From Mytilus galloprovincialis (Eukaryota > Mollusca > Bivalvia > Mytilida > Mytilidae): a DNA stretch of 64,000 nucleotides. Under the pieces are notes generated by a model. That model had not been told where the DNA came from and did not search any database. It saw only the letters and a list, made by a program, of their open reading frames with translations. How positions within the stretch are numbered: the first letter of the stretch is position 1; every line of letters begins with the position of its first letter. Location of the stretch: positions 50,782,833 through 50,846,832 of the forward strand of contig NC_134851.1 of assembly GCF_965363235.1 (NCBI RefSeq), read 5' to 3'. Of this stretch, positions 1 to 64,000 are shown piece by piece. Made by a program: the position numbers and the translations under genes.

Positions 1-1246
1 GCTCTCATACCAAATCTTCCTATATTAAAATAATATTGATCTTATACATCGAAGGCAGACAAATTAATGATGTCATTAGTTATAAGTATTGCTGTATACA
101 GTATCTTCTACTGAAGTTTAAGAAAAGTGGCATAAAATCTCAAATCAAGAAAAATAACAATGAATGTTTAGACATTAATAAAATTCTGACTCAGTTGGTA
201 TATAATAATAATAATGTAATCTTAAAGTCTTTAAGTATCATCAAGCACCATGTGTCTCATCTTGTAGATTTATAAATGGCATATAAGACAAAGTTTAAAT
301 ATCAACCAACCTAAATAATATGTAACAAAAAATCTATGCACATAACATATAGCTAAAATTCAAGACATCTTCAAGCAGGAAGTGACTGCACAACAGAAAA
401 TAAACTTTGTTTAAAGATACAACTCATCATGATTAGTTCCTAACCAAATAACATATCATTCCTCAATACAGAAGTTGGAAAAAATGTAACAAAAATCATC
501 TTACCTCCTATATATTTCTAGGACTATCATTGGTTAAAAGCGACCGTGTGGAGACCATGTATATTTAATATGGGCATGGTTTAATGTGAGACACAGTTAG
601 TATTGGTATATATCTCTTTAAGAAAAAAACACGACGTTGAGGAAAAATCTGAAAACACGGACAACAGACAAAGAAATTGATGATGAATGATTGAAAAAAA
701 TGCAGAAAACACATGAAAAGGTGATAAATCATTATTGTTGGCATTTGTTTTCATATTGACCAAGAGTTTGTTATATTGAAGACTTGTTCACCTTGATAGA
801 ACACCAATCAAAAGGTTCCTAAATGACACATATTAAGATAGTCTGCAAGATATATTTGTTACACAAAGTGCTATTGGAATTTACTGACCCTATACATGTA
901 TATAACATATAAGGTCAGTCACTTATATTATTCCACTGCTTATACATAATGGTAGTTCAATCAATATTTGATTGGTTGAGACTATCCCAAGTCATTGAAC
1001 AAATCTTTATATTCCCCTCTGAAATGTCAGGACTAAATCAAGGGAGGTAATCTGCAGTTATTGTAAATAAGTAAACAAGTAAACAATGCATAGGCAGTGG
1101 AATAACACATTCATTTCCCTTGGCCTTGGTAGATATGAAGATTTAATCACCCTTATTTTTGGGTGAACAAATCTTCATATCTTCCTCTGGCAAGGGAAAT
1201 AACTGTATCATATTGAATGCCAAATGGTTTATAAAATAATAATCAC
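1..1246. other. Downstream SLC15 intron or flank, no exon recognised
   Basis: A+T-rich sequence following the donor of SLC15 exon 21 (minus strand). I looked for an exon resembling the last PEPT transmembrane helices and did not find one. A donor-like CTTAC on the plus strand near 500 does not follow sequence that looks like this family. Short open frames here show no protein similarity I recognise. Confidence 0.5.
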
Positions 1247-4200
1247 CTGTGAATATCCAAACGAGAGACCAGTAATTGAGAAAAGAATTTCCCCCACAGT
1301 TATAACTATATACTGTGGTACCATGACCAACATAGACAAGGAGTTCTGTTCTACACTGGTGAATAACATTAGGTTTGTCTGAAATAAACAACAGTTATAA
1401 CTATACACTGTGGTACCATGACAAACATAGACAAGGAGTTCTGTTCTACACTGGTGAATAACATTAGGTTTGTCTGAAATAAACAACAGTTATAACTATA
1501 TACTGTGGTACCATGACAAACATGGACAAGGAGTTCTGTTCTACACTGGTGAATAACATCAGGTTTGTCTGAAATAAACAACAGTTATAACTATATACTG
1601 TGGTACCATCACAAACATGGACAAGGAGTTCTGTTCTACACTTGTGAATAACATAAAGTTTGTCTGAAATAAAGACAACAGTTATAACTATATACTGTGG
1701 TACCATCACAAACATAGACAAGGAGTTCTGTTCCACACTGGTGAATAACATTAGGTTTGTCTGAAATAAACAACAGTTATAACTATATACTGTGGTACCA
1801 TCACAAACATGGATAAGGTTCTACACTGGTGAATAACATTAGGTTTGTCTGAAATAAACAACAGTTATAACTATATACTGTGGTACCATGACAAACATGG
1901 ACAAGGAGTTCTGTTCTACACTGGTGAATAACATCAGGTTTGTCTGAAATAAAGAACAGTTATAACTATATACTGTGGTACCATGACAAACATAGACAAG
2001 GAGTTCTGTTCTACACTGGTGAATAACATTAGGTTTGTCTGAAATAAAGAACAGTTATAACTATATACTGTGGTACCATGACAAACATGGACAAGGAGTT
2101 CTGTTCTACACTGGTGAATAACATCAGGTTTGTCTGAAATAAACAACAGTTATAACTATATACTGTGGTACCATCACAAACATGGACAAGGAGTTCTGTT
2201 CTACACTGGTGAATAACATTAGGTTTGTCTGAAATAAACAACAGTTATAACTATATACTGTGGTACCATGACAAACATAGACAAGGAGTTCTGTTCTACA
2301 CTGGTGAATAACATCAGGTTTGTCTGAAATAAAGAACAGTTATAACTATATACTGTGGTACCATGACAAACATGGACAAGGAGTTCTGTTCTACACTGGT
2401 GAATAACATCAGGTTTGTCTGAAATAAAGAACAGTTATAACTATATACTGTGGTACCATGACAAACATAGACAAGGAGTTCTGTTCTACACTGGTGAATA
2501 ACATCAGGTTTGTCTGAAATAAACAACAGTTATAACTATATACTGTGGTACCATCACAAACATGGACAAGGAGTTCTGTTCTACACTGGTGAATAACATT
2601 ACATTTGTCTGAAATAAAGAACAGTTATAACTATATACTGTGGTACCATCACAAACATGGACAAGGAGTTCTGTTCTACACTGGTGAATAACATCAGGTT
2701 TGTCTGAAATAAAGAACAGTTATAACTATATACTGTGGTACCATGACAAACATAGACAAGGAGTTCTGTTCTACACTGGTGAATAACATCAGGTTTGTCT
2801 GAAATAAATAACAAGTTATAACTATATACTGTGGTACCATGACAAACATAGACAAGGAGTTCTGTTCTACACTAGTGAATAACATCAGGTTTGTCTGAAA
2901 TAAAGAACATGAAAATAAAACAATAATACTTGTCTGATAAATAACAGTAAAACTTGTACAACTGAAAATAATCTAAAATGTTTTTATCCAAAAAAAAAAC
3001 CACCTGATAATGTATTAATGTTGCAGGTTATCAATAATTGGTTATAGTGTATTGTTTGCAATACCTTGTCATCAAGTTAACAAAACATTTTTTGGTCATT
3101 TGCATGTGTTCACAACGATAAAGGTTGAACACATATAATGAATTAAGAGTGCATTTAGTGTTTTACACAGCTTCTGGGTTTTTTTTTTAACACATATTAC
3201 TTTTGACTTCTAGGTGTTTAAACAAATGATGAAAATTAATCTTCCACCAGAATTTCTGTTGTAAAGACAGGCTGCATATGACACATTTGTCTTTTTATGA
3301 TTACTTTATATCCAAGGATAAATTTGAAAGGACATTTCTATGTAATAAAAGCTTTGATATACCAGTACTTACTTTGCTATTTTCATTATATAACAGAAGT
3401 GTATATATTCCACCTATACCCAACTTGACAGTAGACACCAGACTCCAATCTGTTGCATTATCACCATTCTTCGGTAACTTATAAACTTCATAACTGTTAA
3501 ATTAATTGTTATTAGGTAAACAGATAGTAAATTTTCATTACAGCAAAATGATTCAATACATCATCTCTAAACATCAGGCCTAAGTCATGAACAGACCCTT
3601 CATATTAAGAATGTTCTATTGAAGTAACAGTAGATATAATGATGTTGTTTTACAGCATAACTTATAATTCTTAAGGTGGTACCCAACACCTTAACTAAAA
3701 TTAATTTGGCTCGTTTAATTTTCATAAAATTTTGACTAAGTATTTACTTTAACCCTTTGACAAAAATATAAAAATTTCAAAAAATTTTAACCAACCGTTT
3801 TATCAGAAAAATTACACTGGTTATATAGCAGTTTGACAAACACTTATTTTGATCATCGAGAAGCTTAATATTCCCTAAACAACACAACGTAATTAAAACG
3901 TTTAGCTGATTTTACAGAGTTATCTCCCTGTAGTGTTAGGTACCAAATGATTATTTTATCTATATTTGGTAGCTATTGATTTGTTTAATTTCTCCTAGAT
4001 TTTCCATTTCCAGTAACTGTGATGACAATGTTATTATTATTCATAACAAAAGAAAATAATGTTCATCTGTTTTATGTAAAACTTTCCTCTTTAATCCTTC
4101 ATACAGATTCACACAACAGGAGATTAAAGAAATATTATTTTGCACAAAAAAGAGAATTTACACAGGGAAAACCATGCCAAAGTTTAAAAATTACAGCTTA

Positions 4201-7200
4201 TTAATTTACAAATAGAAATATCATCTTACCTTTCAGGTTCTAAAGACAGGTGGGTGTGGTTTTTGATATCAAATGTGATCCCTGTTTTCTCTGTAACAGT
4301 ACCAGTATAAGTAGTTGGTACCAGTTTCACACTCCCTATAGAATTATCCATATTCATAACACTGAAAAAAGTGTGCAGTTTTATAGAAGTTGTATACAAT
4401 AGTTGTACATGAGTCTTTGCTGTTACTCCTAAATTCTGCATACTTCGTAGAGAAGCAGCAAATACCAATTTTAAAGTCTTTGTTTTGACCTAGCCAAGGT
4501 TCAAACAAACACCCTCTGATGACCAAGCTGAACATGCTACCACTTGTGACCAGACCACAACACCACTGATACAATATAGAGATGTGGTAGGATTGCCAAT
4601 TTTCAAATGAAGTTGATGTAAGCAATTATTGGCAACAGTATGGCCTTCAACAATGAATAAACCCATACATTATAATTGACTATAAACTGCCATGAAATTA
4701 TCAAATAACTTCACTGAGAAATTTAACGTCATAATTTATAACAAAACAAAAATTGTAAAACAAATGATCAACTGACAACCACTGAATTATAGGTTCCTGA
4801 CTTGGGACAAGCACATACAGATTGTAGTAGTTACCAAAGATTAACCTTCATCACCAAGGACCACAGATTGACCCTAATAACTTAAGACAACAGGTTGACC
4901 CTGATAACCAAGAACCAAAGTTCTCAAAACAAATTATTCTTTCTACTTGATTTCCAATCCATTAGGCATAGATTTGGTGATGCCAATTACAAAAAGTAGG
5001 TATAAATAACCCATTATTGGATTTCTGAAGTTACAATTTACCTTCTCCTTTAGAAGAAGATACCACAAGGGTTTAAAAGAGAGGCTATACCATGACATTT
5101 TTGTGCAAAAAAAAAAACCTATTCTGATGTTTCCATTTTCTGTTGATCATGATTTATGGGAACATATCACAAAAGGTAAAACAGGTAAGATTTTTAAGAG
5201 ATATATTGGAATCTTCCAAACATTATAAAAGATATATTGGAATCTTCCAAAGATTATAAAAGATATATTGGAATCCTCCAAAGATTAATAACAGATATAT
5301 TGGAATCTTCCAAAGATTAATAAAAGATATATTGGAATCTTCCAAACATTAATAAGAGACATATTTGATTTACCTTATTAAAGCATTTCCTTCTCCTGAT
5401 TTCTTTCTTTGATCCTTTATCTGAATAAAATAGGAAATATTATTGTACAATTTAATAAACATAGGATTCACTTCTTGATATTTCTGTGAATTTGTGTCGT
5501 GCACCCTGTATACCATCTCTATATGTATGATTAAATTTGCCTTACTCGTCTATTATATAAATTGAATATTTCCAAGCAGGCAATAAAAAGAATTAAAATA
5601 GCATGTATACATTTATTTACTGAATCAAAGCCGTTAAGAGATTCATTAGATCCTCTTGAACTTAAAAAACATTTTAATAGTAAATTTACATTATTATTTG
5701 TTTGTATTGTAAAAGTTCTATTGGTTATCAATTTTGTTTTGAGCAGTGTACATGTTGTAATCAAATTAATCTGAGGATAAATAAGTTACTATTGTGAACT
5801 TTTACAAAAGGAACTTTTTTCTTAGGACTCATATAATACCGTTAAAAGAAATAAAGCTGGATGATACACACTTAAAGGTACCTAAATTATCTCCCTTTAT
5901 ACTACCCCTGGACAACAAAGAACAGAAAGAGTGGTTCCATCATCTTTCAATATTAAACAAATGCCCCTGTTTGCATGCAACATCATAAAGGACATAATTT
6001 TAGAACGGTAAAAGCAATGCGACTCAATTTTAAACTTGATCTGTATTTTGTTGTAATAAGCATTATGTATAAGTTTCATAACATTTGGCTGTCAGAAGCA
6101 AAGTAAAGTTTGATTGCGGAAACCAGTTTTGGGATCAATTTTGGTATTGTGGCAATAGAGCAGGCATAAAAATGAAACCGTTCAATACAGACACAAAGTA
6201 TACCCACCTTAATGAGATCCAGTGACGAACTATTGTTTTGTAAAATAACAAGTCTATATGAGTGACTTCCTATGAAACTAAATGTTTTAGAGATATTTTC
6301 TGTAGAACAATCTGCTGATATATTCCATGTGATATTGCCAGGTGAGAATTTCTGAAATTCACCTAACTGAAAAAAATTAACAGTAGTACAATGTATTATA
6401 CTAATGGTATTGTTAAAAAGCAATACTTCATTCCTCAATAAAATAAAGTTAAGATCTAAGCATAAAATAAAGAAGTTTTCATATCCAAGTTATTCTTTTT
6501 TTAAAACTAGGGTTCTTGATAATGAAATTTTTCAACAATCAGTTTAAGCTTATACATATGTATGTGACATCTATTATCTATATATCATAGAGTCATGCTT
6601 TGACACATGGAACTCAATCTTTATTAAATTCACCATAACAAAACCAATAAATATTCTTCAGAAAAGATATACAGCAATATATATACCTGAAGACTGTGTA
6701 TACTCTGACTGTAGTGGGCTGAAGAAACAGATGCAGTACATGGTAACACATTGTAATGAGTTATACCTATTTCTGTAGTAGTTAAAGGAGATTCAAACTG
6801 ACTCTGAAAATAAAACAAATTGGTCATTTAGAATAACTGTTTACTATGTTAAAATATTCAAGAATAAAATTAAACTGACCTATTGTACGTGATAATGATC
6901 CACCAAAATTACATAAACTAACCCAGCAAAATAATTTAAATGATATCATATGATACTGATGTTTTTTTCTGGAGTTTCATTGAGTTCATAAGATTGAGAA
7001 GTCATACATGTAAAATATTAAGGAGCATCAATCAAGAATATTGGCAGGAACACAAAAACAAGGAAGGCTTGATAAGCAGGGTTATCACTATTATACGAAA
7101 TTTTCAATTGAGTAAACTACCTGATAATTTCCACAGTAGAGTAATATGAAAAATTATCGCTAGAAACTAAGGGTGTAAATGCCGGTCACTGAAATCAACA

Positions 7201-8045
7201 TTGTCATAGGTGAAATAGAGATAAACAGATTCTTATTTGTCATCTCAACTTGATTGCTTCCTCACTTTCGCCGTACAGGCTCAAGCAGTATAAAATCGAT
7301 ATTGTTGAGATGACCAATGATATCTATAATAAATAAATGACTATATATTTTCTGTTTTTTCATTGGCTAAAAACATAGGATATCCTCTTTGATAAAACAT
7401 TTTATTACATTGGTTGCAATGAATTACATTGATTTCCCAGTTCAATAAAAACCGATAATTTCACTTGTGAAATAAACGTGGTTATTTCACTCTCAGACGT
7501 CATACAACAATAGGTGTTGTCAAGACGTCGATAATGGTGGATCAAAACAAATTGTGAATGTGTAGAAAAAAGATATAGTTCTACATTAATTTCTTAAAAA
7601 AAGCCATTTGCCAATGTAATAAAAAGAATAACTAATTAAATAATTCAAATATTGAAAAATATTCAACTCGTGACCGAAAAACACTGATAATTAACTCATG
7701 CGCTTCGCACATTTGTGAATTGATGTGTTGTTCATTCACTCGTTGAATATTTTTTCTCTATTTGAATTTTTCGATTAGTTATCCTATAAATATTCACCGC
7801 GTAAAAAAATCATTATTGGTTACCTAAATATAGATATTCCAAGGCAATATCAATGATGTATGTTTATGACATCATGAAAATTCTGTTTTTTTTCTTTTTC
7901 TTCTTGTTTTCAGTGTATTTTTTTCTCCTAGCTCTTGTTGTTTTTCGATGTTTTTTAAATAGAAACTTTATTGATTAGGCCTAAAAAAAAAAGATATGTG
8001 TTTCCGGTAACATCATTTTGAAAAATAGGGTCGGTAGGTCGGAAT

Positions 8046-8080
<35 letters not shown>

Positions 8081-11000
8081 ACATCGTAAATGAAATCCGG
8101 AAAATTATCATGGTTTTTCCAAGTCCGGATCCGTAATTAGTTTCAAAAACCGGAAGTGTGCCATTTGCAATGTTTTTGAAGCACCTGCTGTGCAAATTTC
8201 TTGGATTTTAACCTATTTGGAATACCTTTTGACATTAATAAAATGTTTTACTGGCTTTATATGCAAGTAGAAGCAAGAGAGAAAAAATATTATGTCATCT
8301 ATCAGAAGCCTGTGTCAAAAACGGGGTTGGTTGATACAATTTTTTTTTTTTTTTTTTGAAGATCCAATAAAAAAGTTAGGGTCGGGGCTAAAAAACAGGG
8401 TCGGTCGGGTTACCGGAAACATCGATCTTTTTTTTCTCGGCCTTATTTCAACTTTTGAAAATTAACATTCAAAATCAGATAATATATCGAGTATACCTGT
8501 TTTAAATTTGTACAAATTCAAGAAAGAGAAAAAAGTCATAAAATAAAACAATTGTTGACTTTTGATTTCCATTGATGCAATGATTTATCAACCCCAGTCT
8601 GCACGGTTAACAACTACTCCAATGCCCCAGACTAGTAAAATTTCATTCAGACTAGTAAATTTTTGCAAAACTTTATTTGGCCCAATAAGAAAAATGACAG
8701 AATATTGGTCTTCAGACTAGTAGTTGAAAAAGTTTTTGGCGCAGACTGCAACCCCAGAGATATAACATTCACCCTTGGCCATTGACCCTTATGGTTTATA
8801 AATCATTGTTTCAACCTCATCAAAAGTCAAAAATTGTACAACATAGAGTTTGTTCAACTTTGTCTAGAGAAAGTAGCAAACCTTGATTTAAGCCCATACA
8901 TTTATATTTCATATGAATATTTGTGTTGTAGATTGCTGTCTTATTCCAATTGCAAATAACTAGATGAAATATTAAAAGAACTTCAGAGGAAAATTTATTC
9001 TTTTATAAAAATGGTTACTTCCCTTTCATTGGATACTAATACTGTTTTCTTGTGTTAACATTTTATTTGCCCTTACATCAATTTCTGTGACATTTGTATT
9101 TGTATGTAGCACATGTAATTAAAGAACAACAAATTAATTACCATTTTTCATAAAAGATTCAACATTATTTGTTTAATTCAATATGACATAGGATATACAA
9201 GATATGCATCATTTACATGGCATCCCAATATACCCCAAATAAAAACTCTCAAGACATCAAAATTATTCACATTATAAAAATCTAAATTACACTGTTTAAA
9301 ATATATAGAAACTTTCACTTTATATGCATAGGACAAAATGCTTAAAATGTTCTATTATATAAATATATAAGGTTATTTCATTTAACTAAATTTACCCCTT
9401 CTAGCAGGTGTGATTCTTTATTTTTGCTGTGACACACTTGCATCTATTAAGAAGTGGTAGATTTCCATGTTTAATTAATTTACTCACATTTATTTTAAGT
9501 TGCACAAAGCCTGCCATAACAAAAGCTATTACCGACAAAAACATTCCTGCAACCATTCTCTGTAGAGGTCTGAAAAATACAAAATACCAGGGTGGATTTA
9601 AATCCTGAAATTATTCTAAAATGTATAGAACCTTTATCAAACTTTTCTGCAAAAATTAGAAATAGTTTCCATATATATATGTTAATAATCATGATCTATC
9701 ATTCAATTTTAAACAGACATTTGTGGGCTGTAGCTCTGTAATAAAAAAAATCTGAATAAAAACTAAAATGTTGAATCAAATGTCTTCCAAAATATAACTG
9801 GTACTCTACATCAGCTTCAATGCTCAGAGTGAGGTGAGGTACTCTGAAGTGAGGTCAGCTTTTTGTATTTATGTTGAAGACTTTCTGTTTTGAATTTTCC
9901 TCAGGGTTTAGTATTTTTTGTGATTTCACTTTTCATTGTGACTTTGGGTGTTTGTGTTTTTTTAACTGTTATTTTGTGTCATGGATGGATACCCCATATC
10001 TTTTGTTCATACTCACCTATTAGGAACTTTACATTTATCCAAACACGGATAAATCAATTTTTCAAACAGTGGTATAAGTCCTAATATCAGGATAGGATTA
10101 AGTGCCTACAAAGAAATCATTTAAATTTCATTACAATACAGATTACTTGGAAGAATAAGGGTCCTATAAACAGGTTGGTTAAAAAGCTTTTATGCAGCTA
10201 CATATAGTATATGTATGAACGTTTTACATGTTCTGTTCCTAATGTTGTCTAGGTTGGGGTTCTACTCTTTTTCAAAATCATTTTAGGAATGACTGTAATA
10301 TTTTTTCTGTCTATGAAGAAATAACATAAAAAATGTGGTGCACACTGAATAACGCGCGTAGCGGGTTATTTAACAGTGTGCACCACATTTTTTATGTTAT
10401 TTCGAATAGACAGAAAAAATATTACAGTTATTTCTTATAATTTAATTCTAAATTCCATTTTAAACCATAGAAAACCATGAAAAAACATTGATGACGTCAC
10501 GGTCACATGACTAAATTATGTCTATGGGCTCATAACAAAATAACGTCAGCCAATCAGAAGACATGTTACATCCAAAATTAAATCATATCTGTATACAAAT
10601 ACTGTGGATTCATTTATTTTAGTGGGTATCATTTTTCCTGGATTGAGGAAAATTTGCAGTTACATGGATATTTGATTTCATGGTTTTGTAAATCTATGCA
10701 TGCAAAGCCTATAGAAAATTTGTAATTCGTAGAACATTTAAAATTGTGGTTCGGCTGTACCCAAAAATTGATATCCAACGATTAATAATAATGAATTACA
10801 GTAACTAATATTTCATTTTTTTCTTTGTAAAACCTTTGTTGTAGCACATATTTATAACATAGTTTTTGTATCTTACCTGCAATTGGTCTGGCTTGATTCT
10901 TCCAAGAGGACCCTGCAAAGGAAATAAAATTGAACAATGCCTAATTAAAAAGCAGTTATATGTTGAAAATGTTTGTATTAAATCTCATTCAGACAAGGTT

Positions 11001-14000
11001 TCAACATCAATGTTTGTATTAGGTCTCATTCAGACAAGGTTTCAACATCAATGTTTGTATAAGGTCTCATTCAGACAAGGTTTCAACATCAATGTTTGTA
11101 TTAGGTCTCATTCAGACAAGGTTTCAACATCAATGCTTGTATTAGGTCTCCTTCAGACAAGGTTTCAACATCAATGCTTGTATTAGGTCTCATTCAGACA
11201 AGGTTTCAACATCAATGCTTGTATTAGGTCTCATTCAGACAAGGTTTCAACATCAATGCTTGTATTAGGTCTCATTCAGACAAGGTTTCAACATCAATGT
11301 TTGTATTAGGTCTCATTCAGATAAGGTTTCAACATCAATATTTGAAAGTCATAGAGATACTCCTCTTCTTAACTCCCAACAGTTGTGTGTATAAAATTTT
11401 ATGCTTAACAACCAAGACACGTTTTTGGTTTTGCACCAAGAATATCACCTGTTAACCTAATAGCTTGAAACTTGGGAGGGGTCTATACTATATCCTGAAG
11501 TAATTATGTGTATAAACGTCAATAAGAATTGACTGTGTAAATAAGTCTGGCTCTATTTTGACAAGGTGTGTTAGCTTCCCATTTAACAAATATATGCACA
11601 ATCCATGTAGACAAAATACTATAACCATATCTCTTAAAGCTTTTGTTCCAAGGGAATATGAATACATTGTACTTTAATGGTATAGAAGTTAAAACAATAA
11701 CATACCATGCTGCCATCTAACTGTTCTGCTTGTAAAGTCCATCTGGATCCCTATAGAAAAATGGAAGGTAAATAAGTACTGTTCTAATATGTTTTTAAAT
11801 GTGATAGTTGATAAACAGCTGACTATGCAGTATGGGCTTTGCTCATTGTTGAAAGTAATACAGTGAACTATAGCTGTTAATTTCTGTGTCATTTGGTCTC
11901 TTGTGAAGAGGTGTGTCATTGGCAGTCATACCACATCTTCTTTTTGATATAAATTCTGACTTTTTTTATAGAACACAAATTTCCTTAAGTGCTTTAGAAA
12001 CCACAAATATCCATGTATCCTTGAAAGTTGTTAACAATGAAAACAAATAAATCCCTGTTATCTAAAATGCTTAAAACATTGAACAAGAGCTGTGTCGCTC
12101 ACCTTGGTCTATGTGCATATTAAACAAAGGACACAGATGGATTCATGACAAAATTGTGTTTTGGTGATGGTGATGTGTTTGTAGATCTTACTTTTACTAA
12201 ACATTCTTGTTCCTAACAATTTTCTCGTTCTATATAGACTTGGCCCTTTAGATACAGAGGAAAATATTTTGTAAAAATTTACAAAAATTTACCAAATTTA
12301 TGAAAATTGTTAAAAATTGACTATAAAGGGCAATAAATCCTTAAGGTGTCAACTGACCATTGTGGTCATGTTGACTTATTATTAGATCTTACTTTGCTGA
12401 ACATTATTGCTGTTTACAGTTTGTCTGTATCTATAATAGTATTCAAAATAATAACCAAAACAATTCCAATTGGGGGGCAGCAACCCAACAACCAGTTGTC
12501 CAATTCATCTCAAAATTTCAGGGCAGATAGATATTGACTTGATAAATGATAACAAACATTTCCTGAACTTTGGTCTTGTAATACATTAAGCTATACAAAC
12601 CTGTTGATCACCAAGAGCCCAGTATAATGGCAAGGGTACACATATGATTAACACTTTTAACAGACGTTTTACTTCTTCCACAAAATCAGCCTGAAAATGC
12701 AATGAAAATATTTAACAAGTGAATCTGTAAGCTACTGCTTACTAATGATACAGGAAGTTGTTGAGTGATGAATCTGAAAAAGCATCACACAGTTGCTGAC
12801 TCACATAAACCCTGAAACCAACTTTCAGAAATCCTTGTAATGTAGATCCTGAGAAAGATTTGACCGAAATATTCATGGGACAAAGGATGGACTGACAAAT
12901 AGCCTGAAGGATGAAATGACAGACATACATATCTTCTTTTTTTATATATATAGTGTATTAGGTCACTAGCACACTGTGTTACAAATTGATCTTACAGACT
13001 ATCTTCACATGTGGTATTTAGGCTAGTGGACTATCAAAGTGATTAAGTCTTCAATTTTCAGTATTAAGAACCTACTTTTATTTGTCATACAAAAAACAAA
13101 TGCCAACTATAACAACTTGCATTTCAATCATTTTAAATTTGTTTCCTGAATTTATTTCAATCGTACATTATTAATTCCTTCTTCTGTTGAAACCTTTCAG
13201 ATTTATTTTATTTTGTTTTGAAAGGGAAGTACTTATACCACTTTCAACACCGGAAAGTAAGTTTTTGTGGAGGAAAGTCTAAAAACACAGACTTGGGCAG
13301 GAAAACTGGCAAACCTAGTCTTCTTAAATCAGAGTCAAAAACACATTGCAATTAAAGTGATTACAGGCTAATTAGAGTGTAAATTAACTACTTAGAACAT
13401 TTGGTCTACAAGACTCCTGAAAAAATTTGAAGCAGCTAGTATAAATTTGTAAAAACTGATTTATCATATATCAAATATGTGTCCATATGTGTAAATGTCA
13501 ACTGCCTGCTACAGAGTCTTTGCACTCATTACCTCAAAAAGTCCAATAGAATGATCTAACCAATGTGGTCTTTTATCTGGATGTGAAATCTTCCCTTTTA
13601 TACCATACTACAATTATAAAAGAAAAAAATGGTAAAATATATAAAATGTCCTTGGATAGCATATATACACAAACATAACAGTTTTGTAAAAAATGTTTAA
13701 ATTTCTAAAATCTAAAATCAAGTTTATGGTTGAATACTCAAATATTTGACAACAGCAACTGCATATTTTAGTATTTAAAGATAAAACTTTTTTGAAACAT
13801 AAATTACTGTAAAATATAAATCTCAGACAACAAAAGAAAACATTGAAATATAATAAATAATCAATTTATTGTCATGAATGATGCAATCATAGTTAGAAAC
13901 TTAGATCAAGGCATTATAATTTGACAATAATTAAACAATAAAGTATAAAATACTTTTTTTGACTTCATTAGAATTTCTTTGAAAATTTTGGACACCACAT

Positions 14001-17000
14001 ATAAAATCCCCAACTAAATAACAATGGTAACTAGGACGGTTCATTATTGTGGGAGAGATCCGTTTGCGCCAAAAATGCTTCCTTTTGCGCCACAACTTTT
14101 TTTCTCTAATGCTACGTTTGCGCCACCTGTTTAAAAATTACATGGTATCAATTGCGCCAAAAATAAAATATACGATTGCGCCAATTTAAAGAAAAACATT
14201 CCTTAAACACAGAAAATTTTTTCTATTAGTTTCCTGATTTAGAAGGCAAAAGGCAATCTAAAAGTGGAATATAAATTAAATGTCCATTCCTGAATCCATG
14301 TATTGTATGCAAAAACATCTTCTGCCCCGCATACAAAGAAATTTAAAGTTAGCTTCACAACCGAGAATAACAATGCCACTGTCATATCATTTACTAAAAC
14401 AAACTCTTCTTCTTTATTTGTGATCACTATACCTCACTTAACTTTTTTGAAATTCTACTGAACTTTTTGGTTGGGCAGGGAACAGTTATCTTCTCTCTCT
14501 GTACATAGACTGTCTTATGCACTTCAAGTCATTTTTCTGTAGATGTTCCTCTTCATGATGGAATAGCTCCGCACATATGATCTTAGCTGATCTTTCGGAT
14601 ATATTTTCTGTAGCTTTTCTTTTGCATGCTGTTCGTAGTATTTGACGCTCTAACTTTTGTGGGTCTGTCTCATGTGTATGTGCAAGACTTCCCCTCAGAC
14701 AAAAATGATACTAAATATATATTAATCTTTAATATGTACGATCAATATGTGTTCAGGTGAATTGGCGCAAATGAGTTCCGAAAACTGGCGCAATTGATAC
14801 ATTTGAAGAAAAAAAAATTGGCGCAAATGATACCCCTGAAAAACAGTAATTGGCGCAAAAGGAGTGTTGCCATTATTGTGGACCAAAAATACTTGTCAGA
14901 TATTAGTTCAATCAATGTTTACTACCTACATGTACTTATTGAGCTGAAACTTAATTAAAGCATACAAGAACACCCCAATAAAGTAACAAAAAGAAGAATC
15001 CATTTTCTTGACTAACACAACACCATAACTGACAGTGCCATGAATTTATCAGTTGAAATTTGCAGTCAAATAAAAAACGCATAAGATATTAAATTGGCAG
15101 CTAAATTGTTAACATACATTAAATTAATTATAAAAATACATTTAAATACCCTATCATTGAGGAAACCAGTAGTGGGGGGGGGAATCATTATATTACTTTA
15201 TTACTTACAAAAAAAAAACCCCATTTAAACACTCTGACAATGAGGTTACAAGTGAGGGGAATTGTTATATTACTTACAAAAATACATTTAAATACCCTGC
15301 CAATGAGGTTACCAGTGGGGGGAATCTTCTTATATAATCTCCCACCTGCTATAAATATCACTGAAAACATTCAAGTAAAAGTAATTATTTATATAATATT
15401 TGTTAAGGTAAACCAAAGTTATTCATGATAATCAACTAGATAAATGTGATGGAAGTGATACAAAAATCACATTTACCAGGTAATGTGTTATTGTGTACTA
15501 TCAGCTGTAAATGCATACAGAACATCCAACTGTAACTATGCAGATATCTTTTTTTTATTTGAAAATATGGTGTTGATGACACATATTTGATTGTTTCAGT
15601 TTAATTAATGCACATTGTTCATTGACTAAAAACACCTAATAACTTGACATATATATCAGACTGCATCTTATGCACTAGATGTCTTTTGTTTATTTTCGTC
15701 ATTAAATTTCTGTCTCATTAATGTATCCTGCACGTTTTCACTGATAAGCAGCCAAAATAACTTCTTAAAAAAGGTTGAAAATAGTTTTTATCAAGTTAAT
15801 TTTAAATAAAAATAAAATTGAGAATGGAAATGGGGAATGTGTCAAAGAGACAACAACCCGACCAAATAAAAAACAACAGCAGAGGGTCACCAACAGGTCT
15901 TCAATGTAGCGAGAAATTCCCGCACCCGGAGGCGTCCTTCAGCTGGCCCCTGAACAAATATATACTAGTCCAGTGATAATGAACGCCATACTAATTTCCA
16001 AATTGTACACAAGAAGTTTGTTTGATTGTTGGTGTTAAATTCCATTCATTGGATATATCATGGCCGATTATTTATTTTATTGTTGGAAGAAGCCTGAGTG
16101 ACCTGGAAAGAAGGACGACCTTCAGTAGGAAAAATGGCAATTCTTGTCAGATAAGATTAGATTCAAAAACACCACTATCAGTGTCAAAAAATGACCAGGA
16201 TTCATAGCCACATCCTCAGTGCTGACAGGGAAGTAATTTCTGTTGACAAACTACTGAGAATGCCAGTGGCTGCAAGTTTTTATTGAATAATTCACTTTCA
16301 ATTCAAAATTTCATTTTGTATATAAAAGTAAGAAGATGTGGTAATACAAATTAAAGTACATGTTTTTACAGATTTTGAATCTGTTTGACTCCCTCATCCA
16401 TTTGAACAATAAACATAACAACCCATGATTATTTCCAATCACAGAAATAAGCAGTCACAAAACTGCAATATTCTCGAGTATGGTAGAGACAAATATGACT
16501 ATTGTTTAAATGTTTATAATAATTACTTAATGTGACATGTTAAGAGCAATTTAGCATTGCTAAGTCATGTCATGTAACTTACCAGCAGAAGAAATCATCA
16601 GAATAGCTGGAATACCAAAAGCTAATGGGTAACATTCTGCTCCATAACAATGAACATCAGCTGTTGGAAAAAAACAAATAAACAGCAATATTAAATAAAA
16701 TTTAATTTATAGATTTCAAGCTGACCAAAGTGGTTTATTCAGGTTCTTTCCTTCTTCTTCTTCTTCTTCTTCTTCTTCCGAATACAGGAGTAGACTCCTA
16801 GGTAGGAGTGTAAAACTTCCCAGAACTTAATTTAAAATTAATATATCAATGAAAAATAGTTCATTTTATTTTAATGTTCTTACAGTAGCACAAATGTATA
16901 AATTTATAATATTTTTTTTCTCCAGTGAACTGTGCAAAACTCTGATCATATGCATACTGTGTGTTGTCTCATGTAAAGCCAAGTGCCTTCTTCAATTATA

Positions 17001-20000
17001 ATTATTCTTTTCATGTTCTTACATTTAAAATAATTCTAAATTAAAATTACTAGAAGAAATTTCCTGTAAATACTCACCTCTGAGGATTGGAGTCAGTATA
17101 ATTGAAAACATACTTCCTAAGTTTATCATGAAGTAAAACACAGAGAAGAAGGTTTCACGTTGTTTTTCCTAAAATATACAAATTAAACAATTTAATTATT
17201 CACATGAAAGCAGTTTTGACATTCCTATTTTTGTTTGTTTTGATTTTTAGTTCAGTTTAATACTTATTTATATATTATAGATATAGGAAGAAGTGGTGTG
17301 AGTGCCAATGAGACAACTCTCCATCCAAATAACAATTTAAAAAAAAAGTAAACCATTATAGGTCAATGTATGGCCTTCAAATATTCTTTCAATTAATGGA
17401 CTTTATTTAGAGGATGAAAAGTTGTTTTCTTCATAGTGTACTTGCTATTTCTGTACCTCTAAATGAGAAACACAAATATGTGTGCAAATTAAATATGTCT
17501 GTGCACCAATCTTGGACACAGAGCTATTTTTTGATAATTCACTAAAACTTATGTGCTTTTTGAATGACCAGAGAACTATGCAGTAAATTAAACAGTATAC
17601 TATCATCTATTTCTGTCATTTCACATCTTTTATCACAACATGTATACAATATAATTGTTTCTGGATTAGTTAATTTAGATTGAAGTGATAAAATAAATAA
17701 AAATTTACCCAAGCAAAATGAGTAATTGCCAAACTGACTTAAAATCAGACAGAGGTATTTGAAGATGTAATTTGGTTCATATGCAAACAAAATTAACATT
17801 TAAGGGGAGATAACTTTGTAATTTACTATCATTCTAACCAAAGTTTATTAAGTGATTTTTCGAATTACTAGACTTGCAGAAAAACAGGACTACAATTTCT
17901 AATTTAGGGTGAGGGTAACATAAAAGAAGAATGCCGGATTCTTACAAAGACTGGTACTCAAAGAGACAGTAGGATGAATGATAAATAGAGTAATATCAAA
18001 ATTAGGAAAATTCCTTACTTGTTCTGGTCTGAACTGGTCAGCACCAAAGGCTGCTACACAAGGTTTTATTCCTCCAGTACCAATTCCAATCAGGATTAAT
18101 GCAATCATTGGCCCAATCCTACATAGTGAAATAAGAGGTTTCATACAGTACTGTAGCTGTTTTACAACATTTTCTTACTATGATAATTGATTGTTTTTAC
18201 ACTGAAATTTTCATGATATTTTAATTTTATAATATATATATATATTATTATATATAAGGTCCAAATCCACCATTGAGTACAGTCAACTGACTTCAAAATT
18301 TCTATTTTTAGAGATCTTGGGTTATTGGGTAGTGAACTTTAGAAACAGGGGATTAATGATGAATGTAACAAATGCATCACACTGAAAATCATGCTCACAT
18401 AAAGGATTAACACCATATATCAGATAGTCTTGATTTATAGCTCTAACATGGACATTAAGTATTGGGTAAACATTAAGTTAATGAGGGATGAATACAATAA
18501 TGCATTGCACAGAATTCCATGTAATGATGATGTCCAAAATTAAGAAAGCCTGATTTGTAATTCCTCAGAAAAATGTGCTGAAAATTTCAAACATGACTAT
18601 AGTGTCACAGATTATTCAGTAAACAGGTAGTTTAAGTATTTATACACGAGACAGCAAGCAGTAAAATATCAACATAAAGGACAAACCCATGGTAAAATTG
18701 GTATAAATTCAAGCCCCCAAAAATTATTTCTATACTAATAGGACAAATATGGCAATTCTTTTTAATTGAAGCGCTTTAGGTGAAGGCAATATTTGCCATA
18801 ATTAATAAATAAATGCACAATTACATTGACATAACAGAATGGAGCAACCTGAATTAGTGACATACTTAAACTAACTACAATAACATATTTAGATTGTTTT
18901 TTTTTATGATTCCTTGTGTTTATGACTTTCGGTTTCACAAACATTTATTTTATAGTACAACACTTATATTTTTAGGTCTTCTTTCAATGACGTCGAGTAG
19001 CTCATTCATTAAAAAAAAATATATGACATAAGAGTATGATCAGAACAGCCCAACCAATGTATTCATATTTTACTACCACAGGTATGTACTCAACGAGTTT
19101 GAAGAATGTCATATTAAAATCAGTTTTTATTTAAATTCAAAGGTTGAAAACTATAATTTATCATATACTTAGCATTGATATGATAGCTTTTGCATATGTG
19201 TAATGAGGGGAAGTACACAAGTCATAATTTCCCACCCAGGCTGATAACCCATATCAGGGGCATCTTGTGCACAAAACCCATAATAGTGCCTCTCGTGCAA
19301 GTTACTTCCGGTGTTTCCGGTATAGGTTGTTTACTTTTCCATTGTGACGTCAGATATTTTTTATGACGACGTCAAAATTTACAGGAACTTTTGTGGGGAT
19401 AGTTAAGTACTTGGCTGCTAACAAATGCCATTGACAATTATGAATCATTTTATAGTACAACAAACATGGAGTAATAATGATCATAAAATTCTTCTGAATT
19501 GTCAATGTTTCAAAATGCCTCTTTAGGAAATGTTACCATAAATATATATGGAGGTAGTAATGCTGTTGTTGGACAATTATAATATATTTGATTCATAATT
19601 CAACTTCTTTATAAAGTTTTTGACTGTTTAAGTTATTGCATTTGTTTATTTGCCTTACATAAAACTATTGTCGGAAGTATATGATAAAGCAATTAATACA
19701 TGGCCTTTTCCATATCAGCCTGGGTATCATCCCTCGACCCATATCAGCAACTCGACTCTGTCTCGGGCTGATATGGGGGTCTCAGGATGATACCCAGGCT
19801 GTACATAATACATGTATTCATAAAAGATAATTTACCATTCTGGTGGTGGTACTGCTGTTGCTGACATTATAACATTTCCTATACCATAAATAATACTCAG
19901 ATATAGTATTGTCCTGAAAAATTAATGTCAGACATTATAAAGTTTCCAAAACCATAAATAACACTTAAAAATCATTTCACCCCTACTATCATGACTATAA

Positions 20001-23000
20001 AATGGAAAAGTTTTTAGTGATCTCATGTCATAGTGCTTTTTTTTAAGTTTTCTATTTTGATTTTTTCTTGAAAAAAGAAAGACATTCATAATCTTTTCAA
20101 ATTATCTTATCAATAACCTTATAGATATTAAAATGCAAATCTATTTAAAAAAAAAGTATTCACTTATACAGCTTTACAATAAATTCTTCTTTGATAAATA
20201 TGGATTATACACAGCTATTTCTGGAATATTATTATAATGCACTGTTACACCATGTAGATCACTTTATATATGTCACATGATTTTATCTGTATCAGGTAAC
20301 CATCAGCAATGATAGCTCTAAACAGAGGACTAAGGTAGCAGAGGAACACATAACTTACCTGTATCTACACAGGTAACCATCGACAATGATAGTACCAAAT
20401 AGAGGACTAAAGTAACAGAGGAACATATAACTTACCTGTATCTACCAGGTAATCATCGGCAATGATAACACCAAATAGAGGACTAAAGTAACAGAGGAAC
20501 ATATAGCTTACCTGTATCTACCCAGGTAACAATTGGCAATGATAGCTCCAAACAGAAGACTAAAGTAACAGAGGTACATATAGCTTACCTGTATCTACAC
20601 AGGTAACCATCGACAATGATAGCACCAAATAGAGGACTAAAGTAACAGAGGAACATATAACTTACCTGTATCTACCAGGTAACCATCGGCAATGATAACA
20701 CCAAATAGAGGACTAAAGTAACAGAGGAACATATAGCTTACCTGTATCTACCCAGGTAACAATTGGCAATGATAGCTCCAAACAGAAGACTAAAGTAACA
20801 GAGGAACACATAACTTACCTGTATCTACCCAGGTAACCATGGGCAATGATAGCTCCAAACAGAGGACTAAAGTAGCAGAGGAACACATAGCTTACCTGTA
20901 TCTACCCAGGTAACCATTGGCAATGATCGCTCCAAACAGAGGACTAAAGTAACGGAGGAACAGATAGCTTACCTGTATCTACCCAGGTAACCATCGGCAA
21001 TCACAGCTCCAAACAGAGGACTAAAGTAACAGAGGAACACATAACTTACCTGTATCTATCCAGGTAACCATTGGCAATGATCGCTCCAAACAGAGGACTT
21101 AAGTAACAGAGGAACACATAACTTACCTGTGTCTACCAAGGTAACCATTGGCAATGATTGCTCCAAACAGTGGACCAAAGTAATAGAGGAACACATAACT
21201 TACCTGTATCTACCCAGGTAACCATCAAAATGATAGCTCTAAACAAAGGACTAAGGTAGCAGAGAAACGCATAACTTACCTGTATCTACCCAGGTAACCA
21301 TCGGCAATGATAGCACCAAATAGAGGACTAAATTAACAGAGGAACATATAGCTTACCTGTATCTACCCAGGTAACAATTGGCAATGATGACTAAAGTAAC
21401 AGAGGAACACATAACTTACCTGTATCTACCCAGGTAACAATTGGCAATGATAGCTCCAAACAGAAGACTAAAGTAACAGAGGAACACATAACTTACCTGT
21501 ATCTACACAGGTAACCATCGGCAATGATAGCTCCAAACAGAGGACTAAAATAGCAGAGGAACACATAGCTTACCTGTATCTACCCAGGTAATCATTGGCA
21601 ATGATAGCTCCAAACAGAAGACTAAAGTAACAGAGGAACATATAGCTTACCTGTATCTACACAGGTAACCATCGGCAATGATAGCTCCAAACAGAGGACT
21701 AAAATAGCAGATGAACACATAACTTACCTGTATCTACCCAGGTAACCATTGGCAATGATCGCTCCAAACAGAGGACTAAAGTAACAGAGGAACACATAAC
21801 TTACCTGTATCTACCCAGGTAACCATCGGCAATGATAGCACCAAATAGAGGACTAAAGTAACAGAGGAACACATAACTTACCTGTATCTACCCAGGTAAC
21901 CATCGGCAATGATAGCTCCAAACAGAGGACTAAAGTAGCAGAGGAACACATAGCTTACCTGTATCTACCCAGGTAACCATTGGCAATGATCGCTCCAAAC
22001 AGAGGACTAAAGTAACGGAGGAACACATAGCTTACCTGTATCTACCCAGGTAACCATCGGCAATGATAGCACCAAATAGAGGACTAAAGAAACAGATGAA
22101 CACATAACTTACCTGTATCTACCCAGGTAACCATTGGCAATGATCGCTCCAAACACAGGACTAAAGTAACAGAGGAACACATAACTTACCTGTATCTACC
22201 CAGGTAACCATCAGCAATGATAGCACCAAGCAGAGGACTAAAGTAGAAGAGGAACACATAGCTTACCTGTATATACACAGGTAAGAATCGGCAATGATAG
22301 CTCCAAACAGAGGACTAAAGTAGCAGAGGAACACATAGCTTACCTGTATCTACCCATGGAACCATCAGCAATGATCGCTCCAAACAGAGGACTAAAGTAA
22401 CAGAGGAACACATAACTTACCTGTATCTACCCAGGTAACCATCGGCAATGATTGCTCCAAACAGAGGACTAAAGTAACAGAGGAACACAAATCCATGATA
22501 AACACCAGTGGCATTATCTGCATCAAACTTTAACCATTTTGTCAGGTACAAAATTAAAATGGCTGAAATTAAATAATATTACATCACTTTCAAAATGAAC
22601 ATTTATATCTAAAATCTTTAATATCATGAGGAAAGTAATACACAATTTAAAGTTTTTCCAGCTTGTCCCTCAACATAAATGGTCAAAGCCAAAGTAAAAG
22701 TTATACATGTAGTGTGTGTCCTATTCAATCCATATTGTTTTAATATTCACTATGATTTTGGAATATATATCAATTTAAATGATAAGTTTTTAAATTGGAC
22801 CCAGACTATGTCAAATTTAACAGGGCAGTACTGTGAGTACTTCGAGCTGCTTAGCTAGGGAGAGAGAGGATAACTTATATATGCACATTATTTTTTCTAT
22901 ATATTCTGATACAAAATCCGACCAAAAATACAGTTGCCTGTTGGTTGTAATTGCTAGTTAATCATTTGCCTAATTAATGGAATCTAGAGACAACTTGCAT

Positions 23001-25971
23001 TATTATGACTACTGAAAACTCAATTTAACACATACCTCGCATGCCATAGTAAGAAAATCTTTCACAAAACTCTGTCCCCAGGATAAAGAAAACACTTTTA
23101 GGATAACCTCCATTGGATTCCTGTAAGAGAATAAAAATACAGTCATGGTTAAAATTAATATTAATTAATTGTAACTTCTAAAAAAAAAAATTACAACTAA
23201 TCATCTCAAGAAAATCATCATTTCTTTTTTCTTATTACCTCCCTTACACTGCTTTTAAATTGTCTAAATTGCCTTTTACCAGAAAAACCTGTTTCCACCT
23301 TTTTTGCCCCTATTTGCTAAATTATTTCAGCCATAAGCCCCCATAACCATCCCTTTGTAGTATGGAAACTTGTGGTATAATTTCAGAGAGATTTATACAC
23401 TTAAACACAAGTTATTCACTGGAAACTACAAAAATGCTTATTTAGGCCCCTTTTTGGCCCTAACTTATTAAAACCCCCTTAGAGCAAGAACCCCAAAACT
23501 CAATTCCAGCCTTTCCTTTGTAGTCAGAAACCTTGTAGTATAATTTTAGAGATATCCATACACTTAAACGCAAGTTATTGTCTGTAAACTAGAAAGATGC
23601 TTCTTTTTGGCCCCTTATTCCTACATGTTCGGGGAAATTAACCCAAAACTGAATCCCAGCCTTCCCTTTGTTATATGGAATAAGCATGCAAATTAATTAT
23701 ATTGATTTTTCAATGGTATTTCTAAATACATAGTAAGTGGCAAAGACACAAATTAAAGATAAAAACATAAACATAAAAAACATAAAACAAAAAACCCTAA
23801 AAAATCCCAATTAGAATATACCTTTGACCTTGCTGTTCCACTACTGCCATTTTGATTGTTCAGTAAGTTATCATCTGAAAAAGAAGTAACAAATGTTTCT
23901 ATATTGTTCATTCCAATTGCAATCTTAACAAACATACTAAATATTAAAATCAAACATTATTGAGTCAAACACTGGTTGTAAGCTGACTCTTAAGCTTTAA
24001 TTTGTTCTTCTGTTAATTAGTATAAAAAAGAAGATGTGGTATGATTGCCAATGAGACAACTATCCACAAAAGACCAAAATGACACAGACATTAACAACTA
24101 TAGGTCACCGTACGGCCTTCAACAATGAGCAAAGCCCATACCGCATAGTCAGCTATAAAAGGCCCCGATAAGATAATGTAAAACAATTCAAACGAGAAAA
24201 CTAGCGGCCTTATTTATGTAACAAAAAATTGAACGAAAAACAAATATGTAACACATAAACAAACGACAACCACTGAATTACAGGCTACTAGCCATTTCCA
24301 AATTTAAGGAGTTACAGATAATTTCATTGTTTATACTAATTTCAAACTTTTTTCAGCTGGACCAAAACATTACTTAACTTTCATGACACACCTTTTTTAC
24401 TTGCTTTTTGAGGCATGAAGAAATAAATTTGCAAAGGGTATGAAAAAAAAATGCAACTAATACACTGTCCACAGTAAGGACTATATTTGTAGACAAGTAA
24501 AATTAAGGAATGATAACCAGACCAATTATAGATGCTTCACATCCAGTGGCAAAATATACACAAAGATTGAGTATTATATTATTAAATTAGAATCAAACCT
24601 ATGATTTCGTCCTCATGAGAAGTGTATGTTACCATATATAAGTCCATTGAGGTGAGAAAATAAAATGACAATTTCTCAATATTTTTTATAATGCTACTGC
24701 TAGATTAGAAATCTAGTTACCTGTCTAGCATAATCAAGAATGCTGATTATCAAATAAACAAGGTTCTGTCTGTACTTTAAATTGTTACAAATCATATATA
24801 GTCCTGCTAATGCATGCATTAAAACAGCAAACTTTATACACCAATTATATTATAATAATAAAGTTTCTAATTATTTATAATAAAAAATATAGCAAACAAG
24901 AATGTGTCCATAGTACAGTACACAGATGCCGTACTCATAAATGGGGCATAAAAAAAGTTCACATATAAATGTATTCAATCTGCACATACAATCATTTCCA
25001 TACACGCATGCATATATAGATACATGTACACATAAAAAAATCTTCTTCAAAATCATGCAAAACAAATTGCCAAAATCCTACAGCAACTCCCATAACAACA
25101 ACAAATAGCATGGGTTATTTAGAGCTAATTGCATAATGCATGTAGAGTAAGAGTTTGGTTAGCTTGCTTCCTTTGTTTGTATATTGTACAATTGTAATTG
25201 GGATAACATTCAATTAAATTTTAATATAATGATATCTATCTTTATTGTTTGCAGATATCAGTCTTAATAACAATGCTTGAGCTAAAGTAGTTATCAAAGG
25301 TATCAGGATTATAATTTAATACGCCAGACGCACGTTTCATCTACATAAGACTCATCAGTGATGCTCAGATCAAAATAGTTGTAAAGCCAAACAAGTACAA
25401 AGTTGAAGAGCATTGAGGACCCAAAATTCCAAAAAGTTGTGTCAAATACGGGTAAGGTAATCTATTCCTGGGATAAGAAAATCCTTAGTTTTTTGGAAAA
25501 ATTCAAAGTTTTGTAACAGGAAATTTATAAAAATGATCACATAATTGATATTCATGTCAACACTGAAGTGCTGACTACTAGGCTGGTGATACCCTCGGGG
25601 GTGAAACGTCCACCAGCAGTGGTATCGACCAAGTTATGTACATAGTTATCATAGGATTATAATTTAATGTGTTTATACAAACAAAGCAAGTAATCAAACC
25701 GAAGACTTATTCTACAATTCAAGCATTAGGAAATTAGCTCTAAAACATAATATTAAGTGTTTATAAAACTCTCAACTTTAGCTTGTAGAGTTACCACTAG
25801 CATTAAGGGAATACAAGACAAACATAGGGTAAAAACCCCTCTAGGATTACAAAACAAAAGTGATAACTTGAAAGAAAACAAGAACAGTATTGTTGATATT
25901 AAGGATGAAATCAGACCTTCTTTAGAGAATAGAGTATATTCTTCCTCCTCATCAGAACTCCATGACGACAT
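1247..25971 (-). CDS. SLC15: Oligopeptide transporter, SLC15A1/SLC15A2 (PEPT/POT) type, 3' end missing
   Basis: Proton-coupled di/tripeptide symporter of the plasma membrane. Exons, transcript order: 25971-25917, 23874-23822, 23120-23036, 22562-22421, 19913-19836, 18118-18019, 17168-17078, 16660-16583, 15360-15278, 13607-13533, 12690-12601, 11750-11706, 10912-10877, 10105-10017, 9569-9488, 6803-6687, 6366-6208, 5420-5374, 4361-4230, 3493-3373, 1378-1247. All junctions are GT-AG with matching phase and sum to 630 codons. Family motifs seen: ExxERF with YYG (E53-F58), GAIIADGYLGRY (100-111), GTGGIKPCV (151-159), FYxxINxGS (182-190), WALGDQQ (304-310). Residues about 395-600 form a large extracellular insert between TM9 and TM10 with several N-glycosylation sequons; this is a PEPT1/2 trait and argues against SLC15A3/A4. 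The start ATG has an in-frame TAG two codons upstream. PEPTs are about 700-730 residues, so roughly 80-100 C-terminal residues are missing. Exons 4, 9 and 21 have tandemly copied edges. Confidence 0.93.
1296..2908 (-). repeat. 95-bp tandem array copying the acceptor edge of SLC15 exon 21
   Basis: Seventeen tandem copies of a 95-bp unit; the leftmost is the genuine exon edge. In gene orientation each unit is a branch/pyrimidine stretch ending TTTATTTCAG followed by about the first 80 bp of exon 21, which encodes the stretch ending in VPQYIVIT. Copies differ by a few substitutions; one near 1800-1820 has a short deletion and two carry small indels. The units have no good donor site, so only the copy next to the real exon body can be completed normally. 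Short open frames across the array are by-products of the exon-derived sequence. Confidence 0.95.
3673..3945. mobile_element. MITE-like repeat, copy 1
   Basis: Begins AAGGTGGTACC and ends GGTACCA, and is clearly similar in the same orientation to 37398-37672. Both share GACAAAAATATAAAAAT and AGTTATCTCCCTGTAGTGTT. Short, non-coding and bounded by inverted GGTACC-type ends, so it is best read as a non-autonomous DNA element in SLC15 intron 19. Confidence 0.6.
4577..4830 (+). repeat. Worn dispersed repeat (GATGTGGTA family)
   Basis: Carries diverged blocks of the repeat seen better at 24029-24313: a GATGTGGTA start, GGCCTTCAACAATGA with CCCATA, and a CAACCACTGAATTA block near the end. It lies just 5' of SLC15 exon 19 in gene orientation. 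Non-coding. Confidence 0.5.
5190..5372. repeat. About 30-bp tandem array beside SLC15 exon 18
   Basis: Five to six units built around AGATATATTGGAATCTTCC. The array ends immediately at the donor side of SLC15 exon 18 (5374-5420), and the last, worn unit runs into the splice donor. Unlike the arrays at exons 4, 9, 21 and EFHB exon 6, the unit contains no exon sequence. Confidence 0.8.
7977..8443. mobile_element. MITE with TTTCCGGTAAC inverted ends
   Basis: Left end AGGCC, an A-run, then TGTTTCCGGTAAC-like sequence and a GGGTCGGTAGGTCGG tract. The right end is the inverse, with CGGTCGGGTTACCGGAAACATCGATC, a T-run and CGGCCT. Inside are two long T-runs, one of 32 at 8048-8079. No coding content. 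It lies in the long SLC15 intron between exons 15 and 16. Confidence 0.6.
10293..10426. mobile_element. 134-bp near-perfect hairpin (foldback MITE)
   Basis: Two arms of about 55 bp, starting CTGTAATATTTTTTCTGTCT and ending with its reverse complement, surround a short centre containing AACGCGCG. The arms differ by only a few positions near GTCTATGAAGAAATAA. It sits in the SLC15 intron between exons 13 and 14. Confidence 0.85.
10967..11345. repeat. 41-bp tandem array, 9 copies
   Basis: Nine head-to-tail units around CATTCAGACAAGGTTTCAAC with a 41-bp period, in the SLC15 intron between exons 12 and 13, about 55 bp from exon 13. The unit shows no similarity to the neighbouring exons. Since 41 is not a multiple of three, the 106-codon open frame through it is only a result of the repeat lacking stops in one reading. 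Confidence 0.9.
11816..11960 (-). repeat. Dispersed repeat (GATGTGGTATGA family), inverse copy
   Basis: Reverse-complement copy with GTTAATTTCTGTGTCATTTG and CATACCACATCTTC, matching 24029-24313 and 41575-41715. Short and non-coding; it lies in the SLC15 intron between exons 11 and 12, just upstream of exon 12 in gene orientation. Confidence 0.6.
12085..12540. repeat. Dispersed bivalve repeat (AACAAGAGCTGTGTCGCTCACC type)
   Basis: The stretch opens with a motif I recognise as frequent in bivalve non-coding DNA and has two similar blocks with TTAGATCTTACTTT-like sequence. Coding content is absent. Boundaries are approximate. It lies in the SLC15 intron between exons 11 and 12. Confidence 0.4.
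14053..14870 (-). mobile_element. Mutator-like (MULE) element with FLYWCH-type transposase remnants
   Basis: Flanked by an 11-bp direct repeat CATTATTGTGG (14042-14052 and 14871-14881), the size expected of a Mutator-type target duplication. Both ends carry clustered TTTGCGCCA/TTGGCGCAA motifs in opposite orientation, about five at the left and four at the right. On the minus strand 14695-14436 reads as an open segment with HTHETDP and then a basic, helical stretch, which resembles the linker after the FLYWCH zinc finger in animal MULE proteins. A second piece (14427-14239, another frame) has TWIQEWTFN, resembling the W-x-x-DGTF start of the transposase core. The two are separated by a TAG and a frame change, so the protein is dead. 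It sits in the SLC15 intron between exons 9 and 10. Confidence 0.75.
15128..15277 (-). repeat. Two worn copies of the donor half of SLC15 exon 9
   Basis: The intron just downstream of exon 9 repeats the exon's last part twice. Each copy has an AATGAGG-AC-AGTGGGG-like block matching the exon segment that encodes PPTGNLIGRVFKC. The nearer copy (about 15204-15270) keeps a GTAAG donor next to an expanded A-run. The farther copy (about 15130-15203) has lost it and has a G-run. Spacing is about 63 and 83 bp because of these run-length changes. Confidence 0.75.
15815..16014 (+). repeat. Dispersed repeat with inverse partner at 29219-29423
   Basis: Shares GAGAATGGAAATGGGGAATG, GGTCACCAACAGGTCTTCAA and CCCGCACCCGGAGGCGTC with the reverse complement of 29219-29423. 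I recognise the family as common in mussel DNA. Non-coding; in the SLC15 intron between exons 8 and 9. Confidence 0.75.
16748..16779. repeat. (CTT)n microsatellite
   Basis: About ten CTT triplets in the SLC15 intron between exons 7 and 8. Confidence 0.9.
19715..19802. repeat. Short hairpin element (GCCTGGGTATCATCC ends)
   Basis: CAGCCTGGGTATCATCC at the left and its reverse complement at the right enclose two copies of an ATATCAGC/GCTGATAT core. A related ATATCAGCC motif family occurs at 19235 and inside the hairpin at 59071-59195. Located just downstream of SLC15 exon 5 in gene orientation. Confidence 0.65.
20290..22432 (-). repeat. 77-bp tandem array copying the donor edge of SLC15 exon 4
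   Basis: About 27 extra copies of a 77-bp unit run directly into the genuine exon 4 (22421-22562). In gene orientation a unit reads from CTCTGTTACTTTAG through the segment encoding PLFGAIIADGYLGRY to CAG and a consensus GTAAGTTA donor. Most copies keep both the GTAAG and the internal TTTAG. Some have short deletions, such as near 21385, and substitutions such as GATAAC for GATAGC are shared between non-adjacent units, which suggests higher-order duplication or gene conversion. Confidence 0.95.
23220..23690. repeat. Two-copy repeat in SLC15 intron 2
   Basis: Two blocks of roughly 200 bp share CCTTTGTAGT, TATAATTT-AGAGA, CACTTAAAC-CAAGTTATT and GGCCCCT-TT motifs. Sequence is non-coding and moderately diverged between the copies. 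It probably belongs to a dispersed bivalve repeat. Confidence 0.55.
24029..24313 (+). repeat. Dispersed repeat (GATGTGGTATGATTGCC family), best copy
   Basis: Contains GAAGATGTGGTATGATTGCC, AATGAGACAACTATCCACAA, CCGTACGGCCTTCAACAATG and CAACCACTGAATTACAGGCT. Similar copies lie at 26907-27090 and 42972-43222 in the same orientation, and at 11816 and 41575 inverted. Shorter pieces lie near 17283 and 36112. The family is familiar from Mytilus sequences; its class (SINE or MITE) cannot be decided here. Confidence 0.8.
25318..25470 (+). repeat. Dispersed repeat (CACGTTTCATCTACA family)
   Basis: Shares CCAGACGCACGTTTC-TCTAC, AGACTCATCAGTGA and AAGTTGAAGAGCATTGAGGA with 33897-34012. A shorter inverse piece (ACTGATGAGTCTTTTGTAGAC) is near 46445. 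Non-coding. Confidence 0.75.
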
Positions 25972-26906
25972 GATCTAGAATAGAAGATGTAACTCCATAT
26001 ATTTCAAGCCTTGCATTATTATAAGAGTGACATCACCTCATAACAGTTCAATAACAATTTTTTAAAATTTCTGTAACTATTCTTTCACTTCAGAATTCTA
26101 ATTTTAAATAACATCAATTTAGTTTAAAATTTATCTGAATATTATGTATGAGAATCAGCAATTTCCAATTTTCTCAAATAATATATCTGAGAGTATACAC
26201 CTTCAGCTAAAAGGTAAAATAACAAAAGAAAATTATCTCCAAGAAAAACACATATCATGCCTATCAGAAAGTTCCTTATCAAATGGCAAAATTATTAACC
26301 CAAACAAATCAACTGACTTGGTACAGGCATTTCTTTATGTAGGAAATGGTAGATTAAGCCAGTGTTATAGCTACCTAATTTAACCTCTAAAAAACTTTCT
26401 ACCACCTTAACACAGCAATGAACTCTGCAAGATGGACCAGGAAAGGTTGTCACATACGAATGGATGAATGGATGACTGCTTAATTTCCCAATTAAAAGCA
26501 TATTTAGAACATGAATATGATGATGTGATATGAGTATAAATGCTGAGCTGGAGTTTTTACGATTGTTCAAATGGTAACAATCCACATGTCATCTTCCCAG
26601 GACACATTTTTCAGACTCCAAGTCAATCAGTCTTTGCTAATTACTCATTAATTCCACCTGCTTAGTGAAGAAGCAGAAAATACAAAATGTCAAATGTAAC
26701 AATAAACAATGAACAATAAATCATAAAAATGAGGTCAAGGTCAGACCTGTACACCATACAATCATTATACATGCACCTAATATAATGACATTTTCCTTAT
26801 ACAATTTAATATCCAAAGTATATGTGTATAATGGCCCAAACCACAAAAACATAACATTGATAATAAAACCATGATCAGGTGAACCCTATCTGACTGGCAT
26901 ATAAAA

Positions 26907-27090
26907 AAGAAGATGTGGTATGATTACCAATGAGACAACTCTCTACAAGAGAAAAAATGACACACAAATTAACAACTATTGGTCACACTTACGGCTTTCA
27001 ACACTGAGAAAAGCCCTTTACGCATAGTCAGCTATAAAAGCCCCAAAAATGACAAATGTAAAATGATTCAAACGAGAAAACTTGTAACGC
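26907..27090 (+). repeat. Dispersed repeat (GATGTGGTATGATT family)
   Basis: Second clear copy of the family at 24029-24313, with AGAAGATGTGGTATGATTAC, AATGAGACAACTCTCTACAA and AAACGAGAAAACTTGTAACG. Shorter at its end than the 24-kb copy. Confidence 0.75.
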
Positions 27091-28594
27091 ATACCAACTT
27101 CTCAAGGTTCCCGTATACCAAACATAGTTATCAAAGTTCTTAAAAGTACAGTTGAGCTCATAACCAAATACATTTTGTAAGTTGCATGTTGAGACTTCCC
27201 CCTAGAGAAAATTAGTTTGACACAAAAGTTAACATTCTTTTCACTAGCCTTTAAATTTGACAAATATAAATAGTTTACAGTCAAATCTCAGTCATAGCTG
27301 TTGTGAAATTTACTTACCTACATGCATACAAGTAACAATGGTAAAACAAAAATTGGGCTATTTCATAGGACATGCACATTCTTAATTTCTATGTCAAGCT
27401 ATCAAATAAGATTGCAAAAATAGTGTTTACAGAGAATTCATTAATGAGTAAAAAATATAAAAATCAACCCTAAAAATGTAAAAACATGCATAAAAAAATT
27501 TATTGACCTATAAAATTGAAAAATTATCAAACAGAGGATCATTTGAACTTTAGGCCATGCACACAATGTTTATACCAATTCAAGCACCCTGATGATAATT
27601 CAAAACAAAATAGCTCACAAAGAACCACTGCATCTGTAAAAAACATAAACGTTTACCTAAAATAAACAGATAATCACTGTTGGACTTATCAAAGAGGTAT
27701 ATTTTTTGTACACAAATAACACACATTTTCCCTTTAAAACTGGGAACCAGCTGATGCTCCACATGGTTTCAGCTTTATAAATTTGTATGACAGCAGAGGT
27801 GGAACCCTGACCAGTTAGGGCAAGTATGAACACAACACTCAAGCTTAATACAGCTCTGAATTTGGATTGTGATTAAATAGCTAACACAGCATTGGTTTCT
27901 GACACAGAATGCATACAGTGGTCTAAGAACTTAAATTTTGAAAATGGACATTTACCTTTTATGGTCCAATATCCAAAATCTAAATACATGGTTAGATTCA
28001 GCACATCAAAGAACCCCAAGAATTCAATTTTTTATGAAATAAAAAAAAGTTCAATTTTGGACCCTTTAGACCTCTGCAATGTGGACCAATTTGATAACAG
28101 GGTTCAAATATGATTCAAAGAGCAGATTGCTCTGAGGGATACGATTGCCATTGTTTTCATTGATACATGTATTAGTATTATTTTTAAAAATAATTCAACT
28201 GCATGAGTAAAATACTCGTAAAATGTAATTTACATAATCTGAATAGCTATTCAACTTTAAAAATAGCCAATCCTCGATACAAGTCTATGAACAATGTACT
28301 TATTGTCTTTTATTTTTGTACTATTAATTCCAAGTTAACTTTCCACAGCAGTCACTTAGAGTGAGAGAAGGTATTTCACTTCATTCCTTATCACCTATTT
28401 TCCTATGTGAATTCTAGGTGGAACCCCTATTCCTAACTCTTTAAATATTTAATTTCCTTTGGGTCAGTGGGCATGACTCCTTTCCGTACACATTCCTCTG
28501 TTTAAATTGCGATGGGTTTTAATATAATATAACGTCTATTGACAGAACGAGTCAATTTTTCTCGACGTATCGTCGTTTGACGAAAGTTACTTAC

Positions 28595-28675
28595 AGAAAG
28601 GAGACAACTCAAAGCGATAATATGGAAGACTCCATTTTGGCTGAAGGGGTGTTCTAGTTACACCTTTACGTTGTG
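28595..28675 (-). other. Candidate non-coding first exon of SLC15
   Basis: On the minus strand this segment ends CCTTTCT followed by a strong GTAAGTAAC donor, and the SLC15 start exon is preceded by an acceptor-like TTCTATTCTAG, so a spliced 5' leader is likely. The segment contains GCCAAAATGG followed by a seven-codon extension and TGA, a possible short upstream reading frame. No transcript evidence is available; the call rests on splice-site quality and local base composition. Confidence 0.25.
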
Positions 28676-29218
28676 GACTACATTAATTTTAGTTTAAATG
28701 ATGCAAATGATTTAAAATTATGCAAATACAATAACCCTCAACAGCAGACAGACATAGAAAGGATCTCGTGAGTTTCAAATTAATCAATGGAGTGGGGAAT
28801 CCAGAGCAACCATTCAATCTGATACGCCTTCAAGTCAAGAAAACAAGACTTGTGATTTGTAGCAAGGACGTATATTAAATGTTAATTAAATGACCTCCAT
28901 TTCTTTATGGAAGTACAATATCAAATATCAGTTTCATAACGGTGACATATGAAATCTCCACTTCAGTTCTTATATGACAGAAATTGATTTATCGATTGGA
29001 ATTCAGAGAACTCTTACATCTTCTGACATCAGACTCGGACTTCTCTTGAACTGAATTTTAATGTGCGTATTGTTATGCGTTTACTTTTCTGCAATGGCTA
29101 GAGGTATAGGGGGAGGGTTGAGATCTCACAAACATGTTTAACCCCGCCACATTTTTGCGCCTGTCCCAAGTCAGGAGCCTCTGGCCTTTGTTAGTCTTGT
29201 ATTATTTTAACTTTTAGT

Positions 29219-29423
29219 TTCTTGTGTACAATTTGGAGTTTAGTATGGCGTTCATTATCACTGATCTAGTATATATTTGTTTAGGGGCCAGCTAAAAGAC
29301 GCCTCCGGGTGCGGGAATTTCTCGTTGTATTGAAGACCTGTTGGTGACCTTCTGCTGTTGTCTGCTCTATGGTCGGGTTGTTGTCTCTTGGGCACATTCC
29401 CCATTTCCATTCTCAATTTTAAC
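29219..29423 (-). repeat. Dispersed repeat, inverse partner of 15815-16014
   Basis: Reads TTGTGTACAATTTGGAGTTT through GACGCCTCCGGGTGCGGGAA to ATTCCCCATTTCCATTCTC, the reverse complement of the copy in the SLC15 intron. Confidence 0.75.
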
Positions 29424-30124
29424 TCTTGCATGTTATCAAAACTGGGGAATTCCCTCTGGCATGTTTCTAAATTTATAAAACACTAAATATAAAAACTGCT
29501 TAATTCTGATTTTCCGTGTTGTTAAAAACATGCATACAAGTCAAGGGAAATATCGACACATGAAGATTATGAGAAGAACATTATAGGACAGTTGTTTAAA
29601 TTCAATCCTTTTGTTTTTATACCATTTAAAGCAAGACAATCTCAAGAATCCGAAATGTTCCTTGATGTTTAGAATAAAACAGTTGACGTGAGGGCATGGC
29701 CCTGAGACAATGGTATAATTCTACAGATTGCTTAAAAGCAATTGTATCCCAAAAAATCTAAATACATGGTTAGATTCAGCATATCAAAGAACCCCATATA
29801 TTCAACCTTTGATGGAAATAAACAAAGTCAAATTTTACATCACAAAACAAATATTTTTCTGTCACAGTGTTCTATGATGCATTTTCCTTGTCAATGACCT
29901 TGTAGGTCAAAATGGCAGTTTAATTATAATATGGAAATGTGTCTGTTGTCCCTAACTAAGTCATGTCAGTAACTGGTTCGATGTTGTTAGTGGACCAGAC
30001 TTAGCCTGGGGTAGTCCAAATAATTTTGACATATTGAAAGGCTATTATATTTTTTTCTTTGATGCCTTACATTGATGCAGGAAGGTGTCAAAGTAAAAAT
30101 TTAAAATTTAAATCGGATTTACGC

Positions 30125-30480
30125 AAATCAAATCAAATCAAATAATTTTATTGGTGTAAATTCCTATACAGAAATGATACCAGCTGACATTTACAAAATA
30201 CAAATACAAAAATAAACAAACAAACAAACAAACAAAAACTTATTTTCTCAATGATAAGAGATACATATGTTATGCATGAAAAAGCACAGCTGGTAAAATT
30301 ACAGTTGGCTAACAACTTTACCATTAGTTTTCAAAGCATCTGAAAACTGTGAATTGTCAGCCCGTGTCTCTGTAGCACCATAAGATTCCATGCATTGGCA
30401 GAGAAATTTATCATTTATAACTATGACAAGAATTTCTGGTATTGTTTATAGTTTTTGCCACTTGTCAAATTAATTTTCCA
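30125..30480 (-). mobile_element. Possible 5'-truncated non-LTR retrotransposon tail
   Basis: Read on the minus strand the segment ends in a short (TTTGA)n microsatellite, a common 3' end of non-LTR elements, preceded by a CAAACAAACAAA-type simple repeat in the other orientation. A short open stretch ends in SQL and a stop. No reverse transcriptase motif is visible, so this is a weak call. Confidence 0.3.
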
Positions 30481-30722
30481 GAATCTGACTCAAAAGAACG
30501 TTTGACAATATTCTAAATCCCAAAACGTACACGAATTCGAAAAATTATGGACTGGCTTTTTTGTTTTTCCTGAAAGAAAAAATAATCCCAGTCAATTTGA
30601 AAACACCATAAAATATAATTCCCTGTTATTTCTACTGAATTCTTCAAAAAGACCATCGATTTTTGTATTCGAAACTGTTAGTCTCAACCACTTCAGCATG
30701 TGGAATTGACCTTGTGACCTTT

Positions 30723-30736
30723 GTTGCCAGGGCATT
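30723..30736 (+). promoter_or_regulatory. X-box-like site upstream of EFHB
   Basis: GTTGCCAGGGCATT, 153 bp before the EFHB start codon, matches the first half of the RFX X-box (GTNRCC, spacer, RGYAAC) and departs from it at the last two bases. RFX factors commonly drive ciliary genes, which fits EFHB. One half-site match in A+T-rich DNA can occur by chance. Confidence 0.3.
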
Positions 30737-30888
30737 GTCAACAAAAGAGGACTTGGAGCAAAGTGGTCGTATCTTTTTGTATATATTGTAGCATTTATGC
30801 TACAGGTAGTTTCATAGATGCTACAAAATCATTCTTGAAATAGGAGTTACAAATTTCGCGCAAAAAGAATACAAAACCACAGAATACA

Positions 30889-33800
30889 ATGTCTTCTGAA
30901 ACTCAAGTAAGGCTACCCAGTCTCAATGGGGGCATATACACTGGCAAATTTAAGGACTGGTCACCATCTCTTCGTCCAGTAAGTAATCCATAATTTGTAT
31001 TTTAAATTAAATCTTCTTATAAGCAAAACAATCATGCAACTGTCTATATTTGTAACAATATAGAATTAATTTAAGACATATTACTATTAGTCACAAATAA
31101 TACACGATTACCATCAGATCATATGTTTTCGTACCTCACATGAATTTGTACCATGCATGCTTTTTTAATGGAAATTTTGACCTCACAATGCATTCATAAT
31201 AGCATGAAAACCCAAGAGATGAGGATATTCAATTTGTCTGCAGTTTCTTTGGTCAGCCAGGATTAGCGATAATTAAGGTGTATTGTTTACGTCACAATAA
31301 AAAATATCTGACACCACAATGGAAAAGTGACCTGTATGATGTCAAAAATTCAACAGCCGCAGATTCTTTGGTCAAGGGGCACAGATTTCCAAATAGCAAT
31401 AAGATCTATTTCAAAACTTTGTTAAACTGTACATGACATAGTCATAATATTATACATTTTGTAGTAATCTGGCTGTAGTGTCATGTACATGCATGCTGTT
31501 AAGGGTACAAGACAAATTATATTTAGCACCTGGTCAAATCGTCACTTATGGAAAAAGTCAAATTGCCATCCAATAATATTTGAAATATTATACATTTTTG
31601 TATATAAATAATTCTAAAAATGTATAAATGATCTATTTATTTTTATTTATTAAAAAAATTATTGGATTTTGATTTTAATTTATCATGCATTACATCGTTA
31701 AAAATCATCCAGCAGATAGAATACATTCATTAAGTTAATTATTTGAAATTTTTTTTACATTCTATGACTGATGAATGATGTATTGATAAGTTTTTTTTCA
31801 ATTAAATTATCAACAAGTTTGTTGTTTAAACACTATACAGGTACATTTGTAGTTATTGATGTTTTATTCCTCAAAAACTTAAATAAAAAACAATGAAGCC
31901 AAAGCTGTTAGAATTAGAAGCAAAACTAGCACTACAGTTGTTGAATGTTACAACCACCACGACTACACAGTTTCCTTGTTTAACTTGATTTTAAATATAC
32001 AATGTAAATGCATAGTTTACAACACAAAAAACTATTTGCTCATATATCAGTGAGCATATCTGAAGATAACGCTGATTTTTGTATGAAGTCTAAATTGTAT
32101 AAATGTATTTATTGTTTATTTCAGGCTGGGAAGCTGACAGTATCAGGAGATACTGCTGAACTATGTATGAAACCTAAAAATGATAGGGTGGGTAAAAAAT
32201 TATAAAAGTTAATTTGAAAACAATGACGAATCAATTCAAAGGCGTTGACTTTTAAATTCATTATGCAAATCTTTTGTTGTCATTATTTTATGTTGGTTGG
32301 TATGTTGATTATAAATGTTTATGAAAAATTTCTGTAAGAAGGTTTATCTGAAGAAGAAAAAATAATCATTCAACTCAGCCACTACATTTATTTGTTGCTC
32401 AAATATAAAATTTTTGAGACAATTATATTAAATTTTTAAAAATTTATTTACATTTAGTCTCCATCAGCTGACATAATTCGTAGATTTCGAGCCACTGTTC
32501 GTCCTGATGCTGGCCAAATGAGGGTGTTTTATGGAAGAGCTCAGGACCCTCACCAACAATGGGCAGCTGAAATGACACATGGCATCAACACAACATCATC
32601 AAACACAGCTGGAGAACTTGCCAATCCACCTCCTAAAACACTTTTTAATCAAAGAAAATTAGACAGAAAAGAAAATATCTATGCCAGTCATATAAGAGCT
32701 CCTCTTGGTATTTCACATGAGCAGTCACATGGTTTACCTAGAGGACTCAACAGGGACCAATTCACATTTGGAATTCCTACAGAGCTAGGTATGTTAGAAA
32801 TAAATTTTCTGTATAATTACATTATTCCTCTAAATTTTTTTGGCATTTTCTATTTCTCAAAGTTATGGTTAATCTCTTATCATACAAATTTTTGTTTTCA
32901 ATGAAACATATTATCAAACAAATTTGTAAAGAGGAAATACATCCTACACAATAATTCTTGAAAGTATGGTAAATATTTTTAATTATGATTAAAATGCACT
33001 GAAAATTGGAACATCAGCTTTTACTTGCAGCATGATTATAAAAAAGATAGATTCAAAAGAATGCAAACATTTGTTATTTATTCCATTTTTCTTCTCATAT
33101 TACCATGGTAGTTGAACACTTTTATTTACATTCTTGTACAAAGAATAAGGGAAAATCAGGGTTTAAAAAAGTCCTCATTTTCCAAGATTTTACTTTTTAG
33201 GCTTTAGCAATAAACAAAATAAATGTGATACTCAAATGAAATAATGTTCAATGCTTTTTCAATAGATATTGGTGCTGGTGGTTTGATAAATCCTAACAAG
33301 ACATATGCTGAAGTCGAGGCAGAATCTGCAGTTGGAATGGAATTATACAGAGAAACACACAAAAACTTTGATGTTGGCGAAAAACTTCATCGTGGATATA
33401 CTCAACCTAGTTTCTTCCCAGACAAAAAATTTGGCATTCCAACACCTCACAATAATGAAGGAATCAAAGTCAAGAAAACTCTTAAATGGATGCACGAAAC
33501 AGAACAAGAAAAGGCAACTAAAATTGTATCCAAACGTGTTGATGACTTCAGAGAAAGATCACAACCCATACTTGGACAAGTGCATGATCCGTAAGGTTTT
33601 CTTAGATATTTGATGATTCTTTCACATTCATCTTTTTCATTTCATATTTTTTATTGCTACTTAGAGTGTTAGTCTCTTTAAAATTTTGATATTTCAAATC
33701 TTTCTAATTTTACATTTTGGTTGACCATTACAAAATTTCAATTTTCAGAGAACATAAAAGTTACATTTAGTTGTTTTAAAAAAAATTTGTTATGAATTTC

Positions 33801-36255
33801 ACATTCAAATTGTTTATATCTAGTATTTATCCCTTTGAGATAATATTAATATTCTTGCTATAATGAATAAACTCATCATAGATACCAGGACTAAATTTTG
33901 TATATACACCAGACGCACGTTTCGTCTACAAAAGACTCATCAGTGACGCTCGAATGTAAAAAAATTTAAAAGGGCCAAATAAAGTACGAAGTTGAAGAGC
34001 ATTGAGGACCATTTATTATCTCCTTGAGCAATGAATTATCTCCCTTTGAGATAATATTGATGGTCTTGCTTAAATAAAATATCTCCCTTTTGAGATAATA
34101 TCAATTATCTTGCTATAGAAGCTAAATGGGTTTATAATATTTAAGTTGCCTCCCATTTAAATAATATTGATGATCTTGCTATATAAGCTAGATGGGTCTT
34201 AGTCTTACATAATGAACTATCTCCCTTTGATTAAAAAAAAAAAAATTCTCACTTTTGTTTTGGAAATGCATTCTAAAACTGTTGGTTATAATTTTCCAGT
34301 AAATATGTACTTTTTCATTAAAAATATTCCCAAGAACTCATGTTAAAAGAATTTGTTATGCAGAAATATTCAACTATATTTTTATAAGAATTTTGCACTG
34401 CGAAAAAAAAATCAAATTTCACGAAATTTTTTCATTAGGAGATATTATTTTAACCTAATTCAGCTTATAAATGTACCTTGCTAAGGGACAAAGCTTTATT
34501 AGCTTGAACTGTAGATTATGTTTCAATCATAAGCATCAGATATACAAAATATTATTGGAAGTAGTTTGAATAATATAATTATTCATATTTGTATTGTTTG
34601 TTGTAGAATTAAAGATACTCTCAAAGTTGGACCTGATCACACCTATGGTATATTAGCCAAACCTGATGAGTATGGCGCTGGTGACCTCATGCATGGTCGT
34701 GCTCCATCTAATTACCTTAGAGGAAAGGACAGACAGAGGGGAGTCCTAGCTGCTATTAGACAACATCTAAAGAAAGCAAATTTTCATAATTTTACCGATC
34801 TTGTGCATGCATTTAGATATTATGATAAGGTAAAGATAAAGGATTTAGATTGGTTTGATATTTTTTCTGTCTTAATTTGAGAGAGAGGTTTTTTCCTTGA
34901 TTTCAGTGGCTTCCTATCATATCAGTTTTGGCATCATAGTTGAGAGGCAAAATAATTATAACCTTAAAATTTGATTCAAGAATTACAAAGTGTACTTTCC
35001 AGTAATATATTGTATTTGAGTCATTCCACAATAGTGGTTTCAAAAAGTTGGACAGTGTTTTTTTTTTTTAAAAGTGCTAGTTTCATGCAATTACTGGATA
35101 TAACAGATAGTTTGAACATTTAACACATGATTTGTAAAAATTTGTAAAAAATGTAACGATCATTACAATGGACACCAAAAATTGTGTCAAAAACTAATAT
35201 CCTAATAAAAAAAATTACCGTCAAGTTTTCTTAAAAAAAATTTTCCAAAAATTTGTGTTTATCTATTAAAAGAGCATGAACTTTTTTTCTTGCTACTCTT
35301 TTATTTTAAAACTTTGGGCTTTTTTTTCTTCTCATTTTGCCAGATTTTAATGGTAACTAATACAATTTTTTTTTATTTGAAATAATTGAGCAAGGTTAGC
35401 ATATTTACACCCAATATGATGCAGTACCTATGATAAGTAATAATTGTGCTGATTAAATATTAACTTACATTTTTGTGTTTTCCAGGATGGTAAAGGTGTG
35501 ATAGATATCAATGATTTACGTGAAGTTTGTATACAGTATCATTTACCACTGGAACCAGAATTATTGGAACAATTACTGGATAGTTGTGATGCCAACAGGG
35601 ATGGAGCAATAGATTATGTAGAATTCTCTAACTTCCTTAACTGGAAAGATAAAATGAAGTCAGGATTACCAGACAAACCAGGTATAATCAATCTTTAATG
35701 TAGAATTCTCTAACTTACTTACCTGGAAAGATAAAATGAAGTCAGGATTACCAGACAAACCAGGTATAATACATCTTTCATTTAGAATTTCTTTCTTCCT
35801 TAACTGGAAATATAAAATGAAGTCAGGATTACCCGATATACCAGGTATAATCAATCTTTAATTTAGAATTCTCTAACTTCCTTAACTGGAAAGATAAAAT
35901 GATGTTAGGACTACCAGACAAACCAGGTATAATACATCTTTAATGTAGAATTCTCTGACTTCCTTTAACTGGAAAGATAAAATGAAGTCAGGATTACCAG
36001 ACAGACCAGGTATAATACATCTTTCATTTTTGCTACAGTAATAAAAACTATTTTTTGGACTTTCAAGCAAATGTCAAATTCAGATTTTTTATTTTAGAAT
36101 TATAAATAAAAAGATAAAAAAATGTGTGGTATGATTGCCAATGACTTAACTGTTTTTTGAAGACCAAATGATGTATAAATTAATAAATAAAGCATCATTA
36201 TGCTTGTTAAGGGTAATTTTTAAACATTTTTTTAAACTTCTGCCTTTTTTCAGTA

Positions 36256-36301
<46 letters not shown>

Positions 36302-38533
36302 CTCGTCTAAACATCAACCCAACAATGTTAGATCTGTAAATTTGCTTTCGCAAATTTTTGGTTCTTCCCTCGCCGGGATTCGAACCCATGCTACTGTGAT
36401 ATCGTGACACCAAATCGCCTGCACTTCAGCCGTCCCGCTAGACCACACGACCACCTGGGCTATCCCGGCGAGGGAAGAACCAAAAATTTGCGAAAGCAAA
36501 TTTACAGATCTAACATTGTTGGGTTGATGTTTAGACGAGTTGTATATACATTATGTACACAGCCATGTATCACCATCATTGATGGCGATCCGATGGATAC
36601 ATCCGTTGTAGAGTTGTCACTGACTCAGACGTATATATATATATATAGATAACATTTCATGATGAAGGAAACCTCTCGGACCATTTAGATTATCTAGTTT
36701 GAATGAATAAAATCTATAAGTTATTCATGTTACCACTTCTATTAAGTAATGAGCTAAAAAATCATTGATTGTCACTCATTTTAGTTAAAAATTAGTTGAA
36801 TCTGCAAAAATGTAAAGAAACCCTACATTTTACTTCAAATTGGAATTTAGCTTTCCATAATAAGAAGAAATGTTTAAATCATAAGCGTATAATGAATTGA
36901 ATGCTAACTTGTTTATGTATTTAACATTGAAGACATTTTATATTAATTCTTTTTTTATTATGTATCTTCTTTTTTACCCATAGATACACCACTTAATTCT
37001 TCAAGAAGTAAAAGTGCAGTTTCAGATGATTTAGTAAGAAAATCTGTACACAGTGCAGAAAGTACTCCCCGCCGATTGAAGTTACAGATTGATAAAGCCA
37101 TTGGAGATCATAGAACAAGTGCTAATATGATAAACGCTGTTGTTGGAGGAATCTCTACCAGAGGTCAGTTAGGCAACATGAAAATAGGCAAAATTTATAA
37201 TTTCTAGTTATGGATTGTGCAGACTGAAAATCAAGCCAATTAAGTCTATTTTGCTACAAAAATCATGATGACAAGACAGTTATCTTTCTTATACAGTTAA
37301 AAACTTGTTTACTGTCTTCACATCAAGAAATAGTTGATGTCTTGGGTAACAACAAACTTGATGTTGTACACATAACCAGTTCATAATTTATACTATTAAG
37401 CTGGTACCATACACCTTGAATACAATTATTTTGGCTTGTTTAATTTTCATATAATTTTGATAAAATGTTTACCTTGACCCCTAGACAAAAATATAAAAAT
37501 AAATTAAAACTTGAACAACACAATTTATCGAAATAATTTCATTGCATGTATAGCAATTTGACAAAACCATTTGATCATTGAGAAGCTTAGTTTTTCCTAA
37601 ACAGTAGAACATGATTCAAATGTTCAGTTGATTTTTACAGAGTTATCTCCCTGTAGTGTTATGTACCACCTTAAAGCCACCAAATTTTTCATTTGTTAAT
37701 AGCCTTTTAAATTTTTGAAGTGCTTTTGTTGAAGATTTACGCTATTGTATTAATGAGAGCAAATATTTAATTTTTCAGATTACAGGACCTACGGTGTACC
37801 TACAATAAGAACAGATATCCATGCTCCTAGGATACGACGTGTGGATGATAATAAGAACTACGGCGATGAATCTGATGCATATGGCCTTGTTAATCCATCT
37901 ATCTTTAGCAGACGTCATGTTTATGAAAAAGATTTCCTACTACCCAGAACTAAAGAAGAGGTATTTAGTATTTGAAAAAAATTTATGCAACATATTTTTT
38001 TAAGGAGGGGGGGGAAAGATAGATATGGTTAAATTTTTCATGGATTTCATGGGGACAGATTAACCATGAAATTAAATGTTCAATGAATCACAAATTTCCT
38101 AAAGGCTTGTCAGCAAACTTCATCAAAACCAACGTAATTAAATATTAACAAACATGCAAGTTTTCCTAAAACATTGAATATTGGTAACCACGAAAAATAA
38201 ATGAATCCACAGTACCTTTGTTCAGTAAAACTTAATCATCTGTAGATGTTCCTTCTACTTTAATAATCACAATCAAAAATATTTCTGGAAGTATTCATTT
38301 TTTTAAGGCAGAAAACATGCAGACAGATAGTAAATAGTTTCTTATATTTTCAGCTTAAATCCATTTTCCACAATATTGGTGTACAGATGACTGGTGAAAT
38401 GTTTGAGCAGGTTTATAACACGGCTGCTAAACAGAATCCCAAAGGTCATGTGAGTGTCGAGTCAATCAGAGGAGTAATTGACGATATCCAAGCTCATCAA
38501 GTTATGACTGGACAGCATCCTATGGCTGTCTAA
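30889..38533 (+). CDS. EFHB: EF-hand domain-containing protein B (CFAP21), complete
   Basis: Axonemal protein; EFHB/CFAP21 is known as a microtubule inner protein of motile cilia and has also been linked to store-operated calcium entry. Exons: 30889-30978, 32125-32187, 32458-32788, 33266-33590, 34607-34829, 35486-35681, 36984-37163, 37779-37960, 38354-38533. All splice sites are GT-AG and phases match, giving 589 residues and TAA. Human EFHB is longer, mainly at the N-terminus. Recognisable blocks: RFRATVRPDAGQMRVFYGRA near 60-80, GLINPNKTY in exon 4, and DHTYGILAKPDEYGAGDLMHG in exon 5. The first EF-hand loop (D343-D354, DKDGKGVIDIND) is split by intron 5 and has Asp at position 12. The second (D379-E390, DANRDGAIDYVE) is canonical. 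The C-terminus (exon 9) resembles a worn EF-hand pair. Exon 6's donor edge is tandemly copied in intron 6. Confidence 0.93.
33897..34012 (+). repeat. Dispersed repeat (CACGTTTCGTCTACA family)
   Basis: Partner of 25318-25470, in EFHB intron 4. Just after it, several short blocks repeat ATCTCCCTTTGAGATAATAT-like sequence with TGATGGTCTTGCT between about 33820 and 34230, a small local degenerate tandem repeat. Confidence 0.7.
35701..36028 (+). repeat. 82-bp tandem array copying the donor edge of EFHB exon 6
   Basis: Four extra units at 35701, 35783, 35864 and 35946 directly follow exon 6 (35486-35681, unit one starting at 35619). Each contains the exon's last 60-odd bases, encoding the segment from VEFSN to LPDKP, then CCAG, a GTATAAT donor and about 20 bp of intron. 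Copies 1 and 3 keep an open frame matching the exon. Copy 2 has a 1-bp deletion and copy 4 a 1-bp insertion, both leading to stops. Confidence 0.95.
36258..36540 (-). mobile_element. tRNA-like SINE within a perfect 78-bp inverted repeat
   Basis: Arms 36301-36378 and 36463-36540 are exact reverse complements over 78 bp around an 84-bp centre. On the minus strand the centre and left arm hold Pol III type 2 boxes: A-box-like TAGCCCAGGTGG (and TGGTCTAGCGGG) and a B box GGTTCGAATCC, followed by a body and a (TA)n tail (36258-36300). This is the layout of a tRNA-derived SINE. The second arm continues on the plus strand to another TA-rich tail near 36640. Located in EFHB intron 6. Confidence 0.75.
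37398..37672. mobile_element. MITE-like repeat, copy 2
   Basis: Similar to 3673-3945 across its length with ends AAGCTGGTACC and GTACCACCTT. It lies in EFHB intron 7. Finding both copies in introns of different genes supports a mobile origin. Confidence 0.6.
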
Positions 38534-38716
38534 TTTAAAACAAAGACTCAAAACGTATACTTGCATTAAAGACACTTATTTATTTAATGCAAGTATTTGG
38601 TTGATAAGGAAGAAATTTATTATTTGATAAGAAATATGTTAATCTAAAGGCAAACTTATTTTGTCAGCATGATACCATAACCTTGAGATTTCTATTGAGT
38701 CTTGGCAATAGGAGTA

Positions 38717-38722
38717 AATAAA
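38717..38722 (+). promoter_or_regulatory. Candidate EFHB polyadenylation signal
   Basis: AATAAA 184 bp after the EFHB stop codon, followed by a T-rich run and a TTGTGACACTC segment. Other AATAAA motifs occur further on, so use of this one is not certain. Confidence 0.4.
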
Positions 38723-40689
38723 GATTTTTTTTTATATCTTGTGACACTCATTGTTCTGATTGGTCAGCTAGATGTACAAACAATTCATTTTCCATTATGA
38801 CTATATTTAAGACTTTTTTTTTTGAATTGCATAAAATTGTATAAAAAACTGCCCTACATGCATGTGTAGATGTCATAGATACACATTTACTTGTTCCTCA
38901 AATGTGGCGTTTTGAAATGTTTTCTTTTTTTCATTCATACATGTCATTCATAATTTTACATTACATAACTACACTAAAAGAATTGTTGGAGGGTAAAACT
39001 ATTTTGTCCTTAGCATTAGCCTGATTGCAAGGTGCAGTATTATCTCATTGTAACTTATATAATTTTTTTTCTATGCAGAATTTTTATGTTCAAATTCACA
39101 ACAATCAAAAGCTTTAAAATGAATATGCAAATAATTGTTGATTATTATCCAGTATTCAAACAGCATTACACAAATGAGTATTATAGAAATACCCCATGTA
39201 TTTTATATCTTGTTACTATTGTAAATCGTTATATCAAAATGGCCTGTTGAAAATTGTTAAGCCTAATACCTTTGAGGGTCATATATTTTGATTTTAAATT
39301 TTGTAAAAATAAATTTTCGTGACTTTTACACAATTTTGATTTTCCAGACTTGACATTTCGGTTATTTAGATGTAATTAGTATCGTGAGTTTATGAACATT
39401 TTATTTATCATTCTTTTAAAGAGGTTGCATCATGTTGCATGAATTTCATAGTTGACCAATAATTTAAATGCGAACTTTGTTATCACATATGTTTTCATAG
39501 AATTTTAACAGCATAGCACAATAGTAATATAGAATTATCACTGACTTAGACATATTTTGTAATTGTGAAGCTTACACCTGTTAGTATTTTTTACCAATTT
39601 TATGAGACCACAGACACTAAGCATTAATACATGTATATAATGCCCATGTATGTATGATATATGTAGGACACAACAGCATGTGTTAAGCTTTACACTTGAG
39701 CATTATTAAACAATGTATGGTAACTTTTTACAAAGTAGATTAACTCCCAAACACAGCATTTAATCTCAGCATTGCCACCACATAGTATTAACCAATTATT
39801 TTTGTATCAAAATTTACTGAATATTAGCTGCTGGATGCATTGTGCTTTTCTAGGCAGAGGTTAAATAGTTTCTCAGAAAATTGATATGTAGATTCACCAA
39901 TATGTTGTTTTTTTTATTTTCCCTTACAGTGATGCAGTTATTTTAAAGAAATTACTTGGAAAATGTTTATACATTAAGTGCCAAAATAATTTTACCCAGA
40001 AACATAATATTTTTTGCAGCATTTTATGATACAGTATACAATCAATTTTGGTAAATTATTTTTACCAGTATCTTTTGATATATGGTCAACAATGGAACAG
40101 TTGTATAAAGTCAGATATAAAACTTTTATATTAAACTTTTTGATGAACTTGTGTTATATTTCCTATTGAAAATGGTTGATGAAAAGTAATGTAGCTTTAG
40201 ATCAAAAGCTCTTTCATATATCTTTAACATATATATTTTTATACCAATTTTACAAAATTTCAGCATTCTTTATTAATTTATTGAAGCAACAATTATGAAT
40301 ATTAAGGTGCAGTGAGATTATTTTTATTAGGTGACAGAGTTGCAAGTTCACATATGCGAGATAAGTACATGGAGGGTAATATCAAATTTGTTTACCGTTG
40401 TATGTAAATTATACCAATGAGCATTAACTTGCTAAAAGTAATAAGACAGATTCAGATTAGTATGAGTAGAATTTAAAATATTCTAGTTGTATGATTTGTA
40501 TTTTTCATTATACATTTCTGTTTCTTACTTCAATATATATATATTTAATGAGCTATAGAGACTATATCTTTCAGTTTTACTGTAGTGTAGTCTACTCAGT
40601 GACCTTTATAAGTGTCTTCTATGTATTAATCCTAAACATAGAGAGTAGGGTACTTTTCAGGATAATTTTGGTTTTTTTTATTTATTGGA

Positions 40690-40909
40690 GGTCTCATTGG
40701 GGGGTTCTGATCCCGGATCCGGCTTACTGTTTTTTTCAGATTCCTGTATCCCGCTTACACTATGTACTTCAGAAATTCTCATTTTTTTGTAATTTCCCGT
40801 GTCCCGCTAGACTCCATTTCCCGCTTTCACAGCACAATTATTAGTATTTCATGTGTCACGCTTACAAAAAATCTGCAATCTCGCTTCACGCTTAGACCCC
40901 AATGAGACC
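40690..40909. mobile_element. MITE with GGTCTCATTGGGG inverted ends
   Basis: Left end GGTCTCATTGGGG and right end CCCCAATGAGACC are inverted repeats. Inside, CCCGCTT/CCCGTGTCCCGC-type motifs recur. The flanks both carry TTTATTG close to the ends, a possible target duplication. The family is familiar from bivalve DNA. Confidence 0.7.
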
Positions 40910-41574
40910 CACTTTATTGTTAGACTTTTAGATATTTGCTCATACTTTTTTTATATCATTTTTACTGTAGTTTATTTCATCAATTATAAGTACAAGTACA
41001 GACCCATCCTTTAAACCTTTTCAGTCACACTGTTTGAAAATCTGATTAAATAAAGGGAATCTCTTACTGAATTTCTGTTCTAAAAAAAAAGATTCAGATT
41101 TAAAGTTTATGGTTGTACTAAATGATATATAATTGGATATTTTGGAAGTAAATTTATTATCCTATTTGCAGCCACAAAAAGTGCTGCTTTTTTAAAGCTA
41201 TATTTTGACTAAGTTAACTAATATTTATAAATCAAGCATTGTAGAAAATGCAACTCTACATGCATTTTTGTATATTTCATTACTGACAATAACATTTGTT
41301 ATCCTTTATCTGTGATTTCTCCTTGTTGATTGTGAAGTTTGTTGATGTATGTATGGTATGATAACTATTAAAGAATTATAAAATATAAATTTTTTTTTCT
41401 CTAGAAAATGCATTGCATTATGGATAGCATATTTTATGGGATGCCATACTTGTATTTGTAGTATTTGTATTTTTATCCATCTGATGAGTTAAGCCTTTTT
41501 CAACTGATTTTCATAGTTTGTTCTTTTGTTGTACTGTTACTCCACTGTCCAAGGTTAGGATCCTGATAACAATT

Positions 41575-41715
41575 TCAACCCTGCCACTATGTATGTGCCT
41601 GACTATGGTCATTGTTGAAGGCCGTACGGTGACCTATAGTTGTTAATTTCTGTGTCATTTGTGTCTCTTGTGGAGAGTTGTCTCATGTTTATACCACATC
41701 TTTCTTTTTATATGA
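41575..41715 (-). repeat. Dispersed repeat (GATGTGGTATGA family), inverse copy
   Basis: Reads GTTGAAGGCCGTACGGTGAC through AATTTCTGTGTCATTTGTGT to ATACCACATCTTTC, the reverse complement of the family at 24029-24313. Confidence 0.75.
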
Positions 41716-41956
41716 AAGTACTATTGTAAAGTTATCAATCAAATGAATTGAAATTCTACTTTAGACCAAATTTCCAGGACCTTTGGGACTTTTGTGACAT
41801 TTTCACTCCTTTATTTTTGCAATATTTTGTTCAAATAAATGCAGATTGTTGTCATGGTAACACCAAACAGAGATTATATCTCACCATTTTCAATGTTGAA
41901 ATCAAATTTATGGAAGATGTCATTTCCCTATATACCTGAAACAAACAGTAAGTATA

Positions 41957-44900
41957 ACAAGAATGCACACGCTGAAATGTCTCGCCTTCTTTACTAATCA
42001 TTGATATTATGTTGATAGTCCTAAGTATAAAGCTAAGCTTTATTACAACTATCACACAAACAGAACATTAACTAAGATAACTAAACAAAGACCAATGAAC
42101 CTTGAAAATGAGGTCAAGGTCAGATGAACCATGCCAGGCAGACATGTACAGCTAACAATGAACACACTGTGCAATCATCTGTGAAAATGAGGTCACGGTC
42201 AAATAAAACCTGCGCGACTGACATAAAGATCATAAAATATTTCCATACACCAAATATAGTTGACCTATGGCATATAGAATAAGATAAAAAGACCAAAACT
42301 CAAAAATTTAACTTTGACCACTGAACCATGAAAATGAGGTCAAGGTCACATGACATCTGCACGCTAGACATGTACACCTTACAATCATTCCATACAACAA
42401 ATATAGTAGACCTATTGCATATAGTATGAGAAAAACAGACCAAAACACAAAAATTTAACTATAACCACTGAACCATGAAAATGAGATCAAGGTCAAATGA
42501 CACCTGCCAGTTGGACATGTACACCTTACAGTCCTTCCATACACCGAATATACTAGCCCTATTGCTTATAGTATCTGAGATATGGACTTGACCACCAAAA
42601 CTTAACCTTGTTCACTGATCCATGAAATTAGGTCGAGGTCAAGTGAAAACTGTCTGACAGACATGAGGACCTTGCAAGGTACACACATATCAAATATAGT
42701 TATCCTATTATAATAATAGAGAATTCAACATTACAAAAAATCTGAACTTTTTTTTCAAGTGGTCACTGAACCATGAAAATGAGGTCAAGGACATTGGACA
42801 TGTGACTGACGGAAACTTCGTAACATGAGGCATCTATATACAAAGTATGAAGCATCCAGGTCTTCCACCTTCTAAAATATAAAGCTTTTAAGAAGTTAGC
42901 TAACGCCGCCGCCGCCGGATCACTATCCCTATGTCGAGCTTTCTGCAACAAAAGTTGCAGGCTCGACAAAAATTAGAAGATGTGGTATGATTGCCAATGA
43001 GACAACTCTCCACAAGAGAACCATTGACACATAAATTCACCCAAATTCACCATTACAATAATCAAAACCCATACCACATAGTCAGCTATTTAAAAGCCCT
43101 GAAATGACAAATATAAAACAATTCAAAGGAGAAAACTAATGGCCTAATTTATGAACAAAATATTGAATGAAAAACTAATTTGAAATGACAACCACTGAAT
43201 TAGAGACTCCTGACTTAGAACAGGCATAAAAAGAACTGATAAACAGTTAAATAATGAAAAAACATTAATGCATCCAAAACTAAAATATCAATCAGTTCAC
43301 ATCCAACATCCATCATTAATTGGAGCCTTATTTGTTAGAAAGCAAGGGATAAGAGGATGATTAAAACTTATGAGTACCGATTAAAGTTGAATCTTTCCAA
43401 GTTCTGTATGGGTATGTTCCAACGCAAGAGTCAGTGGATGTTGTTTTTTGGTGTTGGTCCCGTTTATTTTTTTCTTGCTTTGTCATAAGTCAGTTTTTGA
43501 TTTGAATCAATATTGTCATGTTTGGACCTTCATTTATAAGTAACTAAGTCATTAGCCTGTTTAGTGGTTGATATTTGTTTATGTGGTTCATTAGTGTTTC
43601 TCATTTTATATATATTGAGTAATAGGATAACTCTATATTTTGTATGTGGGTACTTGCATCGTCCTCATGTCTGTCAGACATTTTCACTTGACCTCAACCT
43701 CATTTCATGGATAAGTTAAAAAGGTTAAGGTTTCCTGGTCAGTTTCATATATCAGATATATAACCAATAGGTCTACTTTATTTGGTGTAGGTTATAATTG
43801 TAAGGCATAAATGTCCAACATTACCTTAACCTCATTTTCACGGTTCATTGGACAATGTTAAGTTTTTGTCGAGCCTGCAACTTTTGTCGCAGAAAGCTCG
43901 ACATAGGGATAGTGATCTGGCGGCGGCGGCGTTAGCTAACTTCTTAAAAGCTTTATATTTTAGAAGGTGGAAAACCTGGATGCTTCATACTTTGTATATA
44001 GATGCCTCATGTTACGAAGTTTCCGTCAGTCACATGTCCAATATCCTTGACCTCATTTTCATGGTTCAGTGACTACTTGAAAAAAAAGTAAAATGCAAAT
44101 GGGGGAAATCGGAAACAAAAGCTGTAAATATGGAAATATTTCAGCATTTCTATGGCGAAACTAACAACAAGGATTAGTTAAATGGTTTCTTGTTATCTCA
44201 ATGTGTTTATTACATTCAATTCGTGAGGGAAATATGATTTGATCGATCATTACGAGACGTAGAAAAGGGGGAAAACGGAGGTTTACTGAAAATTTTGAGG
44301 ACGGAGCCACTAATTTGTGCCACGATTACATAATACGTTGTGTATAGTGCAATACGCTACGGAATCGAGCAATTGGTGTCTTCTTTATTATATGGCAGAT
44401 AAAACAACAAAATAGATGACGACTAAAAGTAGTTTTTATTCAAAATTCAACACAAATGTAATAAATTATACCTTTTACCTATTAATTACCTGAAAATGCA
44501 GGTAACCTGATAATAATTTTACTGAAATAACTGCCTAACATTACAGTTCATACTACTTGAGCATTTTTCATGCAATAACTTTCTCTGTATCTCTTATAAT
44601 AAAAAAGAGCAGTCTGGAAAGGAATATACTGTTCTAATGAATGAACACAAAAAAAAATGCAGGAGCAGCAGCCATTTTTCTATTTTTATGTGAAGCGTTG
44701 AAAGGGTTAAGTTTTTGAGTTTTGGTCTTTTTTTCTAATACTATATGCAATAGGTCAACTGTATTTGGTGTATGGAAATATTTTATGATCTATATATCAG
44801 TCGCACAGGTTTTTTTTTACCTTGACCTCATTTTCACGGTTCATTGTTCAGTGTTAAGTTTTCGTTTTGGTCTGTTTTTCTTATCCTGTATGCAATACAA

Positions 44901-45419
44901 CTACTATATTTGGTATATGGAATGATTTTAAGGTGTACATGTCTAGTTGGCAGGTGTCATCTGACCTTAACCTCATTTTCATGTTTCAGTGGTCAAAGTT
45001 AAGTTTTTGAGTTTTGGTCTTTTTTTCTAATACTATATGCCATAGCCTCTATATTTGGTGTATGGAAATATTTTATGATTGTTATATCAGTCGCGCAGGT
45101 TTTATTTGAGCTTGACCTCATTTTCATGGTTCATGGAACAGTGTTAAGTTTTTGTGTTTTGGTCTGTTTTTCTTAAACTATAAGCAACAGATCAACTATA
45201 TTTTTTGTATGGAAGAATTGTTAGCTGTACATGTCTGCCTGGCATGGTTCATCTGCCCTTACCTCATTTTTATGGTTCATTGGTCAATGTTTAGTTTTCT
45301 TGATTAATGTTAAGTTTACGTGACAGTGTAATAAAGCTTTACATTTAGGACTATCAACATACATTGTAATATCAATGATTAGTAAAGAAGGCGAGACATT
45401 TCAGTGTGTGCACTCTTGT
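41957..45419. mobile_element. 3.5-kb foldback element with about 1-kb inverted arms
   Basis: The left end ACAAGAATGCACACGCTGAA and the right end, inverted, ACAAGAGTGCACACACTGAA begin long inverted arms that continue through TGTCTCGCCTTCTTTACTAA and AGTCCTAA-TAAAGCT. The arms consist of several ~145-bp blocks with ATGAAAATGAGGTCAAGG, in opposite orientation on the two sides. The innermost arms (42758-42970 and 43862-44080) include TCGAGCTTTCTGC and a GCCGCCGCCG run. The right arm holds an extra segment (about 44080-44700) absent from the left. The centre is filled by another repeat (42972-43222). No transposase frame is visible. Confidence 0.75.
42972..43222 (+). repeat. Dispersed repeat nested at the centre of the foldback element
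   Basis: Copy of the GATGTGGTATGATTGCC family, with AATGAGACAACTCTCCACAA and CAACCACTGAATTAGAG. It starts only a few bases after the left inner arm ends. Confidence 0.75.
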
Positions 45420-45659
45420 AATGGTTTGTTCCTTTTCTCAGATATTTCAAGCAATGTGTCAAATATAGTTAGAGTATGGAACGATTGTAGGGTTTCGATG
45501 TCTATCTGGCGGGGTTCATATGACCATTTTATTTGGTGTAAGGAATGATTATAAGGATAAAATGTCTGTCTGGCATGGTTCATCAAACCATGACCTAATT
45601 TTCCAAGAACATTGCTAATGTTAAGTTTATATGATACTTGTAAAATAAACATTCATATT

Positions 45660-46138
45660 ACTGGTACATAAACATAATCTTTATTAGAATTACACCCATA
45701 AGAGGGTCAAAGGCAATTACATGTAATAACAACAATATAATGATGACATTAACATTTACATCAAAACAAAACAAAACATAAAACTCATACAACAAATGAC
45801 CTCAAGTGCCAAGTGTCCTCAGTTCCATAGACTGTTTAATAAAGGAGCTTAAAGATTTTACTTGCTGACTAGTGGTTGGATTTAGGATATATTTCAGTTG
45901 ATTATCAGAAAAATCTTTGCATTGAGTTATATTAAATTGTTTAAATGACATGCCTTAAATCATAATTTATTTTACAAAATAAAAAGAAATGGGATTCATC
46001 ATCCAGAACTTTGCACTTATTACAAAGTCTTTGAGAGCATGGAATATTTTTTTTATATCTTCCAGTTTCAATAGCCAGGGAATGGTCACTTATTCTAAAT
46101 TTGCATATAAGTTTTCTTGTATGACCCTCTTGTATCAA
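45660..46138 (-). pseudogene. 5'-truncated non-LTR retrotransposon, RT C-terminal remnant
   Basis: The minus-strand frame 46138-45941 has SDHSLAIETGRYKK, then RLCNKC and DDESHFFLFC, the pattern LxIExGR...RLCxxC...DExHFxxxC seen at the C-terminal end of many animal non-LTR retrotransposon polyproteins. After a frame break the sequence continues with a segment encoding NPTTSQQVKSL and a stop near 45800. No RT catalytic domain is present. It lies beside the foldback element, between EFHB and PP2D1. Confidence 0.7.
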
Positions 46139-46613
46139 TATAATTCAATATATCAATATTACAGACTTTCTACTGTGCACTCATGTGTAAAACAAATATA
46201 GTTGTCCTATCACTCATATGTGAGAAAATCATGTGATAAAAAACTAAACTCCATAAGAGTGGTAAATATAAAAGTTAAGTCAAAGACCTAGTTTTTCAAT
46301 GAATTTTTACTAACTTATATCTTACATATTATGCGAATTTTTGACTTGTTTTTACATCTGGACCAACTGTCAATAGTGATAGTGATGCAACTTTCACTAA
46401 GGCAAATTTGAAAACTGATTGGTCTTTAAATGTTTAGGCACAACTGATGAGTCTTTTGTAGACAAAACACACTACTGGCATACACAATTTTAAGGCTGAT
46501 ATCTATGATGAGTTTACTGATAAAGTTTCACATTATTTTCCTTTTCACAGCAACAAGAACTGTCTTAAATGATCAGCAAGAAGATTAACCTTTGTTCATC
46601 ATAAATCTGTAGA

Positions 46614-49600
46614 TTATAAACCACATCCAGGCAACAAGGCAATAGTAACTGTTATATTATCCTTAGCTCCTGCTTGCAAGGCAGCCTGTACTAAATGTTC
46701 GGCCATAACTTTGGCAAACTCACGATGATATGTGTCCCTGGTGTGATTGGGATTTATAATTGACATTCTAGAGAATGCTGGGATTGATAAGTAATCTCCA
46801 TATGTTTCTATATCAGCCTCATTTCCAGATTCTCCATCTGAGTCACCCATGTGACTACCAATTTCAGTTTTCAGGTCTGCTTCAGTGTTTGGACTCTTAG
46901 TTTCAATTTTTCTAAGACGTTCATCAACGAGTGGTGATAACTGTCTTTCCTCCTCTTTTTCATCTATTGTGTTGTCATGGTGATGTTGCTTAGCAACAGA
47001 TGGTGAGAAATTTGAATGTGGTGTAGTAATATGTTGACTATTTATGTCTTCCATTAAAGGTTGGAGAGTAGTACTTATTTTACTTGGTACTGGAACAAAG
47101 TTGCTAGGCAACAACTAAAAAATAGAAGTAGAGAATACTGATATGAGAATTATATGTCCTTAGTGTGTTTACAATGTATTACCAACAATTCAAATAAAAA
47201 AACGTTTTTCATATTTCAAAACCTAAGTTTCAACTAAAAAGAACAAATAATTTTTTTTTCACATTATTAAAGGAAGTTGTATTTTAATCATAACATCTAG
47301 GAACACATAAATAAATTGTGGTCATTAAGATCCACATCAAAATTTATTATTTATAAAGAACTTTGTTTTTTCACTTGTTTTTCCTTTTCACATATTTTCC
47401 CCATCTTGTCAAAAGTGACAACATTTTAGGTTTGTGTGCTTACCTGCTTATTGCTGAAGCCTGAAAACTTAGTGGTGACTTCATTATTCTTTTCACCTTA
47501 CTTTATCTAACGTTATATATGTAGACAATTTATGATTAAAAAGACACTTTTAAATTCATTTTACTTTCCACAGAGTTTCACTGCAAGAGTTAGGAATTTA
47601 TCTCAGACACTTCCTATTGTTTTAAACATTCTTCAATAAACATACTTTATGGTTATAGTTTGATTTCATTATACCTTCAACAATAGAGATGTGGCCTCTT
47701 GTGGGGTGAACACTTCCCAGACTCCATGTGAAGCTAAAATAAGAAACTGTGCATACTGGTCTATCGGTACTGATGTGGTGTAGGGCTCTACTAGAACACA
47801 TTTCTTTAACTTTACATCACCATGGTTACCAAGTCCTCTTGTGGTACTTAAAACCCCATTTACTCTCTTTTCTTTTTTACTTTCACTTATATCGCCACCT
47901 GTCAATTATATAAAAATGTACAATGCACTACAAATATAACAATAGATCACTCTGAAAAGTGCTGTATACTGTAATTGGTAAAATAAAGCAAAGATCCGGA
48001 AAACTTAAAAACCTATTTCAGTAAGAATGCATGCACATACAAATAGGGGAATTTAGTCCACATCAAAGACAATTTCTGGTGCAAGTGTCCTTATACGACA
48101 TCCTTTTCTGATTGACAGGGGGTGTGTTTGGATATACGCCTGAGGCAGCCTATGGTTACCCATGGGTACCTATGGTTTAATATTTTGTGTATAAAATATC
48201 AAACCATAGGCTGCCTCAGGCGTATATCCAAACACCCCCAGGGCTTAATTAAGCTATAACAGTCATTTTATTGAGTTTTGTACTTTTTGGATGAATTTTG
48301 GTTGTGTGATTTTATCATTTCAATAATATGGACATGTGATCCACTGGAGACCACCCAAGGTCAATGATGTAAACAGATATAAGTCAGTCTATGACCTTCA
48401 ACAGTGAGAAAAACTGATACTGTATATATGACTATTGTAAGCCCTGGCATGACAAAATGTGAAACAAATGAAATTGGAAAACCAATAGCCTGATCAATTC
48501 TAAAACATTAAACAAAAAACAAATATGACAGACAGCAACCAACAACAACCAAACAGTAACAAATTCCATACTTGGGACAAGCACATAAAGAATGTAGCAG
48601 GGTTAATGATGTTTGTGAGTGCTCAGCCCTCCCCTAAATATAGAACAGTGGTGAAAGAGCACAACATAGTATAAGGTGTTACATATTTTTTAACCAACAA
48701 GTAAATAATCTCATCAGAAGTTTTGGCATTAAATCTCAATCTTATACTAAATTGGGATGATACTACAGTACATTGCTCTTTTGTATGTACTTTTCTTGTG
48801 TCCATGACAGAATAACTGTTAATTTCATTATACAATCCTATCTTTCTCCAAAAATAATTCTGTGACATATCATTAAACCATGGAAAAAGTGAAATCAAAT
48901 TCTTCGTTGTAGCATTGCCATGATCTTGTGTTCATGTAAGTATAGTTATATATCTCTCATATCTATTTCTCTTTTGTTGATACAAGGAAAGTAAGACTGT
49001 TATATACAAACCTGCTTTGATGACTCTTTTTAATTCCTTTTCATTATTTGGTGTATGTTCTCTTGTTATCCTGTAAGGCTGATTACCTCTTACTAAAACA
49101 CAATGGACATTCCCTGAAAAATAGTGGAGAATACAAATGATTTATACTAATTATTGTAACATTTAGAAATCCACAAAATCATATTACTAGACCTTTGCAA
49201 TGTTTGGTTGCAGACCTGTTTGTTTTTGATGATCATAAATGTTTTTATGTAATTGGATTCCTAACATTTTGGTTTTGAGACTTTAGTTATACCTGATGAA
49301 GGTCATTCTTAAAAATGTGCATGCACACTATTCCATATAAAAAGTTATTTTTGCAGTTGTAAAATTCTGCAGTTGAGGTTGAAAATATTGAAAAAAAAGG
49401 ATATGAAATAAATACTTCAACATTTGATTTGCAAACTTCATGCACATATTTGTTACATAAAAAGTTTTTACGTACAGACAAAAGTGACAGTAAACCACAA
49501 ACCTGCATTAGCTAAATGTAAGAGACCAAGGGTCCTTGGTTCCTCATATCCTGAAGGTTTATGTGATGTATCACCTTCTTCCTGACTTTCACCATCTTCC

Positions 49601-52600
49601 TCTTTCACAGGGGAGATAACCCAATCTCTATCTACTTTATTTGGGTCCATACGGTGCAGTATCAAGGTCGTAGCAGAACATCCACTCCATCTCACCCTGG
49701 AACACTCATCCTTTCCATATGACAGCAAAATGTCTAAAAGTTGGTAGGATTTTTTAAAAGCTTCTTCCATTTTAATAGACATTGGTGGTTTAGGTTGTTT
49801 TTTGTTCCTTGGAGTTTTCTCCCCACCAAGTGACTTCTCATAATCAGATTTTTCTTCTTCTATTGGTATCAGCTGCTCTTTGCTCCTCTCAGATTCTAAA
49901 GCTTTAGATGAACGGCCAGATCGTGGTGTCATCATATCATCATATTTTGTTTCACAAAGTTTGATAATTTGATCAACAATGTTCATACTTCCCTCATATA
50001 GTACTTCCCTCTCACTTTCTTTTGTTGTTGGTCTATCAAATTTATAGTTAGATAAATCCTCCATATTGTCGGCCATATTTTCTGCCTTGGTTGAAGTAGT
50101 TTTGGGGTCAAATTTCTTCATTTCATTTAACAGCATATGATGGAGTTCAGAGGCAGCAACATCTGATGCAAATCTTCCATGATATCCGTCATAGACGGCC
50201 ATGAAACATTTATCGTTATCATCACCAAACGAATCTTGATAGACTTTTGTATCCTCCATCTGGTTCTTCCAGCGACTGTTTCCATGGGAGCAAAAGCCAA
50301 CAGCATAAACACAATCCGGACTACAGTTCAATGCTGAACCGTTTACATGTACATCCAGGTCCTCTCTCATCTGCTGTAACTGTGCTAAAGTTCCATCCAT
50401 GTCATTTTTTAAATATTCATAAGCTTCGTTTATCTTCTGAATTTCTCTAGGTTCAATGTGGTTTCCTAAACTAGCTGCAGTCTGCTTCATTTTTCTCAAT
50501 ATTACATTTCTTCTTTTCAGCAGCATTTCTATATTTTGTGGCCTTGGCAACTTTTTGCCATATTTCATGGTTGCTAGGGCTTTATGGTACTTCCTGTGTT
50601 CTTGGAGATGTAGGAGGTGGACATAGTCCTGACATTTTTCACAAAGAATTGTAATATCAGGAGTTGTCTCCCCATCTGGAAGATTTGTCTGTGGTGTATC
50701 TATCAAAAGAAATAATATCAATTTTAGGTTATATACATTTTTATTTTAATACTTTTTTAAATAAATGAATGTTGCATATATATAAAAAAAAATGTATAAA
50801 TCATATCCTTAGAAGGAATATGAGACAAATTAAAAAATGAAAACTTTCATAGATAGAACCAATCTTAAATACAATCACATCATTTGTCTTTAGAAAAATA
50901 AAACTATTTAATTTGGTTATAAAATAATTGTTTGATGAAAGAAATGGAGCCATTTAGCACTTTATAGATAAAACGCAGAATTTATTGATAATCTCCCAGT
51001 AAAATGTAGAAGGATATAGCTTTTGAATTTTGCATAACCTATTTATTCATTTGGAAATCTTTTAGATTAAATAATGGGAGATAATCCATTATTTCCTAAT
51101 ATATATTTTTGAAAAGCAAATGTGGACTTTTTCTCTTGGAGTCAAGAATTTAAAAAAAAACCTTTATAACCACAGCATGAAATGCATCAGACATGAAATT
51201 AAAATATGATCGACAAATTAACTGGTGCCTACAGATATTACAAATGTAATAAAATCAACAACAACAATGTATTTGAATTTCATCATAGTCAATAATATGA
51301 CTATTCAACCAGGAAAAGTATAAAATTAAAAATTAAATGATTGAACAAATATACCTAAAAAAAAAAAAAACAACATGCGTTTCTCGGATAATGATATATT
51401 TATTGTATTAAAGTTTTAATCAACAAATTATAAGTTCAATATCTAAAAACTTCAAACTATATGTAACATGCATATTTGTAGCTGCTTGTGTTTTATTGAT
51501 CAGACTAAGTACATTCACAATGACATGCACCACATGCAGTTATTCAGTTTAATGCAGTCTATATGTTTATGAAAACCAAATCTCATTTAGTAAATGTCCA
51601 TACTTTATACTGACACCAACATTAGTCAGAAATCTACAGTAGTTATCTCTCTTTGACTTAAGAACCACATTGAAATGGATGAACTCAAATAAATCATCGC
51701 CACCTTGTAATCAATGTATTCAACAAAAATTATGGACACCTTAAAACTAACTTTTCAGGTGTAGCCATAATATTTTTCATAATTAACATTCAGCAACATA
51801 GTCATGAAATGAACTTGTAGTCATGTTATTGAATAAAGGCTTTTCCAGAAGTAATTGTATGAGGTGGAAAGAAGGCACTTTTATTAAAATTTGATGGGTG
51901 GTGGTTATTTAAGAAAGATTGCTTTAACATTTAAATGACCCCCCCCCCCCCCCCCCCCATACATTTATTTTTGGTACAGCCCTAATTACAACATCTAATT
52001 TGCTTAAACGCTAAAATAATTAATCCACTTACTAATTTTACAATGATTCATAAAGTAATAGTTCTTTATGACATTGTTAAGCATATTCTGTCAGGGTATT
52101 CATATAACATTCTTGTAATGATTTTCATTATAAAATGTGACAATTCAGAAAATGTGAGTATATTGTTTTCACTTAAAAGCTTTCTTTTGTAAAACAAATT
52201 CCATTTAAAAAATTCTAAATGGTGAAAAATCCTTATCAAATATGATGATATGGGGCAAATAAACTAAAATTAAACATAAAATAAGGAAATTTTCTTTTTC
52301 AAACATGAATAAAACATTTGCAATACTATTTACTATTAAAGCAAGTCTAACATTCCATTGCTTGGTTACTCTTAGTGTGTTATTCTATTTCCTGCAACTA
52401 TAATTTTAGATAAAAGCATTTCATGAATACATAGATCATTTTTAGTCAAACATAATACCTTCAACTTAATAATATCTCTTCCTTTCACACTGAGCTGTTG
52501 TATTATTATAGACAAAATCAATCCCAAACAAATTCTGTTTCATTTAATTTTTTTCAGCAATTGATGCAATTTTTCTTTTATCACAATGTGTTTTCTCAAA

Positions 52601-55014
52601 ATCTAAATATCTTTTATTGTGCTGCCTTTCTTTTAAATAAAAGAAATTTAAGAATATTTAATATATTTTCAAAGGTCTGATTCAGAGTTCCAATCCTTAT
52701 AAATGGTTTATATTATATCTTTGCAGTCTCTTATTTTACAAGACCAAGACAGGACATCAGTGCAAAACAATCATTGTTAACTTTTACATTTACTGACTGC
52801 ACATACTAAGAAATATATATATCGAATAAGGATGACCTCTTTTATACAACAGCTCAGACTTGACACCTATAAGCCTCTTCAGTCAATCCATGTTTACAGC
52901 AACCAATATTTAAACAGCACTTCTAACTTTTTTTATATATATTCTTTTCTAAATAAATCTTTTTTATCATTTATACATTTTGAGTACCTCATTAAAATTA
53001 TATATTTTTCAGCCATTTAGACAGAATTATAACTGTCTATGACTGCACAAAATTCAAGCAGAACAAATTTGTGTAAAGCAATGCAAATATCTATCCATTG
53101 ACATCAAACTTTTTTCAGTAATCAAGTTTCTCCCCTTTTCTATTGGTTGCTATGGATATCTTAAGATGCCTTTCATTGTAAAAACTTACTCTTGTGCTGT
53201 TTAACCACTGGATGTTTGCCCATAAAATTAAGTGAAATAAAATCTTAAACCATAAAATATTTTGCTTTTTTCCTTTTTTAATATCATATATCAAAGACAA
53301 AATTGTATTATGACAACACATACACAACATTGTCACTTTTGAAGAACAATGATAATATTTCAATATTTTTTATCTCAATATTATTTTCTTTCTTAATATA
53401 TCTCTTATTTCAAGAATTAACACTATAAAACAAAGTTCTTTTTCTCAGTAAATATCACAAATGTGCATATTTAACAATCTTTGAGCCAATGATTGCTCTA
53501 TACCATTACCAAAATAAGAATGTAACTCAGTGTCCACTAAGCTATTTGAGTAAACCATAAATTAACAAAAATGTTACCTCCTGATACAATGGCCACAGCT
53601 GCATGTTGTAAAGATAAATGAGTTTAGTTTAACTAATTATAAGGTTGTGTTGATCAATATCAAATTCCTTTATAATTTTACATATGGGAAATAACTCTAT
53701 TATTATTATTATTGTCATCCTCCCTAATGTTATTTTATTTGTTACAAAACTTTCTTTTTTAAAATTTCAAATTGACTAGACGAAAATGAGACACTTTTTC
53801 AGATATATATATATAACATTTCATGAACAGTCTTTGTATCTTCATGTTTGGTTCCAATGAATAATGATTTATTTAATAGCAAATAACTTTTGAAGATGAA
53901 AAAATAGCTGTCCATCTGGAACAGCAGGAAAAAAGTACCAACATAATAATTATAATACTCATAAAATAATAAGCTTAGTAAGATTAATATACTTTGTAAG
54001 TATAAGCACCTAAATTTATTTAGTTGTTAGTTTTAAAATGATACCTTGATGTCTGTAGGCTAAGAAGAGAGTTTCCAATTCATGATTTATTTTAATACAA
54101 ATTTCATAAACATATGAAATAATTTTAAACATTATTTTTTTATCAAAATTATCAGTTTTAAATAATATTTTGATAAAAAGTAACTTTTTTGGGGAGATTG
54201 ATACCACAAGAAAAATTCTGCCATCTTTTTTCAAACAATTTACCAAAAATAGAAATTCAATACCAATATCAATGACAAATCTATATAAACCACAGGTTGC
54301 ACTAAATTATTCAAATTTCAATGGAAAAAGCATATGATAAAGATTAATATTGCATTTACAAATATGTTCAGACAAAGTAAAATACAAAAATACTGAACTC
54401 CTAAGGGAAATTCTACAGGAAAGTCCCTAAAGAAATGACAGATCATAACAGCATATTCCTATCTGTATAAAGCAGAAAACATCATAAACAAATATGACAT
54501 TTTTGTGCACAAAATGTATTGTGACCTGATTAGCTTTTTCTTCATCCTTTTCTCTGTCCCCAATGGGACTTTCTCTCATTTTCTTTACATATTTTAGCAT
54601 GGAACATACCACACAGCAAACACAGGAATCATATACAATTAACAATAAAATATATCCTTATTTAGTTTTCATATGTTCCATTTATGAACATACATGTACC
54701 ATATGTGTCTTAATACAGCAGATCTAGTTATCATAGATAGAACCAAAGTCCTACTAACAAGGAGGTTAGTGTGTGGTATGTTAATAGCATCATGTTGGCC
54801 CTAAATTGATCTGTATGACTGCTTTTTTATCATTTCACAAAATTCTTGTCTCCCTATAAAGTTACATCATTTTATGATTACCTGATCTGTTGACATTATG
54901 TCCCTGAAGACCCTGTGTTGGTCCATCTAAAATGTCTATAGACTCCTCTTCCTCTTCTTCCTCATCAGCTTGTGTGGCCTGATGATATTCTACTGACCCA
55001 GATTCAGATGTCAT
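46614..55014 (-). CDS. PP2D1: PP2C-like domain-containing protein 1, probable pseudophosphatase
   Basis: PP2C-fold protein related to vertebrate PP2D1, function largely unknown. Exons in transcript order: 55014-54882, 50699-49503, 49113-49012, 47898-47675, 47114-46614; phases match and give 718 residues (human about 630). The N-terminus is acidic (a run of seven Glu near 19-25). A C2H2-like finger (CEKC...HLQEHRKYH, about 64-83) and a charged helical region follow. PP2C motifs: RWKNQMED (187-194), DGYHG for DGHGG (215-219), GCSATTL for the GSTA motif, RVNGVLSTTRGLGN (489-502), LASHGVWE (532-539) and AKDNITV (702-708). Asp is kept at D194, D215 and D704. It is replaced by Asn at G-N445-V (usual GDS), by N502 in the usual RxxGD, and by H535 in the usual LASDG. 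Loss of H535's metal ligand predicts little or no catalysis. About 100 Ser/Glu-rich residues are inserted before the last motif. An acceptor-like TTTTAG just before the ATG suggests a separate 5' leader exon. Confidence 0.92.
48118..48239. mobile_element. Hairpin element in PP2D1 intron 3
   Basis: Left arm GGGGGTGTGTTTGGATATAC, then GCCTGAGGCAGCCTATGGTT, and its reverse complement at the right end. The left arm also has a small internal duplication around CCTATGGTTACCCATGGGTA. A foldback MITE is the simplest reading. About 100 bp further right, 48345-48580 carries a worn piece of the GATGTGGTATGA repeat. Confidence 0.8.
50700..54881 (-). other. PP2D1 intron 1, nothing else seen
   Basis: A 4.2-kb A+T-rich intron. 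It holds simple sequence runs, including C20 at 51939-51958 and a short ATT repeat near 53700. I see no exon, RNA gene or clear transposon in it. Confidence 0.6.
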
Positions 55015-55864
55015 TTCTACTAAAACAAAAAGTTGTAACATGAACAAATGTAAACATTGTAGGGATAATTGTCTTCATCTGTATTTAACATTGATTTTAT
55101 TTTCAAAACACTATTGGGTCCACAATCCTATACATCCAGTGGATAATTATAATATTATTGCATTACACAAGGTCCTGGTTTTCTCTTACTGGTCATAAAT
55201 CTGTTGGAGGTGAATAGTCAAACTGATTGATATTTTTTTGTCTGGAAAAACATGGTTGGTTTATCTCTTAGAAGAAATTAGTCTTTGAACTATGATTCTC
55301 TATAATTTTGTCAATGCAAACTAGGTTTTTATTTCAAACTCGTATTGACAATTTCAAACGCCTTTATGACGTCATTTACCAGATAGATTAGGCGTGCCAG
55401 TATCTCTGCTCTTTCAAAGTTTCAAGCACTTTCAGAATCATCATTCTGCAGGGTAGTTTAGAAATAATTCATGTTATGTTAATATGTTATCTTAATTCCC
55501 TTACCACTTAAGGGTGACCAACTTATTAGATTTTAATTTTCCAAATATTTTGTGCACTACAAGACCAAACATGTGTTGGAAGTAAGGATGCCTACATTTT
55601 AGTCATATGGTGATCAAAGTCAGATGATAGTTTCAACTAACTACTATATGATGCCGTATCCCAAAACTGCCCTATACTATAGACTAGTTTGAATGCGCCA
55701 TACACCAGTGACTTTATCGCTATTTGTCCACCATTACTGGACATCACACAGGTTCCCGTAAAATTTTGACGTCATAATACAAAATATCTGACGCCACAAT
55801 GAAAAAGTGATTGTTGTATGACATCAATAGTTCAAAAGGGACCGATTCTCGGGTCAGCATGAAT
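55015..55864. other. PP2D1 upstream region
   Basis: Expected to hold the PP2D1 promoter and leader exon, but neither can be fixed from sequence. From about 55750 a repeat with TTTTGACGTCATAATACAAA and TCTGACGCCACAATG-AAAAGTGA begins. It resembles stretches near 31290 and, inverted, near 19340. Confidence 0.4.
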
Positions 55865-55906
55865 AGTGATAAGGTGCATGTATTCTTACTGCTAATGTAA
55901 CAATAT
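55865..55906 (+). repeat. Direct repeat left of the 2.1-kb TIR element
   Basis: AGTGATAAGGTGCATGTATT continuing to AACAATAT is repeated at 58014-58055. The second copy is followed by ATCTTGTCTATCTACAT, which also follows the element at 57980-58003. The locus was therefore a tandem duplication into one copy of which the element inserted. Confidence 0.75.
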
Positions 55907-55907
55907 A

Positions 55908-57979
55908 GGCAGTGTCTGCACGTACCCGCTTTCTGGTACGAATAGTCAAATTGCAATACATAGGCTACGCGTACGCATATCCCGTTTTATAATGAACATC
56001 GGATCGGGAATGAAACGTGAAAAATGTACGAAATTTGTCACAATTAATGAATAATTAATTAAAACTACTGGGAAGTTTTATAAATATTTATATATAGGTA
56101 AGTGAACAGTTTTTCTCAGTTAATAAATATTCTTAAATTGGAAGAGAGTGATCATGATATACATGAAGGGAAGACATTTCAAAGTTATCTATCATGAATT
56201 GGAACAATTTGTTCAAAACTATCAGTCGAGAACTAGAAACACAAAAATTAAAGAGGAATTAAAGTTTGACAGAAAATAAATTGAAATATGTGCCAACACA
56301 ATCCTTTTGGATATGTATGAATCTTTTAAAATTGGTTTAATTTTACATTATTACTTGATTCTTTAATTTTTGTATAGACATCAAAGCTTTAATTTTAGTA
56401 GTTGAAGATGTTTAAATTTTCAGTTTCTGTTTTACATTTTACTAAGAAGATTATTTTTAAATCTCATATGGGTACTTTCAAATTCAGTAAAATTTAATTC
56501 TTTAAATTTGCATTTATATTTTATAATAGTATCATGTTATTCTTTTACAGGAACTGTACAGTTTCATGTTCCATCAGTGTCTGTGCATTTAATTCAGGGG
56601 CGGATCCAGGATTTTCAGTTAGAGGGGGCGCAAATTTAAATTAAAAATCGAAATTATTGAAATATTCTTTATGAGAGGGTGCAATGTAGATATCTTGCCA
56701 AGCGTAGTGAGAGATAAATATTTTGTGGTAAAATTAGCGAGAAATTAAAGTTTCAAGCTAAACCCGCATAAATCCACCCCTTACAATCTTCAATCACCTA
56801 ATTAACAAGAAATCTGCGAGCTTCTATTGATTGACTCAATAATAGCTCACCAACCAATATAAGATTTCGAAAAAAAAAAATTCTACTTTTGCCAGCGATT
56901 TTTAATTGCCTTTTCTTAATTTTTCTCTTTTTTTTCCGGAGGTCGTGTCAAAATTTTTATATACATTTTTACCGCAAAACAGTAAAATCAGATTGAGGTC
57001 CTTGCGAAGATATGTTTATTTTCGTGGGATCCTATGTAATACGGTAGTACGGGTTGGGGCCTTTACCGTGTATGTATGCTTCAGCAAACTTTACAGGTTG
57101 AAAGTAAGAAACATATTGATATCATACAGAGATATTAAATAATGATACAAATTAATAAACTGACTTTCGCTTGAACCAGTATTCCTATATTTCATTAAGA
57201 AAGAATTTAAACAGGACTGTTTTATTGGCCGTGCCATGATGAAATAACCAACCCAACCGCGGGTAGGACACTTTCGCCTTCTTCGTGGGAAAGTGAGGTA
57301 CGGATGTTTTTGAACTTCGATTATCCAAGAAATTGTTTATAAAATCCGCAACTAACCTGTCACAATTGTTTTATTTGAACTGCTAAAAGCCTATGATATT
57401 TTTTCACCAAACACAGTACCGCGTTTGACACCTTTCTTTGAAGTATAATATATTTATAGAACTTATAAATAAACCGTAAGTCAGTTTATTAGTAAATCAC
57501 GTTGATTCTGTTAAACTTATTGTTTTATATATAGTTCTTTGAATGTTAAATAGATGCAATGCGACGACATTAATATTCGTCGTCTGTTCAGATACTTTAT
57601 TCAGCTGAGGACAACCCATGCTTTGCAAATTTTAGGGGGCGCACGCCCGCCACGCCCCCGCCTAAATCCGCCCCTGTAATTTGCAATGTTTATTATGTAT
57701 TATTATCTATTAAATACAATTTGAAAATTGTATTTTTCATACTCTTCACTCGTTCTACACGAAATCCCCAAATTATCGATAATTTCCGTTTATATTTCAC
57801 GTTTCATTCCTGATCCGATGGCATTTTATTAGAAACCCGGATGCTGAGTCTGGCCACCCGCTGATTGATACTTCGACACAAACAGCAGGGGTCTAGTTTA
57901 ACCCAGGTTTGGGTACGCCTAGCCTATGAATGGCAATTTGACTATTTGTACCCGCATGGGGGTACGTGCAGACACTGCC
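55908..57979. mobile_element. 2.1-kb terminal-inverted-repeat element, Mutator-like target duplication
   Basis: Ends are GGCAGTGTCTGCACGTACC and its exact reverse complement. The similarity continues inward (AATAGTCAAATTGC, CATAGGCTA, ATCGGATC-GGAATGAAACGTG) for more than 100 bp. It is bounded by a 9-bp direct repeat AACAATATA (55899-55907 and 57980-57988), the length typical of Mutator-like insertions. No transposase frame is visible. A second element is nested inside at 56595-57676. Confidence 0.75.
56595..57676. mobile_element. Nested element with CAGGGGCGGATCC ends
   Basis: Starts CAGGGGCGGATCCAGG and ends AAATCCGCCCCTG, an inverted pair seen at the ends of many animal hAT-like non-autonomous elements. 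TAATT flanks both sides. Related ends occur at 61632-61779 and at 63496. No coding sequence recognised. Confidence 0.65.
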
Positions 57980-58468
57980 AACAATATATCTTGTCTATCT
58001 ACATCAGCAGGAAGAGTGATAAGGTGCATGTATTCTTACTGCTAATGTAACAATATATCTTGTCTATCTACATGACTTAAATTGCCAGATTTGTTTACAA
58101 ACAAAAATTCAGAACAATATGTTGATTTATAAAATATGTGGTTTCGACTTATGAAGCCGAACACTCACTTCCGAACAGTCGAAGGTGATTCACAGCCACA
58201 GGCATGACAGGCACAGCTAGGTGCTTGGCAAAATCATGCATGCAGATTTGTGTTGCACATTAATTTAATCATTTGAATGAGATAAAGACAACAAACGTTT
58301 GAATATACATAGATAGTTATTGCGTTATTTACTGGGAAATCTAGATGTAAGATTTGATGAAAAAGTGTTCAGCTTCTCGTCGTCAGTGTAAACAAAGCAA
58401 AGTAAGTATTTCTAATTTAAGAACCATCCCGGTGCATAATCGGTCTATTTTCCGGAGTTCAGCTTTCA

Positions 58469-58680
58469 GGTGTAACACCACTAATTCGAAGTTCCGGGAA
58501 CCAGTTCTTTCTTATATGCCATTAAATGTATGTTGATTTTTTCAGTACAAGACACCATAAAGTGTTGCTTTGAAATGCAATGATTGCCACTTTATTTGAA
58601 CTTAAAACAAGAGAGGTGTGCCTGCTTGAAATGGAGGAATTTAACATAGAAAGCAATGGGACCATGAATTAGTGGTGTAC
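58469..58680. mobile_element. MITE with ACACCACTAATT ends, short copy
   Basis: Begins GGTGTAACACCACTAATT and ends AATTAGTGGTGTAC. Shares long blocks with 61814-62287, for example TATGCCATTAAATGTATGTT and CAAGAGAGGTGTGCCTGCTT. It lacks about 260 bp of the longer copy next to the left end, so it looks internally deleted. Confidence 0.75.
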
Positions 58681-58896
58681 TTCCTATTACAGACAATCAT
58701 CAGAAATCCATTTTTTAGAAGTTGTACCTATTCAAATGAAAATAAGTCAAATTTGATGTTAGTAATCATGTTTAATCATCTTTTTTTGGTGAAACATCCT
58801 GTTTATGGGAAATTTAAGCTCTTAAATTGGTATACTCAAGTATTTTAGCCTTTTATGGTCATACAACATGCATGCAGTTAAGACTTGACTCCAAGC

Positions 58897-61011
58897 TATG
58901 GCACGCCGTTATTATATTTATTCAATTTCGAGATATCTTATTTAGTTAAATAAGATATCTTATAAACTAATTGAGATATCTTAATAACAAAATGAGATAT
59001 CTTATATATTAATTGAGATATTTGATTTATTAAATAAGATATCTTATATATTAAATAATATCAGATTATTACATGGCATTTTTCATATCGCATGTATTAT
59101 CAGCCCTAGGTTCAATATCAGCCCAAGAGCCGCATGGCTCGAGGGCTGATATTGACCGAGGGCTGATAATACATGCGATATGAAAAATGACATGTTATGA
59201 TCTTTTTATCATATGCTTCAACAGTAGAGAAAAATAACAGATTCATATATTGATCCTTCTACGTGGTTCCCGAAAAGATCTTGGAAGAGTAAAAAGTTCA
59301 CGGACGTCGGACCCAAAATTTGATACATTCAATAAGAAATCTTTCTATCATATGCCTCAACAGAGAGAAAAAAAAACATTTTAGGATGGACGAATCGACA
59401 AAAAAACAATTCAACAATATACATAATGAAAATTGTTTGGAAAAGTCAACTTTTTTTAAAGTAACTTTCTAAATTATGTTTCAGAAAAACTTAAAAAATG
59501 CATTTATTTAATAATTTTTTTTTAATTTAATTTAATTATTTTACACAATATACTTTCCAGTATTCATATAATTGTTTTGTACACTACTTTGTAATGTTTT
59601 TCACTGAAAACGTAGCATTAAGGTGTATTTTCCGGAATTTGCCGAGTATCACCGGAATGCCATGTGATAACGTTACGGAAAGGCATGTGATAACAATCGA
59701 AGCATGTGATAAACTTTTCATATCAGCCCGCTAAGCACCAATTCGAAAAATATAGAAAATACTTTAATTTAATGCTATTATCATACGGTAAAAATCATAT
59801 GTTATTAAGTCTAAGTATATGATAAGATATCTTATATATTAAATAAGATATCTTATTAAAATGTTTATAAAGATATCTTATTAAATATATAAGATATCTT
59901 ATTCAAAATATAAGATATCTCTATTAATTTATAAGATATCTTATTACTATACTATATATAAAAATATTAATTTTCGCGAACCATTTAGGTCACGGAAATT
60001 CCAAAATATGGCATCAGTAAGGAGAGTTGTACAAACAATGCAAATACACAGAACCCCATCCAAACTTGCTTTAACTAATAGTATTCATCTTTTTCTATTT
60101 TATATGTACTAACAACATTCCATTTTTCTATAATTTCGTTAACTATATAAGATATCTTTTATATAGTTAATAATAGAGATATCTTATTTACTTAATAAGA
60201 TATCTCCATAAGTTAATAAGATATCTCTATTAGTTTATAAAATATATACTTTATAAGATATCTTATTAAATAATAGAGATATCTTATTAACTTATAGAGA
60301 TATCTTATAAACTAATAGAGATATCTTATAAACTTTTAGAGATATCTTATTAACTTATAGAGATATCTTATTAACTTATAGAGATATCTTATAAACTAAT
60401 AGAGATATCTTATAAACTAATAGAGATATCTTATAAACTTTTAGAGATATCTTATTAACTTATAGAGATATCTTATTTAATTGGTTATAAAGATATCTTA
60501 TTTAATATATAAGATATCTCCATAAGTTAATAAGATATCTCTATTAGTTTATAAGATATCTCTATTAATTAATAAGATATCTTATAAAGTATGTATTTAA
60601 AAGATATCTTTATAAAGAAGTAAGATATCTTATATACTTTATAAGATATCTTATTAATTAATAGAGATATCTTATTAACTTATAGAGATATCTTATAAAG
60701 TATGTATTTAAAAGATATCTTTATAAAGAAGTAAGATATCTTATATACTTTATAAGATATCTTATTAATTAATAGAGATATCTTATTAACTTATAGAGAT
60801 ATCTTATAAACTAATATAGATATCTTATAAACTAATAGAGATATCTTATTTACTTTCAAATTAAATAAGATATCTTATAAAAATTAAAGATATCTTAATA
60901 CTTAATAAGATATCTTATAAAAATTAAAGATACCTTAATACTTAATAAGATATCTTGTTAAATAAATAAGATATCTTCAAATTTGAATAAATATAAAAAC
61001 GGCGTGCCATA
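58897..61011. mobile_element. 2.1-kb element packed with GATATC-centred palindromes
   Basis: Inverted ends TATGGCACGCCGTT and AACGGCGTGCCATA are flanked by the direct repeat CCAAGC (58891-58896 and 61012-61017; the next base T also matches). Most of the interior is made of about 48 GATATC sites, usually as AAGATATCTTA or AGAGATATCTTA, spaced roughly 15-30 bp by A/T-only sequence. A 118-bp block is tandemly duplicated at about 60540-60780. A different hairpin element interrupts it at about 59070-59740. No open reading frame of note. Confidence 0.8.
59071..59195. mobile_element. Hairpin nested in the GATATC element
   Basis: CATTTTTCATATCGCATGTA then TTATCAGCCC on the left pairs with GGGCTGATAATACATGCGAT and ATGAAAAATG on the right. 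The centre holds a second ATATCAGCCC/GGGCTGATAT pair. Related ATATCAGCC sequence near 59720 may be the other end of the same insertion. Confidence 0.65.
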
Positions 61012-61631
61012 CCAAGCTCTTATTTTTGCATTTTTGTGATTGAAATGACTTGTATATGGTACAACATAGCTCTTGGTCAAAATAATCTTATGATTTTTCA
61101 AGTTTTATTGTGTTTCATATGGTAGCCTTTTACAATCTAGGGAAATGGTATACACTAATAAGAATTCGAAAATCTCACTGTACATGCAAATTTGAACCAG
61201 TTTAGCAAGTTATCTAGCTGAGGGATATATAAATTCTTCTTAATAATCTATGTTTTACCACAGAATTATGGTTTATATACAAAACAAAAGCCCGCTTCCA
61301 ATTTGAGAAAAAAAGGGGGGACAATTTTCTCATTTATGTCTTAAGTTTGGACTAATATATTTTATTTGATGAAGAACCTCTGATAAAAATATCACTATTG
61401 GTAAGTACATAGCTTTCCTAATAGAAATTAATAAATAAAACAATGATATTGGGAATAAAAAAAGTATATTGGCCATTGATAATATCCATATATGCAGTTT
61501 TCTTTGAATAACCCATATGTTGCTACCAGTCCAATTTGAGCTTAAAATTAGTAAAATAGTATTTTGATTAAAGCTTTATGTGTTTTTTATTGCTTGAAAT
61601 AGATCATAGAATGAAATAAATTAATGTTCAA

Positions 61632-61779
61632 CAGTGGCGGATCCAGCCATTTTAAAAAGGGGGGTTCCCAACCCAGAGTAAAGGGGGTTTCCAACTATAT
61701 GCTCCCATTCAAATGCATTGATCGTCCAAAAAAAAGGGGGGTTCCAACCCACGGACCCCCCCCCCTGGATCGGCCACTG
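61632..61779. mobile_element. MITE with CAGTGGCGGATCC ends
   Basis: Left end CAGTGGCGGATCCAGCCATT and right end GGATCGGCCACTG, with several AAGGGGGGTTCC-like runs inside. The left end is nearly identical to the truncated copy at 63496. No clean target duplication was found. Confidence 0.65.
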
Positions 61780-61813
61780 TTAAAGTCAATATAGCAAGTT
61801 TGGTTCTGTTATA

Positions 61814-62287
61814 GGTGTAACACCACTAATTTGGGCCCGGCCAGAAAGCACATACCAGAAAGTAGTACATATTTAACACAAAATAGTTCCTACACATGAG
61901 TGTAACTTTCAAAATATGTAGAATATTTAGGTATTTTTGGTATCATTTTAATGAAAGCTGAAGGACTGGTGATCATTGTAGAACACTTTTGGACTTTTGA
62001 TTTTGAATATTAAAAAAAAGGCACCAAATTTTAAAAAGAGGGCCGGTACATTTTGTCTGTTTGTCAGATCTGAAGTACCTGTTTTGGTACATCTGAAGTT
62101 CCGGAAACAAGTTTTTTCTTATATGCCATTAAATGTATGTTGATTTTTTCAGAATAAGACACCATAAAGTGTTGCTTTGAAATGCAATGATTGCCACTTT
62201 ATTTGAAATTAAAACAAGAGAGGTGTGCCTGCTTGAAATGAAGGAATTTAACATAGAAAGCAATGAGACCATGAATTAGTGGTGTAC
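61814..62287. mobile_element. MITE with ACACCACTAATT ends, long copy
   Basis: Same ends as 58469-58680 and strong similarity over its right half. The two copies lie in the same orientation on either side of the GATATC element. Confidence 0.75.
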
Positions 62288-64000
62288 TTCCTTTATTTGT
62301 TTTCGATGATTATCATACTACTGTACATACTACTGTATATAATAGAACTATCCTTTTGGCTAGACATCAACCATCAATCTTTTGAATCTTAAACCTTCAC
62401 CAACACATACAGACATAGTCGATGCCTAACAAAATTCAAGAAATTCGTATTTCTTTATATCCTCGATCTACCTTAAAATTCCTACCTGCTTAGGAATTTT
62501 GAATAATAGTTGCCATTACACGCAAATTTGAGAGTACTCAAAATTACTGGAAGCCAGTTGATTGATTGATTTTTTTTACATCCAGTGTCAAATATTTATG
62601 CAAGTTCAGGACCGTTGAAATTTTATTTTTACAATAAATACAACTTGGAGTTAGGTCCTGTAATAGGTGTCGTCCAGGACGAAGGTCTGGAAATCTAAAA
62701 ATGCCATGCATTGGAAAGTGAGGGGTTATTGGATAGGAGCAGAAATTTTGCCTTTCAGTAGACCAACTACGATCTCCTCAAAGAGTTGCATTCTCTCTAC
62801 AACTAGGCATCGGATTTAATGTCCCCATTCTTACCAGACGTGACTGCGTGCCGTACATCCTGCACAGCCAAACCGACGACCAACATTGGCAAGTCGGGTG
62901 AAGAGTTTACAAAGTGGAAAGCTAGTTGAAAACTTACAACAACTAATTAAAAAACTCATGTGTCTAAGTTGAGGTTGTTGAAGTGAAATGATCTGAACCA
63001 AAGTTCTAGTTTATAGTTTCTATATAAGGTAAAATCGTAAAAACATTCAGTTCTATCCAATATTCCATTCACTTAGGACGAGAGACTTGTGTACACATGA
63101 CATTCGATAATTGAAGAGTTTTGACAACTTCACCGGCTTTCATCTACAGATAAATTGTTTATCATTTTTAATAAAAAAAAAGAATATTTGAGAAAAAAAA
63201 TTGTGTAGGCTACGCCCCTGGACTATAATTTTTTTGTACATCAATATTATTATGTAAAAATTGGCATAATCTAATGTAAGGAAATAATTGATACTAAATT
63301 TTTTCTGAAAATATATGCATGAGCAGCTGATTTGTTTTCTAATTTGTGGTCCTAAAAATTATCTCAGGAACTCTGAATGTTTTACTTTCTTTTCCCTGTT
63401 GATAATAAAGCTGCACTTTCACCAAATGTTAGTGTGACCTTCGATAGATTGTCATGCATAAAATCATTAATTTACGGCTTTGATGTTATAACACTCAGGG
63501 GCGGATCCAGCCATTTTAAAAAGGGGGATCCACCAATGAGTCACTCTTTGATGTCAAAGATTGTTTTAAGTTTTTTAATCTGAAATCTTACAAAGAAATA
63601 AATCGGTAGCAATTTTTCTGATGGCAAAATACAAAAACATGTTATGTATTACATATAAGTGATTGATCTGACCACAAAATGTGTTCATGTCAAATGCATC
63701 TGATATGGCCATATCTTCTACATATATATACAAGTTGACAAGCTCAACTGTTTCATTACAGGATATTCTGGTTAGGATTAGAGAGCTCTAGAACAAAAAC
63801 ACCATCAAAACATATAGATCAGTAACATCAGAGACATATTATAATTGTATTATATGTCTCTGGTAACATTAAAGGGGCACTAGCTATGAGATACATGAAA
63901 AAAGTATGATTTTTTTTGTTCAATCACTAATGAAAGTGAAATAGTGAAATAATAATCTGCTTTTATCAGCTAAAATGGTTCAATTTTGTCAAATTAAGCT
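62288..64000. other. Right-end flank, repeats only
   Basis: No gene supported. A repeat-like block at about 62550-62960, with CATCCAGTGTCAAATATT-ATGC and TTAGGTCCTGTAATAGGTGT, resembles dispersed bivalve sequence. At 63496 a truncated CAGGGGCGGATCC element end occurs inside a 68-codon open frame, which is therefore not a gene. Confidence 0.5.

Follow-up and report, generated by a model that had tools for sequence, protein, structure and literature searches.

The structures closest to those described here are the mirages of amphioxus, minisatellite-like tandem duplications of an exon–intron boundary that copy donors as well as acceptors, have units of ~10–160 bp and leave the native exon intact (PMC3087553, PMC3902484). 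In the cited passages of these two papers, mirages are described from Adh3, TnC and the globin genes BflGb6 and BflGb9, and PGBD5 is likened to them; variation in their length between haplotypes or somatically is also reported, and homogenization within an array, with diverged copies at its boundary, counts among their features. The passages cited from PMC3087553 present mirages as known so far from very few genes of amphioxus, where they leave regular splicing undisturbed; they were earlier tied to intron gain, and the mechanism that generates them is called unclear. A related route is described by the AGGT model, in which, according to the passage cited, tandem genomic duplication of an exonic segment leads to intron gain through creation of a new intron (PMC3443670). 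Our search of the open-access literature for exon-boundary arrays returned amphioxus only and no mollusc case; a paper on Mytilus has gene duplication and gene structure as its subject and, in the sections cited, does not deal with exon-boundary arrays (PMC12294457).

By their sequence, the arrays of the mussel Mytilus galloprovincialis belong with the amphioxus mirages. Like these, they span an exon–intron boundary in tandem, affect both exon ends (seven donor and four acceptor cases) and have units, at 61–119 bp (n = 11), that fall inside the reported range. They differ from the amphioxus reports in their host, in reaching up to ~28 units, in their occurrence at 5 of 60 sampled exons and in a unit composed mainly of exon, to which a short piece of intron is attached. 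The new features are the host lineage, how often the arrays seem to occur and the predominance of exon in the unit, whereas the kind itself is known from amphioxus. The mussel arrays also resemble intron gain under the AGGT model, as far as it is described in the cited passage, in being short within-gene tandem duplications that multiply splice sites (PMC3443670), but their units duplicate an existing junction, so that an existing intron grows, and no exon is split by the formation of a new one. An earlier note on this DNA had suggested that such arrays, if common genome-wide, would be a distinct way for introns to grow; the suggestion is reasonable as a route of growth, but its kind was already known from the amphioxus mirages and their earlier link to intron gain.

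Junction-straddling arrays in two genes

The window, that is, the whole stretch of 64,000 bp that was analyzed (C14:50782833–50846832 in an assembly of 1.385 Gb and 331 contigs), contains two genes that bear such arrays. An SLC15A1/A2-type proton-coupled peptide transporter gene (PEPT1/PEPT2-like) extends on the minus strand from ~23.1 kb to the left edge of the window, and EFHB lies on the plus strand at 32.5–38.5 kb (best E 2.6e-58 to 8snb_3J). The models of both genes are our own and incomplete: 13 of the 16 transporter exons used lie under tblastn alignments to human PEPT1 (some of these alignments are weak), and the exons at 6211–6366, 4231–4363 and 3375–3494 were placed by eye. Altogether, 23 modelled exons were compared with their own flanks. 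Conserved peptide is encoded by the native exons, three transporter exon peptides jointly matching PEPT2 (best E 3.9e-23) and the EFHB exon matching 8snb_3J. Beside EFHB, open frames at 46614–50745 (minus strand) resemble, by eye, a protein phosphatase 2C-like gene; in the human genome, EFHB lies next to PP2D1, and gene order at the EFHB/PP2C-like locus may be conserved.

In agreement with the earlier note, four tandem arrays in these two genes have units that combine the end of an exon and the splice site there with a short piece of intron. Three appear in the TRF list, at 1296–2909 (95 bp × 17), 20293–22489 (77 bp, in two rows of 14.3 copies) and 35616–36024 (82 bp × 5); array 2 is absent from that list and became visible on aligning the exon at 15279–15362 to its own flanks. 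Reading the units confirmed that one array copies an acceptor and three copy donors. The acceptor mirage, array 1 (1296–2909, minus strand), consists of the native unit and 16 upstream copies, each with ~83 bp of exon and ~12 bp of intron; the acceptor and the first ~83 bp of the native exon (1247–1378, minus strand) are copied, and the peptide of this exon, LFTSVEQNSLSMLVMVPQYIVITVGEILFSITGLSFGYSQ, aligns to PEPT1 570–609. Array 2 (15119–15262, minus strand) is a donor mirage of two degenerate intronic copies with a unit of ~63 bp (~48 bp of exon and ~15 bp of intron), for which the exon-to-flank alignments cover 58 and 48 bp, each at 83% identity; its native exon (15279–15362, minus strand) encodes VIFIAGGRLYKKIPPTGNLIGRVFKCI, aligned to PEPT1 214–240. 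In array 3 (20293–22489, minus strand), the 77-bp donor unit of ~66 bp of exon and ~11 bp of intron is present ~28 times next to the exon at 22421–22562 (minus strand; peptide aligned to PEPT1 30–93, E 1.9e-13), and 28 GTAAG[CT]TA donors are found, including the native one. Array 4 (35607–36029, plus strand) is the donor mirage of an EF-hand exon of EFHB (35486–35681, plus strand; aligned to 8snb_3J residues 354–414), with five units of ~65 bp of exon and ~17 bp of intron and five CCAGGTATAAT donors, the native one included. By eye, arrays 2 and 3 retain the donor in their inner copies and have lost it from the last ones, which in array 3 is the distal copy. The copied native exons are uninterrupted by new introns, as judged from read-through alignments to PEPT1 and 8snb_3J. 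It also held true that the copies are confined to the intron side and leave the gene's exon intact, a geometry expected from any junction-crossing tandem duplication.

A fifth case was overlooked by the earlier note. Alignment of the exon at 19827–19914 (minus strand) to its flanks revealed a decayed acceptor-type copy in the upstream intron, at 19931–19972 on the same strand (42 bp, 81% to exon positions 19863–19904, E 6e-8). Sequence common to an exon and a nearby repeat was thus found for 5 of the 23 modelled exons (the four arrays and this decayed copy). Ordinary intronic minisatellites undergo tandem expansion and homogenization, which the mussel arrays may share. The ordinary minisatellites of the window, at 5187–5365 (32 bp × 5.7 by TRF) and 10968–11344 (41 bp × 9.2 by TRF), differ from the mirages in lying within introns only, and neither was matched by any modelled exon when exons were aligned to their flanks. 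Among the eight in-gene arrays, defined as those with units of at least 32 bp within the two genes (seven from TRF and array 2), four cross a junction compared to 0.74 expected by random placement (P(≥4) = 0.0035), a probability that depends on our own gene models and is post hoc because the window was chosen for showing the pattern.

Mirages at other exons and their frequency

A protein search of this one assembly for the window locus matched that locus only. The same kind of structure was looked for at 60 exons of two unrelated families, each taken with ~450 bp of flank. The SNF sample comprised 40 of 99 family matches, mostly the better-scoring ones, and the chaperonin sample 20 of 49; some of the chaperonin stretches overlap one another, and the boundaries used are those of profile matches rather than of annotated exons. 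Local direct repeats sharing exon sequence were present at 5 of the 60 exons (8.3%), namely, the SNF exons L031, L033, L050 and L055 and the chaperonin exon L077. At L033, a single extra copy of ~117 bp lies at the donor of the matched SNF-family transporter exon, in frame and without a stop. Two loci stand outside the count of five: at L082, an array was seen by eye to copy the adjoining chaperonin exon with its donor, and L066 may, with uncertainty, be a further mirage locus. The copies at L077 are absent from the rows of the chaperonin family search; family-search rows alone are therefore unreliable for revealing mirages. We conclude that mirages are present at a fair share of this genome's exons.

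It can be said only in part whether duplications are drawn to junctions. The controls are to some extent at odds with one another. They use our own estimates of effective flank length (36 kb), junctions per exon (two) and crossing chance (0.124, with the unit taken to be 85 bp long). Compared to introns near exons, the five crossings represent an excess of ~5–9 fold over the 0.6–1.0 expected (P 0.0003–0.004); the intron-only arrays in the 60 loci give an expectation of 0.58–0.87 (P 0.0003–0.002), or of 0.66–1.0 (P 0.0006–0.004) with the L082 array taken as intron-only. By array, the junction of a sampled exon is crossed by 5 of the 13 arrays in the 60 loci (P 0.016) and by 4 of the 8 with a listed period of at least 60 (P 0.011). 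An excess at junctions over placement in introns is likely. Arbitrary genomic DNA (21 stretches of 10 kb) contains 47 arrays in 210 kb, ~1 per 4.5 kb, a density that corresponds to 2.3% per junction and 2.8 crossings at 120 junctions versus the five seen, a 1.8-fold difference that is not significant (P 0.15). In a coverage control, a local repeat overlaps 78 of 861 pseudo-exons of 140 bp in arbitrary DNA (9.1%), which is not below the 8.3% of exons; a single long array enters such a coverage count repeatedly and inflates it, and for this reason the array-count control of seed events was added beside it. The duplication bias at junctions suggested in the earlier note is accordingly supported in part, by the excess over near-exon introns and by the exon-skewed units, but not by the comparison with arbitrary genomic DNA, where the excess is not significant.

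The skew of the units is seen across the 11 mirages, in which the exon part measures 34–98 bp and the intron part 8–34 bp (lengths read by eye, with L050 entered as a 68-bp unit, its main spacing being 101 bp). The mean intron fraction is 0.23 versus 0.46 under uniform unit position, a value as low being reached in 30 of 200,000 simulations; for the six mirages outside the window, this was the case in 2,808 of 200,000. Such a skew is not obviously favoured by splicing selection, because a longer intron part would keep more of the native splice context. On a simple reading, exon sequence duplicates readily, and purging spares only those duplications that reach just far enough to take in the splice site. 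Alternatively, the exon copy could be under constraint, so that exon-rich units persist or stay recognizable better, an option that is limited because several arrays are young by identity (copies 95% identical in array 1 and up to 98% at L077).

Predicted use of the repeated splice sites

Translation past the native donor would reach a stop after 1 codon in array 3, 29 in array 2 and 5 in array 4 and, at the other loci, after 22 codons at L031, 1 at L077, 22 at L082 and 65 at L033; six of the seven donor mirages thus have a stop within 1–29 codons. The unit at L033 is open and in frame, and use of its second donor is predicted to add 39 residues. In array 1, with the native frame assumed at the acceptor, use of an upstream acceptor copy would run into a stop within 66 codons for 15 of the 16 copies, the one at 1760 reading further. 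Only two of the 77 8-base windows of array 3 are fully invariant (in 23 of 28 units, those 77 bp long), and both lie on CAG|GTAAG; units were cut at GTAAG[CT]TA, which makes the invariance partly one of construction, yet no double-length unit arose. Splice sites are lost, by eye, in two copies at L031, at L050 and in the final copy of array 2 and of array 3. Periods show no bias toward multiples of 3 (4 of 11), and nothing in the arrays read points consistently to selection acting on the copies.

Origin of the arrays

Our preferred explanation, to which we give a probability of roughly 0.62, is that the arrays are minisatellites seeded by junction-crossing duplication, expanded and carried along as spliced-out passengers, in a genome where exon DNA is duplication-prone and exonic copies are purged. 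The seed would be a tandem duplication of a short segment that runs from 34–98 bp inside the exon to 8–34 bp inside the intron, presumably expanded and homogenized afterward through unequal exchange or slippage. If, as we infer, the junction beside the intact exon stays in use, every copy would fall within the intron, and the copies would be tolerated passengers that lengthen it. In acceptor arrays, it is not evident that the nearest acceptor would be used, because the native branch-point context sits beside the copy most distant from the intact exon. Through a mutational bias, it would be the exon DNA of this genome that is prone to duplication. Duplications confined to an exon alter the protein and would be purged, and those that just take in a splice site would persist, their copies being removed by splicing. 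A filter that tolerates only duplications leaving one working junction, another suggestion of the earlier note, fails on its own to explain the excess over intron-only arrays, because these are tolerated too; it probably acts together with a duplication bias, by removing purely exonic copies.

A different origin would be chance: the genome may be very rich in tandem duplications, with junction-crossing ones tolerated, and a window with several of them may have been happened upon. The array density of arbitrary DNA, with 2.8 crossings predicted and a P of 0.15, and the 78 covered pseudo-exons agree with this, but intron-only arrays near exons are rarer than it predicts (P 0.0003–0.004), and exon-skewed units are unexpected under random placement; we regard it as unlikely, if credible. 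The repeated splice sites might instead act as decoys or in splicing control, for example, through unproductive splicing that tunes expression. For array 3, the invariance at CAG|GTAAG, partly constructed as it is, would fit such control, as would the open, in-frame unit of 117 bp at L033 with its 39 addable residues. The proposed splicing role nevertheless found no support and is improbable, because splicing at a decoy would in most cases introduce an early stop; the structure is also present in a chaperonin gene, sites have been lost at L031, L050 and the ends of arrays 2 and 3, and multiples of 3 are not preferred among the periods.

Copies that keep exon sequence and one splice site would likewise remain if entire exons, for example ones that were once mutually exclusive, had been duplicated and then decayed. 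However, none of the 11 units comprises a whole exon flanked by its two native splice sites; a single exon edge is present in each, and this history is very improbable. We consider an assembly artefact just as remote: misassembly is frequent for high-identity tandem arrays, and copy numbers may be wrong, but the copies differ from one another, those that end arrays 2 and 3 have diverged and the same design recurs at other loci.

Beyond the origin of single arrays, we tentatively entertain a broader and somewhat doubtful reading, that exon edges are hot spots of short tandem duplication in this bivalve lineage and that ~1 in 10 exons carries or once carried a decoy-site array. If this were true, exon-edge duplication would be a leading source of intron growth, and the arrays would amount to a natural experiment on how the spliceosome selects a single junction when up to 28 nearly identical ones are present. 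If mirages are as common in the bivalve as our small sample suggests, they would offer a tractable system for asking how introns lengthen, whether short tandem duplication is an inherent tendency of exon DNA and how splicing handles many identical adjoining sites. They could also mislead gene prediction, as copies may be taken as extra exons.

Several further repeats were observed. In the arbitrary genomic DNA, stretch L022 contains at 6031–6260 a 75-bp array whose unit has acceptor-like and donor-like signals 12 bases apart. Outside the modelled exons of the window, the arrays at 42182–42646 (147 bp × 3.2) and 44706–45298 (145 bp × 4.1) have consensus units that are, by eye, approximately reverse complements of each other. 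At 58930–60977, several overlapping arrays form dense AT-rich palindromic repeats of AAGATATCTT-like units.
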